From Flavobacterium sp. KS-LB2 (GTDB lineage: Bacteria > Bacteroidota > Bacteroidia > Flavobacteriales > Flavobacteriaceae): a DNA stretch of 64,000 nucleotides. How positions within the stretch are numbered: the first letter of the stretch is position 1; the number at the start of each line of letters is the position of its first letter. The notes under the pieces were generated by a model. The model was given only the letters and a program-made list of their open reading frames with translations, was not told the DNA's origin and searched no databases. This document shows positions 1-64,000 of the stretch, piece after piece. The stretch is taken from assembly GCF_036895565.1 (NCBI RefSeq), contig NZ_CP145904.1, positions 806,001-870,000 of the forward strand, in the 5' to 3' direction. A program made the position numbers and the translations under genes.

Positions 1-334
1 CCACTTACTGTTGCAGTAGCATTTGAACAAATAGTTTGTGATCCACCGGCAGTCGCAATTGGCAATGGATTAACAATTACGGTATAAGTTGCTGTTTGAG
101 TTTGTGGTGCACACGTATTGTTACTGGTTACGGTCATTGTTAAAGTAACCGAATTTCCAGCATCGGCTGCAGTTGGAGTGTAAGTTGGAGTCAGCGTTGT
201 GGCTCCTGTAGTAATGGTTCCTGCGCCATTTTCGGTCCAAGAAATGGTTCCGTTTGAAGCAGAAGCACCACTTACGGTTGCAGTAGCATTTGAACAAATA
301 GTTTGTGATCCACCGGCAGTTGCAATTGGTAAGG
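1..334 (-). repeat. In-frame 267-bp repeat (89 aa) inside the secreted protein
   Basis: The sequence from base 1 to about 62 recurs nearly unchanged from base 268 to about 330, a period of 267 bp or exactly 89 codons. Differences are mostly silent. More copies probably lie to the left of the window. Confidence 0.75.
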
Positions 335-692
335 AATCTACTGTAAAAATACCTGTACTGGTAGCTGTTCCTAATGGAGTAATTACTGAAATAAATCCAG
401 TAGTTGCACTTACGCTTACTATTGCAGTTATTTGAGTATCATTATCAATAGTAAAAGAACTTGCCGCAATGCCATTAAAGGTAACTGCAGTCGCTCCTGT
501 AAAATTATTTCCAGTTATAATAACTGAAGCACTTGAATTGGTACACGCATTAATTGGATTGAAATTTGAAATTGATTGAGCAAAACTATCCATGCTGATT
601 AGAAAAACAATTAAAAAAATCAGAATAGGCATTTTCGAATTTATGAATGCTAGAAATAATTTTATATGGAATTGGAAGTATTTTTTTTTCAT
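1..692 (-). CDS. Secreted repeat protein with IPT/TIG-like and PKD-like repeats (N-terminal part, cut by window edge)
   Basis: I translated this gene by hand because it runs off the left edge. It starts with ATG at 692-690 and stays open to base 1, about 230 codons. The N-terminus has Lys residues, a hydrophobic stretch (PILIFLIVFLISM) and a cut-like DSFAQ, a typical Bacteroidetes signal peptide. Residues about 40-120 resemble an IPT/TIG fold (SVIITGNNFTGATAVTFNG). After that an Ig/PKD-like unit with the phrase GGSQTICSNATATVSG begins and recurs 89 residues later. The family is known from large gliding-motility or adhesion proteins secreted by T9SS, but the C-terminal sorting domain lies outside the window, so the secretion route is inferred. 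A second ATG at codon 21 would leave a signal peptide without positive charges, so I prefer the first. No specific function is assignable. Confidence 0.8.
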   Translation of the reverse strand, partial: MKKKYFQFHIKLFLAFINSKMPILIFLIVFLISMDSFAQSISNFNPINACTNSSASVIITGNNFTGATAVTFNGIAASSFTIDNDTQITAIVSVSATTGFISVITPLGTATSTGIFTVDSLPIATAGGSQTICSNATATVSGASASNGTISWTENGAGTITTGATTLTPTYTPTAADAGNSVTLTMTVTSNNTCAPQTQTATYTVIVNPLPIATAGGSQTICSNATATVS

Positions 693-1071
693 AATAGGCA
701 CACTTTTTAATCAAACAATTAATGGTTTTGTAAATTGGACATGGAATAACCCGTGACTTTTACAGAAGTAAAATAAAGTTTATTGTAGTGGTATTATTTG
801 CAATGAAAAAATGAATCAAGTTGTCGTTATTTTTTATTCCTTTTTTTTAACATTGATATTAAAAAAAGATACAACTATGATTTTTGTCGGATTGTATATA
901 TTGTCTTTACGTTACAATCTTAATTAACTTAAAATTAAGCATTTATAATGGTGTTTTGGTGAAACAAGTCTTTTTTTCGATGAAAGGATTTTATCTGCCG
1001 ACAAACTACCCGTTTTAAAAAAAAATAAATTGAAGGTTTTCTTTTTTCTTTTTCAAGTTTAATTTAGATGT
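693..1071. other. Intergenic region, no gene seen
   Basis: This AT-rich stretch lies upstream of the partial secreted-protein gene and downstream of the next minus-strand gene. It should hold the promoter of the partial gene, but I see no convincing TTTG/TAnnTTTG pair. No ORF of gene-like composition is present. Confidence 0.5.
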
Positions 1072-1101
1072 AAAAAAAAAACTGTCTTTGCAGACAGTTT
1101 T
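1072..1101 (-). terminator. Intrinsic terminator
   Basis: The stem AAAACTGTCT (1078-1087) pairs with AGACAGTTTT (1092-1101) around a 4-nt loop. On the minus strand it is followed by a run of T from the A-tract starting at 1072. It sits 28 bp beyond the stop of the 1129-6120 gene. Confidence 0.85.
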
Positions 1102-1128
1102 CTATTTTTAAGGGTAATAATAGTATGA

Positions 1129-4100
1129 TTATTTGATAATTATTTTTTTACTGAGATCTCCTTTTGAGGTTTTGACTTTTACAATATACACTCCAGAACT
1201 TATTTTTTTTATGGGAAGTTGTATGTCATGTTGTCCTTGATTTTCAATTTTCCAGGTGCTGATTGATTGTCCAAGAAGATTAAATAAGGTTACTTCCTGT
1301 GCAATAGTTTCTAGTGCTGTATTGTTTATTACTATTGTGTTTTTATGTTGTAAATGGCTTATTTTTATGGTTTCATCAATACTAATTTCATCATTTAGAC
1401 CTAATGTTTGGTCTTTGAATCGTAATGAAAAACGAGAATGATGCTCGCCTTGGGTAAGATTGATTTCAAAAGCTTCATTTCGGATATTATGATACATTTT
1501 AGTTTCGTCATCGTATAGAAAAATGGGCTGGTTTGCGTCAAAATTTTCTAAATCATCAATCATGAATTTTACTTTTCCTGCTGCATCCGTTTTTACTCCA
1601 ATAGAGTAGGACGCATTACTATCAAAAAATCCTTCTCCCTGAATTACTAGTTGATTTTCTCCATTTAAAAAATACATATCATTAGGAAAGTCATCGATGT
1701 TTAAACCATCATAGCCGTAGTCCATTTCGCTAGTCGCTTTTTCATCCATAAACCCTAACAATACCTGTCTGTGATGATCATTATGGGAGTTGAATCCCAA
1801 TCGAATTTTTTTATAGGATTTATGCACTATTGGGTCATTATTATTGTTGTACCAAGGGAGACTTTTACCAGAATTGGTCTTATATATTACATTAGAAACT
1901 CCAACTTCATTTTCTTTATGGAAACCTCGTTGACTATTTTTAAAAATGACAGTGCCTCCTGACCCAATTTTTCCATTCACAAAAAATCCTTGTCCTACGG
2001 GAATAAACTGGTTAGGTATTCCTCTGGATGGTGTTCCGGACTGACTTATAAAATCCACTCCTGAAGCCGAAGGCGCAATTCCTCCCGTTAAATTTCTAAC
2101 TGCATAACCGCCTTGATAATCCCGTAAAACATGAGTGTTATTTGATGCATAATGTTCCCAGAAATATAGCGTTCCATCAATTGAAGGACTAGAAAAAGTT
2201 TCTAAAGAACTAATATTGTCTGTTATAAAAGCATCAGCATCGAGTGCAGATGGGTATGGATTTCCAGTTAATAACAATTGATCATCTCCTACGGTGTTTG
2301 ATGATATTGTGCCGTTATTTGGTTTTCCAACAAAAGTGTAGTTTTGAGTTCCTGAAATGGCGCCACTTCCTTTTAAAGTAAATCCTTGACCTACGCGTAT
2401 AGGATCATTTTCAGTTATTTGAAACCAATTTGCGTAAGCATTTGCATAATCATCAAATTTATAAAGCCAGTAGCGCGCTAAGCTAATTGGAGATGTTGCC
2501 GCTCCATCATAACCGCCAATCCAGTTAATGTTTTGAGGTGTCGATGTAGTACCATCTTTCATTATACCTGATACTGTATAATTGGTATTATTAGAGGTTG
2601 TATTTATTGGGCTTACTGGAGAGCTCCAATAGTTATAATTGTATAAATTAGATTGTCCTTGCTGGTCTCTTTCAATAGATCCAGAACTATTTACATCCAA
2701 TTCGCTTCCCTCAGTTTGCACTAATTGTGATTTTCCTACTAAATCGATTTTACCATCTAATTTTAGATAGTGTGATATTTCAATTTTATTGTCATTATTA
2801 GCTCCAAGTATGTTGCTTTCAACCAATAATCCTAAAACAGTTTTATTTCCAGCAGTAGTTATGTTATGATTGGTTTTGACAATATTCCAATCAATATAAG
2901 TACTGTTATCAACTCCTAATGTGTTTGGAATGTTCCATACATTTCCATGGGTCCAGGTACTACTTGTTTCCCATGCGTTGTTTGTTATCGAAGTGTAAGG
3001 TAATGGAGCTGTTTCAGGTTGAGCGGTAACAATTCCGATTAATTTCCCGTTTCGAAGATTACTAGTTTTGTCTATTAAAAAGCCATTCAAAATATCAGTG
3101 GATTGTGCCATTTGATAATATCCTTCTAAATTATTCCAATTTAAACCAGGGATTACAAGTGGTACGGTAGTACCTGTAACGGCTGCACTATTGTTAGTGA
3201 TTCGTTGATTCATCATTTGGCGAGTTTGAGCAATGTTTAAAGCTACATTCCAAACGCGAAGCTCTTGCATCCAACCAGTAAAGTAATTAGTTGGTTGGTA
3301 TGGATAAGAAATACTAGGAGCCATAGCCCCCATGATGCATTTGGCTGTTATATTAGCTATTGGATTTGAACCTGCTACAGCATTTTTAACGCTAATCCCA
3401 TCAATATAAAGATTATAAGATGTTCCGTCAAATGTAACAGCAACATGATACCATCTACCAGTGGTAACGGAATAATTCGATGTTATTGAGTTTCCATTGT
3501 TCCAATTAAATGAAATAATATTGTTTACTATTCTTAAATCATATCCATCTGTAAGTGAACTTGGGTTTCTTTTTGAAAAAATAGTTTGAATATTTCCATT
3601 TGTTACCCCTGGTTTAACCCAAGTTTCGATACTAAAAGATCCGCTGTCTAAATTAAAATTATTTTTTAAATTAACGTTATCATCAATTCCATCAAAATTC
3701 AAAACCAAACAAAGACCAATCGAAATCTGTACATCATCAGTAATTGGGGCACAACTTCCACTAGCAGTGATTGTCCATCTAAGGGTATAAATGCCGGTAT
3801 TTGGGCTGTAAAATTCGGAAGATGGACTAGTCGCACTTGAAAAAATTTCTCCTCCACCTGATGGCCCACTTACAATTGACCATGTGCCGGTTGTGCCAGC
3901 AGTTGCAGCTAATTGTACAGATTCAAGTCCACAAATAGGGGACAAATCAATACCAGCCATTACTGATGAACATGAGTTTCCGTCAATAGCTACTTTAATA
4001 GATCCATCAATTGGTAAATGACAAGAGGTATTGTCATAACCCTGAAAAAAATACCTAGTAAAAGAAGAGCCTGATGTAGTTCCTGTACCTGTTATTGTAC

Positions 4101-6120
4101 CTGTTGCTAGGGTTACCTCCGGATTGCAACCTACATTTAATATGATGCTGCAATCATTTGTTACATTCAGATTAAAACTTAAAGTAGCATAGATATATTC
4201 AGGATGACCTGCTGTTATAGGTAGCGTACCTAAATTCCATAAAATTTTATTGGTAGCTGAATCATAATAGGGTAGGTTAGTAGTAGAAAAACCATTGAAG
4301 GTACTATATGAAATAGTACTGCCTACATTGAAGATTGCTGTCGCCGGAATTGGGATTGAAATTAGTGTATTTGTAGTGCTTTCTGTACCTTCATTAGTAA
4401 TACTAAGCGAATAATTTATTGTTTGTCCTGGTAATGCTATTAAGACTGGAGGGTTAGTGACATTATTGATGGAGTTTACACTTATTAAACCATTAGGTTC
4501 AGGTATGTAAGCATCTACCGACATTGCAAAACCAAATATGGTAAATACGTCAGAAGTAGATCCAAATCTAAAAGTAGTTGCGGTTTGATTATTAGCTATA
4601 ACCGTATTCCCAGTATTTGGAATTGTAAACATACTAAAATCAACTCCAGTATTGTTTAGTAAGTTGGGATTACTATCGGTGTTGGTTGGTATCGGAAATA
4701 TAGAGGAATTAAAGAAGTTATTGGTTGTATTTGCTCCGTGATTTAGTGTTAGGTAATTAGTAGTATCATACGTTTTATTGGGATCAGCAGTAAGTTTTTG
4801 TACGGCTAGATAATCACCAGATAATCCAATATCTCCTTCAGCGGCCATTACTCCTAGTTTCATGTTTACATTACCTGATCCTACGGTAGTAAATCCTGAA
4901 ATGTTAATGTTTCCATATTCACCCTGTACGCCATTAACTGCTGCTCTTTGTCCGTTTACAAAAGCATTTCCATCAAATAGTGTTACTGCTCTACTTTTCA
5001 TTAATGGATTTTGGTAAATAACAACCATAACCCAACCACCAGAAAAGCCTGGATTAGTGTTCGTTCCTTCTTTTAAACCAATATCGGCAACAGTGTATGC
5101 TCCAGGACCATGTATTTTTACGTAATCTGTGATTTCTTGGTAACCAACAAAAATCCCACTATTTGCAGCTCCAGGAAAATAAATATTAGGAGTGGCTCCA
5201 GTAGTCTTTGCGGTGATTGAAGTGTAAGAAGTAGCTCCTGGACCTTTTAGTGAAATTACTTTTTTGTCGTAATTTTTAGTAATAGTCGTATAAGCAGGAA
5301 CAGTCCCTGATAAATTAACCGCAGCTGATGATGTAGTTTGAATATCTGCAAGACTTAAATTTGTTGTTGAACTTCTGATTAATTGATTAATGGTTAGATT
5401 TGCCCCACCATCTATTATGATATAAGGTGTTGTTAGAGTTGCAGTAGCAACACCACCTGAAATTACAATACTTGAAGGAATAGCAGTGGAAGCTCCACTA
5501 TTTACTGATAATGTTATAGCGGGAGTATTATTAAACTCAAAGGAATAGGTATTCCCGTTTCCGCTAAAAGTATAAATAGGCCAACGACTACTACCAGAAC
5601 TGCCTCTAGTAACAAGTAGTGTGTAGTTTGAATTTGTAATTTGTTGGTTATGAATTACTGTTGAATTGCTGTTAACTGTTTGGGTACCATTTTGAACTTG
5701 CTTAGAAGCTGTAAAGGTATCAGCATCTTCGGATTTTCCGGTCCAGTAAAGTCCAGCAAAAAGTACTGTTGAACAATTTTGAGTAGCGCTATTCTCTCCT
5801 GAGTTAGAAAGTTCAAGCGTTGCTTTAGAGGAATTCCATGTATTGACATCACCATCAATATCTACGTACTTCATAGAATTATTTTGATTATCAGTAGCTG
5901 TTCCGTAATTAACAAGAGTTAAGTTAGTGTTTCCTAGTAAAGTAAAATCACCTTTAATGTTGTAGATACTTTGGGCTGGTGTGGCAGCCGAGGTTCTTTG
6001 CGTAAAATTAACTTGTGGAGTTGTTAACGTTTGTGCATTAGCTTCGATTATGGGAATAATTAGAATTAAAATTAAAAGTATGATTCTAATAATTTTTTTA
6101 TTACGTAAAGTATTCTTCAT
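1129..6120 (-). CDS. Large T9SS-secreted surface protein with DUF11-like and LamG domains
   Basis: A 1663-residue secreted protein. Residues 1-30 are a signal peptide ending in EANAQ. Around residues 560-690 is a DUF11/conserved-repeat-like segment (GQTINYSLSITNEGTEST). Residues about 805-1000 form a LamG/concanavalin-like sugar- or matrix-binding fold (FDGIDDNVNLKNNFNL, then SIETWVKPG and WYHVAVTFDGTSYNLYIDG). From about 1150 it carries a module shared with the next gene (YNYWSSPVSP, TGNPYPSALDADAFI). The last 80 or so residues are a T9SS type-A sorting domain (LFNLLGQSI, SSGVYIVKVKT, KKIIIK), which predicts secretion and anchoring at the cell surface. It looks monocistronic, with its own terminator. 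Role is probably adhesion or matrix binding; the ligand is unknown. Confidence 0.9.
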   Translation of the reverse strand: MKNTLRNKKIIRIILLILILIIPIIEANAQTLTTPQVNFTQRTSAATPAQSIYNIKGDFTLLGNTNLTLVNYGTATDNQNNSMKYVDIDGDVNTWNSSKATLELSNSGENSATQNCSTVLFAGLYWTGKSEDADTFTASKQVQNGTQTVNSNSTVIHNQQITNSNYTLLVTRGSSGSSRWPIYTFSGNGNTYSFEFNNTPAITLSVNSGASTAIPSSIVISGGVATATLTTPYIIIDGGANLTINQLIRSSTTNLSLADIQTTSSAAVNLSGTVPAYTTITKNYDKKVISLKGPGATSYTSITAKTTGATPNIYFPGAANSGIFVGYQEITDYVKIHGPGAYTVADIGLKEGTNTNPGFSGGWVMVVIYQNPLMKSRAVTLFDGNAFVNGQRAAVNGVQGEYGNINISGFTTVGSGNVNMKLGVMAAEGDIGLSGDYLAVQKLTADPNKTYDTTNYLTLNHGANTTNNFFNSSIFPIPTNTDSNPNLLNNTGVDFSMFTIPNTGNTVIANNQTATTFRFGSTSDVFTIFGFAMSVDAYIPEPNGLISVNSINNVTNPPVLIALPGQTINYSLSITNEGTESTTNTLISIPIPATAIFNVGSTISYSTFNGFSTTNLPYYDSATNKILWNLGTLPITAGHPEYIYATLSFNLNVTNDCSIILNVGCNPEVTLATGTITGTGTTSGSSFTRYFFQGYDNTSCHLPIDGSIKVAIDGNSCSSVMAGIDLSPICGLESVQLAATAGTTGTWSIVSGPSGGGEIFSSATSPSSEFYSPNTGIYTLRWTITASGSCAPITDDVQISIGLCLVLNFDGIDDNVNLKNNFNLDSGSFSIETWVKPGVTNGNIQTIFSKRNPSSLTDGYDLRIVNNIISFNWNNGNSITSNYSVTTGRWYHVAVTFDGTSYNLYIDGISVKNAVAGSNPIANITAKCIMGAMAPSISYPYQPTNYFTGWMQELRVWNVALNIAQTRQMMNQRITNNSAAVTGTTVPLVIPGLNWNNLEGYYQMAQSTDILNGFLIDKTSNLRNGKLIGIVTAQPETAPLPYTSITNNAWETSSTWTHGNVWNIPNTLGVDNSTYIDWNIVKTNHNITTAGNKTVLGLLVESNILGANNDNKIEISHYLKLDGKIDLVGKSQLVQTEGSELDVNSSGSIERDQQGQSNLYNYNYWSSPVSPINTTSNNTNYTVSGIMKDGTTSTPQNINWIGGYDGAATSPISLARYWLYKFDDYANAYANWFQITENDPIRVGQGFTLKGSGAISGTQNYTFVGKPNNGTISSNTVGDDQLLLTGNPYPSALDADAFITDNISSLETFSSPSIDGTLYFWEHYASNNTHVLRDYQGGYAVRNLTGGIAPSASGVDFISQSGTPSRGIPNQFIPVGQGFFVNGKIGSGGTVIFKNSQRGFHKENEVGVSNVIYKTNSGKSLPWYNNNNDPIVHKSYKKIRLGFNSHNDHHRQVLLGFMDEKATSEMDYGYDGLNIDDFPNDMYFLNGENQLVIQGEGFFDSNASYSIGVKTDAAGKVKFMIDDLENFDANQPIFLYDDETKMYHNIRNEAFEINLTQGEHHSRFSLRFKDQTLGLNDEISIDETIKISHLQHKNTIVINNTALETIAQEVTLFNLLGQSISTWKIENQGQHDIQLPIKKISSGVYIVKVKTSKGDLSKKIIIK

Positions 6121-6319
6121 AATTTTCTTCAGTTTAATTAATTATGATTTAAATTTTTATTTCAGATAAAATTCATTCAAAGTAATAATTGTTTTGCGAC
6201 CCTAAATTTAAATAAATTTTCACAACTAATAGATAAAACGCAAAAATAATCGATTAAATACATTTTTATTTATTTATTGTAATATAAATATTATAAAAAA
6301 ATACTTAATATTAAAAAAA

Positions 6320-6437
6320 TTGAGAAGCTTTTTTTTATATTACTTAAATATCTTTATTATTTTACTTCATGAATCGATATTGGTCTTTTGAAATTTTAAT
6401 AAATTTTAGAATCGTAAATAGAATAAAAGCTTCTCAA
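6320..6437. repeat. Widely spaced 13-bp perfect inverted repeat
   Basis: TTGAGAAGCTTTT at 6320-6332 is matched by its reverse complement AAAAGCTTCTCAA at 6425-6437, 92 bp apart. It lies in the 440-bp gap upstream of the 1129-6120 gene, so it may be regulatory, but the function is unknown. Nothing else is recognisable in the gap (6121-6559) besides the terminator at its far end. Confidence 0.45.
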
Positions 6438-6501
6438 ATTTTAGAAGTCTTTTTAAGATAATGTAGTTATTATTTAATACTTTTTTAAGTGGTATACCTG
6501 T

Positions 6502-6540
6502 AAAAAAAAAAAAGACTTCCCAGTTACGAGAAGTCTTTTT
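6502..6540 (-). terminator. Intrinsic terminator
   Basis: The stem AAAGACTTC (6511-6519) pairs with GAAGTCTTT (6530-6538). On the minus strand the stem is followed by T's from the A-run at 6502-6513. It lies about 20 bp beyond the stop of the 6560-10600 gene. Confidence 0.85.
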
Positions 6541-6559
6541 TTAGTTGCTTTAGTTTAAA

Positions 6560-9500
6560 TTATTTAATGATAATTTTTTTATTGACATTTCCTTTTAAAG
6601 TTTTCAATTTTACAATATAAACTCCTGACGTTTTGTTTTGAATTGGGATTTTAATGCTGGTTTGTTCCTTGTCTGAGACGTCCCATTTAGACATCAACTT
6701 CCCTTGTATATTGAAAAGTGAGACTGTAAGAACGGTATTGTCAATCGTACCATTATTTATATTCAAAAAATTATTAGAACGTGTAAAAACTACTTGAATG
6801 TTATTCTCACGAATGTCATCTTTTATCCCAAGCGTTTTATCGGTATAGCGTAAGGAGAAACGATCTTTGTAATCACCTATTTCTGTATTGAATACATAAG
6901 GGGCTTTTTTTAAATCATGAATTATGTTCAGTTCTTTATCTTCTAAATAGATATTTGTTTTTGAATCCTTAAAAACTCCCTCTTTGGAGTCGATGTTGAT
7001 ATTAAAACTGCCAGCAACAGCACTAAAATATCCCAAACGGACTTGATCATTATCACTGAAAGTCTCTCGTCCTTGAATTTTATAAGGATCTTCATTAATA
7101 AACGAATAAAAATTAACATAATTCCCTCCGTCATTTAACAATCCATCATAACCATTATCATAGTCATTTGTCGTATTTGCAAAATATCCAATCAATTGTT
7201 GACTAAATATCCCGTCGCTGTTTTCCATATTCAACCATAAACGGTCTCTTTCCTTGTCTTTTATATTGATTGGTAATGTTTTGTAAAATTGTGTATTGGT
7301 TGTTCCTAATCTCATTTCATTGTTAAAAATTAAATCAACATTGTCGACATTAGATTCTACAAAAAAACTTTGGCAAGAGGCAATGTTGCCTAATGGCTTA
7401 TTCGACTGTTCTGTTGTACCTATGAAACTTCCCGATGTTCCTATTCCTCCTGACAAATTATACATTGCATAATCATCTGATGAAAAATTTAATAAATCAG
7501 GTCCTGGATTACTTATGGAAATATCTTGCTTGTGCGTCCAAAAATATAGGGTTGCATCAATACTACTTAAATTGGCATTTATAAAAGCAGTGGCAGAAAT
7601 AGCTGAAGGATACGGATTTCCTACCAAATTCCAGTCGTCATCTGTAGGAGTACCAGGGGTCTTAAAAATTTTTGTGTTCACAATGCCATTATTCACAACT
7701 CCATTGAAAACTACAGATTCGCTTTTTGGAAAAGTTCCTATAGTTGGTCCCATAATTATATATCCTTTACCGGAAGTCATTGTGGTTGTATATATCCAAT
7801 CATTTTCATCATCATCAAAACCGTCAGGTGTTGCAGCACCCGTTTCAGAATCATATAAATCGAGAAAATTTGATGGTTTAAATTCAAAAGCATAATCGGT
7901 TCTCCATGTAGGAAATGTTGTGCTGATAGTTGTAGAAGTTACTGGTGTTGACCAATAGGTATAATCATATTTTTCAAAAGGTGAAGTTGTTTTTTCTACG
8001 TTAATAATTCCGGCATTGGTATTAGTATTATTTTTTTGGATCAAGCTGGCTTTATCTCTGATATTAAAAATCCCGCTTGCATCTACTTTGACAAAATCAG
8101 TAACGGTTAAATTACTGCCAGTTGAGAGCTCTAGGTTACCGGTTGATTTAATTGTTAGATTTTTGGCGTAAGCATTATAGTTACTTGCTGGAATAACAGA
8201 TGTGTTTGGAATAATAACACAATTAGCTCCTGTAGGAACTCCGGATGGTTTCCAGTTGCTCGAATTATTCCAGTCAGTGGTTAAGTTTTGCCAAACTTTA
8301 GATTTGTTAGTTACGTTTATGATTGCACTTGTAGAACAGCCATTTGCTAAATTTGCTTTTGCAGTAAATGAATAGGTACTTTGTTCCAGTTGTGCTAATG
8401 TTGGTTTTACATAAACAATAGACGCTGGTGTACCCGCAGTATAAGGTATAGTACAAGCGGCATTAGTGTAAGCATCAATAGGAAGAGCACTTGTCCATTG
8501 GAATGAGGGCGATAATGGTTTGTCACCAAATAATTTGATATCATCAATCGCTACCCCATCAAACCATCCATTAGCATAATATATAATCCTAACTCTTAAA
8601 TTTGATTTTCCAGCATAACTGTTCAAGACATATGTTTTGGTGTCAAAACGTGTTCCGATTCCTAAGTCGGTAGTGTAATTAGGATTAATGGCGGCCCAAG
8701 AAGCACCATTATCATCTGAAATTTCTAAGCCAACATATTCAGAAGCTGTGCTTGTGTTATCTGGGGTGTACCTTGAGAAATAAATTCGTAGAGAAAGTGT
8801 TAAATTTAAAAAGTTGCTAGCATTGATAGTTGTAGAACGTAGTTCATTGTGTATTGGAGAACCTCCAACATCCGAAGCAGCCATTGCAAACTTATTTGTT
8901 CCAAAGCCAGAGGATATTGCAGGAAACCAAACATAAAAAGGTGGATACCCAGGAACAAATGTACTGGATTTAATTTGCCAAGCTGAGCTATTGTTAATAG
9001 ATGCGTTGTTTGATATAATATTGTTGTTTGAAAATGATCCTAAAGAACCGCTTTCAAAATTTTCGTCAATTAGGTAAACTTGTTCACTACTTCCGGTTGC
9101 TTGTAGTGATATAATGCTATTTTCGCCGCAAACTTCAGGGTTGGCATTTGCAAAAGTTAAAGCTGGTACCGGTTTTATAGTTGCGACCACTGGGGTTCTG
9201 AATAAAGATTCGCAACTCCCATTAAATGCCGTTACATAATAAGTTGTTGTGGTAGCAATAGTAGGCGTTGGCCATGTGGTTGACGCTGTAGTTTCTACTA
9301 ATGTTCCTCCTGTTTGGGCATCATACCAACGGTATTGTGTACTACCAGTAGTTGCTGTTGCGCCTAATGTAACTGAACCTGTCCCGCAATTAAATCCATT
9401 TGTTATACTTGTAATTGTTGCGGAACAACTTGGAATTACAGTAAATAAATAATCTTCTGTTTCCCCGTTAGTATTGATGTTGTCACAAGGAGTGACAGTT

Positions 9501-10600
9501 AGTGTTGAATTGTATGCAACGCATCTTATTCTAATTCTATAATCACCAGAAGCAGTTGTTTGTGGGATAACGAACCCAAAAGTTGTAGAGGCAGTATAAA
9601 TAGTTGAGCCGGAAGCATCACAAGAATATACTTTTTCTCCTGTATCATAGAAGTCTCCGTCTTTGTTCCAGTCTACCCAGGCAACAATATTTTGAGAGTT
9701 AGGACTTTGAAAAAACACATTGATTCCCTCACCTTGGGCTTGTATAGCTTTGTTGGATAGATTAGTAAAATCTTGATAACCTGGGGTAATGGAGGAGAAG
9801 GTTGATTGATTTGTTACATCATTCAGCGTGCCAATAAAGCTTATTTTTGAAATATATTTGGTTGTTTCGAGACCGCTACTTACAGAGGGGGCGCAATAAG
9901 TTATAGGGAGGGTAGTGTTCTCAATGATACTAATGTCATCAATGTAAATAACAGATGTGTCTCCTGGGTTTGCATTAGAGATAACCTGAATACCTACGTA
10001 TTTATTTTCAGTTGACGATGCTTGAAAGGTTACGGAAAATTGAACATAACTTGAAGTTGTAACATTATCAGAACCTGGATTTAAAATGGCATCATTTCCT
10101 GTTGCAGTAATCATAGCGGCATTAGTTGCAGTTGCTGATTTTTTAATTTTCAATGTGGAGACAGTTCCATATACTTTAGCCCAAACAGAAATGGTATAAT
10201 ACCTTCCTGAAATAAAAGAAATTTGACTAGAAGTAATAATGGAGCCAGAGAAACTGGTATTTTTACCTGTAGCAACCATTTCACCAGATTTTGTTCCTGT
10301 TCTTGGATTGCTGGCTGTGGGCTGTGAAATGGTAGTATTTGTACCGGCTGAGCCTGAAAAAGTAGCGTCACTTGTCTCAAAACCTGAGCTAAAAAGAGTA
10401 GTTTGAGCAGAAACATTTCCTCCCAAGAATAGCATCATAAATAAACTTATTAAAGCTACTAAAGATTGGGTTTTATGGTGGTTTACTTTTGCGGTAGCAA
10501 AGAAGGAAAGAGGATGGGAGTTTTTTGTAAATTTAAGAGAATCGGTATTTTTTGAAAAGTAATTTTGGGCCATAAACTTTCTAGTAAGATATTTAGGCAA
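6560..10600 (-). CDS. Large T9SS-secreted surface protein with GEVED and Ig-like domains
   Basis: A 1346-residue secreted protein. The signal peptide has an unusually long N-region: the hydrophobic core VALISLFMMLFLGG and the end VSAQ lie near residues 48-66, so an internal start at M10 is possible. Residues about 68-225 look like a carbohydrate-binding-like jelly roll. Residues 235-390 form a GEVED domain (WVDWNKDGDFYDTGEKV, YRIRIRCV, GETEDYLFTV). An Ig-like unit (RWYDAQTGGTLV) follows at 395-475. A choice-of-anchor or cleaved-adhesin-like segment spans about 500-690. The shared WSTPV / LVGNPYPSAISATAFI module follows, then a T9SS type-A sorting domain ending NKKIIIK. It is a paralog of the 1129-6120 protein in its C-terminal 500 residues. 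Likely adhesin; ligand unknown. Confidence 0.9.
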   Translation of the reverse strand: MPKYLTRKFMAQNYFSKNTDSLKFTKNSHPLSFFATAKVNHHKTQSLVALISLFMMLFLGGNVSAQTTLFSSGFETSDATFSGSAGTNTTISQPTASNPRTGTKSGEMVATGKNTSFSGSIITSSQISFISGRYYTISVWAKVYGTVSTLKIKKSATATNAAMITATGNDAILNPGSDNVTTSSYVQFSVTFQASSTENKYVGIQVISNANPGDTSVIYIDDISIIENTTLPITYCAPSVSSGLETTKYISKISFIGTLNDVTNQSTFSSITPGYQDFTNLSNKAIQAQGEGINVFFQSPNSQNIVAWVDWNKDGDFYDTGEKVYSCDASGSTIYTASTTFGFVIPQTTASGDYRIRIRCVAYNSTLTVTPCDNINTNGETEDYLFTVIPSCSATITSITNGFNCGTGSVTLGATATTGSTQYRWYDAQTGGTLVETTASTTWPTPTIATTTTYYVTAFNGSCESLFRTPVVATIKPVPALTFANANPEVCGENSIISLQATGSSEQVYLIDENFESGSLGSFSNNNIISNNASINNSSAWQIKSSTFVPGYPPFYVWFPAISSGFGTNKFAMAASDVGGSPIHNELRSTTINASNFLNLTLSLRIYFSRYTPDNTSTASEYVGLEISDDNGASWAAINPNYTTDLGIGTRFDTKTYVLNSYAGKSNLRVRIIYYANGWFDGVAIDDIKLFGDKPLSPSFQWTSALPIDAYTNAACTIPYTAGTPASIVYVKPTLAQLEQSTYSFTAKANLANGCSTSAIINVTNKSKVWQNLTTDWNNSSNWKPSGVPTGANCVIIPNTSVIPASNYNAYAKNLTIKSTGNLELSTGSNLTVTDFVKVDASGIFNIRDKASLIQKNNTNTNAGIINVEKTTSPFEKYDYTYWSTPVTSTTISTTFPTWRTDYAFEFKPSNFLDLYDSETGAATPDGFDDDENDWIYTTTMTSGKGYIIMGPTIGTFPKSESVVFNGVVNNGIVNTKIFKTPGTPTDDDWNLVGNPYPSAISATAFINANLSSIDATLYFWTHKQDISISNPGPDLLNFSSDDYAMYNLSGGIGTSGSFIGTTEQSNKPLGNIASCQSFFVESNVDNVDLIFNNEMRLGTTNTQFYKTLPINIKDKERDRLWLNMENSDGIFSQQLIGYFANTTNDYDNGYDGLLNDGGNYVNFYSFINEDPYKIQGRETFSDNDQVRLGYFSAVAGSFNINIDSKEGVFKDSKTNIYLEDKELNIIHDLKKAPYVFNTEIGDYKDRFSLRYTDKTLGIKDDIRENNIQVVFTRSNNFLNINNGTIDNTVLTVSLFNIQGKLMSKWDVSDKEQTSIKIPIQNKTSGVYIVKLKTLKGNVNKKIIIK

Positions 10601-11125
10601 TAAAACTACTTGTTTGTTTTTTACGAAACAACATTTTGTTGGTAAAATGTTATAATTTTCTGTAGTTTATCGGATTTTCTATTTCATTTACCGATAAAAT
10701 ACATATCGTGAAAATCGATATAAGCAGTGTTTATAGTGATAAATAAAAAAAAATTAAAATAAATTGTTATTCATTTTTTTAATTGTTTATTCAGAAGAAT
10801 CTTAACAAATAGCTACGATGTCATTCTTTAATTTGAATTTTATTTATTGTTGATAGATTTGTGAGAAGTTAAAATGACTTTGACTAGAATTATAATGTAT
10901 TATTTAGAAATATAAATTCTCTGATTATTGAAAATAAATTAGTTGTTTTTTGTTGGTGTGTTTCATTATTTTAAAGAAAGTATATGAGTTGAGTTTTTAT
11001 TCTTTATAGTTTTAATCTGCTATTTAATGATTACTTACCGGCTCATTCAAATAGCTATTTTCAATAAAAAAAAACGTTAAGAGTAATTTTTCCGTACATT
11101 TATTAAAATTATAAAATATAGTAGT
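10601..11125. other. Divergent intergenic region
   Basis: This 525-bp AT-rich gap separates the minus-strand 6560-10600 gene from the plus-strand plug-domain gene, so it must hold both promoters. I see no clear operator, RNA gene or conserved ORF. Confidence 0.5.
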
Positions 11126-11800
11126 ATGAAAATTTGTAGAATTTTTTTAGTTGTATTCTTTGCATTTGTTGGTTTGGGTTATGCACAAAATAAGTTGACC
11201 GGGAAGGTTGTTGATTATAAAAACAAGCCAGTGGTAAATGCTAGAATATATTTAGATTCTATTTATTCAAATAGTACTACAAATAGTAATGGTGATTTTG
11301 AAGTTTTACTCCCTGAAAAGGTGGCTGTTATTAATGTTTACTCCTATAAATTTGGTTTATTGTCCTCTAAATTTAATAATGAAAATATAATGAATTTTGT
11401 GTTTTTAGAATCGCAAAAATCAATAAACAATAGAATCAAAAATGGCGAAAATATTAGTCTTGGATATTCTGAAGTAGATCAACAGTATAAAGTGAATACT
11501 GTAAAAAGTTTAAATGCTCAAAACGATAAAAACCAGGGGTTGTTTACTACTGTTTATGATTTAATGCGTGGTCGTGTTTCTGGAGTGTCGGTTTCAAGAG
11601 ACAATAAAATAACGATTAGGGGAGTCAGTTCGCTTCGTAATATCGGTGAGCCGTTGTTTGTTGTGGATGGTGTTATTGTGTCAAGTATTGATTATATTTC
11701 TCCTAATAATGTAAAAAATATAAGTGTACTAAAGGATGCAGCAGCTTCTATTTATGGGGCTCAAGGTAGTAATGGAGTGATTGTAATAAAGACTAAATAA
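11126..11800 (+). CDS. Free-standing carboxypeptidase-regulatory-like plus TonB plug domain protein, no barrel
   Basis: A 224-residue exported protein. Residues 1-21 are a signal peptide ending LGYAQ. Residues about 22-95 resemble the CarboxypepD_reg-like domain at the front of SusC proteins (KLTGKVVDYKNKPVVNARIY). Residues about 135-224 match the TonB-receptor plug (LMRGRVSGVSV, ITIRGVSSL, EPLFVVDGV, LKDAAASIYGAQGSNGVIVI). The ORF then ends in TAA, with no trace of a 22-strand barrel downstream: the next gene is convergent. Full SusC proteins have about 1000 residues, so this is either a severely truncated receptor or a soluble periplasmic plug protein with its own role. The frame is intact and the ends are clean, which favours a real small gene. 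It stands alone between a divergent and a convergent neighbour. Confidence 0.8.
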   Translation: MKICRIFLVVFFAFVGLGYAQNKLTGKVVDYKNKPVVNARIYLDSIYSNSTTNSNGDFEVLLPEKVAVINVYSYKFGLLSSKFNNENIMNFVFLESQKSINNRIKNGENISLGYSEVDQQYKVNTVKSLNAQNDKNQGLFTTVYDLMRGRVSGVSVSRDNKITIRGVSSLRNIGEPLFVVDGVIVSSIDYISPNNVKNISVLKDAAASIYGAQGSNGVIVIKTK

Positions 11801-11935
11801 CGTTTAATTGGTTCTGATGTTTTTCTGTTTTAATTTGTTTTGATACGTTGTTAGAGATAAAATCTTTGAACTATGTTGCTATTTTATCAGAATGAAAATA
11901 TAATCTTTTTGCGCTTTTTTGATGAGTATAAAATA

Positions 11936-11971
11936 CAAATCCCTAAATAGTTTCTGCTATTTAGGGATTTG
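11936..11971. terminator. Strong hairpin between convergent genes, probable bidirectional terminator
   Basis: CAAATCCCTAAATAG (11936-11950) pairs perfectly over 15 bp with CTATTTAGGGATTTG (11957-11971) around a 6-nt loop. It lies between the ends of two convergent genes. A long T-run is missing on either side, so termination is likely but not certain. Confidence 0.6.
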
Positions 11972-12093
11972 TCATGTTAAAAGGACTTATAGTGGAACGC
12001 AAACTTTTGGTTTGTGAATTATTAATTTAAGTTTAGTCGGATTTTTTTTAGATATAACTATAAACAGTAATGATTTTAGATTGCTACTTCTAA

Positions 12094-12723
12094 TCAATTC
12101 ATACTTTGTGGTTCCGGTATTTTGATGGTTATTTTGTTTTTCTTTCCTATCAATAAGTATAAGGCGATACCGCCTAAAATAACTAACAAAGCTATCTGAA
12201 GTTGTCCTAAAAGGGTATTGTCTGTATATAATGTATTTGAATTGGTCAATTTTGATTTCCCTTCTTCACTTTGAATTTGTGAAAGTAATTCTAATGTTTC
12301 TAAAGCTTGGGTGCTCAAGTTGTTTACTTGAGACCAGTTTTTATTTTGCGCTTCTTTGAATATCTCAGAGCACGAAGCTAGAAATATATTTAAGGATGTT
12401 TTTTCTTTGGAAGTTAAAACTGTTTTTAGATACAATTTATCTATGTTTTCAATGTTTTTTAAAGCTAGTGTAATCTGATTCTTTTTTTGAATGTCATTTA
12501 GTGTAGTTGTTACCGCATCAGTTTTTATGGAATAGAGTGCATTGGTGTACTGAAAAATATAGCGGGCTACCACTAATCGATCCTTATAGATAGTATTGAT
12601 ATCTTCGTTTGTCTTTTTTGAGTTTTGCAGTGTATTGAAATTACTCATTAAAATGATAAACATGACTATCAATATAATGAAAGCGGCTTTTGTTTTGTTA
12701 CTGTATTTTTTTAAATCTTTCAT
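12094..12723 (-). CDS. Membrane protein with MCP-type four-helix-bundle sensor domain, no signalling domain
   Basis: A 209-residue protein with one membrane segment near residues 13-29 (AAFIILIVMFIILMSNF) and a second near 170-192 (QLQIALLVILGGIALYLLIG). Between them lies an all-helical periplasmic region resembling the 4HB_MCP ligand-binding domain of chemoreceptors. The protein stops shortly after the second membrane helix, so there is no HAMP, kinase or MCP signalling tail. Full chemoreceptors have 500 or more residues. It may be an accessory sensor for a partner protein, or a retained remnant. The neighbours are unrelated genes and give no functional hint. Confidence 0.75.
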   Translation of the reverse strand: MKDLKKYSNKTKAAFIILIVMFIILMSNFNTLQNSKKTNEDINTIYKDRLVVARYIFQYTNALYSIKTDAVTTTLNDIQKKNQITLALKNIENIDKLYLKTVLTSKEKTSLNIFLASCSEIFKEAQNKNWSQVNNLSTQALETLELLSQIQSEEGKSKLTNSNTLYTDNTLLGQLQIALLVILGGIALYLLIGKKNKITIKIPEPQSMN

Positions 12724-12980
12724 GTAGCGAAGTTTATAAGTACTGCAATATAAGCTATTGTGTTGAATTTCTTTTTAACTACAATAAATAGGCTGCGATT
12801 AATTAATATTTATACCACTATAAGATAGTAGTTTTTTTACCTAACTAGAAAATAAAACGAGTAGTATTAAAAATGATAATTTTTATTCTTGTTAAGGTGT
12901 TTCTTTTTATGTAAAAATACAGTTTGACAAATGGGAGTATGAAGGTGTTATGGAAAATATTTGGGAATAATCAGGGATGT

Positions 12981-13541
12981 TTAATAATAGAGTCTAAAAT
13001 CGAGTAGTTTGCAAATAGCGTATTGTTTCTCATGTAGTGCTTCGACAATTTCGACAACATCATTTAGTTCTTCAAATAGACTAAAGAAAACTTTATCAAG
13101 ATAACTGCTTGTTAACGCATTGAATTTCGTTCCATAACCAGAAATAGCGCGTGCTCCTGTAATATCTAGAAAGTATTGTGCTTCCTCATTGCTCAAGTCT
13201 AGTACCTTTGCATTGGCAAAATGTACTATTTTGCCTTTCATTTTTCCCTCAAAAAGCTCGGCTATTTCTTCTAAACTGTAATAATATTCATTGATGCAAA
13301 TCGAGTTTCCTTCACCTTGCATTACTAAATAAATTATTTCATAATTGGTGAAATTATGATCGTCATATAGCAGTGTATTTAAACTTTCCTCTAACCCTTC
13401 AATAGTATCGCATGTTTTATAAATACTTGTAATGCCTTGTTCAAATGCTAATTGTTCTAGGTTTTTGACCACTTCGCTAATCGGGGCGGTTTCTATATCA
13501 GGGACGGCTTCGAGGCAGAAAATAAATGTATCTGAATCCAT
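12981..13541 (-). CDS. Small soluble protein, probable DUF6642-like (caspase-fold-like) family
   Basis: A 186-residue cytoplasmic protein with no signal peptide or membrane helix. The order of conserved-looking segments (FIFCLEAV, EIIYLVMQGEG, SLEEIAELFEGKMKGKIVHFANAKVL, FLDITGARAISGYG) resembles what I recall of the DUF6642 family, whose members suggest a caspase-like alpha/beta fold. In that pattern the LVMQGEG position is usually an xxHG and the HFANA position an HFxSC, which would be the His/Cys dyad. Here Q75 and N110-A111 occupy these places, so catalysis would be lost. The family assignment is from memory and moderate in confidence. It stands alone, with no operon partner. Confidence 0.6.
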   Translation of the reverse strand: MDSDTFIFCLEAVPDIETAPISEVVKNLEQLAFEQGITSIYKTCDTIEGLEESLNTLLYDDHNFTNYEIIYLVMQGEGNSICINEYYYSLEEIAELFEGKMKGKIVHFANAKVLDLSNEEAQYFLDITGARAISGYGTKFNALTSSYLDKVFFSLFEELNDVVEIVEALHEKQYAICKLLDFRLYY

Positions 13542-14103
13542 AAGATTTTAGTTTATGTAAATGATAAAATTTGTCAAGTGATAATAATTCTAAAAGTTGG
13601 AATCCTAAGTGATTAAAATGTGTCGCAATATCGAGGATTTCATCCGAACTGTAGCTTCGTGACTTTGGTCTGTAAAATTACTTCAGAAAGAAATTGGTTG
13701 CTAGTGTTTTATAATAAATAGTTATCAACCTTTCGTTAAAATCATTATTGTTTGATAAAAAAATAATGATTTATATCCTTTGTATTGGTTTTGATTTTCA
13801 ATTTATGCTTTGATTTTAGATATTAGAAATATTTGTACTAATGTGTACTCGATATAACAAATCTTGGTTCCGTTTTTTTGGAGAATAATGGTTTGCAATA
13901 AAATATTTACCTTTTTTACAGCAAAAATAACTTTGAAGCTAGAGTATATTCAAGTAAGTAAATTGCATCAAGGGAGTTAACAGAAAATTTGCTTGAAATA
14001 GGTTGTGTGTTGGTAGATTAAACCGTTTGGAGTATGAAAAGTCACTCCTTTTCCTCACTCCTAAAGTTGAGCTATGCCGAATTGGTTAGATGTTAAGCAT
14101 AAA
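13542..14103. other. Intergenic region without recognisable gene
   Basis: An AT-rich stretch with no convincing ORF. Bases 14055-14095 contain a short piece resembling the 5' part of a tRNA on the minus strand (GGCATAGCTCA), which may be another tRNA scar but is too short to call. Confidence 0.4.
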
Positions 14104-14135
14104 AAAAACCCTAACATGTTGATGTTAGGGTTTTT
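14104..14135 (-). terminator. Terminator hairpin downstream of the tRNA fragment
   Basis: AAAAACCCTAACAT pairs with ATGTTAGGGTTTTT around a GTTG loop, and the A-run at 14101-14108 gives T's on the minus strand. It sits directly beyond the 3' end of the tRNA-Met fragment, as expected for a tRNA terminator. Confidence 0.7.
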
Positions 14136-14139
14136 GCTT

Positions 14140-14190
14140 TGGTAGCGAGACCGAGATTTGAACTCGGGACCTCAGGGTTATGAATCCTGC
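14140..14190 (-). pseudogene. 3' fragment of tRNA-Met(CAU), probable attachment-site scar
   Basis: Read on the minus strand, this contains an anticodon arm with loop TTCATAA (anticodon CAU), a variable region, a perfect T-arm (CCGAG, TTCAAAT, CTCGG), the 3' acceptor strand TCTCGCT, a discriminator A and an encoded CCA. The D-arm and the 5' acceptor strand are missing: upstream the sequence changes abruptly to unrelated AT-rich DNA. One anticodon-stem pair is an A-C mismatch. A 3' tRNA piece with CCA is the usual footprint left by tyrosine-recombinase elements that integrate in tRNA genes. The intact tRNA is not in this window. Confidence 0.75.
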
Positions 14191-14594
14191 TTTATTTTTT
14201 ATTGTCACCCTTATTTGTTGTTTTATGGAACTTTATCGAATCTTTAAAGCTTCGATATTTGTCTTTTTTTAAAGTTTTCCTCACTTTTTTCCTCACTCTT
14301 TTTTGTCTCAAAATTTATAGAATATTATTCGTAGTAGTTTTATTGAGGAGCGGTTAATCTTTGAGGATAATAATGAATTTCTGGATGATAAGTGTAAAAT
14401 TACTTATATTAATAATGATTTTTATAATAAGTTAATTTTTAAATGTAAAGTACTCGATTTTAGATTGTGATTTGAATATCTTATTTTTAGATATTACTAT
14501 TATTAATAATGGCTTCGTCGAAAATTTATTTAGAGAAATTCATTTAAATATAAAATTATTAATTTTAATTTAACATTGGTTCGAATCCTATTTT
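14191..14594. other. Degenerate region between tRNA scar and direct repeat
   Basis: No intact gene is present. Bases 14276-14310 hold a doubled CCTCACT motif also seen near 14050. Bases 14578-14600 contain a T-arm-like GGTTCGAATCC followed by GGTCAC, which may be a second tRNA 3' scar. The motif GGTTCGAATCC occurs again inside the adjoining repeat. Confidence 0.4.
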
Positions 14595-14858
14595 GGTCAC
14601 AAGAAAAGTAAAAAGCCTGCAAAGTATTCATTTTGCAGGCTTTTTTTGGTTCGACAAAATCGTTAGTAGTTTTAATTGATTGATAACCTCTTGTGTTTGC
14701 TGATTTTAACGGTTCGAATCCTGTAAAGAATCATCAATTCTTATGTTAAATCTTTAGAAGGTCATGATTCTTATCTGATCGGGGATATAGAATAAAAGTT
14801 CTTAACTCAGGTTTCAATTTTTCTTAACTGGCTGTTCTCTTTTTGTCAGCATATTCAG
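14595..14858. repeat. 264-bp direct repeat A, left copy
   Basis: This stretch recurs at 29824-30087 with the same length and only scattered substitutions, so the offset is a constant 15,229 bp. The two copies flank the fructan locus. It begins right after GGTCAC, contains the GCCTGCAAA/TTTGCAGGC terminator hairpin and ends at ATATTCAG. It has no ORF. Confidence 0.9.
14610..14645. terminator. Terminator hairpin inside repeat A (left copy)
   Basis: AAAAAGCCTGCAAA (14610-14623) pairs with TTTGCAGGCTTTTT (14632-14645) and is followed by further T's on the plus strand. It may end transcripts from either direction. The other copy lies at 29839-29874. Confidence 0.75.
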
Positions 14859-14999
14859 TAAGTGACTTATGCTGAAAGTGGTGTACAACTAACTGTAATT
14901 TCCACTTTCGTCAATACACTAAAGTTCAGTAAATAAAAGAAATCAATAATTAACCCGTTAGGTATTCAAAATCAATTACACCCTGAACAAAATCACTAG

Positions 15000-15917
15000 C
15001 TATTTTTTTATACTTTTTTTCTGAATTTTCATATAATCACTAATTGCCTTTTCAGAAATCTTGGGATTAGCTCCTTCTTGTCCAGCTACTAAAGCGCCTA
15101 TTGCACAAGCATAATTCAACGCTTTTTGAGGTGATTTTCCTCTTAATAATCGTATTATTAATGAAGCTAAAAAGGAATCCCCAGCACCAACGGTATCTAC
15201 TACTTTTATAAAATAACCACTATTATAGTAAAATTTATCATTGTAATACAAGACCGCTCCAAATGCACCTTTTGTTACGCAAACATGTTTTGTATTTGTC
15301 TTTTCAGCGATAAATTTAATATTCTGTTCAAAGGAATTATAAGGTGACTCCAATTGCTGACTTATCTCATATAATTCTTCATCATTAAGCTTAATAAAAT
15401 CGGCTTTTAACATCAACTCATTAAGTACGTCATTGGTGTAATAAGGAACTCTAAGATTTGCATCCAAAACTTTATATTTAGCTTTGTCCAAAAGGTCATA
15501 CAAAGTAGATCTGGAAACTTCATCACGACATATTAAACTCCCGAAAACAAAAACATCTGCTTCAGAAATCACTTTATCCATTATTTCAGTTTCTACAATT
15601 TTATCCCAAGCAGAAGGATATAATATATCATAGGAAGCATTTCCCTTTTCGTTTATCATTACATGTACCGCGCCCGTTTTGTATTCTTTAGTTACTTGAA
15701 TTAAATCAGTAGTGATTTCTTGACTCCTTAAAAAAGATAAAATATCCTCTCCATTTTCATCCGCACCAATACGACTTATCATTGTCGTTTCTACCCCAAG
15801 GGAGTTCATGCGTAAAGCCACATTTAATGGAGCTCCTCCAATTTTTTTATGTGTTGGAAAAATATCCCATAAAACTTCCCCAAAACATACAGCACTTAAC
15901 GTGTATTTTGCATTCAT
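15000..15917 (-). CDS. PfkB-family fructokinase
   Basis: A 305-residue cytoplasmic sugar kinase, the usual PfkB length. The N-terminal substrate motif KIGGAPLNVALR lies near residues 25-36. The C-terminal PfkB signature is DTVGAGDSF (241-249), with D247 as the expected catalytic base and GAG as the anion hole. The likely reaction is ATP-dependent phosphorylation of fructose to fructose-6-phosphate. The assignment to fructose rests on the neighbouring GH32 enzyme and sugar porter. It is the last gene of the porter-GH32-SusC-SusD series, 129 bp after SusD, with a hairpin in that gap that may lower its expression. Ribokinase-like or 2-keto-3-deoxygluconate kinase activity cannot be excluded by sequence alone. 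Confidence 0.9.
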   Translation of the reverse strand: MNAKYTLSAVCFGEVLWDIFPTHKKIGGAPLNVALRMNSLGVETTMISRIGADENGEDILSFLRSQEITTDLIQVTKEYKTGAVHVMINEKGNASYDILYPSAWDKIVETEIMDKVISEADVFVFGSLICRDEVSRSTLYDLLDKAKYKVLDANLRVPYYTNDVLNELMLKADFIKLNDEELYEISQQLESPYNSFEQNIKFIAEKTNTKHVCVTKGAFGAVLYYNDKFYYNSGYFIKVVDTVGAGDSFLASLIIRLLRGKSPQKALNYACAIGALVAGQEGANPKISEKAISDYMKIQKKSIKK

Positions 15918-15981
15918 AATAAAACTTATTAAAAAATTAAGAATAAGTACAAAACCGACCTATTCAATAAAACATTTAAAA

Positions 15982-16012
15982 GTTAAAGGCAAGAACATAT
16001 CTTGCCTTTAAC
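15982..16012 (-). terminator. Hairpin between susD and fructokinase genes (attenuator or mRNA-processing element)
   Basis: GTTAAAGGCAAGA (15982-15994) pairs perfectly with TCTTGCCTTTAAC (16000-16012) around a 5-nt loop. On the minus strand it is followed by T-rich sequence (TTTTAAATGTTTTATT). It starts 35 bp past the SusD stop and could terminate part of the transcripts or protect the upstream mRNA end. Confidence 0.7.
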
Positions 16013-16046
16013 ACAATTTAAACAAACACCAAAACAAATTTAATCC

Positions 16047-17786
16047 TTAATATCCAGGATTTTGTTTGTATAACCCTCCTGTAAAATCAATTTCTCTTTG
16101 AGGTATCGGATAATACTCATCTCTACCTGCCGTAAACTTTGCATTAGAAAGAAAATCTCTTTTAGTTTTCTCAACATTAAGGTAGGCATTCAAAACGGGC
16201 TCAGCAATACCCCATCTTACTAAATCAAAGAATCTTGGTCCTTCCATACCAAACTCCAATCTCCTTTCAAACATTAACGCCTTCATTGCGTAGTCTTTTG
16301 ATGGGAAAGAAGCATATGGTTGAACTTTATAAACATTTGAAGCTCCTGCAGCTAAAGTCATTGCAGTACTGGCTGCTGCTCTTGCTCTAATTTGATTAAT
16401 CAAAGGTAACGCTTCTGCATATCTATTCAATTGAATTAATGCTTCTGCTTTGAATAATAAAACATCCGAATATCTAATAAAATCAACGTTTTTAGAAGTA
16501 CCTATGAATGGTCCGTTTTTTACATAGCAAGAACAGTCTGGAGATTGTTGCTCTTTCATATTTCCAAAGTATCCATAAACACCTGGATCTCTAGCCCAAC
16601 TCAATTTATAGACCATATCGCCTGAATTTTTTAGCGTGTTTTTATATTTAAATGGTCTTCCTGGCACACCAACAGTATGGTCAATTCTTGGGTCTAAAGT
16701 AACTCCAGCTGCAAGTGGAGCATCACCATTAGTTATTGTATTAAAAATATCTGAATTATTGAAAGTGTCTAATAATGGTAAGCCATTAGCATCAGTTCTA
16801 AATGCATTCACCATATTTTGGCTTGCCATATGAAAGCCACAACATCCATATAGAGGCGTTCCATGAGGAGAGTTTAATCCCGTAACAAAACTTACTCTTC
16901 CTGTATTGGTTCCGTCATTTATAGAGAATTGTACAGCCCAAATAGATTCTGAACCATTATCATGACCATCTAAAAAATTATTTCCAAAGTCAGGCTCTAA
17001 ACTTCCTGTCACTTTATCAGCATAATCTATTACTTTTTGTAATTTTGTTGCATCTATACTAGTTACTTGATGCGCATCATTTTGCTTATATGCCTGATAT
17101 AAACTTAATTTTGCAAGATAAGCAGCTGCAGCATTTTTATCAGCTCTACCAACCTGATCCTGACTTTGTTGTAAATTATCAAATGCAAATTGTAAATCAG
17201 CTGCAATTTTGTCCCATAAAGCATCACTTGACAAATCATTTGACGTTTTTAATATGTCTTCTTGAGTAAGCTCTTCTGTGATATAAGGAACTTTATTAAA
17301 CAATAACTTTAACATAAAATGAGAATGCGCTCTTAAAAAACGCAATTCTGCTTGTCTCACTTTTTTTAATGGATAATCCGCATCTGGAATTGCATTAATA
17401 ACAGACAAGGCAAAGTTAGCTCTAGAAATCGCTTTATAATGATTTGTCCAAGTTCTAGGTAACATCCAGTCTCCATAATCCGCAATAGTTGTATTGTATT
17501 GTTCATAACGGTCAATTGCATCAACATCGCCACGACCTCCACCTCCTTTATAGGCATCATCAGATCGTACACTTCCGTAAACCCATTGGTTTGTTATTGG
17601 GCCAACCATTTCGTCATTTCCAATTGCAGCATAGGCCGCGTTTACAAGTGCTTCTGCATTTGCAGCTGTTGCCACATTTCCAGAAGACAATACTCCTGTT
17701 GGTTCATAATCTAAAAAATCGGAGCTACATGATGTCAAAAATAAAATTGACAAGCAAATGGTAACTATATTATTATATTTCTTCAT
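16047..17786 (-). CDS. SusD/RagB-family surface glycan-binding lipoprotein (fructan locus)
   Basis: A 579-residue outer-membrane lipoprotein. The signal peptide ends in the lipobox LTSC with C20 as the lipidated residue, followed by SSDFLDYEPTG, a very typical SusD start. The TPR-like helical core is present (AELRFLRAHSHFMLKLLF), as is the C-terminal RagB/SusD part (KALMFERRLEFGMEGPRFFDLVRWG, YYPIPQREID). Known SusD proteins lie over the SusC barrel and deliver oligosaccharides. It is 9 bp downstream of susC in the same direction, as in nearly all SusCD pairs. The glycan is inferred to be a fructan (levan or inulin) from the GH32 neighbour. Confidence 0.95.
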   Translation of the reverse strand: MKKYNNIVTICLSILFLTSCSSDFLDYEPTGVLSSGNVATAANAEALVNAAYAAIGNDEMVGPITNQWVYGSVRSDDAYKGGGGRGDVDAIDRYEQYNTTIADYGDWMLPRTWTNHYKAISRANFALSVINAIPDADYPLKKVRQAELRFLRAHSHFMLKLLFNKVPYITEELTQEDILKTSNDLSSDALWDKIAADLQFAFDNLQQSQDQVGRADKNAAAAYLAKLSLYQAYKQNDAHQVTSIDATKLQKVIDYADKVTGSLEPDFGNNFLDGHDNGSESIWAVQFSINDGTNTGRVSFVTGLNSPHGTPLYGCCGFHMASQNMVNAFRTDANGLPLLDTFNNSDIFNTITNGDAPLAAGVTLDPRIDHTVGVPGRPFKYKNTLKNSGDMVYKLSWARDPGVYGYFGNMKEQQSPDCSCYVKNGPFIGTSKNVDFIRYSDVLLFKAEALIQLNRYAEALPLINQIRARAAASTAMTLAAGASNVYKVQPYASFPSKDYAMKALMFERRLEFGMEGPRFFDLVRWGIAEPVLNAYLNVEKTKRDFLSNAKFTAGRDEYYPIPQREIDFTGGLYKQNPGY

Positions 17787-17795
17787 GATAATTAA

Positions 17796-20700
17796 TTAAA
17801 AATTAAAGTTTACACCTAATGAGAATGTAGTTGGTACTGGTATTCTATTAACATCTGTTCGTTCTGGATCGGAACCAATATATCCTTTTGGAGTAAACCA
17901 AAATAAATTTTCTCCTTGAGCATAGATTCTACAACTTGTGATGAATCCCGATTTTTGAACTAACTCATCTGAGAATGAATACCCAATTTGCATGTTTCTA
18001 ACTTTGAAATAAGAATTATTTCTTAAGATATAATCTGACATCTGTGTGTCATTGTTTGCTAATGAAAGAGATGGCACCTCAGTATTTGTATTTGTTGGTG
18101 TCCAAGCATTCAAAGTTCCAGGGCCAGCATTATCTCTTCCTTGAACAAAATTATTCCAAAAAATATACGGATCTACCCCAACTCTGCCGGCTACACCAGA
18201 ACCAAAAATGGAGAAATCAATATTTTTATAAGCCAAACTAATATTAATACCGTATTCTAATTTTGGAAGAGTTGTACCAATAAAAGTTCTATCATCTGAA
18301 TTAATCACATTATCCCCATTGATATCAACAAATTTAATACCTCCCAATCGAGAACCTACTTGAGTAGCATGTGCATCTATTTCAGCTTGATTTTGGAATA
18401 AACCCTCTGTTTTATATCCAAAAACTTCGAATTGTGAATGCCCTATTATTGAATTAGCTGCAGTTCCTGGATAAGCTGCTCTTACCTCTGCTGGCAAATC
18501 AGTAATTTCATTCTTAGTTGCACCAAAATTTGTAGTAATATTAAAAGACAATCCATTATCTAATTTATCTGCATATCCTACTGTAAGTTCCCAACCTTTA
18601 TTTGCAGTTGAAGCACCATTTACAAAACGTTGCTGTCCTTCTCCAACAGCAGATGCAACTGGTGGTCTAATCAAAATTCCCTCTGTCTTTCTTGAGAAAT
18701 AATCAAAGGATCCTGATAATTTATCTCCGAAAAAACCAAAATCCAAACCTACATTAACCTCTTTAGTAGTTTCCCATTTTAACCCTGAATTCGCAGCTTG
18801 TATGGATACAAAACCAGAAGGTAAATTGCCTGTGTTAGTTCCATTCAAATCATAAGCAGTTCCAACATTATAATAAATATTGAAAAAATCTGGATAGTAG
18901 ACATTTTGATTTGGTCCATATCGAGCTTCATATAGTCCAAAACGAGCATTATCTCCAATAGATTGATTTCCTACTTCGCCATAACCAGCACGTAACTTCA
19001 AGTTAGAAACTACAGTTACATTATTAAAGAACTCTTCATTATTGATTCTCCATCCTGCAGTAACGGCTGGAAAAATACCATATCTATTATCTTCACCAAA
19101 TCTTGATGATCCATCTCGACGAATAGTAAATGACGCTAAATATCGGTCAGAAAAGGAATAATTAAATTTACCAAACTGAGAAAGTAGTCTACTACCCGTT
19201 GAAATTCCATTGTTTGTTCTAGCCCCAGTAGCCGCAGATAGTGTAAAGTAAGATTCTGATTCAACCGCGAATCCCTCTGCACGTGCAAACAACGTATTCA
19301 AATCCGTTTTAGTAGATTCAGTACCAATAAGGATTCCAATTTTATGTTCAGAAATAGTAAGATTATAATTTAAAGTATTTGAAATGGTTAAACTAGAATA
19401 TTTATTAGTATCAAAAGTTAAACTATTATTACTTCTATTAACAAATCCATTTTTCACAATTGGTTCAATGTCTTTCCTGCTGAAATCATTAAAATCCATC
19501 CCAATACTATTTCTAAAGGTTAGCCCTTTTAAAATGTCAATTTCAGTAAAAACATTACCGTACAAAGCCATTTTTTTGCTATTATCCCATCTGTTCAAAT
19601 ATTGCATTAGTAAAGGGTTGTTTCTATCTGAATAACCGGATCCCAATGGACCAGCATAATCACCAGATGCAGTGTAAACTGGAATCGTTGGTGCAAGGGT
19701 TATTGCTAAACCAGGTGTTGGTGCATTTCCAACATCATTGGCAGCAGCTCTTTCATTTGACTGTGTAAATTGAGAATTGACACCAAATCTAACTTTGTCA
19801 TTGAACAACTTGAAATTGGCATTAAGTCTTGCTGAATATCTCTCATAATTAGTATATTTTAGCATACCAGAATTATCTAAATACCCCATGTTCAACACCG
19901 CATTTGCTTTTTCAGATCCACCAGATACAGATAAATCATTATTGATAAGAAGCCCTGTTTGGTATACAGTATCTTGCCAATCTGTATCTCCTGCGGGAAC
20001 ATTAGTATCTCCGCCTACATACGGCTTTACACTCACGCTGTTTAATACTGGATTACTGAAGTCATTATTCCAATCAAAATTATAGATTTCACCATATCCC
20101 CCAGACGGACTTGCTCCATCGTTAACAGATGCTTGCCATAACACTTTTCCTCTATCCAAAGCATTCAGCATTGTATATCGCTGTTTTTTCTCCGAAAGTA
20201 CAGAAACGTTTGTACTATATGATACTTTAGTCACACCTCCTTTTGCAGCATTTTTAGTGGTAACAATGATTACCCCATTCGCAGCTCTAGAACCATAAAT
20301 AGAGGAAGCCGATGCATCTTTTAAGACTTGAATAGATGCAATAGCACTTGGACTCAAACTAGCAAATACCTCTGGTCTTGTTGTGGGAACCCCATCGATA
20401 ACATACAATGGATCTGTATTACCAAGTGTACTTACCCCTCTGATTAATATTCTACTATTTGCCCCACTTGGATCTCCTGATTTCTCTATATTCAAACCAG
20501 CAACCCTTCCTTGCAAAGCTTGCATAGCATTTCCAGAACTCATGGTTTGCCCAGTAATAGGTTTCAGTTCTACTACCGTAACCGCACCGGTTAAATCGGC
20601 TTTTTTCTCTTTAGAATAACCAGTTACAACAACCTCTTGCAGTTTCAAAGACTCTGCTTTTAATGCAATTTTTAAAGTGGTTTGTCCATTAAGTTTAACA

Positions 20701-20945
20701 GACTGAGATTCATATCCAGTAAAACTAAATATTAAAGTTGCATTTTTGTCTACATTGTTTATCGAAAACTGACCGTCGAGATCCGTAGTTGTTCCGACTT
20801 TAGTTCCAGAAACCAGTACTGATGCACCAGGAAGAGACATTCCATCTTCGGAAGAAGTTACCACTCCTTTGATTTCTATATTTTGGGCCGATACAGAAAA
20901 AAACGAACCCATAAGGATTAAGTAAAGAATAATTTTGTGTTTCAT
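17796..20945 (-). CDS. SusC/RagA-family TonB-dependent outer-membrane transporter (fructan locus)
   Basis: A 1049-residue outer-membrane receptor. A signal peptide (ends FSVSAQ) is followed by a carboxypeptidase-regulatory-like domain at about 24-95 and a TonB-box-like LQEVVVTGYS. The plug runs about 110-230 (ALQGRVAGLNI, LIRGVSTLG, PLYVIDGVP, LKDASASSIYGSRAANGVIIV), and the barrel ends in a C-terminal aromatic strand (TFSLGVNFNF). It would import oligofructosides using TonB energy together with the SusD partner next door. Spacing to the GH32 gene is 12 bp, so the genes are co-transcribed. Confidence 0.96.
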   Translation of the reverse strand: MKHKIILYLILMGSFFSVSAQNIEIKGVVTSSEDGMSLPGASVLVSGTKVGTTTDLDGQFSINNVDKNATLIFSFTGYESQSVKLNGQTTLKIALKAESLKLQEVVVTGYSKEKKADLTGAVTVVELKPITGQTMSSGNAMQALQGRVAGLNIEKSGDPSGANSRILIRGVSTLGNTDPLYVIDGVPTTRPEVFASLSPSAIASIQVLKDASASSIYGSRAANGVIIVTTKNAAKGGVTKVSYSTNVSVLSEKKQRYTMLNALDRGKVLWQASVNDGASPSGGYGEIYNFDWNNDFSNPVLNSVSVKPYVGGDTNVPAGDTDWQDTVYQTGLLINNDLSVSGGSEKANAVLNMGYLDNSGMLKYTNYERYSARLNANFKLFNDKVRFGVNSQFTQSNERAAANDVGNAPTPGLAITLAPTIPVYTASGDYAGPLGSGYSDRNNPLLMQYLNRWDNSKKMALYGNVFTEIDILKGLTFRNSIGMDFNDFSRKDIEPIVKNGFVNRSNNSLTFDTNKYSSLTISNTLNYNLTISEHKIGILIGTESTKTDLNTLFARAEGFAVESESYFTLSAATGARTNNGISTGSRLLSQFGKFNYSFSDRYLASFTIRRDGSSRFGEDNRYGIFPAVTAGWRINNEEFFNNVTVVSNLKLRAGYGEVGNQSIGDNARFGLYEARYGPNQNVYYPDFFNIYYNVGTAYDLNGTNTGNLPSGFVSIQAANSGLKWETTKEVNVGLDFGFFGDKLSGSFDYFSRKTEGILIRPPVASAVGEGQQRFVNGASTANKGWELTVGYADKLDNGLSFNITTNFGATKNEITDLPAEVRAAYPGTAANSIIGHSQFEVFGYKTEGLFQNQAEIDAHATQVGSRLGGIKFVDINGDNVINSDDRTFIGTTLPKLEYGINISLAYKNIDFSIFGSGVAGRVGVDPYIFWNNFVQGRDNAGPGTLNAWTPTNTNTEVPSLSLANNDTQMSDYILRNNSYFKVRNMQIGYSFSDELVQKSGFITSCRIYAQGENLFWFTPKGYIGSDPERTDVNRIPVPTTFSLGVNFNF

Positions 20946-20957
20946 AATTTAGTTGGT

Positions 20958-22556
20958 TTAGTTAAAATTAAGTTGGTTAATAATTAAGTTTTCAATGGTA
21001 TACTCCGTATTAGCTTTAGAAACTGAAAAATATTCCATTGGTTGATCCGGAAAAAATATTTCAGTCATAACAGTTTTTCCATTGTTATAAAAAATTTCAA
21101 TTGAGGTTTTATCAACGATTATTCTTATATCCATTTTATCAAAGTCACCCTTAAAAGGAGCCTTTGAAATATTTTTTGCAAAAAGGTCTGAAAAACTTAA
21201 TTTTCCAGATTTTGATCTATCGATAAAAAAGTAATTCTCCTTTTTATTGATTCCAAATTGAATTGTATTCTTAGCATCATTTGACAACGAAAAGGTGTAA
21301 ATATCCTTTTTAAGATTCTTTAAAGAAAAGTGTATATCCAATTTAGATAAATCGACTACTGTCTTATCTACCAAAACTGTTTCCTTATCAATTTTAATCT
21401 TATCTTTTTTAATCGTTTTTGCAATATAATTTTGTAATTCTTTTACGGGTTTAGAAGAAACAATATAGTGACCACCATCTTTCACAAGTACTAATTCTCT
21501 AGGTATAGTCATACTGCTTCTCCATGTTTTAGTTGGTACCTTTTGCGCATAATCCCAATTTGACATCCACCCAATAAACAATTTTCGGCCATCTACCTCA
21601 GATATATTAGCCCAAGTAACCCCTGCATAATTATCTCTTCCATAGTCGATCCAAAGTCCTTTTTGTTGTTTTACATCTTTTAAAAAAGTTTCATCGATAG
21701 TGAATTTTTTTCCGTCAAAATCACCTACAAAGTATTGTGTAGCTGAACCACCATTAGGTCCTCCTGGATTAATACTTGATAACATAACCCATTTGTAATC
21801 ATCTGTCCCATCAACTAGCATAGGAAAAAAATCCGGGCATTCCCAAACGCCTCCATGAGCTCCTGTCTCTTTCCCAAAATCTGAAAGCAGTGACCAATCT
21901 TTCAAATTTTTAGAACCATAAAACATCGTTTTATCTCCAGCTGCCAGTATCATTAACCATTGTTGATGAATCGCGTCCCAAGTCATTTTAGGGTCTCTAA
22001 AATCTTTAATACTTGGATTTTTAATAATTGGATTAGCCTCATATTTTGTCCAAGTCAACCCTTCATTTAAGGAATAGGCAATCCCTTGTGACTGATAATT
22101 GATCTCTCCTGATTTTTCCATTTTCATGTCATGATACGTAAACATCGCAACCATAGGTGGATTTTTTAGACTTCCGAATCCTGAAGTATTTTTCACATCG
22201 ACAACCGCACTTCCCGAAAAAATGTACCCTTTTTCATCCGGATAAAGCGCAATGGGTTTTTCAGTCCAGGTTATAAGATCAGTACTGATAGCGTGCCCCC
22301 AATGCATAGGTCCCCATACATTTGAATCTGGATAATATTGATAAAAAAGGTGGTAATATCCATTGTAATAAAACATCCCATTAGGATCATTCATCCAACC
22401 TTTTTTGGGAGTAAAATGAAAATTCGGTCTATACAATTCTGATTCTGTATAATTCTTCTTTTCATTAAACAAAGATTGCTTACACCCAAATAAGAGAAAC
22501 ATTCCCATAATACAGCACAAAAATCTGAGAGATTCTTTTTTAATTATTGTCTTCAT
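20958..22556 (-). CDS. GH32 fructanase lipoprotein (levanase/inulinase type)
   Basis: A 532-residue secreted lipoprotein; lipobox LLFGC with C25. The GH32 catalytic set is complete: WMNDPNG at 54-60 (nucleophile D57), FRDP at 186-189 (D188, transition-state stabiliser) and ECPDFF at 239-244 (acid/base E239). The five-blade propeller is followed by a C-terminal beta-sandwich (DIRIIVDKTSIEIFYNNGK). The enzyme hydrolyses beta-fructofuranosyl linkages in levan, inulin or sucrose, probably at the cell surface or in the periplasm. Endo versus exo action and linkage preference cannot be read from the sequence. It sits between the porter (5-bp gap) and susC (12-bp gap). Confidence 0.95.
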   Translation of the reverse strand: MKTIIKKESLRFLCCIMGMFLLFGCKQSLFNEKKNYTESELYRPNFHFTPKKGWMNDPNGMFYYNGYYHLFYQYYPDSNVWGPMHWGHAISTDLITWTEKPIALYPDEKGYIFSGSAVVDVKNTSGFGSLKNPPMVAMFTYHDMKMEKSGEINYQSQGIAYSLNEGLTWTKYEANPIIKNPSIKDFRDPKMTWDAIHQQWLMILAAGDKTMFYGSKNLKDWSLLSDFGKETGAHGGVWECPDFFPMLVDGTDDYKWVMLSSINPGGPNGGSATQYFVGDFDGKKFTIDETFLKDVKQQKGLWIDYGRDNYAGVTWANISEVDGRKLFIGWMSNWDYAQKVPTKTWRSSMTIPRELVLVKDGGHYIVSSKPVKELQNYIAKTIKKDKIKIDKETVLVDKTVVDLSKLDIHFSLKNLKKDIYTFSLSNDAKNTIQFGINKKENYFFIDRSKSGKLSFSDLFAKNISKAPFKGDFDKMDIRIIVDKTSIEIFYNNGKTVMTEIFFPDQPMEYFSVSKANTEYTIENLIINQLNFN

Positions 22557-22561
22557 AACTA

Positions 22562-23884
22562 TTATTTAATTAATTTTTTACTTAATTCTTCCAAAGAAAT
22601 TCCTTTGGTTTCCGGCATCATAAACGCAACAAACAAGAGCTGAAAAACCATCATCACTGCAAAAAACATAAAAACTACTCCAGGCCCTACTGTAGAAAAT
22701 AGATACGGAATTAATGATGGAATAATAGCTGCCAGAACCCAATGCGTAGTACTCCCAAAGGATTGACCTGATGCTCTTAGATGATTTGGGCAAATTTCTG
22801 ATATGAAAACCCAAATTACAGCACCTTGACCTATCGCATGTGCAGCAATAAATAGAAATAAGAAAACGGGAACAGCTATTCCTTCCCAGTGAAAAAAGAA
22901 AGCCATTGCAACAAGTGAAAGTGATATAATATACCCCACAGAACCAATGTACATTAATATTTTACGCCCTAATTTGTCGATTAAGAAAACGCCCAATAGT
23001 GTAAAAAGTAAATTCACTACCCCTATTCCAATACTACTTAGTAAAGCGGTACTTTCACCAAGACCCGCCTCTTGAAATATTCTGCTGGAATAATATAAAA
23101 AAGCATTAATTCCTGATAATTGATTGAAAAAAGCCATTAAAAAGGCCAATACCAAAGGTGTTCTGTATTTCTTTAAAAATATAGTATCATTAACCTTAGA
23201 AGCATCTTTGTTATCTTTATCTATCTCTTCTTTTATTTTTTCATAATCCGCCTCTTGCCCCATTAATTCCAACACTTTTCTAGCTTCGTCATTCTTGAGT
23301 TTAGACAATAACCATCTTGGGCTTTCAGGAATCGAAATAATTAATAAAATATAAATTACAGATGGAATTGCTTGTACTCCCATCATCCATCTCCATGAAT
23401 TTTCGCCCACATCGTTTAAAAGATAATTAGACAAAAAAGCCATCAGAATCCCAAAAACAATATTGAATTGATAAAAAGCAACCAGCTTCCCTCTATCTTT
23501 TGCAGGAGCAATTTCTGATATATATGCTGGCGCTGCAATTGTTGATGCCCCAACACCTAAACCTCCAATAAATCTAAATGCGGCAAATACAAATGGATTA
23601 TTTGCAAAAGCAGATCCAATTGCAGAAAACAAGAATAAAATACCTATCCATAATAAAGTATTTTTTCTTCCTATCTTATTAGTCGGAATCCCGCCAAATA
23701 TTGCCCCAAGTACAGTTCCCCATAATGCCATTCCCATAACAACTGTGCCATGAAATGCATCCGAAGAATTCCAAAGAACTTGAAGTTTTTTATCTGCTCC
23801 AGAAATAACAACTGTATCAAAACCAAATAGGAAGCCTGCTAATGAAGCAATCAAAGCCCAAACAACAATTTTTTTCATTATCAA
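22562..23884 (-). CDS. MFS sugar porter, probable fructose:H+ symporter
   Basis: A 440-residue inner-membrane protein with 12 predicted helices. All sugar-porter family marks are visible: NKIGRKNTLLW after helix 2, RFIGGLGVGAS and YISEIAPAKDRGK around helix 4-5, PESPRWL before the central loop, QLSGINAFLYYS in helix 7, DKLGRK after helix 8 and PETKGISLEEL at the C-terminus. It would bring fructose released by the GH32 enzymes into the cytoplasm for the fructokinase. It is the first gene of the operon, 146 bp downstream of the operator-like site at 24031-24080. A start two codons later (MKK) is possible. Confidence 0.93.
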   Translation of the reverse strand: MIMKKIVVWALIASLAGFLFGFDTVVISGADKKLQVLWNSSDAFHGTVVMGMALWGTVLGAIFGGIPTNKIGRKNTLLWIGILFLFSAIGSAFANNPFVFAAFRFIGGLGVGASTIAAPAYISEIAPAKDRGKLVAFYQFNIVFGILMAFLSNYLLNDVGENSWRWMMGVQAIPSVIYILLIISIPESPRWLLSKLKNDEARKVLELMGQEADYEKIKEEIDKDNKDASKVNDTIFLKKYRTPLVLAFLMAFFNQLSGINAFLYYSSRIFQEAGLGESTALLSSIGIGVVNLLFTLLGVFLIDKLGRKILMYIGSVGYIISLSLVAMAFFFHWEGIAVPVFLFLFIAAHAIGQGAVIWVFISEICPNHLRASGQSFGSTTHWVLAAIIPSLIPYLFSTVGPGVVFMFFAVMMVFQLLFVAFMMPETKGISLEELSKKLIK

Positions 23885-24030
23885 AAAATATTAAATTAGA
23901 TTGCTAAGATATCCGCATAAATTTCGCTTTTATTTTGAGGATGTTACAATTTCATTTAATACTGTTTCACAATATCGAATAAATAATAAAATACTTATTA
24001 TCAGATAGTTATAATTTAAAATAAACAAAT

Positions 24031-24080
24031 AACTACTTCGTTGTAGTTCGATTATGTTACACGTGTTACAATCATGTTAC
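24031..24080 (-). promoter_or_regulatory. Predicted HTCS operator, site 1 (porter-GH32-susCD-fructokinase operon)
   Basis: On the minus strand this holds GTAACAT repeated at exactly 20-bp spacing, with a third GTAACA between them. Five bases further is the 18-bp imperfect palindrome AACTACAACGAAGTAGTT. The same arrangement recurs at 26472-26522 in front of the other GH32-like gene, with the identical palindrome. Two helical turns between direct repeats is what AraC-type dimers use. A further GTAACAT occurs nearer the gene at 23941-23947. Binding by the neighbouring HTCS is inferred. The rest of the 23885-24634 gap shows no gene. Confidence 0.65.
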
Positions 24081-24471
24081 ACGTATTTTTTAAAAAAAAT
24101 AGATATTCAGAAATAAAAAAAAGTCACTTGATGAATTTTATTCGATTAATAAAATTTTAAATTTATTTTTATAGAAAGTTTAAAAAAAATCGATAAAAAA
24201 AATGAATTTATTAAGAAATTCTATATTATAAAGTATTCTTAAGCTTATAAGAAAAATTACACTGATGAAATGCAATGTGAGTCAAGATTCAGGGACGCCT
24301 TTATACCTGAGTACAGGAATTGCAGCAAGAATAAGACAACTTATACTAAAACAATCCAAATATATCTTCTGCCCCGTTTTATTACGCAATAGGCACTCAA
24401 ACCCAGATTCCCAATAGTTACTTACAGCGTGGAAAACAGCAGAGTTATTGCATTGAAATAAAGCCATAAAA

Positions 24472-24500
24472 AAACCATCAAAATTAGATTTTGATGGTTT
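24472..24500 (-). terminator. Intrinsic terminator of the GH32-like gene
   Basis: CCATCAAAA (24475-24483) pairs with TTTTGATGG (24489-24497) around a 5-nt loop, flanked by A's and T's. On the minus strand the hairpin is followed by seven T's. It lies about 135 bp beyond the stop at 24635. Confidence 0.8.
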
Positions 24501-24634
24501 TGATTTTAACATTAAGAAGGTGAAAAAGTAAAAAATGAACAGAATTAATGTTAATTACTAAACCTGAACCTTTATAAAACAAGCGTTATAATAAAGATTA
24601 AAAAGACTAAAGTCATCCTTTTCTATACTCCTTT

Positions 24635-26173
24635 TTATTTAAAAATTTTTAAGTCCGAAAAAGTGACTTCACCATTATCCGCAAAAATAGCCCACGGATT
24701 CTGATTCATTTTATAGATACGGTTTGTAAAAGCGATTTCGTTATTAATGTATATCACACATACCGAATTTTCAGAAATGATTGTAATATCAAACGCTGCA
24801 TTAGCCGGAACATTTAGCGGAATCTGTGTTACATTTAAGGAGGACGCATTTTTTATAACCTTATCTAATCTTAATTGTTTTTTGGCTAAATCGAATACAA
24901 TGGCAAATACTTCATTTCGTGTTCCACAGGCTCCAAATTCAAAACCAAATTGAGTGGATGATGTCGCTTTTATATGCGTTTTAATTTTAAATGCTCCAGT
25001 TTCTCTGTCAAACACTGAAAATGCTTTTTCAGCCGCATTACCCTTCAATGTATAGGCATCTCCTTGCCTTGTAGTTCCAAAGCCTATTTCCGAATTTAAA
25101 GCTCTGTTAATAATAAACTTGTTGTCTACACCATTGGGTATCGCAATGCCAAATGTTCCATTTGGATGCTGAACAAGTCGATGCGTTACAAGCGATCCAG
25201 CCCAATCAAAAACAGCGGCATCACTATTTTTATTTTTAGTAGGACACCATCCAGTTATATATCGGTTTACACCATCGGTAACAGTTTTCCCAGCATAGAA
25301 AGCAATTCCATCTAAGGCATTATTTGCAGGAGTAATCCAAGTATTGGCAGTCAGCAAACGGTATTTATAGTGTACCATTCGATCATCAATATTAGAATAA
25401 ATCAAATACTGATAATCACCCATACTAAATACATCTGGGCATTCTGTTATAAAGGTAGTTGTATCCTCATAAAATGGTTTTTCCAAAGTCCAATCTCTTA
25501 AATTGGCAGAACTGTATTGAGCAATAACTGCCCGCCATGGCACAGTACTATTAGAAACTAAACCAACCTCAGAACGTGTTGCAATCAACATTTTATACGT
25601 TCCTGTACTTTTATCTTCTATGACGATTGGATCTCTAAATTCATTGCGATCATATCCCCAAGAAGCCTGCAACAAAAAGGAAGGATCTTTGGTCCAATTT
25701 TTTAAATCCGTAGACGTTGCCAGCATAATTTTTTCTTTAGGATCAAGAATTCCGTTATGTCCTGTATAGAAAGCGTAATAAATTCCATCCCTTTTAAAAA
25801 CGGATCCGGTTCCTAATGCACCATCCTGCTGATTCGCAGTTCCAGTGGCAATCATTTCACTAGTGTCGGTGAACGTTGCAAAATCAGACGTAGTTACTTT
25901 ATACCACGGGTGAAAGGTGGGCATTGCATTTCTTGCATCGTACAAATAGAAAAGATGGAAGATACCATTTTCATAAAATGGGATGGGATCACCAACCCAA
26001 CCCACAGAAGGCTTAAAAAATGTCCGATACGTATTATCCGATTCATTAGGAGTTTGACACGCAGGAGCGTTTGTTTCTACAATAGTGGTTTCAGTTGGTT
26101 TATCCTCTTTAGTGCAATTAGTAAATAATGCTAAACAAAGTGGAAGGCATAAAAACGTGCGATTTATTTTCAT
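24635..26173 (-). CDS. GH32-like lipoprotein with altered WMNDPNG motif
   Basis: A 512-residue lipoprotein; lipobox FTNC with C20. It has the GH32/43-type propeller order, but the first catalytic motif reads WVGDPIP (59-65) in place of WMNDPNG. The nucleophile-equivalent D62 is kept, and so are FRDP (179-182, D181) and ECPDVF (244-249, E244). The C-terminal beta-sandwich is present (FDITIISENSVCVIYINNE). It belongs to a divergent GH32-like group common beside fructan SusCD loci. It may cleave a different fructoside or act as a surface binding protein. It forms its own transcription unit between an operator-like site 298 bp upstream and a terminator downstream. Confidence 0.85.
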   Translation of the reverse strand: MKINRTFLCLPLCLALFTNCTKEDKPTETTIVETNAPACQTPNESDNTYRTFFKPSVGWVGDPIPFYENGIFHLFYLYDARNAMPTFHPWYKVTTSDFATFTDTSEMIATGTANQQDGALGTGSVFKRDGIYYAFYTGHNGILDPKEKIMLATSTDLKNWTKDPSFLLQASWGYDRNEFRDPIVIEDKSTGTYKMLIATRSEVGLVSNSTVPWRAVIAQYSSANLRDWTLEKPFYEDTTTFITECPDVFSMGDYQYLIYSNIDDRMVHYKYRLLTANTWITPANNALDGIAFYAGKTVTDGVNRYITGWCPTKNKNSDAAVFDWAGSLVTHRLVQHPNGTFGIAIPNGVDNKFIINRALNSEIGFGTTRQGDAYTLKGNAAEKAFSVFDRETGAFKIKTHIKATSSTQFGFEFGACGTRNEVFAIVFDLAKKQLRLDKVIKNASSLNVTQIPLNVPANAAFDITIISENSVCVIYINNEIAFTNRIYKMNQNPWAIFADNGEVTFSDLKIFK

Positions 26174-26428
26174 ATTGAATGGTTTACGAGAATTATATGT
26201 GCGTTAAAAGATTTGATACTCTCAGATAAAATATTTCTATGAGAAAAAGGAAACGATCAAAAAGAATTTAAAAACTTCCAAGATCTTTCGCAGCTGTAAT
26301 TTAAAATCAAAAAAAATAATTATGTTTAGACCTTAAATTCAATTACTAAGATATTTTTAAAAAATCGGCTTTTATATCAAGAATGGTATGATTTCATACA
26401 ATGCTTTACAAAACCATTAAAAATCACT

Positions 26429-26436
26429 CAAAACTA
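26429..26436 (-). promoter_or_regulatory. Candidate Bacteroidetes -7 element
   Basis: The minus strand reads TAGTTTTG, a full match to the Bacteroidetes -7 consensus TAnnTTTG. It lies 35 bp downstream of operator site 2 and 255 bp upstream of the GH32-like start. No good -33 TTTG is at the usual spacing, which would fit an activator-dependent promoter. Confidence 0.4.
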
Positions 26437-26471
26437 TAATTATCAACACATTAGACATAAACAATAAGAGC

Positions 26472-26522
26472 AACTACTTCGTTGTAGTTGCTCTTATGTT
26501 ACCTAAAATACAATTATGTTAC
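26472..26522 (-). promoter_or_regulatory. Predicted HTCS operator, site 2 (GH32-like gene)
   Basis: The minus strand shows two GTAACAT repeats 20 bp apart and, six bases on, the same palindrome AACTACAACGAAGTAGTT as in site 1. Sequence outside these elements differs from site 1, so the elements look conserved by selection. The site sits between the HTCS stop at 26564 and the GH32-like gene. Nothing else is seen in the 26174-26563 gap. Confidence 0.65.
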
Positions 26523-26563
26523 GCTATTTTTCTTAGGAAGAAACCCGTTCAATAGAAACCCAT

Positions 26564-29296
26564 CTATTTTTTACTTTTATATTCTTTAGGTGTAACACCA
26601 AATTTATTTTTAAAAGAAGTTGAAAAATAATTTGGTGAGGAGAAACCAACTGCATATGCAATTTCTGAAATGTTCAAGTCCGCCTTTTTAAGCAACTCTT
26701 TTGATTTATCTAATCGGATATTATTAATATGGTCACTAACACTAATTCCTAATATGGCTTTCACTTTTCGATACAACTGTACCCGAGAAATAGTTAAACT
26801 TCGTGCAAGATCTTCAACGGTATAAGCAGAATTATCCAAGTTTTTTTCAATCAGATCATTCAACTTTCTTAGAAAATCTTGTTCAGAAACACCAAAATCA
26901 CCATCCTCAATATTTAAAATATTATTGGTATAATAAAATCGTAGTTTTTCTCTGTTAAAGAGCAATCCTTTAATAGATTGCGCCAATACTTTTAAATTGA
27001 AAGGTTTTGTCAAAAAGATATCGGCACCACTTTCTAGAGCCTTCAAATAGGAATCTTGATTATCCGAAGCGGTAAGCATTATAATAGGAATATGTGATGT
27101 TCTTAAATCTTTCTTGAGTATTTCACAAATTTGGAACCCATTCTTTTCAGGCAAATTCAAATCACATATAATAATATCCGGAATCAATTCCAATGCCCTT
27201 TCAATAGCATTGGTACCATCAGAAGCAAAAAAAGTATATTCAGCAGAAAATTTATGAGACACGAAATCTAAAAGCTCGGTATTGTCCTCTATATATAGAA
27301 TCGAATATTTATCTTCGGTGTTTTTTGGTTCAACAGTCTGAATAAACTCTGAATCCAGATAATCCGGTTGATGAACAAAGTCCAGAATTGGCTCTTTAAT
27401 TATATATCTTTCATCAAGATGTTCTTTTCCTAATGGTAATGTAATTATAAATTCTGCTCCATTTTTTGAATTAATCTCTATTTTCCCTTTATGCAGCTCG
27501 ATAAAACTTTTTGATAAATGAAGTCCTATTCCAGAACTGTTTCTATAATTATTTGAACCCTGATAAAAAGCAGTAAAAACCTCCTTCAATTCATTTTCAG
27601 GAATCCCTATACCAGAATCTTTAAAATGAATTTTAACTGTATTATTGGGTTTATCTTCTTTTATTACAATCGAAATTTTTCCTTTTTCAGGCGTGAATTT
27701 AAAGGCATTTGACAACAAATTAAAATAGACTTTATCCATTAGATTTCGATCCATATAGACTTCTAGTTCCGGATTGTTAGTTGTCAGTGAAAAATCAATA
27801 TTTCTTTTCTTCGCTTCCCGATCAAAATCACTAACAATACTTTTTGAAAAATCTAAAATATTAGTTTTTGATGCTCTCAAAGTAAATTTTTGATCCTCTG
27901 TTTTTCTATAGTCCAATAATTGATTAATTAATCGGAGTAACCTTCTGGAGTTGTTATACATCAAATTAATTTCCTTATTCACGGAAACCCCTTTATTTCT
28001 AAATTCATTCCCCAAAGATTCTATAGAACTTAATATCAACGTTAACGGGGTTTTGAATTCATGAGACAAACCTGTAAAAAAATTAAGTCTTGCTTCATTA
28101 CTTAGTTTTAATTCCTCAGAAAATTTTTCAATTTCATTTCTTTGGCTAACAATTTTTTTATTTGTCTCTTCTAATTCTTTCTTTTTACGGCTTACTGCTA
28201 TACGAGAATAAATACTGAAGAAAGCTAAACCTAGTGCTAATATAAATAGAAAAAACAAAAGTTTTAAAAGATTGCTCTGACTAGAGTATTTCTCTTCCTG
28301 ACTTTTTATAACGCTCTGTTGCTGTTCAATATCAGATTGCTGAATTGTTATTTTATCAAATTGATTGCTCATAATATCTGCATTAAGAGAGTCAATTAAT
28401 ATTGTATTCAACTTGTTATTTTTAGGAACAATCTCTTTATTAGCTATTTTTAAAGCCAACTTAATAGCTTCGCTACCTCCTGTGGGATATAAAACCGTTG
28501 CATCTAAAATCTTATCTTTTACTAATTGAATACCTCCGTTTGGACCATTAATTCCATCGACTCCTATAAATTTTATTTTTTTCTCAAGCTTTTTCTCCTT
28601 AGCTACTAACCATGCTTGGTATGCAATTATATCATTATATGCATAGACATAATTAACATCAGAATAAGTGTCCAGAATTTTCACAAACTCTTTTTTAGGT
28701 AATTCATCATTTTGCGCATTTAAAGTAATTACTTTAATACCCCGATATTCATTAACTATTTGTCTAAATCCCGAACTTCTTTCTAAACCTGGTGATGTAT
28801 AATAGGCCCCTTTAATTTCAACGACATTTGCATTCCCCTTCGATAATGAAACAATTTGTTTCCCGGCTATTCGTCCTACCTCAACATTGTCTGCTCCTAA
28901 ATAAGCCGTGTAGTTTGAAGTATTTACTTTTCTATCAACTATAATTACTGGAATCCCTTTTGTACTTGCTTTTTCTATTATCGGAATAATAGAATCTGAT
29001 TCATAAGGGGAAACTATTATGACATCAACTTTATCTTCAATAAATTTTTCAATATCACGAATCTGCTTTTTTGCTTGACGATTCGCATTGTAGATTGTCA
29101 AATTAACTTCAGGATGAAGCGAGACTTCAACCTCCATAGCATGATCCATCGATTTCCTCCAAATATCATGATCTATACTTTGTGAAAATCCAATTGAAAT
29201 AGTTTTTTTACTATTATCATTTGAATTACAGGAAAACATTGTAATTAGTACCAATAATATATATATTCTTCTTGACATAAAATTTGAGGTATTCAT
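26564..29296 (-). CDS. Hybrid two-component system regulator (HTCS) with periplasmic sugar-binding sensor
   Basis: A 910-residue single-protein signalling system. An N-terminal signal with lipobox-like MFSC (C23) is followed by a periplasmic-binding-protein fold at about 33-320 (ISIGFSQSIDHDIWRKSM, VDVIIVSPYESDSIIPII). A membrane helix spans about 347-370. The DHp domain has H412 in LSHEFKTPLT. The HATPase domain shows DSGIGIP and GIGLHLSK, and the receiver has D712 in ICDLNLPEKNG. The C-terminus is an AraC DNA-binding domain (FSSPNYFSTSFKNKFGVTPKEY). This is the architecture of the Bacteroides fructose-sensing HTCS BT1754, so fructose is the likely ligand. It lies upstream of the locus it should control and is transcribed in the same direction. 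Confidence 0.93.
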   Translation of the reverse strand: MNTSNFMSRRIYILLVLITMFSCNSNDNSKKTISIGFSQSIDHDIWRKSMDHAMEVEVSLHPEVNLTIYNANRQAKKQIRDIEKFIEDKVDVIIVSPYESDSIIPIIEKASTKGIPVIIVDRKVNTSNYTAYLGADNVEVGRIAGKQIVSLSKGNANVVEIKGAYYTSPGLERSSGFRQIVNEYRGIKVITLNAQNDELPKKEFVKILDTYSDVNYVYAYNDIIAYQAWLVAKEKKLEKKIKFIGVDGINGPNGGIQLVKDKILDATVLYPTGGSEAIKLALKIANKEIVPKNNKLNTILIDSLNADIMSNQFDKITIQQSDIEQQQSVIKSQEEKYSSQSNLLKLLFFLFILALGLAFFSIYSRIAVSRKKKELEETNKKIVSQRNEIEKFSEELKLSNEARLNFFTGLSHEFKTPLTLILSSIESLGNEFRNKGVSVNKEINLMYNNSRRLLRLINQLLDYRKTEDQKFTLRASKTNILDFSKSIVSDFDREAKKRNIDFSLTTNNPELEVYMDRNLMDKVYFNLLSNAFKFTPEKGKISIVIKEDKPNNTVKIHFKDSGIGIPENELKEVFTAFYQGSNNYRNSSGIGLHLSKSFIELHKGKIEINSKNGAEFIITLPLGKEHLDERYIIKEPILDFVHQPDYLDSEFIQTVEPKNTEDKYSILYIEDNTELLDFVSHKFSAEYTFFASDGTNAIERALELIPDIIICDLNLPEKNGFQICEILKKDLRTSHIPIIMLTASDNQDSYLKALESGADIFLTKPFNLKVLAQSIKGLLFNREKLRFYYTNNILNIEDGDFGVSEQDFLRKLNDLIEKNLDNSAYTVEDLARSLTISRVQLYRKVKAILGISVSDHINNIRLDKSKELLKKADLNISEIAYAVGFSSPNYFSTSFKNKFGVTPKEYKSKK

Positions 29297-29436
29297 AAAA
29301 TTTATATTGAGTACGCTAAGAATTCAATTTCACTAAGTAAGACTTACTTTTCTTAGAAATTATTTGAAAATAATTTAATCAACAAAAAGTAGTCAATAAT
29401 ATTCAGAAATTATTTTTAATTAGGTGATTTAATAAG

Positions 29437-29480
29437 CTGAATCAAAAGTGAATCAAAAGTGAATCGAAAGTGAAGCGAAA
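29437..29480. repeat. Four tandem 11-bp repeats upstream of the HTCS gene
   Basis: Units at 29437-29447, 29448-29458, 29459-29469 and 29470-29480 follow the pattern [CG]TGAA[TG]C[AG]AAA. The 11-bp period is close to one helical turn. They lie about 140 bp upstream of the HTCS start and may be a regulator-binding array or replication slippage. The remaining sequence of 29297-29689 shows no gene. Confidence 0.6.
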
Positions 29481-29689
29481 GTAATTATTTTTATAATAAA
29501 TTTAGAATAAAATATTTATTTCTTTAAATATAATTGCAAAAAACATTTGTTTTAGTATTAACTAAATACTTGTATTACAAATGAAATAGTTTTTTTTTAT
29601 AATTTATGGCACATTTATTTTAATCAAAAAATCTTTTAAAAAGAACATTTTAAAATCTTAGAATAGGGCTGCAAATTCAAGTGATATTG

Positions 29690-29827
29690 ATTGGATATAC
29701 AAAGTTAGTGTGGATATAGAGTTAAGAATAAAATTAAATATTTTCTTAACTTTATAAAATTGATGATAGCTGGCTCAATTTTCTCAAATCATCTAAAAAA
29801 TGGTTCGAAAATTGTCCCGACAGGGTC
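29690..29827. repeat. 138-bp direct repeat B, first copy
   Basis: The sequence from ATTGGATATACAAAG to CCCGACAGGGTC recurs at 30088-30227 with a few substitutions and two 1-bp indels. It contains a GGTTCGAAA element near its end that resembles a tRNA T-loop. It abuts (4-bp overlap) the right copy of repeat A. Confidence 0.85.
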
Positions 29828-30087
29828 ACAAGAAAAGTAAAAAGCCTGCAAAGTATTCATTTTGCAGGCTTTTTTTGGTTCGATAAAATCGTCAGTAGTT
29901 TTAATTGATTGATAACCTCTTGTTTTTGATGATTTTAACGGTTCGAATTCTGTGGAGAATCATCAATTCTTATGTTGAATCTTTAGAAGGTCATGATTCT
30001 TATCTGATCGGGGGTATAGAATAAAAGTTCTTAACTCAGGTTTCAATTTTTCTTAACTGGCTGTTCTCTTTTTGTCAGCATATTCAG
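29824..30087. repeat. 264-bp direct repeat A, right copy
   Basis: This matches 14595-14858 colinearly without indels, including the terminator hairpin at 29839-29874. It is enclosed by the two copies of repeat B. No ORF is present. Confidence 0.9.
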
Positions 30088-30227
30088 ATTGGATATACAA
30101 AGGTAGTGTGGATATAGAGTTAAGAATAAAATTAAATATTTTCGTTAACTTTATAAAATTGATGATAGCTGGCTCAATTTTCTCAAATCACCTAAAAAAA
30201 TGGTTCAAAAATTGTCCCGACAGGGTC
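30088..30227. repeat. 140-bp direct repeat B, second copy
   Basis: Second copy of the element at 29690-29827. Its end, CAGGGTC, joins directly to the second base of the decayed topB start codon. Confidence 0.85.
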
Positions 30228-30660
30228 TGAAAGCAGTTATTGTAGAAAAACCGAGTGCTGCGCGTGAGATAGCATTATTACTAGGTGCTACTCACAAAGA
30301 AGACGACTGTATTATATGAAATGGTTATACAGTAACATGGGCGTTCGGACATTTGGTAAGCTTAGGTATGCCAAAAGATTGTGGAGTTTTTGGATTTCAA
30401 AGAGAATCTTTACTACTAAATATCTAATCAATTGATATTGAAAGTTCGAAAGAATAAAAGGGATGCTGGCCGCTATCGAATAGGCAGGGAGGGAAATTAA
30501 TGATACCGAAGAGCTTAAGGCACTTCAGAACTTAGGAATTGGTACACCCGCAACACGCGCAGCTATTATAGAAATACTTTTCTCAACAGATTATATTAGT
30601 AGAGAGCGGAAATCACTTATTCCCACCAAAAAGGGACTGTAGGTTTATGAGTACTAATAA
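30227..30660 (+). pseudogene. topB: Decayed DNA topoisomerase III gene (topB), internally deleted
   Basis: Translating by hand from 30227 gives KAVIVEKPSAAREIALLLGA, then a TGA stop where GNGY is expected, then NGYTVTWAFGHLVSLGMP. These are the N-terminal Toprim motifs of TopB. From about 30454 another segment reads LQNLGIGTPATRAAIIEIL and later KSLIPTKKGL, followed by a stop: the C-terminal TopB motifs. The central part of the roughly 700-residue enzyme, including the active-site Tyr region, is missing. The ATG is also lost (CTG at the junction with repeat B). TopB genes of this kind are carried by Bacteroidetes integrative conjugative elements, so this is probably a relic of one. Confidence 0.85.
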
Positions 30661-30908
30661 AAAAAAATATTTTGGATGGCAAAAAAAACTTAAGAGTAAT
30701 TGTAACAAAAAATAGTTTAATGAGTTCTTAAGAGGAATTTATTATACAAAAGAAAACAATAGTATTATAGATTAGATTATTAAATAATGACATTGAAATG
30801 GCTTTGATATTTGAAGTCATATTAGATTATAAGTACTATTCCTTAAATAGAATGCTTTTTTAATGTAAGTCTTTGGAATAGTAGTGGCATAATATCCAAG
30901 TCGTTTTT

Positions 30909-32078
30909 TTACGAATTCAGATGCTCTTTATTATAGAGCTGTGGTGTATTTCCTGTAACATCTTTGAACGTAATGAAAAAAGGGTTATAGGAAGAAAAAC
31001 CCACCTTTGTTGCTAATGATTCTAATGTATTTGATTTAAGATAATCTTTTTCAATTAGATGAATAGCATCATAAATACGTATAATTTTTTTAAATTCTGT
31101 AAAACTCACTTTCGAATGATATTTAAAAGTAAAAGTTATATGGCTTTTTGGAATTTCTAATTTATTGGATATATCTGTTAGGTTAACTAAAGGATTTCTT
31201 AAAAATTCATATTGGAGGACTAATAACTCTATGTTTTGTAAATAATTGGTTACGTGTCCTGAGATTTTTTCCTTCAGAATTATATCTTGACTATTCGTTA
31301 TTGGTTCTTTTGGATTAATAATCCACAGGTCATGTAAAATCAAATTTGAATTTCGATGTTTCTTTATTTTTTTATAAAGCGCATTATAGCCATATAAAAT
31401 TTTGGGATTATAAAGTACTTTTATATAGGTCAAATTTAGTAGTATGCCAGAAATCCATTGATAATCTTGCCCATATGTATAATTATTTTTAATCATACCC
31501 AAAATGAGTGAGGTCAACAAGCGTATGCTTAACAAACAGCTGAATAGGAACAGAAACGAAGTCCATTGAACTAGTAAGCTATTTTGTTGGTTGATATTAA
31601 AAAATCCTGTTTTCCGATACCAAATATTTTTATTTAAAAATTGAAATGTTCTTAAAATGTAAAATGAGTGAAATAAGATGAAAATGGAAGAAAAAATTAA
31701 TGCTGAAGAAATAGTTAGAAGATAAAATTTATTTAATAAAATACTACAAAAACCTAATATGAGCGGTAAGATAAAATGCTTTAACTCTGCTTTATCGAAT
31801 GATTTACTATCAGCAACAATATTTTTGAAATATAGATATAAAGCAGGTGTACAGATACTAAAAAAAGGCAAATATGAACTATCGAAATTACTGGAGATTA
31901 AAAATATGTTTAAGCCTATCAATCCTGTAATTAGAAATTTAGTGGCCACAATTAAAAAGATAATTATTAGATACAAATTTATTATCCTATTTAATTTGTA
32001 TCGAAGTGTTATAATTGTAACAGTAATAAGTCCAAAAAGACCAGTTAGAATATGAAATAAATTAATAAATGCACTCAC
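30909..32078 (-). CDS. Membrane-anchored AraC-family transcriptional regulator
   Basis: A 389-residue protein. The N-terminal 230 residues hold about seven hydrophobic helices (LFHILTGLFGLITVTIITL, INLYLIIIFLIVATKFLITG and others). The C-terminal 100 residues form an AraC HTH pair (LTDISNKLEIPKSHITFTF, LESLATKVGFSSYNPFFITF, VTGNTPQLYNKEH). This 7TM-AraC design is common in Flavobacteria and would sense a membrane or extracellular signal and bind DNA directly. It is monocistronic. No target is suggested by the neighbours: topB remnants on one side, non-coding DNA on the other. Confidence 0.85.
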   Translation of the reverse strand: MSAFINLFHILTGLFGLITVTIITLRYKLNRIINLYLIIIFLIVATKFLITGLIGLNIFLISSNFDSSYLPFFSICTPALYLYFKNIVADSKSFDKAELKHFILPLILGFCSILLNKFYLLTISSALIFSSIFILFHSFYILRTFQFLNKNIWYRKTGFFNINQQNSLLVQWTSFLFLFSCLLSIRLLTSLILGMIKNNYTYGQDYQWISGILLNLTYIKVLYNPKILYGYNALYKKIKKHRNSNLILHDLWIINPKEPITNSQDIILKEKISGHVTNYLQNIELLVLQYEFLRNPLVNLTDISNKLEIPKSHITFTFKYHSKVSFTEFKKIIRIYDAIHLIEKDYLKSNTLESLATKVGFSSYNPFFITFKDVTGNTPQLYNKEHLNS

Positions 32079-32354
32079 TTTTATTTTTTTTGTATAATCT
32101 TTTATGAATTTTATTTTTCAGAAACTCCTTAAATCTAACCATTTGTTTAAAGTACGTTTAGAGAACAAAAATATGTTTTATCACAATAAAAATACTTCAA
32201 TAAGTTTGTCAAATTATTAAAAGGAGTTGTCAAATACTTAAAAATAATTACCAAAAAAGATTAATAAGAATTTAGGTCTTTTTTGTGTCGTTATTATTAC
32301 TTTTTAAAGGTGTAAATTAGATTTTTATTTTACAAAAAACGATAATATAACACT

Positions 32355-32618
32355 ATGGAATCACTTAAATGGTATTTGTTAACTTCATTAAATTTACTCT
32401 TAATAATTATTCTATTTTTAAAATGGATAAAATATAGTGCCTCTAAATCGAGTAAGAATAGTTTTTTTAATAGCTTTTATTATAGAAATTATGAAATTAT
32501 TAATTCTAGAAATAGTACTTCCAAAAGAAATAAAAAAATTCAAAATTGTCTTAGTTTAGTTTTTTTATTTCTTTTAAGTATCGAATTTTTTTTTATTTTT
32601 ATTTTTAATGTTTTGTAA
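32355..32618 (+). CDS. Possible small membrane protein
   Basis: An 87-residue ORF with two hydrophobic segments, near residues 5-24 (KWYLLTSLNLLLIIILFLKW) and near 68-87 (LSLVFLFLLSIEFFFIFIFN), separated by a basic Ser/Asn-rich loop. The topology is plausible for a small inner-membrane protein. The DNA here is so AT-rich that such ORFs also arise by chance. I recognise no family and the region has no other gene to pair it with. Confidence 0.35.
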   Translation: MESLKWYLLTSLNLLLIIILFLKWIKYSASKSSKNSFFNSFYYRNYEIINSRNSTSKRNKKIQNCLSLVFLFLLSIEFFFIFIFNVL

Positions 32619-33593
32619 TTTAATTGGAGGGATAACATAGTTTGTGTACAGGACTATATACTTAACTGTACTTTTTTTTATTAAATAACCATGGAATTTA
32701 TTTAAAAAAGTTGTTTGTATTGTATTTAAAGTTTTTATATAAGACTTCAGTTTTTTAAGTCAATTTGAAATAGTCGCTAGATTCTACTTTCATAACGTTT
32801 TTTTTTTTTGATTTTTTGCAAATAAATCCGTTCTGGCTTATTAAAATTGGTAGGGGATAATTTTTAAATGTAAAATAATTAAATATGAATGTAGAAGATT
32901 CTAATTTAATACCATGATGATTACTAATACTTTATTTATAAAACTCTTACGTTTGATATTTAATTTAAATGTTTATTACGTTATTATTTTTGGTAAAATT
33001 CAGTATGTTTTCAGTTAAATAAATATTTAGATTATTTTATGTAATTGATGTAAGTTTTTATTAGCAGGTACCAATTTTATTTAGATAGTATGATAAAATT
33101 ATCTTTACCATCCAGCTTACATAATATTTTTAGTTAATAAATAATTGAGATTGATACAAGAGATAATCTAGTAAGCTGAACAGTAAGATATTTAACAATT
33201 CTAAATAACAACAAACAATACAAATTTAAAAATTGTAGTAGCAGATTTTTGTAAATGAAGTTTAATTTAAATTAAAAGGTGGATAGTTTATATTTGACCT
33301 ACTTTTTGATTCAAATAAAAAAATATTTACATATTAAATACAAGTTTATAATCGAAATAAATTTTACAAATGGTTCTAGTTTTGTTCTTCCCAAAATCGA
33401 TACTAACAAAACTGTTATGAAACGCTATTCAAAATGCATGATACTAAATTTATTCATGTTAGTCAAATGATTGGTATTTGCATTATTGGGACTTAACTAA
33501 TATTTAATCTGTTTATAGATCTTATATCATTTAGTTAGTCAAAAAAATATGAACACATTTTTTTTTTTGATATTATACAACGAACTGATAAAA
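32619..33593. other. About 1 kb AT-rich DNA without gene
   Basis: The sequence is very AT-rich, with poly-T runs and no ORF of convincing composition; a 63-codon ORF at 33279 looks random. No RNA fold or repeat is evident by eye. Confidence 0.5.
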
Positions 33594-33624
33594 AAAAGGT
33601 CATGATTTTAAGTCATGACCTTTT
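33594..33624 (-). terminator. Intrinsic terminator
   Basis: AAAAGGTCATGA (33594-33605) pairs with TCATGACCTTTT (33613-33624). On the minus strand it is followed by T's from the A-run at 33589-33597. It lies 20 bp beyond the stop of the beta-barrel gene. Confidence 0.85.
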
Positions 33625-33644
33625 ATTCTGTATAGTACTGGAAT

Positions 33645-34478
33645 TTATTTAAAGTTCCATCCAAATGTTATACCAAATGCAACAGGTTGTATTTGAGCGT
33701 TTTTGTCAGTACTATACAATCCATTTGCTTTTCTGTTTAAAACAGATGTTGGATTGTACCCTATATAGGATTCATCCTTATTTTGTTTAAGTATCGAACC
33801 ATATCCATTTTCAAGAAATAGTGCTGCATACAGTGCGTTGTTGTCCCCCATATCAAATGTAAATCCTAACTCAAAAGAACTCATTAAAATGCCTTTGGTA
33901 TTATATTCTCCTGATGCTGAATAATTACCTTGACCACCAAAACCGTACTCTGGTAAGTTACCTATAGTTAAGTTGACATCTGGATAATAAGCTGTACCGT
34001 TCACATAATCGGCAGTTACTTTAATTTTATAATTGAGCGGTAAAAAATATTTAGCACCAGCTCTAAAATTAAAATCAATTCCTTTATTAATGTTTGTTTT
34101 ATACTGCACAAAAAATGGAATTTGGATAGCATGTAAGGTTTGTTTTTCCATGTAATTAGCTGTTGTAACACTATACACAAATGCAGAAGTCGAAGGATCA
34201 ACTTCAAAATTGTTCAATGTTGCAAAAGACTCAAGCGACGATACTTCTTGTTTGTATTGTGAAAACTCTATTCCTGAACCAATACCAAAATGACTGTTTA
34301 AAGAGTAAATATAGCCAGCTTTTATAGCACCTCCAAGTCGATTCCCTGTTTGTATTCCCACAACATCACTTTGAATATTACCAATTCCTGTTTGCATACC
34401 TAGATAAAATTGAGCAGCTATCCCCTGAGAAATTAAAAAAACTGTAATTCCTAGTATGTGTTTAATATTAAATTTCAT
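33645..34478 (-). CDS. Outer-membrane beta-barrel protein (porin-family)
   Basis: I place the start at ATG 34478, giving 277 residues and a standard signal peptide (MKFNIKHILGITVFL to GIAAQ). An in-frame upstream ATG at 34514 lies inside a hairpin and adds residues unlike a signal peptide. The mature part has alternating aromatic and polar strands typical of an 8-stranded or larger barrel (GSGIEFSQYKQE, PFFVQYKTNINKGIDFNFRAGA), with a C-terminal strand ending AFGITFGWNFK. It follows the giant SprB-repeat adhesin by 72 bp on the same strand, as barrel proteins often follow T9SS-secreted adhesins. It may help anchor or secrete that protein (inferred). It lacks the clear PorP/SprF signature I would want for that name. 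Confidence 0.82.
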   Translation of the reverse strand: MKFNIKHILGITVFLISQGIAAQFYLGMQTGIGNIQSDVVGIQTGNRLGGAIKAGYIYSLNSHFGIGSGIEFSQYKQEVSSLESFATLNNFEVDPSTSAFVYSVTTANYMEKQTLHAIQIPFFVQYKTNINKGIDFNFRAGAKYFLPLNYKIKVTADYVNGTAYYPDVNLTIGNLPEYGFGGQGNYSASGEYNTKGILMSSFELGFTFDMGDNNALYAALFLENGYGSILKQNKDESYIGYNPTSVLNRKANGLYSTDKNAQIQPVAFGITFGWNFK

Positions 34479-34505
34479 ATTTCTATTTTTAGCATTGAAA
34501 TAATC

Positions 34506-34532
34506 CATCCTCATTTTTATTAAATGAGGATG
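34506..34532 (-). terminator. Intercistronic hairpin after the giant adhesin gene
   Basis: CATCCTCATTT (34506-34516) pairs perfectly with AAATGAGGATG (34522-34532), loop 5 nt. It is 19 bp past the adhesin stop and has no clear T-run, so it may be a partial terminator or mRNA stabiliser rather than a full stop. Confidence 0.6.
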
Positions 34533-34550
34533 TCATACTCTTAAATTATT

Positions 34551-37500
34551 TTAATTTTTAACTAGCAGGTTTTTTGTAAAATATTTACCATTTGCTAAGG
34601 TCATTTTTACAATATAAATTCCCTGAACATTTGGAGCCTTCAAATCAACTGTATTTTGATTAGTATTTACAGTAAGTAACAAACTTCCTATAGCATTAAA
34701 CATTTCAATACGAGCATTTTGTAATCTACTAGAGCTAACATTAGTGATCAATTGAAAATCCGCATTACCTCTAACAGGGTTTGGAGCAATCCTTATATAC
34801 TCTTCTTCTACTGTTGGAGACAAAGTTAATGGACAGGTAGTGATTAATGTTCCGTCTAATTTAGTAGCTACTGCATAATAGGTTCCATTCAAAGCACCAT
34901 TTTCTTTAAAATACTGGTTCGTTTGACTAGGAACTAAAGCACCATTTTTATACCAGCTATAAGATTTAAAACTCCTAGAACTATTATCAAAGAAAATAAT
35001 ATCTTCAAATTGTTTTCTAATTAAGTTTGGCTGTCTGTTCACAAGTGGTAAGACAACTATTGGAGCTGGCTTGTAATTATTATTTCCTAACTGAGAAGCG
35101 GTAATAGTTACCGAACCATAATTCAACAAATTCAATGCATTTCCAGAAACAGAAACACTGTTACTATTCGAGGAAGTATAACTTACTGGTAAACCAGTAT
35201 TAGATGTAGCTGTTAAAACAACAGTAGTTTCACCTTCGCAACCTAAATCGAAAATTTGATTCCAAGTGATCAGTTGATCAGCTTTAGTAATGCTAAAGGT
35301 AGCGTCTACAAACGTAATGCTGTAATTAGCATTTAAAGCTAACGTATTTTGATTAATTGTATAAGTTCCTACATTCTCCCCAACAACTCTTGTTAAAGCT
35401 CCTGTAAAAGTATCTCCACTAACTAAACTTGGAGAAAAGCTATAAGTAAGAGTAGGATCTACAGTGCCATATACTTTAGTTTTAGCATTCGCAGTTACTG
35501 TTATTGGTTTCGCAGTAATACTAAAGTTAGCTCCCAAATAAGTAATTAAATATTTATCACCAGCTGAAAGTGTACCTTGATTGATAGCATAACTACCAAT
35601 ATTTTCACCAGCAGTTCTAGTTAAATTTCCTGTAAAAGTATCTCCCGGCAATAAGTTTGGAATTACATTAAATTTTAAAATAGGATCGTTTTGTCCATAT
35701 ACCTTCGTTTGAGATGGAGTAGGTATAACAGTAATCGGTATTTGGTTTAATTTTAAAATATAACTTTTGGAAGTAGTACAACTATTTTCATCAGTAGCCG
35801 TAACAGTAAAATTACTATCAGCGACCTGAGTTGAAGTTCCTGTAATAGTACCATTTGATGCTAGTACAAAACCTGAAGGTAAACTACCAACTGTTACTGT
35901 ATACGTTTTTGTTCCAATACCTCCTGACGCATTAAGCGTTTGAGTGTATAATGTACCATAATCGTATCCAGGTAGAGTTGTAGTTGTGAAACTTAATTCT
36001 GAAGGCTGTGTAATTGTAAAACTTTGCGAAGCCGTACAAGCGTTTGCATCAGTAACCGTCACAGTGTAAGTACCAACTGATAGTCCAGTAGCCGTAGGAG
36101 CTGTACCACCACTAGGCGCCCAAGAATAAGTATATGGACCACTTCCACCAGAAACAGCTACTGTAACTGAACCATTAGAACCAGCGTTACAAGATACATT
36201 GGTTTGAGCACTAGGAGTTGCTACTAGAGCAGAAGGTTCTGTAATTGTAAAACTTTGAGTAGCAGTACAAGCGTTTGCATCAGTAACCGTCACAGTATAA
36301 GTACCTGCTGATAGTCCAGTTGCAGTAGCAGCTGTTCCCCCACTTGGTGTCCAAGAATAGGTATATCCAGCTGTTCCACCAGAAACAGCTACTGTAGCTG
36401 AACCATTAGTTCCACCATTACAAGATAAATTGGTTTGTGCTACTGGATTTGCCATAAGAGCAGAAGGTTCTGTAATTGTAAAACTTTGTGTAGCTGTACA
36501 AGCGTTTGCATCAGTAACCATCACAGTATAAGTTCCTGCTGATAGTCCAGTTGCAGTAGCAGCCGTTCCACCGCTTGGTGCCCAAGAATAAGTATATCCA
36601 GCTGTTCCACCAGAAACAGCTACTGAAGCCGAACCATTCGAACCACCATTATAAGATACATTGGTTTGTGAAGCTGTTGAAATACTAAATGCTGGTGGCT
36701 GGGTGATTGTAAAATTACGTGTTGCTGAACATCCGTTAGCGTCAGTCACAGTTACTGTATAACTTCCTGCAGATAGTCCTGAAGCTGTAGCAGCCGTTCC
36801 ACCAGAAGGTGACCAAGAATAAGTATAACCTGGTGCACCGCCAGAAGGAGAAACTGAAGCCGAACCATTCGAACCACCATTACAAGATACATTGGTTTGT
36901 GAAGCTGTTGAAATACTAAATGCTGGTGGCTGGGTGATTGTAAAATTACGTGTTGCTGAACATCCGTTAGCGTCAGTCACAGTTACTGTATAACTTCCTG
37001 CAGATAGTCCTGAAGCTGTAGCAGCCGTTCCACCAGAAGGTGACCAAGAATAAGTATAACCTGGTGTTCCGCCAGAAGGAGAAACTGAAGCAGAACCATT
37101 CGAACCACCATTACAAGATACATTGGTTTGTGAAGCTGTTGCAGTACTAAATGCTGGTGGCTGGGTGATTGTGAAATTACGTGTTGCCGAACATCCGTTA
37201 GCGTCAGTCACAGTTACTGTATAACTTCCTGCAGCCAAACCGCTAGCTGTAGCAGCCGTCCCACCAGAAGGTGACCAAAAATACGTATAACCTGGTGTTC
37301 CGCCAGAAGGAGAAACTGAAGCCGAACCATTAGAACCACCATTACAAGATACATTGGTTTGTGAAGCTGTTGCAGTACTAAATGCTGGTGGCTGGGTGAT
37401 TGTGAAATTACGTGTTGCCGAACATCCGTTAGCGTCAGTCACAGTTACCGTATAACTTCCTGCTGATAGTCCTGAAGCTGTAGGAGCCGTTCCACCAGAA

Positions 37501-40500
37501 GGTGACCAAGAATAAGTATAACCTGGTGCACCGCCAGAAGGAGAAACTGAAGCCGAACCATTCGAACCACCATTACAAGATACATTGGTTTGTGAAGCTG
37601 TTGCAGTACTAAATGCTGGTGGCTGGGTGATTGTGAAATTACGTGTTGCCGTAGATCCGTTAGCATCGGTTACTGTTACCGTATAACTTCCCGCAGCCAG
37701 ACCGGTCGCTGTAGCAGCCGTTCCGCCCGAAGGGGACCAAGAATAAGTATAACCTGATGCTCCACCAGTTGGAGTTACTGAAGCAGAACCATTTGTTCCG
37801 CCATTACAAGATACATTAGTTTGTGAAGCTGTTGCCGTGCTGATGACTGTTTGAGTATAGGTAATTGAGAACTGACTTGTAGCGGTGTTGCTATTTGTGG
37901 CGTCATCCTGCGCTACGTTAGTCGCAATGTTGATCGTTACTACGCCATTCGTCGCTGGCGTGGCATAAAAAGTATAAGTTGTTCCGCTTCCTGAAAATCC
38001 ACTGATGGTGGCATTTGCTGGTGTAATATCTCCTGCTACAAATCCGGTTACCGTCTCCGAAAAAGTAACTGTAAATGGAATTGGTGAAGTACTGGTTGAT
38101 CCGCCAGTAGCACCTGCAGTACTCGTAATCACAACGGATGGACCCTGCGAGTCAACCGTAAAAGTATTGGTTGTACTGTTTGCGCTCACTGCATTACCAA
38201 TTACCTGTGCAGTCGCATAAACCGTATGCGAACCTTTTGCCAGTGCTGCCGGCTGCGTAAGTGACCAGTTCCCGCCTGTTGCTGTCGTAGTACCTAAAGA
38301 TGCTCCATCTACATAAACCGTAACGGTTGCATCTGCCGTTGCAGTTCCTATATAAGTTGGGGCGGTCGTACTGATTAAACTGCCATTGGAAGGGTTGGCT
38401 ACTGTTGGAGGGGTGCTAGTTGGTGCTGACCTTAACTCTTTATAAGAAAACTGGTCAACAGCCATATAGTTCTGAGTACCCAATAATTCTACAGCAAACT
38501 CGTCAATATCTGTAGAAGACAACGTTCCAGTTACAAAAACACGATGCCAATTCCCTCCCAAAGCATCCGGAGTTTGATTAAATGTTACAGAAGTATAAGT
38601 TCCTTCGGCAACTTGTAAACCATTGCGTTTACCAATAATTTTTATTTGGGTTCCATAAGGTAAAACAGGTTGAGAACCCGCATTGGCAGATGGCCAAACA
38701 TCAATAGAAACCAATTTAAAGATCTCATGATTGTTGGTTTTTAACCCGCCTACATTTCCGGAAAGATCCGCTCCGAACCCTGTATCCGTGTATCCCGCAG
38801 ACGGCGGACTATCAGAGCCATAATCTCGAATATTTTGACCAATAAAATTGCCGGTTAATGTGAAGTTTACAGTAGAAGAAGTAAAACTTGTATTGTTATT
38901 TCCTAAGTTCTCAAAATCATAAATCGCCTGATACCCTGTTGAGCCGGAAACTACTGCGCCTAATTTACTACTCTCTACTGCTGTACCAAAAGCAGTTCCG
39001 TCCCCTGGTGTTACTTCAAAGCTGATGTATTTATCGGCATCAGCTGAAACTAGGGTATAAGTGACAGATGTTGCAGATGCTATAGCTGTTTTATTTAATC
39101 CGGAGCTATTATCCGAACGGTACCATTTAAACGTAGTGCCACTCTCGGTATTATTTTCTGCATCTGTATAAGTATAGGTTCCTGTTAGAGTTTGTCCTAT
39201 AGTATGTGTACCGGAAATAGAAACCGAGGTAGCTGTTGGTGCATTATTTCCCGTAGGCACTGGTGGACCAACCTTTATAGAATTAACGCTATGATTTGTC
39301 GAAGATTGGTTTTCTAAATATCCTCCCGAAGTAATATAGAAACGTACTTCGTCAACATTACTAAATGATGAATTTAGAAAAATTGTTATAGGATCAAAAG
39401 CAGCACTATTATATCCTTCAAAGGTAGTTGAAGCAACTTCGTTACCATTTCTAAATCCTTTTACAGTATTAGTAAAGGAAGCTGATTCGCCCCAATTATG
39501 ATATTCAAATTGATTAAGTTTAAACTCACTTCCATCAGCAGATTTAATTGCCATTCCTTTAGAACCTGCATTATTTTTATTGGTTAATCCTGAATAAGAT
39601 CCAGAAATAGTGCTCATAAAAGTGCTGTTTTCCCAAGATAAAGGACTTACAAATGTTCCATTACTATCAGAAATATTATAAATTTTAATATCAATATCAG
39701 CTATAGCTTGCGATCCACCTTCTCCATCACTGGCAATATTATCAACAGTAATAGCTGTTGAATTACTCGTAAATGTCAATGTAGGTGAACTACTTAGTAA
39801 AACTCCTTCTGCTAGATCGTTGATTGTAATTGTATAATTTTTTTCAAAACTTAAACCACCTTGACCTGTCGTTCTTATACGAATAGAATAAGAAGATTTA
39901 GTTTGGAAATCAGGACTTGCAATGATTTTTAATTCGTTGCCAATAATATTAAAAGCTCCATTATCAGTGTCTCCTGTTCCTGAAATTAGGGTATAAGTAA
40001 ATGTGTTTCCGGAATCTGCATCGGTAGAAGATAATGTTCCTACAGTTGAATTTGCTGCTATATTTTCGTTGATAGAACTAGAAGAAAGCGTAATGTTGGT
40101 TGGAGCAGTGTTGGTTGGAGCTGAACCCGGCACAATTTCAACTTCAAAAATAAGGTCAAAATTATTCTTGGCGACACCATCTTGATACAAGACACCTCCT
40201 GCATAAAAACTCTCATATACATTAGGCGATGATCGATTACCATAATACAAAGTAATTTTGTTAGCATCCGATCCCTCAAAGCTAAATGTATAAGCCTGCC
40301 CGCTAGTTACTGAAATATTCAGAGAAGAAACGTCAATAGTTGTAAAATCTGTACCAGTTGTAGCAACCACTAGAGAAGTTTTAGGTATTGTGATTGTTCC
40401 TAATAAATTTCCAGACAAACCACTCCCCTGTCTAATTGTTAATGTACGATCAAAAGGATTTGAATCCTCATTATACAATACTCTAATTTTAGAGAGCTTA

Positions 40501-41468
40501 CCACTCTGGCAAGCTGTAAAACTTTGTCCTAAAAGATCGTAAAAATTTTCACTTTGAGTAGATACATCTGTTAATGTGGCAGAAATTGTACAATCAGTGG
40601 CTGTAGGCGAACCTATGGTAAAACTTTTCTGTTTACCGGCACCAAATCCAGCATAAAAATTTTGTGGTGTATCTGCACTTGAAGATGAAGTCCACCTACT
40701 TGGAGTAATAATATCTGCGAGCCAATCTGCTTTCGAGCCACTGGTCATACCAGCTAGTGGACTATAGCTTATATTAGGAAATCTTGCTGTTCTAGACGTA
40801 AAGAAACCTATAGAATTTCCAACTGGCAAAGTACTCGGCAATTCACAATATCCTGAACTAGTTTTAAGAAAACAACTACAACTAGTGGTGCCAGGATCAT
40901 AAGACCAACCGTTAGAACTATTGATTGCAGTGGTGGTTATGTTGTTAAAGGCAAAAATAAATGTGGGTGTAGTGGCACTGCCTTGATAGATCAATAACTG
41001 ATCGCCAGTATCCTTATTCCAAGGTGACGAAACCCCGGTTGATACCCAACCACTCGTTGTAAGTTCAGTGGTGGGTACCACTGTACCATCTGGTTCAGAC
41101 ACACTAATTGTCTTACTTGCAGTGCTGGTATCCAGTTTGAATATCATCACAGTACCCGCTGGAATCACCGCTGACGGAACAAACTTAATAGTTCCATCAA
41201 AATTCTGACTTATGAAACTGCCTGGGGATCCGTTTAACCAACCGCAATCAGTAATAAAGATTTCTTCATTAGCTGGTATAGCAGCCAATGCAACAATTGC
41301 AAATTGACGCGTTGGATCCGTAAATATAGTCGGAGTACTATAGCCATCTGGTCCGGCATTCATTCCTATAACGGCCAAATCCCCTGGAGATAAAGATGCA
41401 CTAACATTTGTTGAGAAAATACAAAGCAGTCCTAATAAAATAAAAGTAAAGTTTTTTTTCATCAGCAT
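34551..41468 (-). CDS. Giant T9SS-secreted adhesin with SprB repeats
   Basis: A 2305-residue secreted protein. After a signal peptide (ends NVSAS) comes an N-terminal domain of the DLAVIGMN / ANEEIFITDCGW type. A cadherin-like unit follows at about 450-560 (NITLSSSSINENIAANSTVG, FTYTLISGTGDTDNGAFNI). Bacterial Ig-like units lie at about 1020-1200. Residues about 1206-1825 are eight 77-residue SprB repeats (TNVSCNGGSNGSASV, GYTYSWSPSGGTA, YTVTVTDANGCSATRNFTI). Two MBG-type domains follow at about 1905-2065 (TKVYGQNDPILKF, TKVYGTVDPTLTY). The end is a T9SS type-A sorting domain (GIYIVKMTLANGKYFTKNLLVKN). SprB is the mobile gliding adhesin of Flavobacterium johnsoniae; this protein shares only the repeat type. 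Surface adhesion or gliding is the likely role. Confidence 0.92.
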   Translation of the reverse strand: MLMKKNFTFILLGLLCIFSTNVSASLSPGDLAVIGMNAGPDGYSTPTIFTDPTRQFAIVALAAIPANEEIFITDCGWLNGSPGSFISQNFDGTIKFVPSAVIPAGTVMIFKLDTSTASKTISVSEPDGTVVPTTELTTSGWVSTGVSSPWNKDTGDQLLIYQGSATTPTFIFAFNNITTTAINSSNGWSYDPGTTSCSCFLKTSSGYCELPSTLPVGNSIGFFTSRTARFPNISYSPLAGMTSGSKADWLADIITPSRWTSSSSADTPQNFYAGFGAGKQKSFTIGSPTATDCTISATLTDVSTQSENFYDLLGQSFTACQSGKLSKIRVLYNEDSNPFDRTLTIRQGSGLSGNLLGTITIPKTSLVVATTGTDFTTIDVSSLNISVTSGQAYTFSFEGSDANKITLYYGNRSSPNVYESFYAGGVLYQDGVAKNNFDLIFEVEIVPGSAPTNTAPTNITLSSSSINENIAANSTVGTLSSTDADSGNTFTYTLISGTGDTDNGAFNIIGNELKIIASPDFQTKSSYSIRIRTTGQGGLSFEKNYTITINDLAEGVLLSSSPTLTFTSNSTAITVDNIASDGEGGSQAIADIDIKIYNISDSNGTFVSPLSWENSTFMSTISGSYSGLTNKNNAGSKGMAIKSADGSEFKLNQFEYHNWGESASFTNTVKGFRNGNEVASTTFEGYNSAAFDPITIFLNSSFSNVDEVRFYITSGGYLENQSSTNHSVNSIKVGPPVPTGNNAPTATSVSISGTHTIGQTLTGTYTYTDAENNTESGTTFKWYRSDNSSGLNKTAIASATSVTYTLVSADADKYISFEVTPGDGTAFGTAVESSKLGAVVSGSTGYQAIYDFENLGNNNTSFTSSTVNFTLTGNFIGQNIRDYGSDSPPSAGYTDTGFGADLSGNVGGLKTNNHEIFKLVSIDVWPSANAGSQPVLPYGTQIKIIGKRNGLQVAEGTYTSVTFNQTPDALGGNWHRVFVTGTLSSTDIDEFAVELLGTQNYMAVDQFSYKELRSAPTSTPPTVANPSNGSLISTTAPTYIGTATADATVTVYVDGASLGTTTATGGNWSLTQPAALAKGSHTVYATAQVIGNAVSANSTTNTFTVDSQGPSVVITSTAGATGGSTSTSPIPFTVTFSETVTGFVAGDITPANATISGFSGSGTTYTFYATPATNGVVTINIATNVAQDDATNSNTATSQFSITYTQTVISTATASQTNVSCNGGTNGSASVTPTGGASGYTYSWSPSGGTAATATGLAAGSYTVTVTDANGSTATRNFTITQPPAFSTATASQTNVSCNGGSNGSASVSPSGGAPGYTYSWSPSGGTAPTASGLSAGSYTVTVTDANGCSATRNFTITQPPAFSTATASQTNVSCNGGSNGSASVSPSGGTPGYTYFWSPSGGTAATASGLAAGSYTVTVTDANGCSATRNFTITQPPAFSTATASQTNVSCNGGSNGSASVSPSGGTPGYTYSWSPSGGTAATASGLSAGSYTVTVTDANGCSATRNFTITQPPAFSISTASQTNVSCNGGSNGSASVSPSGGAPGYTYSWSPSGGTAATASGLSAGSYTVTVTDANGCSATRNFTITQPPAFSISTASQTNVSYNGGSNGSASVAVSGGTAGYTYSWAPSGGTAATATGLSAGTYTVMVTDANACTATQSFTITEPSALMANPVAQTNLSCNGGTNGSATVAVSGGTAGYTYSWTPSGGTAATATGLSAGTYTVTVTDANACTATQSFTITEPSALVATPSAQTNVSCNAGSNGSVTVAVSGGSGPYTYSWAPSGGTAPTATGLSVGTYTVTVTDANACTASQSFTITQPSELSFTTTTLPGYDYGTLYTQTLNASGGIGTKTYTVTVGSLPSGFVLASNGTITGTSTQVADSNFTVTATDENSCTTSKSYILKLNQIPITVIPTPSQTKVYGQNDPILKFNVIPNLLPGDTFTGNLTRTAGENIGSYAINQGTLSAGDKYLITYLGANFSITAKPITVTANAKTKVYGTVDPTLTYSFSPSLVSGDTFTGALTRVVGENVGTYTINQNTLALNANYSITFVDATFSITKADQLITWNQIFDLGCEGETTVVLTATSNTGLPVSYTSSNSNSVSVSGNALNLLNYGSVTITASQLGNNNYKPAPIVVLPLVNRQPNLIRKQFEDIIFFDNSSRSFKSYSWYKNGALVPSQTNQYFKENGALNGTYYAVATKLDGTLITTCPLTLSPTVEEEYIRIAPNPVRGNADFQLITNVSSSRLQNARIEMFNAIGSLLLTVNTNQNTVDLKAPNVQGIYIVKMTLANGKYFTKNLLVKN
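35990..37850 (-). repeat. Eight tandem 231-bp repeats encoding SprB units
   Basis: The DNA repeats with a period of exactly 231 bp (for example TGCTGGTGGC at 36690 and again at 36921). The middle copies (about 36690-37640) are almost identical, while the outer copies have diverged, a pattern of recent internal expansion. The sixth unit has lost the conserved Cys (SYNGG instead of SCNGG). Confidence 0.9.
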
Positions 41469-42180
41469 TTTAATTTTAATTTAGTTTTTATATTTAAGAA
41501 GTGGATTGTTTAATCAAATCTAAAGAATCAAATTTCCCAAAAATGATTGTTCTTTAATTATTCAGCATTAAATAATCAAAATTTAAAACAAATGTATATT
41601 GTAGCACTTTCAGCTCCTTGTTTTTTACGATTGATTTAAAGTAAAAAGAGAATAACTTATAATTTACTTCTTGTAATTAAACTATTTTAAGTTGTTTAGT
41701 ATTAATGATGATCATAATTAATTTTTCACTTTTTCATACTAATGATTTGGATTCATTTTTGCTATTAAATTAAATCAAGATTATAGGTAGACATCATCTC
41801 TTTATTTTAAATTCCTGTGATTGTTGACAATAAGTAGGTTTACTTCTAATCATGAATAATTATTATGATAGCACGTTTATAAATTAGTTAACAAATTAAT
41901 TTATTATTCGAATGTTAATGAATCATAGTTCTAATTAAAGCAGATCAAAAATTAAAATAAAGAATTTTTTACTATAATATTTTGACTTAAATAAGTATCT
42001 TCTTAAATGTATTAAAAATATTCTTTTTTGAATTTTTTTATAATTTACATTACCTTCAGTAGTTTTGAGTTTAAAATTTTTAGTAAATTATAGTTTCCAT
42101 TTTTATTTTGTTACATGAAATTTGTATTAATTTGCGTTCTGTCCCACTATTATAAGTATTACTCATAAAATAAAATTTAG
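41469..42180. other. Divergent intergenic region
   Basis: A 712-bp AT-rich gap between the minus-strand adhesin gene and the plus-strand kinase gene; both promoters must lie here. I see no gene, RNA or clear operator. Confidence 0.5.
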
Positions 42181-45100
42181 ATGAATAGCTTGTTGTCAAA
42201 TATAAATCCATCGATGAATGTTTTAGATATTGATTTATTAAAATTAAAAAGTGATTTTGAGAGAATTTTACTGTTAGTATCAGATGTTTGTAAAGTATCT
42301 GATGTATTTATTACTTTGGAGCCTGGTACAGGTTCTGTAATACCATTTAAAATTGGTTTAAAAGGATTTTCATTTGCTAATGAATTTAGCTGTTTTAAAT
42401 CTCTTATTGAGGAGAATAGGGATATAATTGTTTCTGATTTGAAAAATGATTTGCGGTTCAAAAGGATTGATTCTAAAAATACTTTTAACTTTTTTGCTGG
42501 ATTTCCTGTAAATACTTCTTCTCATTGTTTAGTTGGAACGATTTGTATTTTAAATAAAGAGCCTAAGGAACTGTCTTCAATAGAATTGATAATTTTAAAT
42601 CATGTCCGGTTAGAAATTGAATCTTTGTTGCAGGTTCATGTTGAAAACCTAAAGTTATTAAGTGTATTTGGCGAAAGCAAAAATCAATTTCAATTATTAA
42701 TAGAAAATTCAAAAGAAATTTTCTTTCAACTCGACTTGGATGGCAATTTTACTTATGTATCGCAAAACTGGACTCCTTTAGTAGGTCATTCCATTGAAGA
42801 AATTTTAGGGCAAAATTTCAGCCCCTACATTCATCCGGATGATGTTGATTCTTGTTTTGTTTTTTTAAATGATATTTTAGGGAAAAAAGATGATAAAAAG
42901 GAACATATTTACAGAGTATTGCATAAGGATGGACATTATGTTTGGCACTCTTGTAAAGTTGGATTATTGGAAAATAAAGATGGTACTTTTTATGCTGGTG
43001 CGGCAAGGGAAATAACGAAATATGTAGAAGGACAAAATAAGCTAAAAGAACAAAAAGAATTTTATGAAAAAATACTAGATGGATTACCTACGGGTGTCGC
43101 AGTTTACGATAGTGAGTTCAGATATCAATATCTAAATCCAGCAGCTATTAAAAATCCAGAATTGAGGCAATTTGCGATAGGTAAAACTAATTTGCAATAC
43201 GAACAACATGCTGGAAGAGATCGATCATTTGCTGAAAATAGGCAACTTAAGTTTGAAGAAGCGATTTTAAAAAAGCAGACGATTACGTGGGAGGATACTA
43301 TTCATGCTAAAAGCGGACAAATTTCGCATCATAGTCGAAAAATAACTCCTGTGTTTAATGCAAATGGAACACTTGAAATGTTAATTGGTTTTGGAATAGA
43401 TGTCACAAAGAGTAAAGAGATTCAAGAGGAAATACTAAAAAGTAAACAACTGATTAGTAGTATATTGCAGAATGTTGCAGTCGGAATTTTAGTTCAAGGA
43501 CCACAATCAGAAATAGTAGAAAACAATAAAGCGGCTTGCGAAATGTTGGGGCTTACTCAAGATCAATTGCTTGGTAAAACTTCTTTTGATGATTACTGGA
43601 GAGTAATTCATTTGGACGGTACTAATTTTAAACCTGAAGATCATCCAGTTCCAAGAGCAATTAAACATTTGAAACCAATGAATAATATTGTTATGGGAGT
43701 TCATCGGCCTTTAACAAATGATTTAGTTTGGTTATTAGTGGATGCTATACCTGTATTCGGAAACAACAAAGAGCTACTTTACGTGGTTTGTTCCTTCAAT
43801 GATATAACTACCCAAAAGAAGGCCGAATATGCTCTAAAACAAAGTAACGAAAGATTTATTTATTCCAGTATGGCTACATCCGATGCGATATGGGATTGGG
43901 ATATTGTAACTGGGAAAATATTTGTTGGAGGAAGCTATGCAACCCTTTTTGGACACCAATTTGAGAATAATATTATAACGGATAACGAATGTGAAGACTT
44001 TGTACATCCAGATGACAGAGATGATTATTTTAAAAGTATTGACGATGCAATAGCCGGAAAAGTTACAAAATGGTCTGGTGAATACCGTTATTTAAAATCT
44101 GATTCAACCTATGCGGATGTTAGAGATAAAGCAATAATTATTCGAGATAATCAGGGTAATGCTACTCGTATGATTGGCGCCATGCAAGATATCTCTTTAG
44201 AAAAAAAACTAAAAGACGAATTACAGCAAAGCGAAGAACAGTTCAAAGGAGCTTTTAAATATTCTAGTATTGGAATGGCTATTGTTGATTCTACAGGCCA
44301 TTGGAAAGTAGTAAACAGTCAAATAGTTCAAATCTTGGGGTATACTCTAGAAGAACTAAATGCATTAACTTTTTCAGACCTTACCCATCCTGACGATCTA
44401 GAGGAAGATTTAGTCAATTTAAAGTTAATGACTTCTGGATTAATTTCTAGTTATACAAGGGAAAAAAAATATTTGCATAAAAATAAATCAATAGTTTGGG
44501 GGCATTTATCAGTATCTCTGGTAAAAGACAGTGTGGGTAACCCAATCCATTTTATTTTTCAAATTGTGGATATCACCATTAAAAAAAGGATAGAAGAGGC
44601 AAACAAATTACTAATAGATGAAAATAATAAAAACAAAGCGATCCAGTTGAATGAAGCTAAAAACATGTATCGTCTTTTAGCTGACAATATGGTTGATTTA
44701 GTTTGTGTTCATAGTTTAGATGCTAATTTTCAATATGTTTCCCCATCGATTTCTCATATATTAGGCTACAGTCCTGAAGATTTAATTGGATTATCTCCTT
44801 TTGAATTCGTGCATCCTGAAGATGTAGTTAACCTTCAAAAGAGTATTACAGGTTTCATAACTGAACAGGAAGATATTTCAGCTAAAACGCGATTTAGAAA
44901 TAAAGAGGGCGAGTATATTTGGTGTGAAACCAAAGCAAGTTTAGTGAAAGAAAATGGTATTCCTGTTAGTTTTCATTCTTCTACTAGAGATATTACACAA
45001 GGGAAGGAAGCAGAATTAGCTATTAGAAAAGCATTAAATCAAGAGCGGGAATTGAATGAATTAAGGACTAATTTGGTTTCAACTATTTCACATGAATTCC

Positions 45101-45753
45101 GAACCCCAATGACAACGATACGGGCAAGTGCTGAGTTGATAATGATGTATTTAGATAATCAAAAGTTAGAAAATTATTCGCTTTTGAATAAAAGGGTTAA
45201 TATCATTGTTGGTGAAATTGATCGAATAGTTGAATTGATGAATACAGTATTAGTGATTTCTAAAAATGATCTTGGAAAAACAAATTTTTCTCCCATTACT
45301 TTTGACTTAAAGCAAACCTGTCTGGATGTTATTGAAGTAAGTGATTTTGATCAAAAAGAAGGAAGAAAAGTAAAAACATCATTTAGTGGAGTTACAATTC
45401 CCATATTTGCCGATAAAAGCCTCATGGAATACATTCTTTTTAATGTATTGAATAATGCATTTAAATATTCTCAAGGATTTGGAGGGGATATAATTCTTAA
45501 TCTTTTTACTACTACAAAGGCAATCATAATTGAAATTATTGACTTTGGTATTGGGATTCCTAAGGAAGATCAAGTAAAATTATTTAATACCTTTTTCAGA
45601 GCAAGCAATACCAATGGTATTCAAGGCACTGGTTTAGGTCTCTATATTGTTAAAACCTTCACAGAGAGAAATTCAGGTTCAATACAAATAGAAAGTGAGT
45701 TGGGGAAAGGGACAAAAGTAACATTGCAGTTTCCCAGGCCAAAATTAAAATAG
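42181..45753 (+). CDS. Soluble GAF-PAS(6)-histidine kinase (kinase 1)
   Basis: A 1190-residue cytoplasmic sensor kinase without membrane segments. A GAF-like domain at about 10-150 is followed by six PAS domains near 170-285, 290-415, 420-545, 555-680 (SDAIWDWDIVTGKIFVGG), 690-810 and 830-945. The DHp domain has H971 in ISHEFRTPMTTIR. The HATPase domain carries the N-box NVLNNAFKYS, G1 DFGIGIP and G2 GTGLGL (near 1149). It should autophosphorylate on H971 and pass phosphate to the receiver encoded 83 bp downstream. It is paralogous along its whole length to the kinase at 49065; the kinase core is identical at DNA level. The signal is unknown, and no haem or flavin residues stand out. Confidence 0.93.
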   Translation: MNSLLSNINPSMNVLDIDLLKLKSDFERILLLVSDVCKVSDVFITLEPGTGSVIPFKIGLKGFSFANEFSCFKSLIEENRDIIVSDLKNDLRFKRIDSKNTFNFFAGFPVNTSSHCLVGTICILNKEPKELSSIELIILNHVRLEIESLLQVHVENLKLLSVFGESKNQFQLLIENSKEIFFQLDLDGNFTYVSQNWTPLVGHSIEEILGQNFSPYIHPDDVDSCFVFLNDILGKKDDKKEHIYRVLHKDGHYVWHSCKVGLLENKDGTFYAGAAREITKYVEGQNKLKEQKEFYEKILDGLPTGVAVYDSEFRYQYLNPAAIKNPELRQFAIGKTNLQYEQHAGRDRSFAENRQLKFEEAILKKQTITWEDTIHAKSGQISHHSRKITPVFNANGTLEMLIGFGIDVTKSKEIQEEILKSKQLISSILQNVAVGILVQGPQSEIVENNKAACEMLGLTQDQLLGKTSFDDYWRVIHLDGTNFKPEDHPVPRAIKHLKPMNNIVMGVHRPLTNDLVWLLVDAIPVFGNNKELLYVVCSFNDITTQKKAEYALKQSNERFIYSSMATSDAIWDWDIVTGKIFVGGSYATLFGHQFENNIITDNECEDFVHPDDRDDYFKSIDDAIAGKVTKWSGEYRYLKSDSTYADVRDKAIIIRDNQGNATRMIGAMQDISLEKKLKDELQQSEEQFKGAFKYSSIGMAIVDSTGHWKVVNSQIVQILGYTLEELNALTFSDLTHPDDLEEDLVNLKLMTSGLISSYTREKKYLHKNKSIVWGHLSVSLVKDSVGNPIHFIFQIVDITIKKRIEEANKLLIDENNKNKAIQLNEAKNMYRLLADNMVDLVCVHSLDANFQYVSPSISHILGYSPEDLIGLSPFEFVHPEDVVNLQKSITGFITEQEDISAKTRFRNKEGEYIWCETKASLVKENGIPVSFHSSTRDITQGKEAELAIRKALNQERELNELRTNLVSTISHEFRTPMTTIRASAELIMMYLDNQKLENYSLLNKRVNIIVGEIDRIVELMNTVLVISKNDLGKTNFSPITFDLKQTCLDVIEVSDFDQKEGRKVKTSFSGVTIPIFADKSLMEYILFNVLNNAFKYSQGFGGDIILNLFTTTKAIIIEIIDFGIGIPKEDQVKLFNTFFRASNTNGIQGTGLGLYIVKTFTERNSGSIQIESELGKGTKVTLQFPRPKLK

Positions 45754-45970
45754 GGTTTCTCAAAGAAAGAGAAAAAACAGCATTTAGAAATTTAGAGTAT
45801 GAAATTATCTTTTTAAGTTGTACCTAATTACAATTAATGAATTTGAACAAAAGAGATATGTCGAAAATTTTGATTATTGAAGATGAGGAAGCATTGAGAG
45901 AAACCGTTGCTGAATTACTACTGATAGCGGGCTATGAAATTGCTGTAGCAAAAGATGGATTGGATGGACT
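45038..45970 (+). repeat. 933-bp identical direct repeat, copy 1 (kinase core to receiver)
   Basis: By eye every base from 45038 to 45970 matches 51892-52824 (offset 6,854). It covers the last 240 or so codons of the kinase, the whole 83-bp intergenic gap and the first 45 codons of the receiver gene. Flanking coding sequence is clearly diverged on the left. On the right, identity falls away gradually across the receiver. Confidence 0.93.
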
Positions 45971-46223
45971 GAAAAAAGTGCAGGAGGAAGTCCCAGATCT
46001 TATTTTATGTGATGTAATGATGCCAAAACTTGATGGATACGGTTTTCTAGAGCAACATCAGCTTTCAATTTATTCACATATTCCAGTAGTGCTGTTGACT
46101 GCGAAAATAGAATTGGATGACGAAATATTAAGTTTAAAACTAGGAGCCAAAGGATATGTAAGAAAACCTTTTAATTTTCTAGAACTTAATCGGATCATAA
46201 GGTGTTGGTTATTTTCCGAGTAA
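45858..46223 (+). CDS. Single-domain response regulator (receiver 1)
   Basis: A CheY-like receiver of 121 residues from the ATG at 45858 (MSKILIIEDEE). An in-frame ATG seven codons upstream at 45837 is also possible. The acidic pocket EDEE, the phospho-acceptor in LILCDVMMP (D52 in this numbering), the conserved T in VVLLTAK and K in RKPF are all present. With no output domain it should act by protein contact or as a phosphorelay intermediate. It lies 104 bp after kinase 1 and is the probable partner. Its N-terminal half is nearly identical to receiver 2, while the alpha4-beta5-alpha5 part differs, so its downstream targets may differ. Confidence 0.92.
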   Translation: MSKILIIEDEEALRETVAELLLIAGYEIAVAKDGLDGLKKVQEEVPDLILCDVMMPKLDGYGFLEQHQLSIYSHIPVVLLTAKIELDDEILSLKLGAKGYVRKPFNFLELNRIIRCWLFSE

Positions 46224-46260
46224 ACTGTTTTAAGGTAAAAATATTTATAATTAAGTTTTT

Positions 46261-46449
46261 TTAAGCAAAAAAAACACCTAAGGAACAAGTAATGTTTAAA
46301 AGAATTGCTAAAATGACAACTAAAAATAGTATGATTATAATAAGTGAGACTTCAATAAATTGGTAATTTGTTTTGTTAGGTTCGTAATCATTGTAAAATG
46401 AGAAAGGTTCTAATTTTTGTTGTATATATCCTATAAAATTGATTTTCAT
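46261..46449 (-). CDS. Possible single-helix small membrane protein
   Basis: A 62-residue ORF with one strong hydrophobic helix (FIEVSLIIIILFLVVILAILL, residues about 31-51) and a soluble N-terminus. It lies convergent to receiver 1, between it and the receiver-AraC gene. It could be a real small protein, but the AT-rich context makes a chance ORF possible. No family is recognised. Confidence 0.3.
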   Translation of the reverse strand: MKINFIGYIQQKLEPFSFYNDYEPNKTNYQFIEVSLIIIILFLVVILAILLNITCSLGVFFA

Positions 46450-46751
46450 ATTGGTTTCAAACTTTTGTAATGATGGCTATATGTAGATTATCATATTAAT
46501 TTTTTTAACCTACTTTTTTTGAAGTAAAAAATATATTACAAACATTTAAATGTACATACTCTAAAAAAAACAAATAATTTTCTGATTAAAAATTTAAAAA
46601 ATATTCCTAATGAGTTAAAAATCTAGATAGAATTTGTTATGTGAATTTGAAATTAAAGGGGGATCGTTGTAGTAAATTCTAATTAGGAAAGAATTTTATT
46701 TTTTAATAAAGATAGAAAAGATAGATAAGAATTAAGAAAACGATGATTTAT
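46450..46751. other. Intergenic region, no gene seen
   Basis: About 300 bp of AT-rich DNA between the small membrane ORF and the end of the receiver-AraC gene. No hairpin terminator is obvious. Confidence 0.4.
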
Positions 46752-47528
46752 TCAATCAAAGCCATTATTTTCATCTTTTACGGATTTGATATAATCTCGA
46801 GCAGACATACCAATATATGATTTGAAACTTGTAGAAAAGTAAGAAAATGAATTAAAACCAGTTTCATCTGCGAGAAACTGAATGTTTTTTTCACCCAAAT
46901 TAATTAGTCTAATGGCATAATCTAATTTAAACTCTCTTATATATTGACTTGTGTTTTTATTCGTAAGTTTTCTAATTTTTTTATCTAATGTAGATTTGCT
47001 AATAAAAAGCCTTTCTGATAATTCATAATGATCAATTTTTGATTTCATTAATTTTAATAAAATTTCATTTACTGATACGATAAAATCTTTTTCAGACAAC
47101 TTAATAGTAACTTTTGAAAAGGGATCAGGACTTAATTTTTTAATAATATTTATTTTAAAATCTAATATATTTGTAATCTTAAAAATTAATTCTTTTATCT
47201 TAAAAGGCTTCATTATATAATCATTTACACCATTTTCTAGTTGTCGATATTTGATTTCATCGTCCATATTAGCTGTTATTACAATGAAAGGGATAGAATT
47301 ATGTTTAATTTCTTTACGAATTTTTAAAAAAAACTCTTCTCCGTTCATGGTAGGCATCATTAAATCGCTAATTATAATATCACAGGTGTTTTTTTTGAAA
47401 TAACCAAGTGCTTGAGCTCCATCTTCGAACCATTGTACATCAAAATTACTCAAAGTTAATAACTCCAAAATAGAACTACCTAAAGCTAAATCATCTTCAA
47501 TTAGTACTATTTTTTTTTTTGATTTCAT
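46752..47528 (-). CDS. Receiver-AraC response regulator 1
   Basis: A 258-residue DNA-binding response regulator. The receiver (1-120) has ED at 11-12, D55 in IIISDLMMP and K in MKPFKI. The AraC HTH domain (about 155-250) includes LSERLFISKSTLDKKIRKL and FLADETGFNSFSYFSTSFKSYIGMSARDYI. It should be phosphorylated by one of the island's kinases and regulate transcription. It points towards the kinase 1-receiver 1 pair. A close paralog sits in the same convergent position after the second cluster (61186-61998), so the arrangement is duplicated. DNA targets are unknown. Confidence 0.92.
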   Translation of the reverse strand: MKSKKKIVLIEDDLALGSSILELLTLSNFDVQWFEDGAQALGYFKKNTCDIIISDLMMPTMNGEEFFLKIRKEIKHNSIPFIVITANMDDEIKYRQLENGVNDYIMKPFKIKELIFKITNILDFKINIIKKLSPDPFSKVTIKLSEKDFIVSVNEILLKLMKSKIDHYELSERLFISKSTLDKKIRKLTNKNTSQYIREFKLDYAIRLINLGEKNIQFLADETGFNSFSYFSTSFKSYIGMSARDYIKSVKDENNGFD

Positions 47529-48087
47529 CGCACTAAATTAAGTAGTCATTTTTATAGCTATAGTTTTTAATATTTCTCGCTTTCTGTATAAAAGTAAATC
47601 TACTTAAAAATACTAACAGAACCTATTAAATGTAAATGGAATTAAATGAATTTTAATTTAAAATCTGGAATAATGATAAAACAGTTAATGTAAGTATGGA
47701 GAGATAGTATTTAGTAATTTTCGCTTACAGAGAAGTTTTTTTTGGTGACAGATTATTAGCAATGAGGGAAGTAACAAAATAAACAAAGTCTATTTCAATA
47801 TTTTGGATTATTTTAGATTATTTTTTACTGTATAAAAAAGGATCAAACTTTATTGAAAATTTAAGTCTTTATTTTTGTATTAGCATAATTTTGAAATAAA
47901 CAATTATAATCTGTTGCGGATTTTTGAAATCTAATTTATTAGATTTACATTTAAATACAAAAATCTGATTCGCTTAGTGTTTTTGAAAATACTAGTCTTT
48001 AAAGTATTTAAATTCAGTTTGTTATGTTGTTTTTAAAGTTTTAAAAACTATGAATCAGTTGTAAATGAATTATATACAATGTGACTT
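47529..48087. other. Intergenic region, no gene seen
   Basis: A 560-bp AT-rich stretch upstream of the receiver-AraC gene. It should contain that gene's promoter. No repeat, RNA or conserved ORF was seen. Confidence 0.45.
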
Positions 48088-48549
48088 TTACACTTTGCTC
48101 AAAACTTTATGTGATAATTGGTTTCTTGTTTTTGTTTTTAAAGATCGACTAAAGTCTACCTTTTTAATACCATTAATTTTAAATCTTTTGAAATTTAAAT
48201 CAGTTGTATTTATCAATACTGCATGCATGTATTTTTTTATAGTAAAAGAAATAAAAATGGCAATTAATTTTATAACATTTAAGATAAAAAGGGATGCATA
48301 AGTGACATCTATAAATTTCTCAAAAGTATGAAAGGTTATTATAATCAAAATAACACAAAAATAATTTATGTATAATACCCTATGCTTGGTAATTCTTACA
48401 GAAGAAATTTTATTTAGAGCAATTGTAGTAATATTATTTTTTTCAGTCACAGTTAGCGTATTTTCTGTTAATGAAAAATTTTGATTTTTTTTTGTTATAT
48501 CAATCAGCTCCTCGCTGTAAGAATAAATTCCATTCATCTTGAAAGACAA
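48088..48549 (-). CDS. Hypothetical membrane protein with PH-like N-terminus
   Basis: A 153-residue ORF. Residues 1-60 are soluble and strand-rich (NFSLTENTLTVTEKNNITTI, LNKISSVRITK), resembling small PH-like/DUF6232-type proteins. Two hydrophobic helices follow near 58-73 and 85-103 (INYFCVILIIITFHTF, LFILNVIKLIAIFISF), then a basic tail. The composition is gene-like, whereas the overlapping plus-strand ORF at 48065 is not. The family link is weak and from general pattern only. No operon partner. Confidence 0.5.
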   Translation of the reverse strand: MSFKMNGIYSYSEELIDITKKNQNFSLTENTLTVTEKNNITTIALNKISSVRITKHRVLYINYFCVILIIITFHTFEKFIDVTYASLFILNVIKLIAIFISFTIKKYMHAVLINTTDLNFKRFKINGIKKVDFSRSLKTKTRNQLSHKVLSKV

Positions 48550-49064
48550 TTACTTAATTTAATATCTTGACTACACAACTTATTTTCTTAAACACCCTTA
48601 ACGAAAAAGAATTCAAATTTATTACCTACTATAAATTTTAATAAGCTGCATAGCAAGAAAGTTCCAACATTTAATCAAATTTATAATTTGAGAGCTAAAT
48701 TTGTACTATTGTTACGATTGATTTAAAATTAAATGTCTATAATTTTTATTTTTCTAAATTCGAGCTCTTTGTTTATTTTCCAAATGTAAAAACAAGGGAA
48801 GAGGATAGAAAATCTTTAATTTATTTTATTATGTCTGTTTAGCGGTACTATTATTACTCCATGAAATACCAAAAAAATCGATAAAGTGAATTTATCAATA
48901 ATTCTATTATTTTTTAATAAAGTAATGTGATGAATGTTGTTTTAATGTATTAATATTATGTTAATTTGTCTTAATTTACTTAAAATTCTATAATGTCATC
49001 TGCTACGTGTTTAACAAAAAAATAATCTAAATAAATATTCTTACTTGAAAAATATTATTACCTC
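48550..49064. other. Divergent intergenic region
   Basis: A 515-bp gap upstream of kinase 2 and of the hypothetical membrane protein. Very AT-rich. No operator was recognised. Confidence 0.45.
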
Positions 49065-52000
49065 ATGAATGACTTTAGCCTAAAATTTTTGGAACTTGAT
49101 AATGATTTCAAAAGGATATTATTGTTTGTATCTAAAATATGCAATGTTGCTGATGTGTTTATCACGTTTTTAAATTCTGATATGCATATCATTCAATTTA
49201 AAATTGGTTTGGAAGGTGTTGCAAATCCAAATGAAATATATTGTTTTAATCATCTCATTACTGATAATCGTGATTTAATTGTTTCTAATGTTCAATGTGA
49301 TTCGCGATTTCAGTCAATTGACAGTATGGAATTTTATAAATTTTTTGCTGGATTTACTATAAATACTCCTTCAAAGTTATCCGTTTTTGGAGCTATATGT
49401 CTTTTAAATAAAGATGCTAAAGAGCTTACTAGTATTGAATTACAAGTTTTAAGAGATGCTGTTGTACAAATAGAGTCTTTGTTGCAACTTAATTTTAGAA
49501 ACCAAGTACTTCAGGAGGTCATAATTCAGAAGGACAATCAATTTCAGTTGTTATTAGAAAATTCAAAAGATGTATTCTTTCAACTAGATTTAAACGGAAA
49601 TTTCACTTTTGTATCACAAAATTGGACCTCTTTATTAGGACATTCTACTGAGGAAATTTTGGGAGAAAATTTTAGTCTCTTTATTCATCCAGATGATGTT
49701 GATGCTTGGTTTGTATTTTTAAATGGTATATCAGGAAAAAAAAAGGATAATAAAGAATTTGTTTATAGAGTATTACACAAGCACAGGCATTATGTTTGGT
49801 ATTCTTGTAAGGTTGGATTTGAAGAAAACAATAACGAAACTTTTTACAATGGTGTAGCAAGGGAAATAACGAAATATGTAGAAGCTCAAAATAATCTTAT
49901 TCAACAAAAAGAATTTTATGAAAAAATTTTGGATAGATTACCTACAGATTTAGCTGTGTTTGGAAATGATTTTAAGTACAAGTATCTGAACCCAGCAGCT
50001 ATTAAAAATGATGAACTTCGAAAGTTTATTATTGGGAAAGATGACTTTGAATACGCTAGATATACTGAGCGAGATGATACCTTTGCAATCAATAGAAGAA
50101 TTAAATTTGAGGAAGCAATAGAAACTAAGCAAACAGTATCATGGGAGGATAGTATCAATGCTAAAAGTGGACAGATAGTATATCACAGTCGAAAAATAAC
50201 TCCTGTGTTTGATGAAAATGGAACACTTGAAATGTTGATTGGTTTTGGAGTAGATGTTACAAAAAGTAAGGAAATTCAAGAGGAAATACTAAAAAGTAAA
50301 CAATTGATTAGCAGTATTATTCAGAATATAGCGGTTGGAATTTTAGTGCAAGGTCCACAATCTGAAATAATAGAAAGCAATAAGGCAGCTTGTGAAATGC
50401 TAGGTCTTACCCAAGATCAATTGCTTGGTAGAACTACTTTTAATGAAGATTGGGGAGTAATTCATTTGGACGGTACTAATTTTAAACCTGAAGATGATCC
50501 GGTACAAAAAGTAATTGAACAGTTGAAACCAATGAACAATATTGTTATGGGAATTCATCGCCCCTTAACAAATGATTTGGTTTGGTTATTAGTGGATGCC
50601 GTACCTATTTTTGGAAGCAATGAAGAACTACTTTATGTCGTTTGTTCTTTTAATGATATAACTGCTCAAAAGATGGTAGAGGATGCTCTAAAAACAAGTA
50701 ACGAAAGATTTAACTATTCTAGTATGGCTACATCAGATGCAATATGGGATTGGGATATTGTAACTGGTAAAATATTTGTTGGAGGAAGTTATACAACCCT
50801 ATTTGGACACGAATTTGAGAATAATATTATAACGGCTGCAGCATGTGAAAATTTTGTGCATCCTGAAGATAAAGATTCTTACAGGAAAAGTATTGAAACG
50901 GCAATCGAAGGAGATGATTCAAAATGGTCGGATGAGTACCGTTATTTAAAATCGGATGGGACTTATCTTTATGTTAAGGACAAAGCAATAATTATTAAAG
51001 ATCTAAATGGCAAAGCAGTTCGTGTCATAGGTGCTATGCAAGATATCTCTTTAGAAAAAAAACTAAAAGACGAATTACAGCAAAGCGAAGAACAATTCAA
51101 AGGAGCTTTTAAATATTCTAGTATTGGAATGGCTATTGTTGATTCTAAAGGCCACTGGAAAGTAGTAAACAGTCAAATAGTTCAAATCTTAGGGTATACT
51201 AAAGATGAACTAAATGCACTGACCTTTGCCGACCTTACCCATCCCGATGATCTAGAGGAATATTTAGTCAATTTAAAGTTAATGACTTCTGGATTAATTT
51301 CTAGCTATAGCAGAGAAAAAAGATATTTACATAAAAATAAGTCTATAGTATGGGGGCATTTATCAGTATCTCTAGTGAAAGACAGTATGGGTAACCCTAT
51401 CCATTTTATTTTTCAAATTGTGGATATCACCATAAAAAAAGAAATAGAGGAGGCGAACAAATTGCTAATAGATGAAAACAACAAAAATAAAGCAATACAG
51501 TTGAACGAAGCCGAAAATTTGTATCGACTTTTAGCTGATAATATGGTTGATTTAGTTTGTGTTCATAGTTTAGATGGTTGTTTTCAATATGTTTCCCCAT
51601 CGATTTCTCATATATTAGGCTATAGTCCTGAAGATTTAATAGGGTTATCTCTTTTTGAATTCGTGCATCCTGAAGATGTTGCTAATCTCCAAAGAAGTGT
51701 AATAAACTTTATAGCGGAAAAAGAAAATATTACAGCCAAGACACGATTTAGAAATAAAGAAGGCGAGTATATTTGGTGCGAAACTAAAGGACGATTAGTT
51801 AAAGAAAATGATATTCCAGTTAGTTTTCATTCTTCTACTAGAGATATTACACAAGGAAAAGAAGCTGAAATAGCCATAAAAAAAACATTGGATCAAGAGC
51901 GGGAATTGAATGAATTAAGGACTAATTTGGTTTCAACTATTTCACATGAATTCCGAACCCCAATGACAACGATACGGGCAAGTGCTGAGTTGATAATGAT

Positions 52001-52607
52001 GTATTTAGATAATCAAAAGTTAGAAAATTATTCGCTTTTGAATAAAAGGGTTAATATCATTGTTGGTGAAATTGATCGAATAGTTGAATTGATGAATACA
52101 GTATTAGTGATTTCTAAAAATGATCTTGGAAAAACAAATTTTTCTCCCATTACTTTTGACTTAAAGCAAACCTGTCTGGATGTTATTGAAGTAAGTGATT
52201 TTGATCAAAAAGAAGGAAGAAAAGTAAAAACATCATTTAGTGGAGTTACAATTCCCATATTTGCCGATAAAAGCCTCATGGAATACATTCTTTTTAATGT
52301 ATTGAATAATGCATTTAAATATTCTCAAGGATTTGGAGGGGATATAATTCTTAATCTTTTTACTACTACAAAGGCAATCATAATTGAAATTATTGACTTT
52401 GGTATTGGGATTCCTAAGGAAGATCAAGTAAAATTATTTAATACCTTTTTCAGAGCAAGCAATACCAATGGTATTCAAGGCACTGGTTTAGGTCTCTATA
52501 TTGTTAAAACCTTCACAGAGAGAAATTCAGGTTCAATACAAATAGAAAGTGAGTTGGGGAAAGGGACAAAAGTAACATTGCAGTTTCCCAGGCCAAAATT
52601 AAAATAG
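49065..52607 (+). CDS. Soluble GAF-PAS(6)-histidine kinase (kinase 2)
   Basis: A 1180-residue paralog of kinase 1 with the same order: GAF (about 5-140), six PAS domains and a DHp with H961 in ISHEFRTPMTTIR, then a HATPase with NVLNNAFKYS, DFGIGIP and GTGLGL. No membrane segments are present. The N-terminal sensor regions are clearly diverged from kinase 1 (many amino-acid changes in GAF and PAS1-2). From base 51892 onward the DNA is identical to kinase 1. It is followed after 83 bp by receiver 2. The shared core predicts the same receiver-docking surface, so cross-talk between the two pairs is likely. Confidence 0.93.
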   Translation: MNDFSLKFLELDNDFKRILLFVSKICNVADVFITFLNSDMHIIQFKIGLEGVANPNEIYCFNHLITDNRDLIVSNVQCDSRFQSIDSMEFYKFFAGFTINTPSKLSVFGAICLLNKDAKELTSIELQVLRDAVVQIESLLQLNFRNQVLQEVIIQKDNQFQLLLENSKDVFFQLDLNGNFTFVSQNWTSLLGHSTEEILGENFSLFIHPDDVDAWFVFLNGISGKKKDNKEFVYRVLHKHRHYVWYSCKVGFEENNNETFYNGVAREITKYVEAQNNLIQQKEFYEKILDRLPTDLAVFGNDFKYKYLNPAAIKNDELRKFIIGKDDFEYARYTERDDTFAINRRIKFEEAIETKQTVSWEDSINAKSGQIVYHSRKITPVFDENGTLEMLIGFGVDVTKSKEIQEEILKSKQLISSIIQNIAVGILVQGPQSEIIESNKAACEMLGLTQDQLLGRTTFNEDWGVIHLDGTNFKPEDDPVQKVIEQLKPMNNIVMGIHRPLTNDLVWLLVDAVPIFGSNEELLYVVCSFNDITAQKMVEDALKTSNERFNYSSMATSDAIWDWDIVTGKIFVGGSYTTLFGHEFENNIITAAACENFVHPEDKDSYRKSIETAIEGDDSKWSDEYRYLKSDGTYLYVKDKAIIIKDLNGKAVRVIGAMQDISLEKKLKDELQQSEEQFKGAFKYSSIGMAIVDSKGHWKVVNSQIVQILGYTKDELNALTFADLTHPDDLEEYLVNLKLMTSGLISSYSREKRYLHKNKSIVWGHLSVSLVKDSMGNPIHFIFQIVDITIKKEIEEANKLLIDENNKNKAIQLNEAENLYRLLADNMVDLVCVHSLDGCFQYVSPSISHILGYSPEDLIGLSLFEFVHPEDVANLQRSVINFIAEKENITAKTRFRNKEGEYIWCETKGRLVKENDIPVSFHSSTRDITQGKEAEIAIKKTLDQERELNELRTNLVSTISHEFRTPMTTIRASAELIMMYLDNQKLENYSLLNKRVNIIVGEIDRIVELMNTVLVISKNDLGKTNFSPITFDLKQTCLDVIEVSDFDQKEGRKVKTSFSGVTIPIFADKSLMEYILFNVLNNAFKYSQGFGGDIILNLFTTTKAIIIEIIDFGIGIPKEDQVKLFNTFFRASNTNGIQGTGLGLYIVKTFTERNSGSIQIESELGKGTKVTLQFPRPKLK

Positions 52608-52824
52608 GGTTTCTCAAAGAAAGAGAAAAAACAGCATTTAGAAATTTAGAGTATGAAATTATCTTTTTAAGTTGTACCTAATTACAATTAATGAATTTGA
52701 ACAAAAGAGATATGTCGAAAATTTTGATTATTGAAGATGAGGAAGCATTGAGAGAAACCGTTGCTGAATTACTACTGATAGCGGGCTATGAAATTGCTGT
52801 AGCAAAAGATGGATTGGATGGACT
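51892..52824 (+). repeat. 933-bp identical direct repeat, copy 2
   Basis: Partner of 45038-45970. The first differences on the right are two adjacent bases at 52825-52826 (Lys to Glu in the receiver). More substitutions follow until the receiver C-termini are unrelated in detail. Confidence 0.93.
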
Positions 52825-53071
52825 AGAAAAAGTGCAGGAGGAAGTCCCAGATCTTATTTTATGTGATATAATGATGCCAAAACTTGATGGATACGGTTTT
52901 CTCGAGCAACATCAGCTTTCGATTTATTCCCATATTCCAGTATTACTTTTGTCTGCCAAAATAGAGGAGACGGACCACTTGATTGGAATTGCTTTAGGTG
53001 CGAAAGAATATATCAAAAAACCATTTAATTTTCAAGAGCTAAATCAAGTTATAAAATTTTATTTATTTTGA
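52712..53071 (+). CDS. Single-domain response regulator (receiver 2)
   Basis: A CheY-like receiver of 119 residues from MSKILIIEDEE (alternative ATG at 52691). The phospho-acceptor lies in LILCDIMMP and the switch residues in VLLLSAK and KKPF; S replaces the usual T. It is the probable partner of kinase 2. The N-terminal half is almost the same as receiver 1. The C-terminal face differs (EETDHLIGIALGAKEYIK), which would change what it touches downstream. Confidence 0.92.
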   Translation: MSKILIIEDEEALRETVAELLLIAGYEIAVAKDGLDGLEKVQEEVPDLILCDIMMPKLDGYGFLEQHQLSIYSHIPVLLLSAKIEETDHLIGIALGAKEYIKKPFNFQELNQVIKFYLF

Positions 53072-53354
53072 GGTTAAGGAAGTTTATGGTATAGTATTTA
53101 TTCGTTGAAAAATAATCAACAGTACATTAAGTTATTTTTACTAGTATGACTTTAATTTTTTATCCATATCTTGCATTTATTATGCGTGATTTTTTATCTG
53201 AATTTCTTTTTGTTGAGTTTTGAGCGTATGCTAATAAGTAGGTTCACGACATTTTATTCTAAAAGAAGAAATTATTTCTGTTTAAAATAATGTAAATTCT
53301 TCGATCATCCATCTACGGTAAATATATTTTAGATTTTACTAGGTAATATTTTTT

Positions 53355-53387
53355 TTTTGGATTAGTATTGTTTACCCACCAAAATAG
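53355..53387 (+). pseudogene. Ten-codon 3' remnant of an Rcp1-type receiver gene
   Basis: This reads FWISIVYPPK and a TAG stop. The receiver at 58411-58836 ends FWISIVHLPK and TAG. In both places the stop is followed by TTAC[AT] and then the ATG of a receiver-PAS gene beginning MxKIKDxK. The upstream body of the receiver is gone (only AT-rich DNA at 53072-53354). This is a fossil showing that the gene at 53393 was once preceded by the same receiver gene. Confidence 0.75.
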
Positions 53388-53392
53388 TTACA

Positions 53393-54418
53393 ATGAATAA
53401 AATTAAAGATAAAAAGCAAATTGAAATTCTTGTAGTAGAGGACAATCAAGGTGATTTTACGCTTATTCAAGATTATCTTGAAGAAAGGTTTTTATCACCT
53501 AAAATTATTTGGGCAAAGAATTTTAAAATTGCTCAATCGATCTTAGTGGATATAGAATTCAAAGCTGATTTAGTTTTACTAGACTTGACCTTACCTGATA
53601 AAAGTGGGAGGGATCTGATTAATCATGTAATTCCGCTTTGTCATGCAGTACCTTTGGTTATTTTAACGGGTTATTCTGATATTGATTTTGGTATTACATT
53701 ACTTTCCTTAGGAGTTTCTGATTACTTAATAAAAGATGAATTAAATGCTGCTTCACTCCATAAAAGCGTATTATACAATATAGAAAGAAAAAAAACTCAA
53801 ATACAATTAGAAAATTCTGAAAAGCGCTATAATGACTTATTTCATTTGAGTCCAATTCCCATGTATGTTTTTGATCTTCAAACATTACAATTTCTGGATG
53901 TTAATGTTGCTGCTGAAATGCATTATGGATACAGTCTTCAAGAGTTTTTGAGTATGACTATTAGGGATATAAGACCTATAGAAGACCTACCCCATCTGAT
54001 GGAAAGTGTTAAAACTTTAAGTGAAACTGACCCCGAGGTTTCGAAAGGGATATTTAGACATAAAAGGAAAAATGGAGAACTCATTTATGTAGATATTAAA
54101 TGTAATACTATTCGTTTTCAAAATACCACATGTAGAATTATTTTAGCCAACGATATTACGGAACGATTTACTTATATAGAAGCTATTGAAAAGCAAAATG
54201 CAATATTAAATGAAATAGCCTGGATACAATCTCATCTTGTAAGAGCCCCATTGTCAAGAATTATGGGCATTATAGATGCAATTAAAAACCAAGGATTTGA
54301 CAGTACTGATAATGAGAAATTATATGAATATTTATTAATCTCTGCAGAAGAATTGGATATTATTATTGGAGATATTACAAAAAAATCAGAACAAATAAAA
54401 CCTATACCTTACAAATAA
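53393..54418 (+). CDS. Receiver-PAS-DHp protein lacking an ATPase domain
   Basis: A 341-residue cytoplasmic protein. The receiver (1-130) carries EDNQGD and D64 in LVLLDLTLPDKSG. A PAS domain follows at about 148-265 (LFHLSPIPMYVFDLQTLQFL). Then comes a DHp-like helical pair with H281 in IQSHLVRAPLSRIMG. The protein ends about 60 residues later with no N-, G1- or G2-box, so it cannot autophosphorylate alone. The residue after the His is Leu where kinases have Glu/Asp. I recall similar short PAS-SHxVRAP proteins in Flavobacteria. It might dimerise, bind kinases or be phosphorylated in trans. The N-terminus is paralogous to the hybrid kinase at 58842. Confidence 0.88.
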   Translation: MNKIKDKKQIEILVVEDNQGDFTLIQDYLEERFLSPKIIWAKNFKIAQSILVDIEFKADLVLLDLTLPDKSGRDLINHVIPLCHAVPLVILTGYSDIDFGITLLSLGVSDYLIKDELNAASLHKSVLYNIERKKTQIQLENSEKRYNDLFHLSPIPMYVFDLQTLQFLDVNVAAEMHYGYSLQEFLSMTIRDIRPIEDLPHLMESVKTLSETDPEVSKGIFRHKRKNGELIYVDIKCNTIRFQNTTCRIILANDITERFTYIEAIEKQNAILNEIAWIQSHLVRAPLSRIMGIIDAIKNQGFDSTDNEKLYEYLLISAEELDIIIGDITKKSEQIKPIPYK

Positions 54419-54972
54419 AAAACTTTGAACACAACAAGAATTTATAGTTTGTAAATTGTATCTAAATAATAAATTACGTGATATGTCAAAGTAATAAGCA
54501 GTTATTTAAAAATTTGTTTTTATTACATGCAGCTGCTGTGCGACATAACACTTTTTCATCGTGCTAACTTTTATTTTAATTTCGAAGATTTTTAATGAGG
54601 CTCTTTAATATTAAGTAATTGTGAATAAGTGGTTAACCACCAATTCACTGTCCTTAAAAAAGTAACTTTGAGTTTGTTTTTTTATAACAAAATCTGAATT
54701 TTAATTGTCAGTAAGATTTAATTTTAGGATTAGAAGGAAGAATAATTCATTCAAAAAACAGTAGGAATTTTTAGTGGTAGTAGATCTTTTTTATTTTTTT
54801 TGAAGATTTGCTGTTTAATTTTAATAGTAATGATTTGTCGATAGCTACCGTAATTAATAATGCTATTTTGATATTTATTAAAAAAATAATTTAGATTTGT
54901 TTATTTATGAAAATAAATTTTTCTAGTTGATTAAATAAAAAAGAAAACCACTGACTTTATTCTTTTTAAAAC
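54419..54972. other. Intergenic region, no gene seen
   Basis: A 554-bp AT-rich gap upstream of kinase 3, presumably with the promoter of the three-gene operon that follows. No clear element was recognised. Confidence 0.45.
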
Positions 54973-57900
54973 ATGATAAGCAAAAAAGATTTATTCGAAT
55001 TTTTTAAAATCTCACCAATCCCCAGTTTGGTATTGCAAACAGATGCACCAAAATTTACCATTATAGAAGCTAACAATGCTTATCTTGAAGCCACTTGTTC
55101 CACGCGCGAGGTATTAGTTGGTAAAGGAATTTTTGAAGCTTTTCCTGATAACGAATTGGACCCAATGGTTGATGGGGTTAAAAATTTAAGGACGTCTTTA
55201 ACTATAGTTCTTACTAGTAAAAAGAGTCATAAAATGGCTACTCAAAAATATGATATTCCTATAAGAGGAACATCAGAATTTGAACTTAAATATTGGAACC
55301 CTGAAAATATCCCATTATTGAATGACGACGGTGAATTACAAATGATTATTCATACAGTAATTGATGTCACTGAAAGCATTTTGGCACAGAATAAAATTGA
55401 AGAATCCAGAGCAATTATTGAAAAACGAAATGAGGTTTTGTGGCAAACTGAAAGCATCTCAAAACTATGTCGGTGGGAATTTAATTTAGAAACGAATGCC
55501 GTCTTTATGTCAGATAGTTTCTATCAAATTATGGGTTATGAAAGATCTGACCTTGAATTGAATTTTGAAACAATAGCTGGATTGCTTCATCCTGATGATA
55601 GAGAAAGAGCTATTGCTCATTTAGAAGAAACTTTAAAAAAAGAAGAGGATTATGTTATAGAACTTAGATTCCTATCTAAAAATAAATCAATTATTTATGT
55701 TGTTTCAAGAGGAATTTTTTTACATAACGATGATGGAGACATACAAAAACTTATTGGAGTCATACAAGACATAACCGATATCAAATTAGCCCAATATCAA
55801 ACTAAAAATACAAAAGAAGAGCTTCAAAAAATCCTGAATTTATCTTTGGATATTATTTGCACAACGGATAGTGAGGGAAGGTTTGTTAGCATGAATGCTG
55901 CCTGTACCAGAATTTTTGGGTATACCGCAGAAGAGATGATAGGGAAAAATTATACGGAATTTGTTAGTCATGATGATTTTCATAAATCAAAAGAAGTAGC
56001 GAAAAATATTTATAGTGGAATTGAAATCACCAATTTTGAGAATAATTTTATACACAAGGACGGTAGTTTAGTAACCATGTTTTGGTCTGCCCGTTGGCAA
56101 GAAGCTGATCAAACAATGTACAGTGTAGGTAAAGACATTACCCAGGTAAGAATTGTCGAAAAGCTAGCTAAAGAAAGACAATATTTTATCGAAACTGCTT
56201 TAGAAAATTTACCTATTGGCGTATCGATTTATAAAATAGATGAAGACAAAGTCATTTGGATGAATAAAAAATTTATTGAAATCTATGGCTGGCCTGAAGA
56301 AATACTAAATGTTGTTCAAACTGCTTTTGAAAAAATATATCCCGATGCGGGTTATCGTCAAGAAATTACGGTACGAATAATGGATGATATTAACAGCGGA
56401 GATACAAATCGTATGAATTGGGAAGAAATTAGCATCACTACTCAGGAGGGCGAACAAAAATACATCAATGCCAGAAATATTCCTTTAAATAATCAAAATC
56501 TTATGGTTTCGACCGTGGTAGATGTAACCGAAAGAAAGACAGCATTAGAAGCTATTGCAGAAAGCAACGAACGCTATGAGTATGTGACCAAAGCAACATT
56601 TGACGCTATTTGGGATTGGGATTTAAGAACTGATATAGTATATTGGGGTGAAGGATATGAACGATTATTTGGATATAAAATTAATTCTCTTGCCATAAAT
56701 AGTTCATCATGGTTAGATTATATTCATCCAGATGATCATAATAGGGTTTTAGAAAATATTAATGCTGCGATTGTTGGAATGGTAGTGAACTGGATGGATG
56801 AATACCGATATAAAAAATTAAATGAATCCTATGCTTTTGTAATCCATAAGGCCATTATTATTAGGGACTCAAATGGCACAGCAACACGTATGATTGGCGC
56901 ATTGCAAGACATAAGCAAGCAAAAGGAAGAAGAAGCTCGATTAAAACTTTTAGAATCGGTTATTACTAACACGAATGATGCTGTGGTCATAAAGGAAGCA
57001 AATCCATCGAGTGTATTAGGAAGAAAAATTACTTATGTCAATGAGGCATTTACCCGAATGACAGGCTACTCACGAAGTGACATTATAGGTAAAACCCATC
57101 ACTTTTTGCAAGGTCCAAATTCGGATACTGATGAGCTGGAACGATTTTATAAAGCGCTTGATGAAGTGAAGCCCGTTAAAATCACTATAATAAATTACAA
57201 AAAAAATGGAGAAGAATTTTGGGTTGATTTATCATTAAACCCAGTATTCAATCACTTAGGAGAACATACACATTGGATTTCTATAGAAAGAGATGTTACA
57301 GAGAGAAAAAATCAGGAACAAAAATTAGCGGAAATAAGCCAAAAATTATTGAATACGCTTGAAAGTATCCAAGATGGTTTTTACACGCTTGACAATAAAT
57401 GGAATGTGAGTTATTGGAATAGTGTAGCTGAACAAATTTCGGGGATAAATCAGGAAGAGATGATTGGGAAGAACTTTTGGGAAGTATATGAAGGGGAAAT
57501 TTCAAAAAGAATATATTCTAAATTTCATAAAGCCAAAGAACAAAATAAACGCACACGTTTAGAAGTGTTTTCAAAAAGGAATAAGCGCTGGTTTGAGTTA
57601 AATGCTTTTCCCTCCACTATGGGCTTGACTATTTATTTTAAGGATATTACTGAAAGGAAGGAAATAGAATCCAAACTTAAAAAGATGAACAAAGCCTTAG
57701 AGGCAAAGATAAAAGAATTGGCTATTTCTAATGAAGAGCTAGAACAGTTTGCTTATGTAGCCTCACATGATTTACAGGAACCACTAAGAATGGTCACTAG
57801 TTTTTTAACTCAAATTGAAAATAAATACGAAAAAGTATTGGATGAAAAAGGAAAAAAATACATCTTTTTTGCTGTAGATGGGGCTAAAAGAATGCGCCAA

Positions 57901-58407
57901 ATTATATTGGATTTGTTAGAGTTTTCTAGAATTGGAAAAAGTAAGAGCAATTTGGAAGAAATTAATTTGAATGAGATTGTAGACGAAATTATTTTGCTTT
58001 ATGGAAACCAAATTAAAGAAAAAAGAGCAAAAATTAATTACGAAAACCTACCCAAACTGTACTCCTATGCAGCACCTTTAAAAATAATATTTCAAAATTT
58101 AATAAGCAATGCATTAAAATATTCAAAATCAAGTTCTGCTCCTATTATAAATATTAGGAGTAAAGAGACTTCAATTGCTTGGGAATTTATAGTACAAGAT
58201 AACGGTATAGGTATTGATTCTGAGTATTTTGAAAAAATATTTGTTATATTTCAACGTTTGCATAATAAAGATGAATTTTCCGGAACTGGTATGGGATTAG
58301 CCATTACAAAGAAAATTATAGAAAATTTAGATGGGAAAATTTGGGTAGAATCCGAAGAAGGTATTGGCTCAATTTTCTACTTTACAATTCCTAAAAATAA
58401 AAAATAA
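54973..58407 (+). CDS. Soluble PAS(7)-histidine kinase of the phytochrome-kinase type (kinase 3)
   Basis: A 1144-residue cytoplasmic kinase with about seven PAS domains, near 5-135, 150-275, 290-400, 410-520, 535-660, 660-795 and 800-900. The sixth is LOV-like (VNEAFTRMTGYSRSDIIG, FLQGPNSDTDE, NYKKNGEEFWVDLSLNPV), but the photoactive Cys of GxNCRFLQ is H709. The DHp is of the bacteriophytochrome/Cph1 type, with H932 in FAYVASHDLQEPLRMV. The HATPase has NLISNALKYS, DNGIGI and GTGMGL. Kinases with this DHp type usually pair with Rcp1-like receivers, and one follows just 3 bp downstream. It heads a tight operon with that receiver and the hybrid kinase. Confidence 0.92.
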   Translation: MISKKDLFEFFKISPIPSLVLQTDAPKFTIIEANNAYLEATCSTREVLVGKGIFEAFPDNELDPMVDGVKNLRTSLTIVLTSKKSHKMATQKYDIPIRGTSEFELKYWNPENIPLLNDDGELQMIIHTVIDVTESILAQNKIEESRAIIEKRNEVLWQTESISKLCRWEFNLETNAVFMSDSFYQIMGYERSDLELNFETIAGLLHPDDRERAIAHLEETLKKEEDYVIELRFLSKNKSIIYVVSRGIFLHNDDGDIQKLIGVIQDITDIKLAQYQTKNTKEELQKILNLSLDIICTTDSEGRFVSMNAACTRIFGYTAEEMIGKNYTEFVSHDDFHKSKEVAKNIYSGIEITNFENNFIHKDGSLVTMFWSARWQEADQTMYSVGKDITQVRIVEKLAKERQYFIETALENLPIGVSIYKIDEDKVIWMNKKFIEIYGWPEEILNVVQTAFEKIYPDAGYRQEITVRIMDDINSGDTNRMNWEEISITTQEGEQKYINARNIPLNNQNLMVSTVVDVTERKTALEAIAESNERYEYVTKATFDAIWDWDLRTDIVYWGEGYERLFGYKINSLAINSSSWLDYIHPDDHNRVLENINAAIVGMVVNWMDEYRYKKLNESYAFVIHKAIIIRDSNGTATRMIGALQDISKQKEEEARLKLLESVITNTNDAVVIKEANPSSVLGRKITYVNEAFTRMTGYSRSDIIGKTHHFLQGPNSDTDELERFYKALDEVKPVKITIINYKKNGEEFWVDLSLNPVFNHLGEHTHWISIERDVTERKNQEQKLAEISQKLLNTLESIQDGFYTLDNKWNVSYWNSVAEQISGINQEEMIGKNFWEVYEGEISKRIYSKFHKAKEQNKRTRLEVFSKRNKRWFELNAFPSTMGLTIYFKDITERKEIESKLKKMNKALEAKIKELAISNEELEQFAYVASHDLQEPLRMVTSFLTQIENKYEKVLDEKGKKYIFFAVDGAKRMRQIILDLLEFSRIGKSKSNLEEINLNEIVDEIILLYGNQIKEKRAKINYENLPKLYSYAAPLKIIFQNLISNALKYSKSSSAPIINIRSKETSIAWEFIVQDNGIGIDSEYFEKIFVIFQRLHNKDEFSGTGMGLAITKKIIENLDGKIWVESEEGIGSIFYFTIPKNKK

Positions 58408-58410
58408 GTC

Positions 58411-58836
58411 ATGAAAAAAATTCATATTTTACTAGTTGAAGATAATGAGGCCGATATTATGCTTACAACTGATGCATTACAAGAAGGAAAAATCTGTAAT
58501 ACTGTAAGCGTTGCAAAGGATGGGAAACAAGCCATTGATTTTTTAATCAAGCATCATAATTCTTTGGATTTAGAACTTCCAAATCTTATATTACTTGACG
58601 TTAATCTGCCTAAAAAAAATGGTCATGAGGTGCTACAATATATCAAATCAAGTCCTGATTTTAAGCATATTCCAATCATTATGCTCACCACTTCGTCTTC
58701 TGAAAAAGATATCATGTCGGCCTATAAAAATTATGCCAATTGTTATATTACCAAACCTGTAGAAGTCATTGATTTTATAGACGCGATAGCAAAAATTGAA
58801 AATTTTTGGATTAGTATTGTTCACTTGCCTAAATAG
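58411..58836 (+). CDS. Rcp1-type single-domain response regulator
   Basis: A 141-residue receiver of the Rcp1 subgroup (ILLVEDNEADIMLTTDAL, LLDVNLPKKNGHEVL with D63, IIMLTTSSSEKDI, YITKPV). Rcp1 proteins serve phytochrome-type kinases, which fits kinase 3 immediately upstream. It has no output domain. A 5-bp gap separates it from the next gene, and its last ten codons are echoed by the fossil at 53355. Confidence 0.94.
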   Translation: MKKIHILLVEDNEADIMLTTDALQEGKICNTVSVAKDGKQAIDFLIKHHNSLDLELPNLILLDVNLPKKNGHEVLQYIKSSPDFKHIPIIMLTTSSSEKDIMSAYKNYANCYITKPVEVIDFIDAIAKIENFWISIVHLPK

Positions 58837-58841
58837 TTACT

Positions 58842-60782
58842 ATGGATAAGATTAAAGACATCAAGCCAATTGAAATTCTTATTGTAGAAGATAACGAAGG
58901 CGATTTTATACTCATCCAAGACTATATTCAAGAAAGGTTTTTATTTCCTAAAATTACTTGGGTGAAGAATTTCAAAAAGGCTCAATTCGTTTTAGTTGAT
59001 GCAGAATTTAAAATTGATTTAGTTTTATTAGACTTAACATTACCCGACAAAAGTGGAAAAGATCTGATAAATCAACTATTACCACTTTGTAACGCGATAC
59101 CTATAGTTGTTTTAACGGGCTATTCGGATATGGAATTTAGTATTACATCACTTTCTTTAGGTGTTTCCGATTATTTGATAAAAGATGAATTAGATGCGGC
59201 TTCCCTTTACACTAGTATTCTGTATAATTTAGAAAGAAAGAAATCTCAGATACAATTAGAAACATCTGAAAAGCGATATAATGATCTATTTCATTTGAGT
59301 CCTATTCCAATGTGGGTTTTTGATAATAAAACATTACAATTTATGGATGTTAATATCGCAGCCGAAATGCATTATGGGTATACCAGAGAAGAATTATTTG
59401 AACTAACTTTTGTTAATCTTACGCACCCTGAAGATATTAAGGATGATTTAGCTAATTTGGAGCTGTTGAAAAATGGATTGATTTCTAACTTTAACAAGGA
59501 AAAAAGATATTTTCATAAGAATGGATCTATAATTTGGGCAGATGTGACTGTTTCAGTGGTAAGGAATAGTTTGGGAAAACCAATTCATTTTATTTCTCAG
59601 ATTGTTGATATCACCTTAAAAAAAGAAATAGAGGAAAATAACAAGTTGTTATTAGATGAAAATATTAGAAATAATACCCTACAGTTAAAAGAGGCTCAAA
59701 ACTTGTATCGTCTCTTAGCCGACAATATGGTTGATTTAGTCTGTGCACACAGTTTAGATGCTAAATTTCAGTATGTATCCCCATCAATACATCATATATT
59801 AGGTTATTTACCTGAAGATTTAATTGGATTATCACCTTTAATATTTGTGCATCCTGACGACTATGAAAAATTGCAAAATACTATTCAAGATATTGTAACT
59901 GAGAAAGTGGATAGTTCAACCAAGGCACGGTTTAGAAATAAAGAGGGTAAATATATTTGGTTTGAAACCAAAGCCCGTTTAGTTAAAGAAAATGGTATTC
60001 CAGTAAGTTTCCAATCCTCTACAAGAAATATTACAGAAGGAAAAGAAGCTGCATTTGCGATTGAAAAAAACTTACAACAAGAGCGTGACTTAAATCAATT
60101 AAGAGCCAACTTAGTTTCTACTATTTCTCATGAATTTAGAACGCCAATGACAACCATACGTGCAAGTACTGAGCTAATCATGATGTATTTGGAGAACCAA
60201 AAAATAGAGAACTTTCCTATTTTGCAAAAAAAAATTAATATCATTTTGAGAGAAATTGATCGTATAGTTGAATTGATGAATACCGTTTTAATTGTTTCCA
60301 AAAATGATCTTGGAAAGACAAATTTTTCGCCTATTATTTTTGACTTAAAGCAAACCTGTCTTGATATTATAGAACTTAGTAATTTTGATTTCATAGAAGG
60401 AAGAAAAGTAAAAACATTTTTTGATGGAGATAGCTTTCTTGTTTTAGCAGATAAGAACTTGATGGAATATACACTTTATAATTTATTTAACAATGCTTTT
60501 AAATATTCTCAGGGTTTTGGCGATGTCCTTCTTCGTCTTATTACTACTGAAAAGGTCATTACTTTAGAAATTATAGACTTTGGTATTGGCATTCCAGAAA
60601 ATGATCAGGTCAATCTATTTAATACTTTTTTTAGGGCCAGCAATACAAATGGTATTCAAGGTACAGGGTTAGGGCTTTATATTGTTAAGACCTTTACAGA
60701 AAAAAATTCAGGTTCTATTGAACTAGAAAGTGAATTGGGAAAAGGTACAAAAGTAAGATTACTGTTCCCTAAATGCAAATAA
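58842..60782 (+). CDS. Receiver-PAS-PAS-histidine kinase hybrid (chimeric)
   Basis: A 646-residue cytoplasmic protein. Receiver 1-130 (EDNEGD, D64 in LVLLDLTLPDKSG), PAS about 148-270, PAS about 283-405, DHp with H430 in ISHEFRTPMTTIR, and a HATPase with NLFNNAFKYS, DFGIGIP and GTGLGL. The receiver and the first half of PAS 1 are close to the protein at 53393 (SPIPMWVFDNKTLQFMDVN). After AAEMHYGYT the similarity switches to PAS5-PAS6-kinase of kinases 1 and 2 (LTHPEDIKDDLANL, PIHFISQIVDIT, LYRLLADNMVDLVC). With the receiver at the front it could be turned on or off by phosphate from another kinase, such as kinase 3 via the adjacent operon. Confidence 0.93.
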   Translation: MDKIKDIKPIEILIVEDNEGDFILIQDYIQERFLFPKITWVKNFKKAQFVLVDAEFKIDLVLLDLTLPDKSGKDLINQLLPLCNAIPIVVLTGYSDMEFSITSLSLGVSDYLIKDELDAASLYTSILYNLERKKSQIQLETSEKRYNDLFHLSPIPMWVFDNKTLQFMDVNIAAEMHYGYTREELFELTFVNLTHPEDIKDDLANLELLKNGLISNFNKEKRYFHKNGSIIWADVTVSVVRNSLGKPIHFISQIVDITLKKEIEENNKLLLDENIRNNTLQLKEAQNLYRLLADNMVDLVCAHSLDAKFQYVSPSIHHILGYLPEDLIGLSPLIFVHPDDYEKLQNTIQDIVTEKVDSSTKARFRNKEGKYIWFETKARLVKENGIPVSFQSSTRNITEGKEAAFAIEKNLQQERDLNQLRANLVSTISHEFRTPMTTIRASTELIMMYLENQKIENFPILQKKINIILREIDRIVELMNTVLIVSKNDLGKTNFSPIIFDLKQTCLDIIELSNFDFIEGRKVKTFFDGDSFLVLADKNLMEYTLYNLFNNAFKYSQGFGDVLLRLITTEKVITLEIIDFGIGIPENDQVNLFNTFFRASNTNGIQGTGLGLYIVKTFTEKNSGSIELESELGKGTKVRLLFPKCK

Positions 60783-61185
60783 GAATAAATAGTATTCTTT
60801 ATAGATATAAATAGTTTTAAGGACAAATTTTATTAATATACTACTTTTTTTGCAAACATATAAAGTTTTTGAAGCTGCTGAGAGATAAGAATTACCATCA
60901 ATTAATAAATATTTGATCTCATTTTAGGTTTTTTAAACACGGATGAACAATTTAGATATGGTTTAGTATACTATCAATTTTCCATTTATTCGTATTTTTT
61001 GGTTTTACTTTTGACATTCAAAATAGAAGAAACTAATGTTTTTTAAAAAATGCAACTTGGAATTAGTTAGTTTTCTCAACAAAACTCAACAAGTAAGGAG
61101 TTGAAAAATAATTTATTTGTATTTTTAGATATTAAAAATCAGAATTAATCAATTTAAAAATTGAATGGTTAAAATTTAATAGGGA
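60783..61185. other. Convergent intergenic region
   Basis: A 400-bp AT-rich gap between the hybrid kinase and the convergent receiver-AraC gene. No strong terminator hairpin was seen. Confidence 0.4.
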
Positions 61186-61998
61186 TTAACTAACATCCTT
61201 AATGGTTATATTTGCTTTATGTATTTCAAAATCATTTTTCGGATTTTGAATTGTTTTTATATAATCTCGAGCTGACATACCTACATAAGATTTAAAACTT
61301 GTACAAAAATAGGAAAACGAGTTAAATCCAGCTTCATTAACTAAGAATTGAATGTTTTTTTCCCCTAGATTAATTAGTTTAATACTATAGTTTAATTTAA
61401 ACTCCCTAATGTATTGGCTAATGTTTTTGTTTGTATGTTTTCTAATTTTTTTATCTAAAGTAGATTTTGAAATAAAAAGCCTTTTGGCCAATTCTGCATG
61501 ATCAATTTTCGATTTTAATGTTTTTACTAGAATTTCGTTGACGGCTGTGATAAAATCTTTTTCAGACAGATTTATAGTCACTTTTGAAAAAGGATCTGGA
61601 CTTAATTTTTTAATGATATTTAATTTAAAATCTAATAAATTTCTAATTTTATAAATTAATTCTTTGACCTTGAAAGGTTTTGTTATATAATCGTTGGCCC
61701 CTTTTTCTAATAAACTGTATTTACTTTCATCATCCATTTTGGCAGTAATTACAATGAAGGGAATAGAATTTGATTTTATTTCTTTTCGAATTTTTAAAAA
61801 CAATTCTTCTCCATTCATAGTAGGCATCATTAAATCACTAATTATAAGATCACAAGTATATTTGCTTAAATACATCAAAGCTTCTGCACCATTTTTAAAC
61901 CATTCTACTTGAAAATTATTAAAGGATAAAATCTCAACTATTGAACTTCCTAAAACCAAATCGTCTTCAATTAACAATATTTTTTTTTTAAATCTCAT
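61186..61998 (-). CDS. Receiver-AraC response regulator 2
   Basis: A 270-residue paralog of the regulator at 46752. The receiver has D55 in LIISDLMMP and K in TKPFKV. The AraC domain includes LAKRLFISKSTLDKKIRKH and NEAGFNSFSYFCTSFKSYVGMSARDYI. Recognition-helix residues are very similar to regulator 1, so the two may bind overlapping sites. A 12-residue C-terminal extension is the main difference. It converges on the second kinase cluster exactly as regulator 1 converges on the first. Confidence 0.92.
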   Translation of the reverse strand: MRFKKKILLIEDDLVLGSSIVEILSFNNFQVEWFKNGAEALMYLSKYTCDLIISDLMMPTMNGEELFLKIRKEIKSNSIPFIVITAKMDDESKYSLLEKGANDYITKPFKVKELIYKIRNLLDFKLNIIKKLSPDPFSKVTINLSEKDFITAVNEILVKTLKSKIDHAELAKRLFISKSTLDKKIRKHTNKNISQYIREFKLNYSIKLINLGEKNIQFLVNEAGFNSFSYFCTSFKSYVGMSARDYIKTIQNPKNDFEIHKANITIKDVS

Positions 61999-62537
61999 AG
62001 GGCAAATTTAATTGTTAATACTTTAAATTATAGCTTTTATTTTTTAACTCATTACTCTAATTAAATGTATTAGATTTTAAATAAATACTTTTAATTCCGA
62101 TTAAAGTTGGGTTGTTAAATCATTTTTAATGAGGGACTCTTTTATAATGAAAAATCTTGATGCAGCAATATCAAAAATTAATCGATAAAAATAATTATTA
62201 TTAAATGATACTTAAAATGGTTATTTTCAAAGAATAGTATAGATTCAAATTTTGCTACTTAATGTATTTTCATAATTCAAATGATATTATAAATTAGTAA
62301 GCAATCTTAACTTAATGTACTATTGATTTTTCGATTTTTACATGAATGATGAGAAAATAAATTTGAGAATTACTACTACTAAAATAATAGAAGACAATAC
62401 ATTTATGAATAATATTGATTTTATTGCAAAATGATACTAAAAAAAAGGTATAGTGATGGATTAATATAAATATTCATAATATGATTTTTCGTAAAAAAAA
62501 AAATGAAAGTACCACAAATTTAATTACACTCTGAATA
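61999..62537. other. Divergent intergenic region
   Basis: A 539-bp AT-rich gap between the receiver-AraC gene and the small kinase gene; both promoters must lie here. No RNA gene or clear operator was seen. Confidence 0.45.
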
Positions 62538-63248
62538 ATGAAAATAGAAGAAAACAAAAATCAAGACCTACAATCTAATTTATTATCTCTATGTTTCCAT
62601 CAATTGAGAAATAATATGACAATTTTGTATTCTAATGCTGAACTTATAGAGATGAAGACTGTGAATTTTGACCCAGCTATCAGTGCAAGTATTTGTAGCA
62701 ATACAAAAAGAATTAAAGCAGAAGTTGATCAAATAATGGGATTGATGAGTTATATTTTGGACTTAGGAAAACAGGAGGTATTTGAAACTAATAAAAACAT
62801 TCAAGCTGTAGATTTATCAACATTTTTAGAGCATATTATACTTATTTATTTTAATGAGGATTCTACAAAGCGAAAAATTAATTTTAAAGTTAATGGTATA
62901 CAAAAGAATGTTTTCACAGATAAACTACTATTGACACAGATTATAATTGATTTAATGAGCAATGCTTTTAAATATTCTGAGGGTCATAAAGATCCGATGT
63001 TAATCATAAGTTATTTGGAAAAAGAAATTACAATAGAGGTGGTTGATTTTGGAATTGGAATACCTGAAACAGAGAAGCAAACTTTATTCACACCTTTTTA
63101 TAGATGTTCCAATGTTAACGGAATACAAGGAAGTGGTTTGGGGTTGTTTATTTCAAAGAAATTCATAGAAATATTAAAAGGTTCATTAGTATTAGAGAGC
63201 AGAGAGCATGTAGGAACTACAATAAAATTAACCTTCCCCTATGAGTAA
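62538..63248 (+). CDS. Small sensorless histidine kinase with atypical H-box
   Basis: A 236-residue soluble protein made only of DHp (about 10-85) and HATPase (about 110-235). The phospho-acceptor is probably H21, but the H-box reads FHQLRNNM, not HE[FL]RTP. So the acidic residue after His and the Pro are missing. The ATPase part looks intact (NAFKYSEG, DFGIGIPETEK, GSGLGLFISKKF) and resembles that of kinases 1 and 2 (SNVNGIQGSGLGL). It may work as a phosphatase, as a weak kinase or through a different acceptor. It overlaps the next gene by 8 bp (ATGAGTAA), so the two are translationally coupled. Confidence 0.88.
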   Translation: MKIEENKNQDLQSNLLSLCFHQLRNNMTILYSNAELIEMKTVNFDPAISASICSNTKRIKAEVDQIMGLMSYILDLGKQEVFETNKNIQAVDLSTFLEHIILIYFNEDSTKRKINFKVNGIQKNVFTDKLLLTQIIIDLMSNAFKYSEGHKDPMLIISYLEKEITIEVVDFGIGIPETEKQTLFTPFYRCSNVNGIQGSGLGLFISKKFIEILKGSLVLESREHVGTTIKLTFPYE

Positions 63249-64000
63249 AAATAAAGTATTAATAATTGATGACGAGTCTAGCATTAGAGAAATGTTAAAT
63301 GAGATTCTTAGTATTGAAGATTACGATGTAATTGCAGCAGCAAATGGACAAGAGGCACTTGAAATATTAGATTATTGGGTTCCTGATGTCATTTTATGTG
63401 ATATAATGATGCCTGTAATGGATGGTTTTTTGTTTTATGAAATAGTAAATGAAAATAAGTCTTTGTGTGCGATTCCCTTCGTTTTTTTGACCGCAAAAAG
63501 AGATCATGAAACTATGCAAGAATGCATGCTTAATGGTGTTGATGCTTTTTTGTCTAAACCTTTTAAAATTGAGGATTTAAAAAAGGTTTTGAAGAACAAA
63601 ATTCAACGATTTGTCCAAATAAAGAATGCGAATACCAATTTATACACAGGAGAAAAAAAATATTTTTCGCATGAGGTCAATACTCCGCTTAATGGAATAT
63701 TGGGGGTTGTAAATCTATTGCTAAAAAATCATGATCGTTTAGACAAAAATGAAATAGTTGATTTTTATAATTGTATTAAGATATCTGGCGAGCGTTTGAA
63801 TCGTACCATGCAAAATTTATTTCTTTACCAAAGAATTATTGAAAATAAATTTTATTTTGAGGAAATTGAATCGTGCAATATATTAAGTGTTTTTTCTAAA
63901 GTTACTGATAACATTTTTTATATTTATGAAACTGCACCTGCGAGAATTTCTTTTGAAATTGAATCCTTAGATTTAAAAATTAGTAGTACCTATCTATCTT
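63241..64000 (+). CDS. Receiver-histidine kinase protein (N-terminal part, cut by window edge)
   Basis: Translated by hand from the ATG at 63241, open to the window end (253 codons). The receiver (1-120) has IIDDES, D54 in VILCDIMMPVMDG, T in VFLTAK and K in LSKPFKI. A DHp helix follows with H144 in YFSHEVNTPLNGILG, so an ATPase domain is expected beyond the edge. The start overlaps the stop of the small kinase, so the two form a coupled unit. The small kinase may control this protein's receiver. Confidence 0.88.
   Translation, partial: MSKNKVLIIDDESSIREMLNEILSIEDYDVIAAANGQEALEILDYWVPDVILCDIMMPVMDGFLFYEIVNENKSLCAIPFVFLTAKRDHETMQECMLNGVDAFLSKPFKIEDLKKVLKNKIQRFVQIKNANTNLYTGEKKYFSHEVNTPLNGILGVVNLLLKNHDRLDKNEIVDFYNCIKISGERLNRTMQNLFLYQRIIENKFYFEEIESCNILSVFSKVTDNIFYIYETAPARISFEIESLDLKISSTYLS

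Follow-up and report, generated by a model that had tools for sequence, protein, structure and literature searches.

Does a dense run of two-component genes in the chromosome of Flavobacterium sp. KS-LB2 form one signalling system, and if so, what does it control? The window, i.e., the whole 64,000-nucleotide stretch of DNA that was analyzed, holds within about 22 kb 8 of the 42 receiver (REC) matches and 6 of the 44 HATPase_c matches of the 3.41-Mb genome, a density far above chance. A preliminary description had read this island as a self-duplicating, integrating phosphorelay in which many kinases share receivers and end in two similar DNA-binding regulators.

The island is built from two modules

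Module A comprises a multi-PAS kinase, a single receiver, a convergent REC-AraC regulator, a GAF-PAS kinase, a REC-kinase and a small membrane protein; in the window it is partly duplicated and adjoins an exopolysaccharide (EPS) cluster. K1 (42181..45753, + strand) is a soluble multi-PAS histidine kinase of 1190 amino acids, with Pfam PAS families, HisKA and HATPase_c and, by eye, a GAF-like front. It is followed by the single-domain receiver REC1 (45837..46223, +; Response_reg) and, convergent to REC1, by RAraC1 (46752..47528, –), in which Response_reg is joined to an AraC-type HTH (HTH_18). The small membrane protein (48088..48549, –) has a hydrophobic segment and no Pfam match; its start is listed as TTG, and an ATG four codons in is likelier. 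K2 (49065..52607, +; 1180 amino acids) is a duplicate of K1 by its Pfam domains and 84% DNA identity, and REC2 (52691..53071, +) is a duplicate single receiver by its Pfam domain and DNA match to REC1. The second regulator, RAraC2 (61186..61998, –), combines REC with HTH_18/HTH_AraC, as does RAraC1. Beyond it lie HK236 (62538..63248, +), a kinase core with the H-box HQLRNNM that matches positions 434-667 of the 669-residue kinase of relatives and lacks the sensor part of that kinase, and RECHK (63241..64000, +), a 360-residue protein of REC and kinase core that ends outside the window at genome position 870323.

Module B is inserted into the second module-A copy. It consists of a REC-PAS protein (53393..54418, +; Pfam), a multi-PAS kinase of 1144 amino acids (54973..58407, +; Pfam), a single receiver of the Rcp type (58411..58836, +; Pfam and receiver tree), and a chimeric REC-PAS-PAS-HK (58842..60782, +). 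The DNA matches of the chimera resolve its two origins: the front (58803-59380) matches module B at 53354-53931 with 81% identity, and the kinase half (59376-60769) matches the K1 gene at 44338-45734 with 77% identity.

The genes sit at the positions that the preliminary description gave, and its census largely holds. It had counted at least five kinases, and six proteins carry HATPase_c (42181, 49065, 54973, 58842, 62538 and 63241, the last ending beyond the window); the three single receivers (45837, 52691 and 58411) and two REC-AraC regulators (46752 and 61186, 79% identical in DNA) were found as claimed. Kinases with HisKA, HATPase_c and an H-box His occur together with receiver domains, as in two-component systems. 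A simple hydropathy scan shows no convincing membrane segment in any of the six kinases, in agreement with the proposal that they are soluble; K2 has a single hydrophobic stretch (18-36), within its GAF-like front. Other claims need adjusting. The protein at 53393, listed as receiver-PAS-DHp, does have REC and PAS and a DHp-like tail with a His by eye, but no HisKA or ATPase match. The statement that almost nothing else is present overlooked one called gene, the small membrane protein at 48088. The unit of kinase, receiver and convergent REC-AraC is indeed duplicated, but a block of four genes interrupts the second unit ahead of its REC-AraC. The term self-duplicating is not supported: a tandem copy as seen here occurs in none of the 44 related stretches fetched for comparison, and no mobility gene was called at 42-64 kb. 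No tRNA was found within the 64-kb window, and smaller local duplications are present in at least three of the 44 stretches.

Module A recurs in the genus, mostly at one chromosomal site

When the whole K1 protein was scanned against genome contigs, no close relative was among the best 80 of 221 stretches (22-46% identity, best segment); the orthologues came from a subsequent search of genomes of the genus. The module-A REC-AraC regulator is present in 46 of 398 Flavobacterium-genus genomes (about one in nine), and among 397 genomes of the family it occurs in the window's genome alone, so that among the genomes searched this subfamily is restricted to the genus. The locus comparison covers 44 of the 46 loci (left out are G270, at a contig edge, and G390). 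The description had made a lack of co-conservation a ground for rejecting it; the set of kinase, receiver, convergent REC-AraC, divergent kinase and REC-kinase does recur in the genus, with losses.

One chromosomal site, next to dnaG, is common to 34 of the 44 loci, and this home site is empty in the window's genome. The glmS gene that neighbours the island here did not reveal an empty site or insertion point in relatives: its matches in five genomes (86-89%) have different surroundings, as a housekeeping copy would. EPS genes lie beside module A in seven of the ten fetched loci away from the site, as they do in the window's locus, and in L187 the regulator is directly upstream of, and on the same strand as, genes that by eye are wza- and wzc-like. 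Relatives of K1 were found in 29 of the 44 loci (some broken or shortened), single receivers related to REC1 in 23, and relatives of the small membrane protein in 27. Six small genomes retain only a short K1, REC and REC-AraC. The absence of K1 and REC from many loci indicates that the wiring is not fixed.

Module-A receivers are close kin

In the receiver tree, one branch (88/90) unites the three module-A receivers with just a single further receiver of the genome, whereas REC-PAS, the Rcp-type receiver and the chimera front fall in a different branch. An alpha-1 surface pattern of three positions, chosen after looking, is present in 98 of 100 module-A rows, compared to 1 of 26 other receivers of the genome and 0 of 3 module-B receivers. 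Before these counts, 13 tree rows labelled RECHK were dropped as copies of REC or RAraC rows (their loci have no REC-kinase, or in L146 a split one), and nine rows with an unparsable alpha-1, seven of them other receivers of the genome, were left out. The sole other receiver of the genome with the pattern is the REC-kinase paralogue. A single acidic alpha-1 position was discarded as a mark of module A, with E or D also found in 4 of 26 other receivers of the genome and 3 of 3 module-B receivers. The branch and the pattern make shared receivers, as the integrating phosphorelay required, plausible within module A.

A 933-bp tract is identical between the duplicated kinase-receiver pairs

The duplication spans 42167-46215 and 49017-53069 at 84% DNA identity. 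Within it, a tract of 933 bp is exactly identical between the copies (45038..45970 and 51892..52824), covering the kinase DHp-CA and the spacer and reaching into codon 45 of the receiver. Relative to the seven sensor segments, where dS between K1 and K2 is 0.38-1.51, dS in the DHp-CA is 0.0. Unless it is an assembly error, this identity is probably the result of gene conversion.

Whether the tract has functional meaning is a separate matter, and we give even chances to its having none and reflecting neutral recombination or an error of assembly. The identity extends to the spacer, which makes selection on the protein unnecessary as an explanation, and gene conversion is most frequent between copies of the greatest similarity. 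Against this reading stand the assembly of the genome as one 3.41-Mb contig, the average identity of 84% between the copies and the abrupt switch of dS from 0.38-1.51 to 0.0, although all of these are compatible with a neutral event.

Since the kinase cores and receiver docking halves are identical while the sensors have diverged, both sensors probably feed into one common wire. A more far-reaching proposal, which we put forward tentatively and think doubtful, is that duplicated sensors are kept on a common phosphotransfer interface (kinase core and receiver docking half) by gene conversion, the opposite of the insulation that duplication would be expected to bring. In keeping the interface common, conversion would allow sensors to be added while all still drive one adhesin/polysaccharide regulator that accompanies EPS clusters throughout the genus, i.e., an evolving signal-integrating hub. 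Work on paralogous two-component systems describes mutations by which duplicated pairs become insulated (PMC9208753). A kinase-receiver pair is duplicated in both cases, but in the island conversion has probably left the two copies with an identical interface. If so, the island would be a natural case of a duplicated pair that kept a common interface, which makes insulation versus integration after duplication a testable question.

A conserved 41-bp element points to surface genes as possible targets

The REC-AraC promoters have in common a conserved 41-bp direct-repeat element, mostly A and T, next to a –7-like box. In the window it lies before RAraC2 (62019..62059, –; 32.7 bits, in the training set), 156 bp upstream of an SprB-like adhesin (41624..41664, +; 18.8 bits), before the small membrane protein at a distance of 162 bp (48711..48751, +; 15.3 bits) and 3′ of RAraC1 (46582..46622, +; 25.0 bits); no element above 10 bits was found before the gene of RAraC1 itself. 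Further copies stand before the REC-kinase paralogue and in a divergent EPS promoter; one element is at genome position 905474. The adhesin (34551..41468, –; Pfam), an SprB-repeat surface protein of 2305 amino acids, had been named as one possible target and is strengthened as a candidate by the element upstream. Its type IX sorting tail scores slightly below the Pfam cut-off.

Outside the training promoters, 849 kb of sequence contained 38 sites of at least 16 bits (from related loci, hence not independent), compared to a mean of 0.7 and a largest count of 2 for 20 column-permuted matrices. Sites precede SprB-type adhesins in G000 and L166, and G382, G298 and G187 have sites in the vicinity of large proteins of surface type; several distal sites (e.g., L363, L364, L367, L369, L370 and L373) are near genes with no evident surface role. 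Two sites, at window position 46582 and genome position 871064, look strong and have no clear target; a remnant of an XRE gene was sought near the latter and none was found. Distal sites of at least 24 bits occur in 7 of 46 regulator-positive and 3 of 352 regulator-negative genomes (Fisher 1.6e-5, odds ratio 20.9); only a weak contrast is left when the cut-off is loosened (11 of 46 versus 42 of 352, p 0.036). Beside LytTR homologues, found in 17 of 24 regulator-positive genomes, none of 25 stretches carried the EPS-promoter element above 9 bits, many of these homologues being weak and not necessarily the EPS gene; the EPS-promoter site may therefore not be general.

That the element is instead a general A+T-rich promoter feature of Flavobacterium, or the site of another regulator, is unlikely. 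Its composition and the adjoining –7-like box would fit, as would the 43 pattern matches in regulator-negative genomes, including 3 that reach at least 24 bits, and a pattern search of the window's own genome that gave 72 matches against 58 for a reversed control. However, column-permuted matrices of equal composition match almost nothing in the loci, and good distal sites are far commoner where the regulator is present. Furthermore, the five of the 72 matches that score at least 20 bits on the matched 37 bases all fall at 852-918 kb, the region on which the pattern was tuned, and one is a training site; the best elsewhere are the match at 2704970, with 18.9 bits, and that at 171264, with 18.0 bits, or 20.1 when the full element is scored. 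The tuning on sites already seen makes the zero-mismatch count circular, so only the matrix scores of the matches were used; the pattern misses the adhesin site (4 mismatches).

A model for module-A signalling and its alternatives

The common element suggests, at the level of sequence, that the gene set controls sticky surface proteins and a sugar coat for life on surfaces. On balance, we lean slightly toward the explanation that module A is a surface-lifestyle signalling module of the Flavobacterium genus, copied once in this lineage, in which at least two soluble kinases would act through related receivers and REC-AraC would control adhesin/EPS genes. The kinases (multi-PAS K1 type and GAF-PAS 669-residue type) would respond to internal signals by phosphorylating a small set of kin receivers: the single REC, REC-AraC and the REC-kinase. 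Phosphorylated REC-AraC would bind the direct repeat, spaced at about 21 bp, and control its own gene, the small membrane protein and large surface adhesins, with the EPS promoter and the REC-kinase paralogue as additional targets in this genome; we infer the signal, the phosphotransfer partners, the binding and the direction of regulation. Through gene conversion, the two copies would have retained the same kinase core and receiver docking half as their sensors diverged. If true, this explanation says which regulator subfamily may control adhesins and surface polysaccharide in some Flavobacterium species, and it supplies a candidate DNA site and a short list of targets, each open to direct test.

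A true multistep phosphorelay, from the kinases through the single receivers and the DHp of the REC-kinase to REC-AraC as end point, appears improbable, even though single receivers and a DHp-bearing REC-kinase often stand beside REC-AraC. No HPt family is among the Pfam matches of the scanned island proteins, the H-box His of the REC-kinase is not conserved in L161, L180 and the own-genome paralogue at 916.5 kb, its kinase part is absent in L148, L172, L174 and L177, and the six small genomes manage with short K1, REC and REC-AraC alone. The sporulation relay likewise joins several kinases, a single receiver and one DNA-binding end point; the island has shown no HPt or Spo0B-like protein, and direct transfer from kinase to REC-AraC is possible. 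A loose pile of independent two-component pairs, neighbours through local duplication alone, is very doubtful: it would accommodate the separate branch of the module-B receivers, the gain and loss of genes between loci and the kinase-receiver neighbours elsewhere in the genome, but not the module-A order that recurs near one site in 34 of 44 loci and stays together at others, nor the close kinship of its receivers.

In the EpsW-EpsZ system of Myxococcus, a single-domain receiver is tied to EPS synthesis (PMC12802240). The parallel is in the single receiver and the EPS link, the EPS cluster here including a Bac_transf sugar-transferase gene, but post-translational control by the receiver is at most a possibility in the island. 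The island's REC-AraC may be an EPS regulator, judging from its position and the element. It shares the order of receiver and C-terminal AraC-type HTH with response regulators of the YesN type, but stands together with as many as two types of kinase and with closely related receivers. Hybrid two-component regulators of Bacteroidota serve polysaccharide loci and follow the same kinase-receiver-AraC logic in the same phylum; in the island, by contrast, sensor, kinase, receiver and AraC parts are not in one chain but in separate genes, and its proteins have no periplasmic-binding or evident membrane sensor. The window also contains a hybrid regulator with a sugar-binding-type sensor, at 26564-29296.

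Composition of the island

The genes that the preliminary description had listed from 42181 onward are all present as described, with one addition, a gene for a small membrane protein at 48088; that observation stands, and its interpretation as an integrating phosphorelay, in which many inputs share receivers and end in two similar outputs, is supported in part. The window spans positions 806001-870000 of a genome that is one contig of 3.41 Mb. Within about 22 kb, the island holds 8 of the 42 receiver (REC) matches in this genome and 6 of the 44 HATPase_c matches, the latter a family that also includes non-kinase ATPases. The six kinases of the island have no evident membrane segments. The kinase-receiver unit occurs twice, with 84% DNA identity between copy 1 (multi-PAS kinase K1 at 42181 and single receiver REC1 at 45837) and copy 2 (K2 at 49065 and REC2 at 52691), and the genes for the two REC-AraC regulators, RAraC1 (46752) and RAraC2 (61186), are 79% identical. 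At 58842 lies a chimeric gene, which combines parts of the type found at 53393 with K1-type parts.

In a receiver-domain tree of 151 rows, the single-receiver, REC-AraC and REC-kinase receivers formed one branch whose support, 88/90, falls short of the 95/80 that the tool takes as its mark, and the deep forks are unsure because the alignment has only 123 columns. The only other receiver of the same genome inside this branch belongs to a REC-kinase paralogue at 916.5 kb, and the receivers of the genes at 53393, 58411 and 58842 were placed outside it. This split suggests a module A (K, REC, REC-AraC, HK and REC-HK) into which a module B has been inserted. An aliphatic/acidic/hydrophobic pattern in alpha-1, at three positions picked post hoc and aligned by eye, was present in 98 of 100 module-A rows versus 1 of 26 other receivers of this genome, namely that of the paralogue, and none of three module-B receivers. 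We take these positions to correspond to residues 16, 22 and 23 of OmpR. The paralogue itself (genome 916534-917619) lies past the far end of an exopolysaccharide (EPS) cluster, and its H-box His has apparently been replaced by Ser.

An identical tract spans kinase core and receiver half

Comparison of K1/REC1 with K2/REC2 revealed 933 identical bases, running from within codon 953 of K1 into codon 45 of REC1 and including the spacer. Between K1 and K2, dS was 0.0 in the DHp-CA part versus 0.38-1.51 in seven sensor segments. At an average identity of 84% such a run is not due to chance and, because the spacer is identical too, protein-level selection alone is insufficient to account for it; its source is either conversion or an assembly error. 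If the tract is real, the kinase core is identical in both kinases and the docking half in both receivers, with the receiver ends differing. This is in contrast to the duplicated systems of PMC9208753, which acquire insulating mutations; nowhere does the main text of that paper use the term 'gene conversion'.

Conservation and movement of the module

Among the RAraC1 matches listed (120 of 449), the named relatives are Flavobacterium and one is labelled Bacteroidota only. Of 398 Flavobacterium genomes, 46 have a REC-AraC orthologue (E up to 1e-45), this one included; of 397 family genomes one does, which is again this genome. Across 44 loci out of 43 relatives, the inputs are variable; the constant REC-AraC output is a consequence of how the loci were selected. 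We found a K1 relative in 29 loci, a single receiver in 23, a REC-kinase in 32 (as the receiver part alone in four), a kinase of 669 to 800 aa in 29 (split across two frames in one) and a relative of the small membrane protein in 27. That protein (48088-48549) had no Pfam match, and a protein search returned four relatives besides itself. The recurrent order is K1, REC, convergent REC-AraC, divergent HK and REC-HK, and the losses follow a pattern: six small genomes keep a short K1, REC and REC-AraC alone, nine loci have a divergent REC-AraC without K1 and REC, and in four large genomes K1 is missing and REC lies on the opposite strand. Further local duplications (an extra REC of the REC-kinase, a partial REC-AraC, extra kinase fragments) were seen at the module in L159, L163 and L179.

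In 34 of the 44 stretches the module is found close to dnaG, a polyprenyl-synthase gene or both, at what we call the home site; one relative (G294) has another copy in addition to the one at home. In the window's genome the home site is empty, dnaG adjoining the next conserved gene. Because these home genes are 95% (dnaG) and 98% (synthase) identical to those of a relative, G238, but REC-AraC is only 71% and K1 56% identical, the window's copy is, from sequence comparison, probably not the vertical one, and transfer from another lineage would be the simplest reading.

Polysaccharide-export or nucleotide-sugar genes lie beside seven of the ten off-site loci (L148, L155, L168, L172, L174, L177 and L187), a count that covers off-site loci. 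Most of these genes were identified by eye; the Pfam searches covered two L155 proteins, one L148 protein and one L168 protein. Since L148, L172, L174, L177 and L168 have neighbours in common, they may represent one single event. Of the other three, L166 adjoins an SprB-type adhesin, L146 is a short contig and L179 has no EPS-type genes in the stretch. The EPS cluster of this genome, at 872-911 kb, is about 2 kb away from the window's own module; among its genes are those of the sugar-transferase, NusG-like, export (Poly_export) and Wzz/AAA types. Past this cluster, a relaxase-like protein recognized by eye (genome 922673-923947) perhaps marks a mobile element.

A direct-repeat element in REC-AraC promoters

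Alignment of up to 250 bp before each of 45 REC-AraC genes resolved a conserved direct repeat with a spacing of about 21 bp, in most cases 20-41 bp upstream of the start codon, and after it a -7-like box. A matrix was built on 37 instances, with the RAraC2 promoter among them but not that of RAraC1, and scanned across the window, for which ten 64-kb Markov sequences gave a background ceiling of 11.3 bits. Besides the training site before RAraC2 (62019, 32.7 bits), sites were found at 46582 (25.0 bits, strong, with no assigned target gene), at 41624 by the adhesin gene that the preliminary description had considered a possible target (18.8 bits), at 48711 by the small-membrane-protein gene (15.3 bits) and, inside a gene, at 59950 (14.5 bits). 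When the scan was extended over contiguous sequence at 806-924 kb, further sites appeared at genome 905474, 168 bp upstream of a LytTR-domain gene and within the EPS cluster's divergent promoter region (32.1 bits), at 871064, again strong and without an assigned gene (29.0 bits), at 917735 (23.0 bits), 116 bp upstream of the REC-kinase paralogue, and at 918062 (12.8 bits). The 19.5 kb around the empty home site had no element above 11 bits, and the other stretches of this genome gave one site above 12 bits (14.5) outside the 806-924 kb region. Over the 44 loci, 38 sites of at least 16 bits lie outside the masked promoters, versus a mean of 0.7 and a maximum of 2 for 20 column-permuted matrices; the 38 come from related loci and hence are not independent.

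In the mechanism we propose, K1-type kinases and the 669-type (GAF-PAS) kinases would pass phosphate to all module-A receivers, and REC-AraC would bind the element and control adhesin and EPS genes. The single receivers could be phosphate sinks, or could act on EPS enzymes directly, as PMC12802240 describes for EpsW-EpsZ. Among the papers listed by searches of the open literature, none describes this locus in its title or the opening of its abstract, which is weak evidence of absence. The module offers candidate surface-lifestyle targets open to testing and an unusual homogenised interface.

Candidate targets beyond the regulator genes

The small membrane protein is encoded by 29 genes in 27 loci, and 14 of them have a site of at least 14 bits no more than 260 bp upstream. 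In four cases this is the promoter site shared with REC-AraC; of the remaining ten sites, nine stand in inverted orientation to the gene, at a distance of 107-206 bp. Inverted sites placed in this way, some 90-180 bp upstream, recur at the SprB-type adhesins of this genome and L166, and at an XRE-type gene adjoining the module in L148, L168, L172, L174 and L177 (Pfam HTH_3 in L148). In these five loci the XRE-type gene stands at the edge of the nucleotide-sugar genes, with the element about 110 bp upstream.

A genus-wide pattern search gave 57 matches outside known REC-AraC loci. When these were scored on 36 of the element's 41 columns, matches of at least 24 bits occurred in 7 of the 46 genomes with the regulator and in 3 of the 352 that lack it (Fisher 1.6e-5); the contrast becomes weak if the score is disregarded (11 of 46 versus 42 of 352, p 0.036). 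Thirteen stretches, comprising all 14 regulator-positive matches, were read. Sites lie 27 bp before a 1849-aa protein with Ig_7 below its cut-off (G382), 12 bp before a 1378-aa protein with Ig_7 and a CHU_C type IX signal (G298), before a 157-aa gene with a 953-aa HYR_4C protein next after it (G187), before a FIST-domain gene (G118) and, by eye, between SusC-like and GH32-like genes (G127); the remaining stretches have no obvious surface gene by the site. Stretch L368 had no site above 12 bits, and the sole match in L366 (12.7 bits) is unrelated.

The window also carries a fructan-type utilisation locus (15000-29296) with two GH32 enzymes, a sugar transporter, SusC/SusD-type genes, a PfkB kinase and a hybrid regulator whose sensor is of the periplasmic-binding type. 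Beside the G127 element at SusC-like and GH32-like genes, we note that this locus has a 10.9-bit match at 29490 alone.
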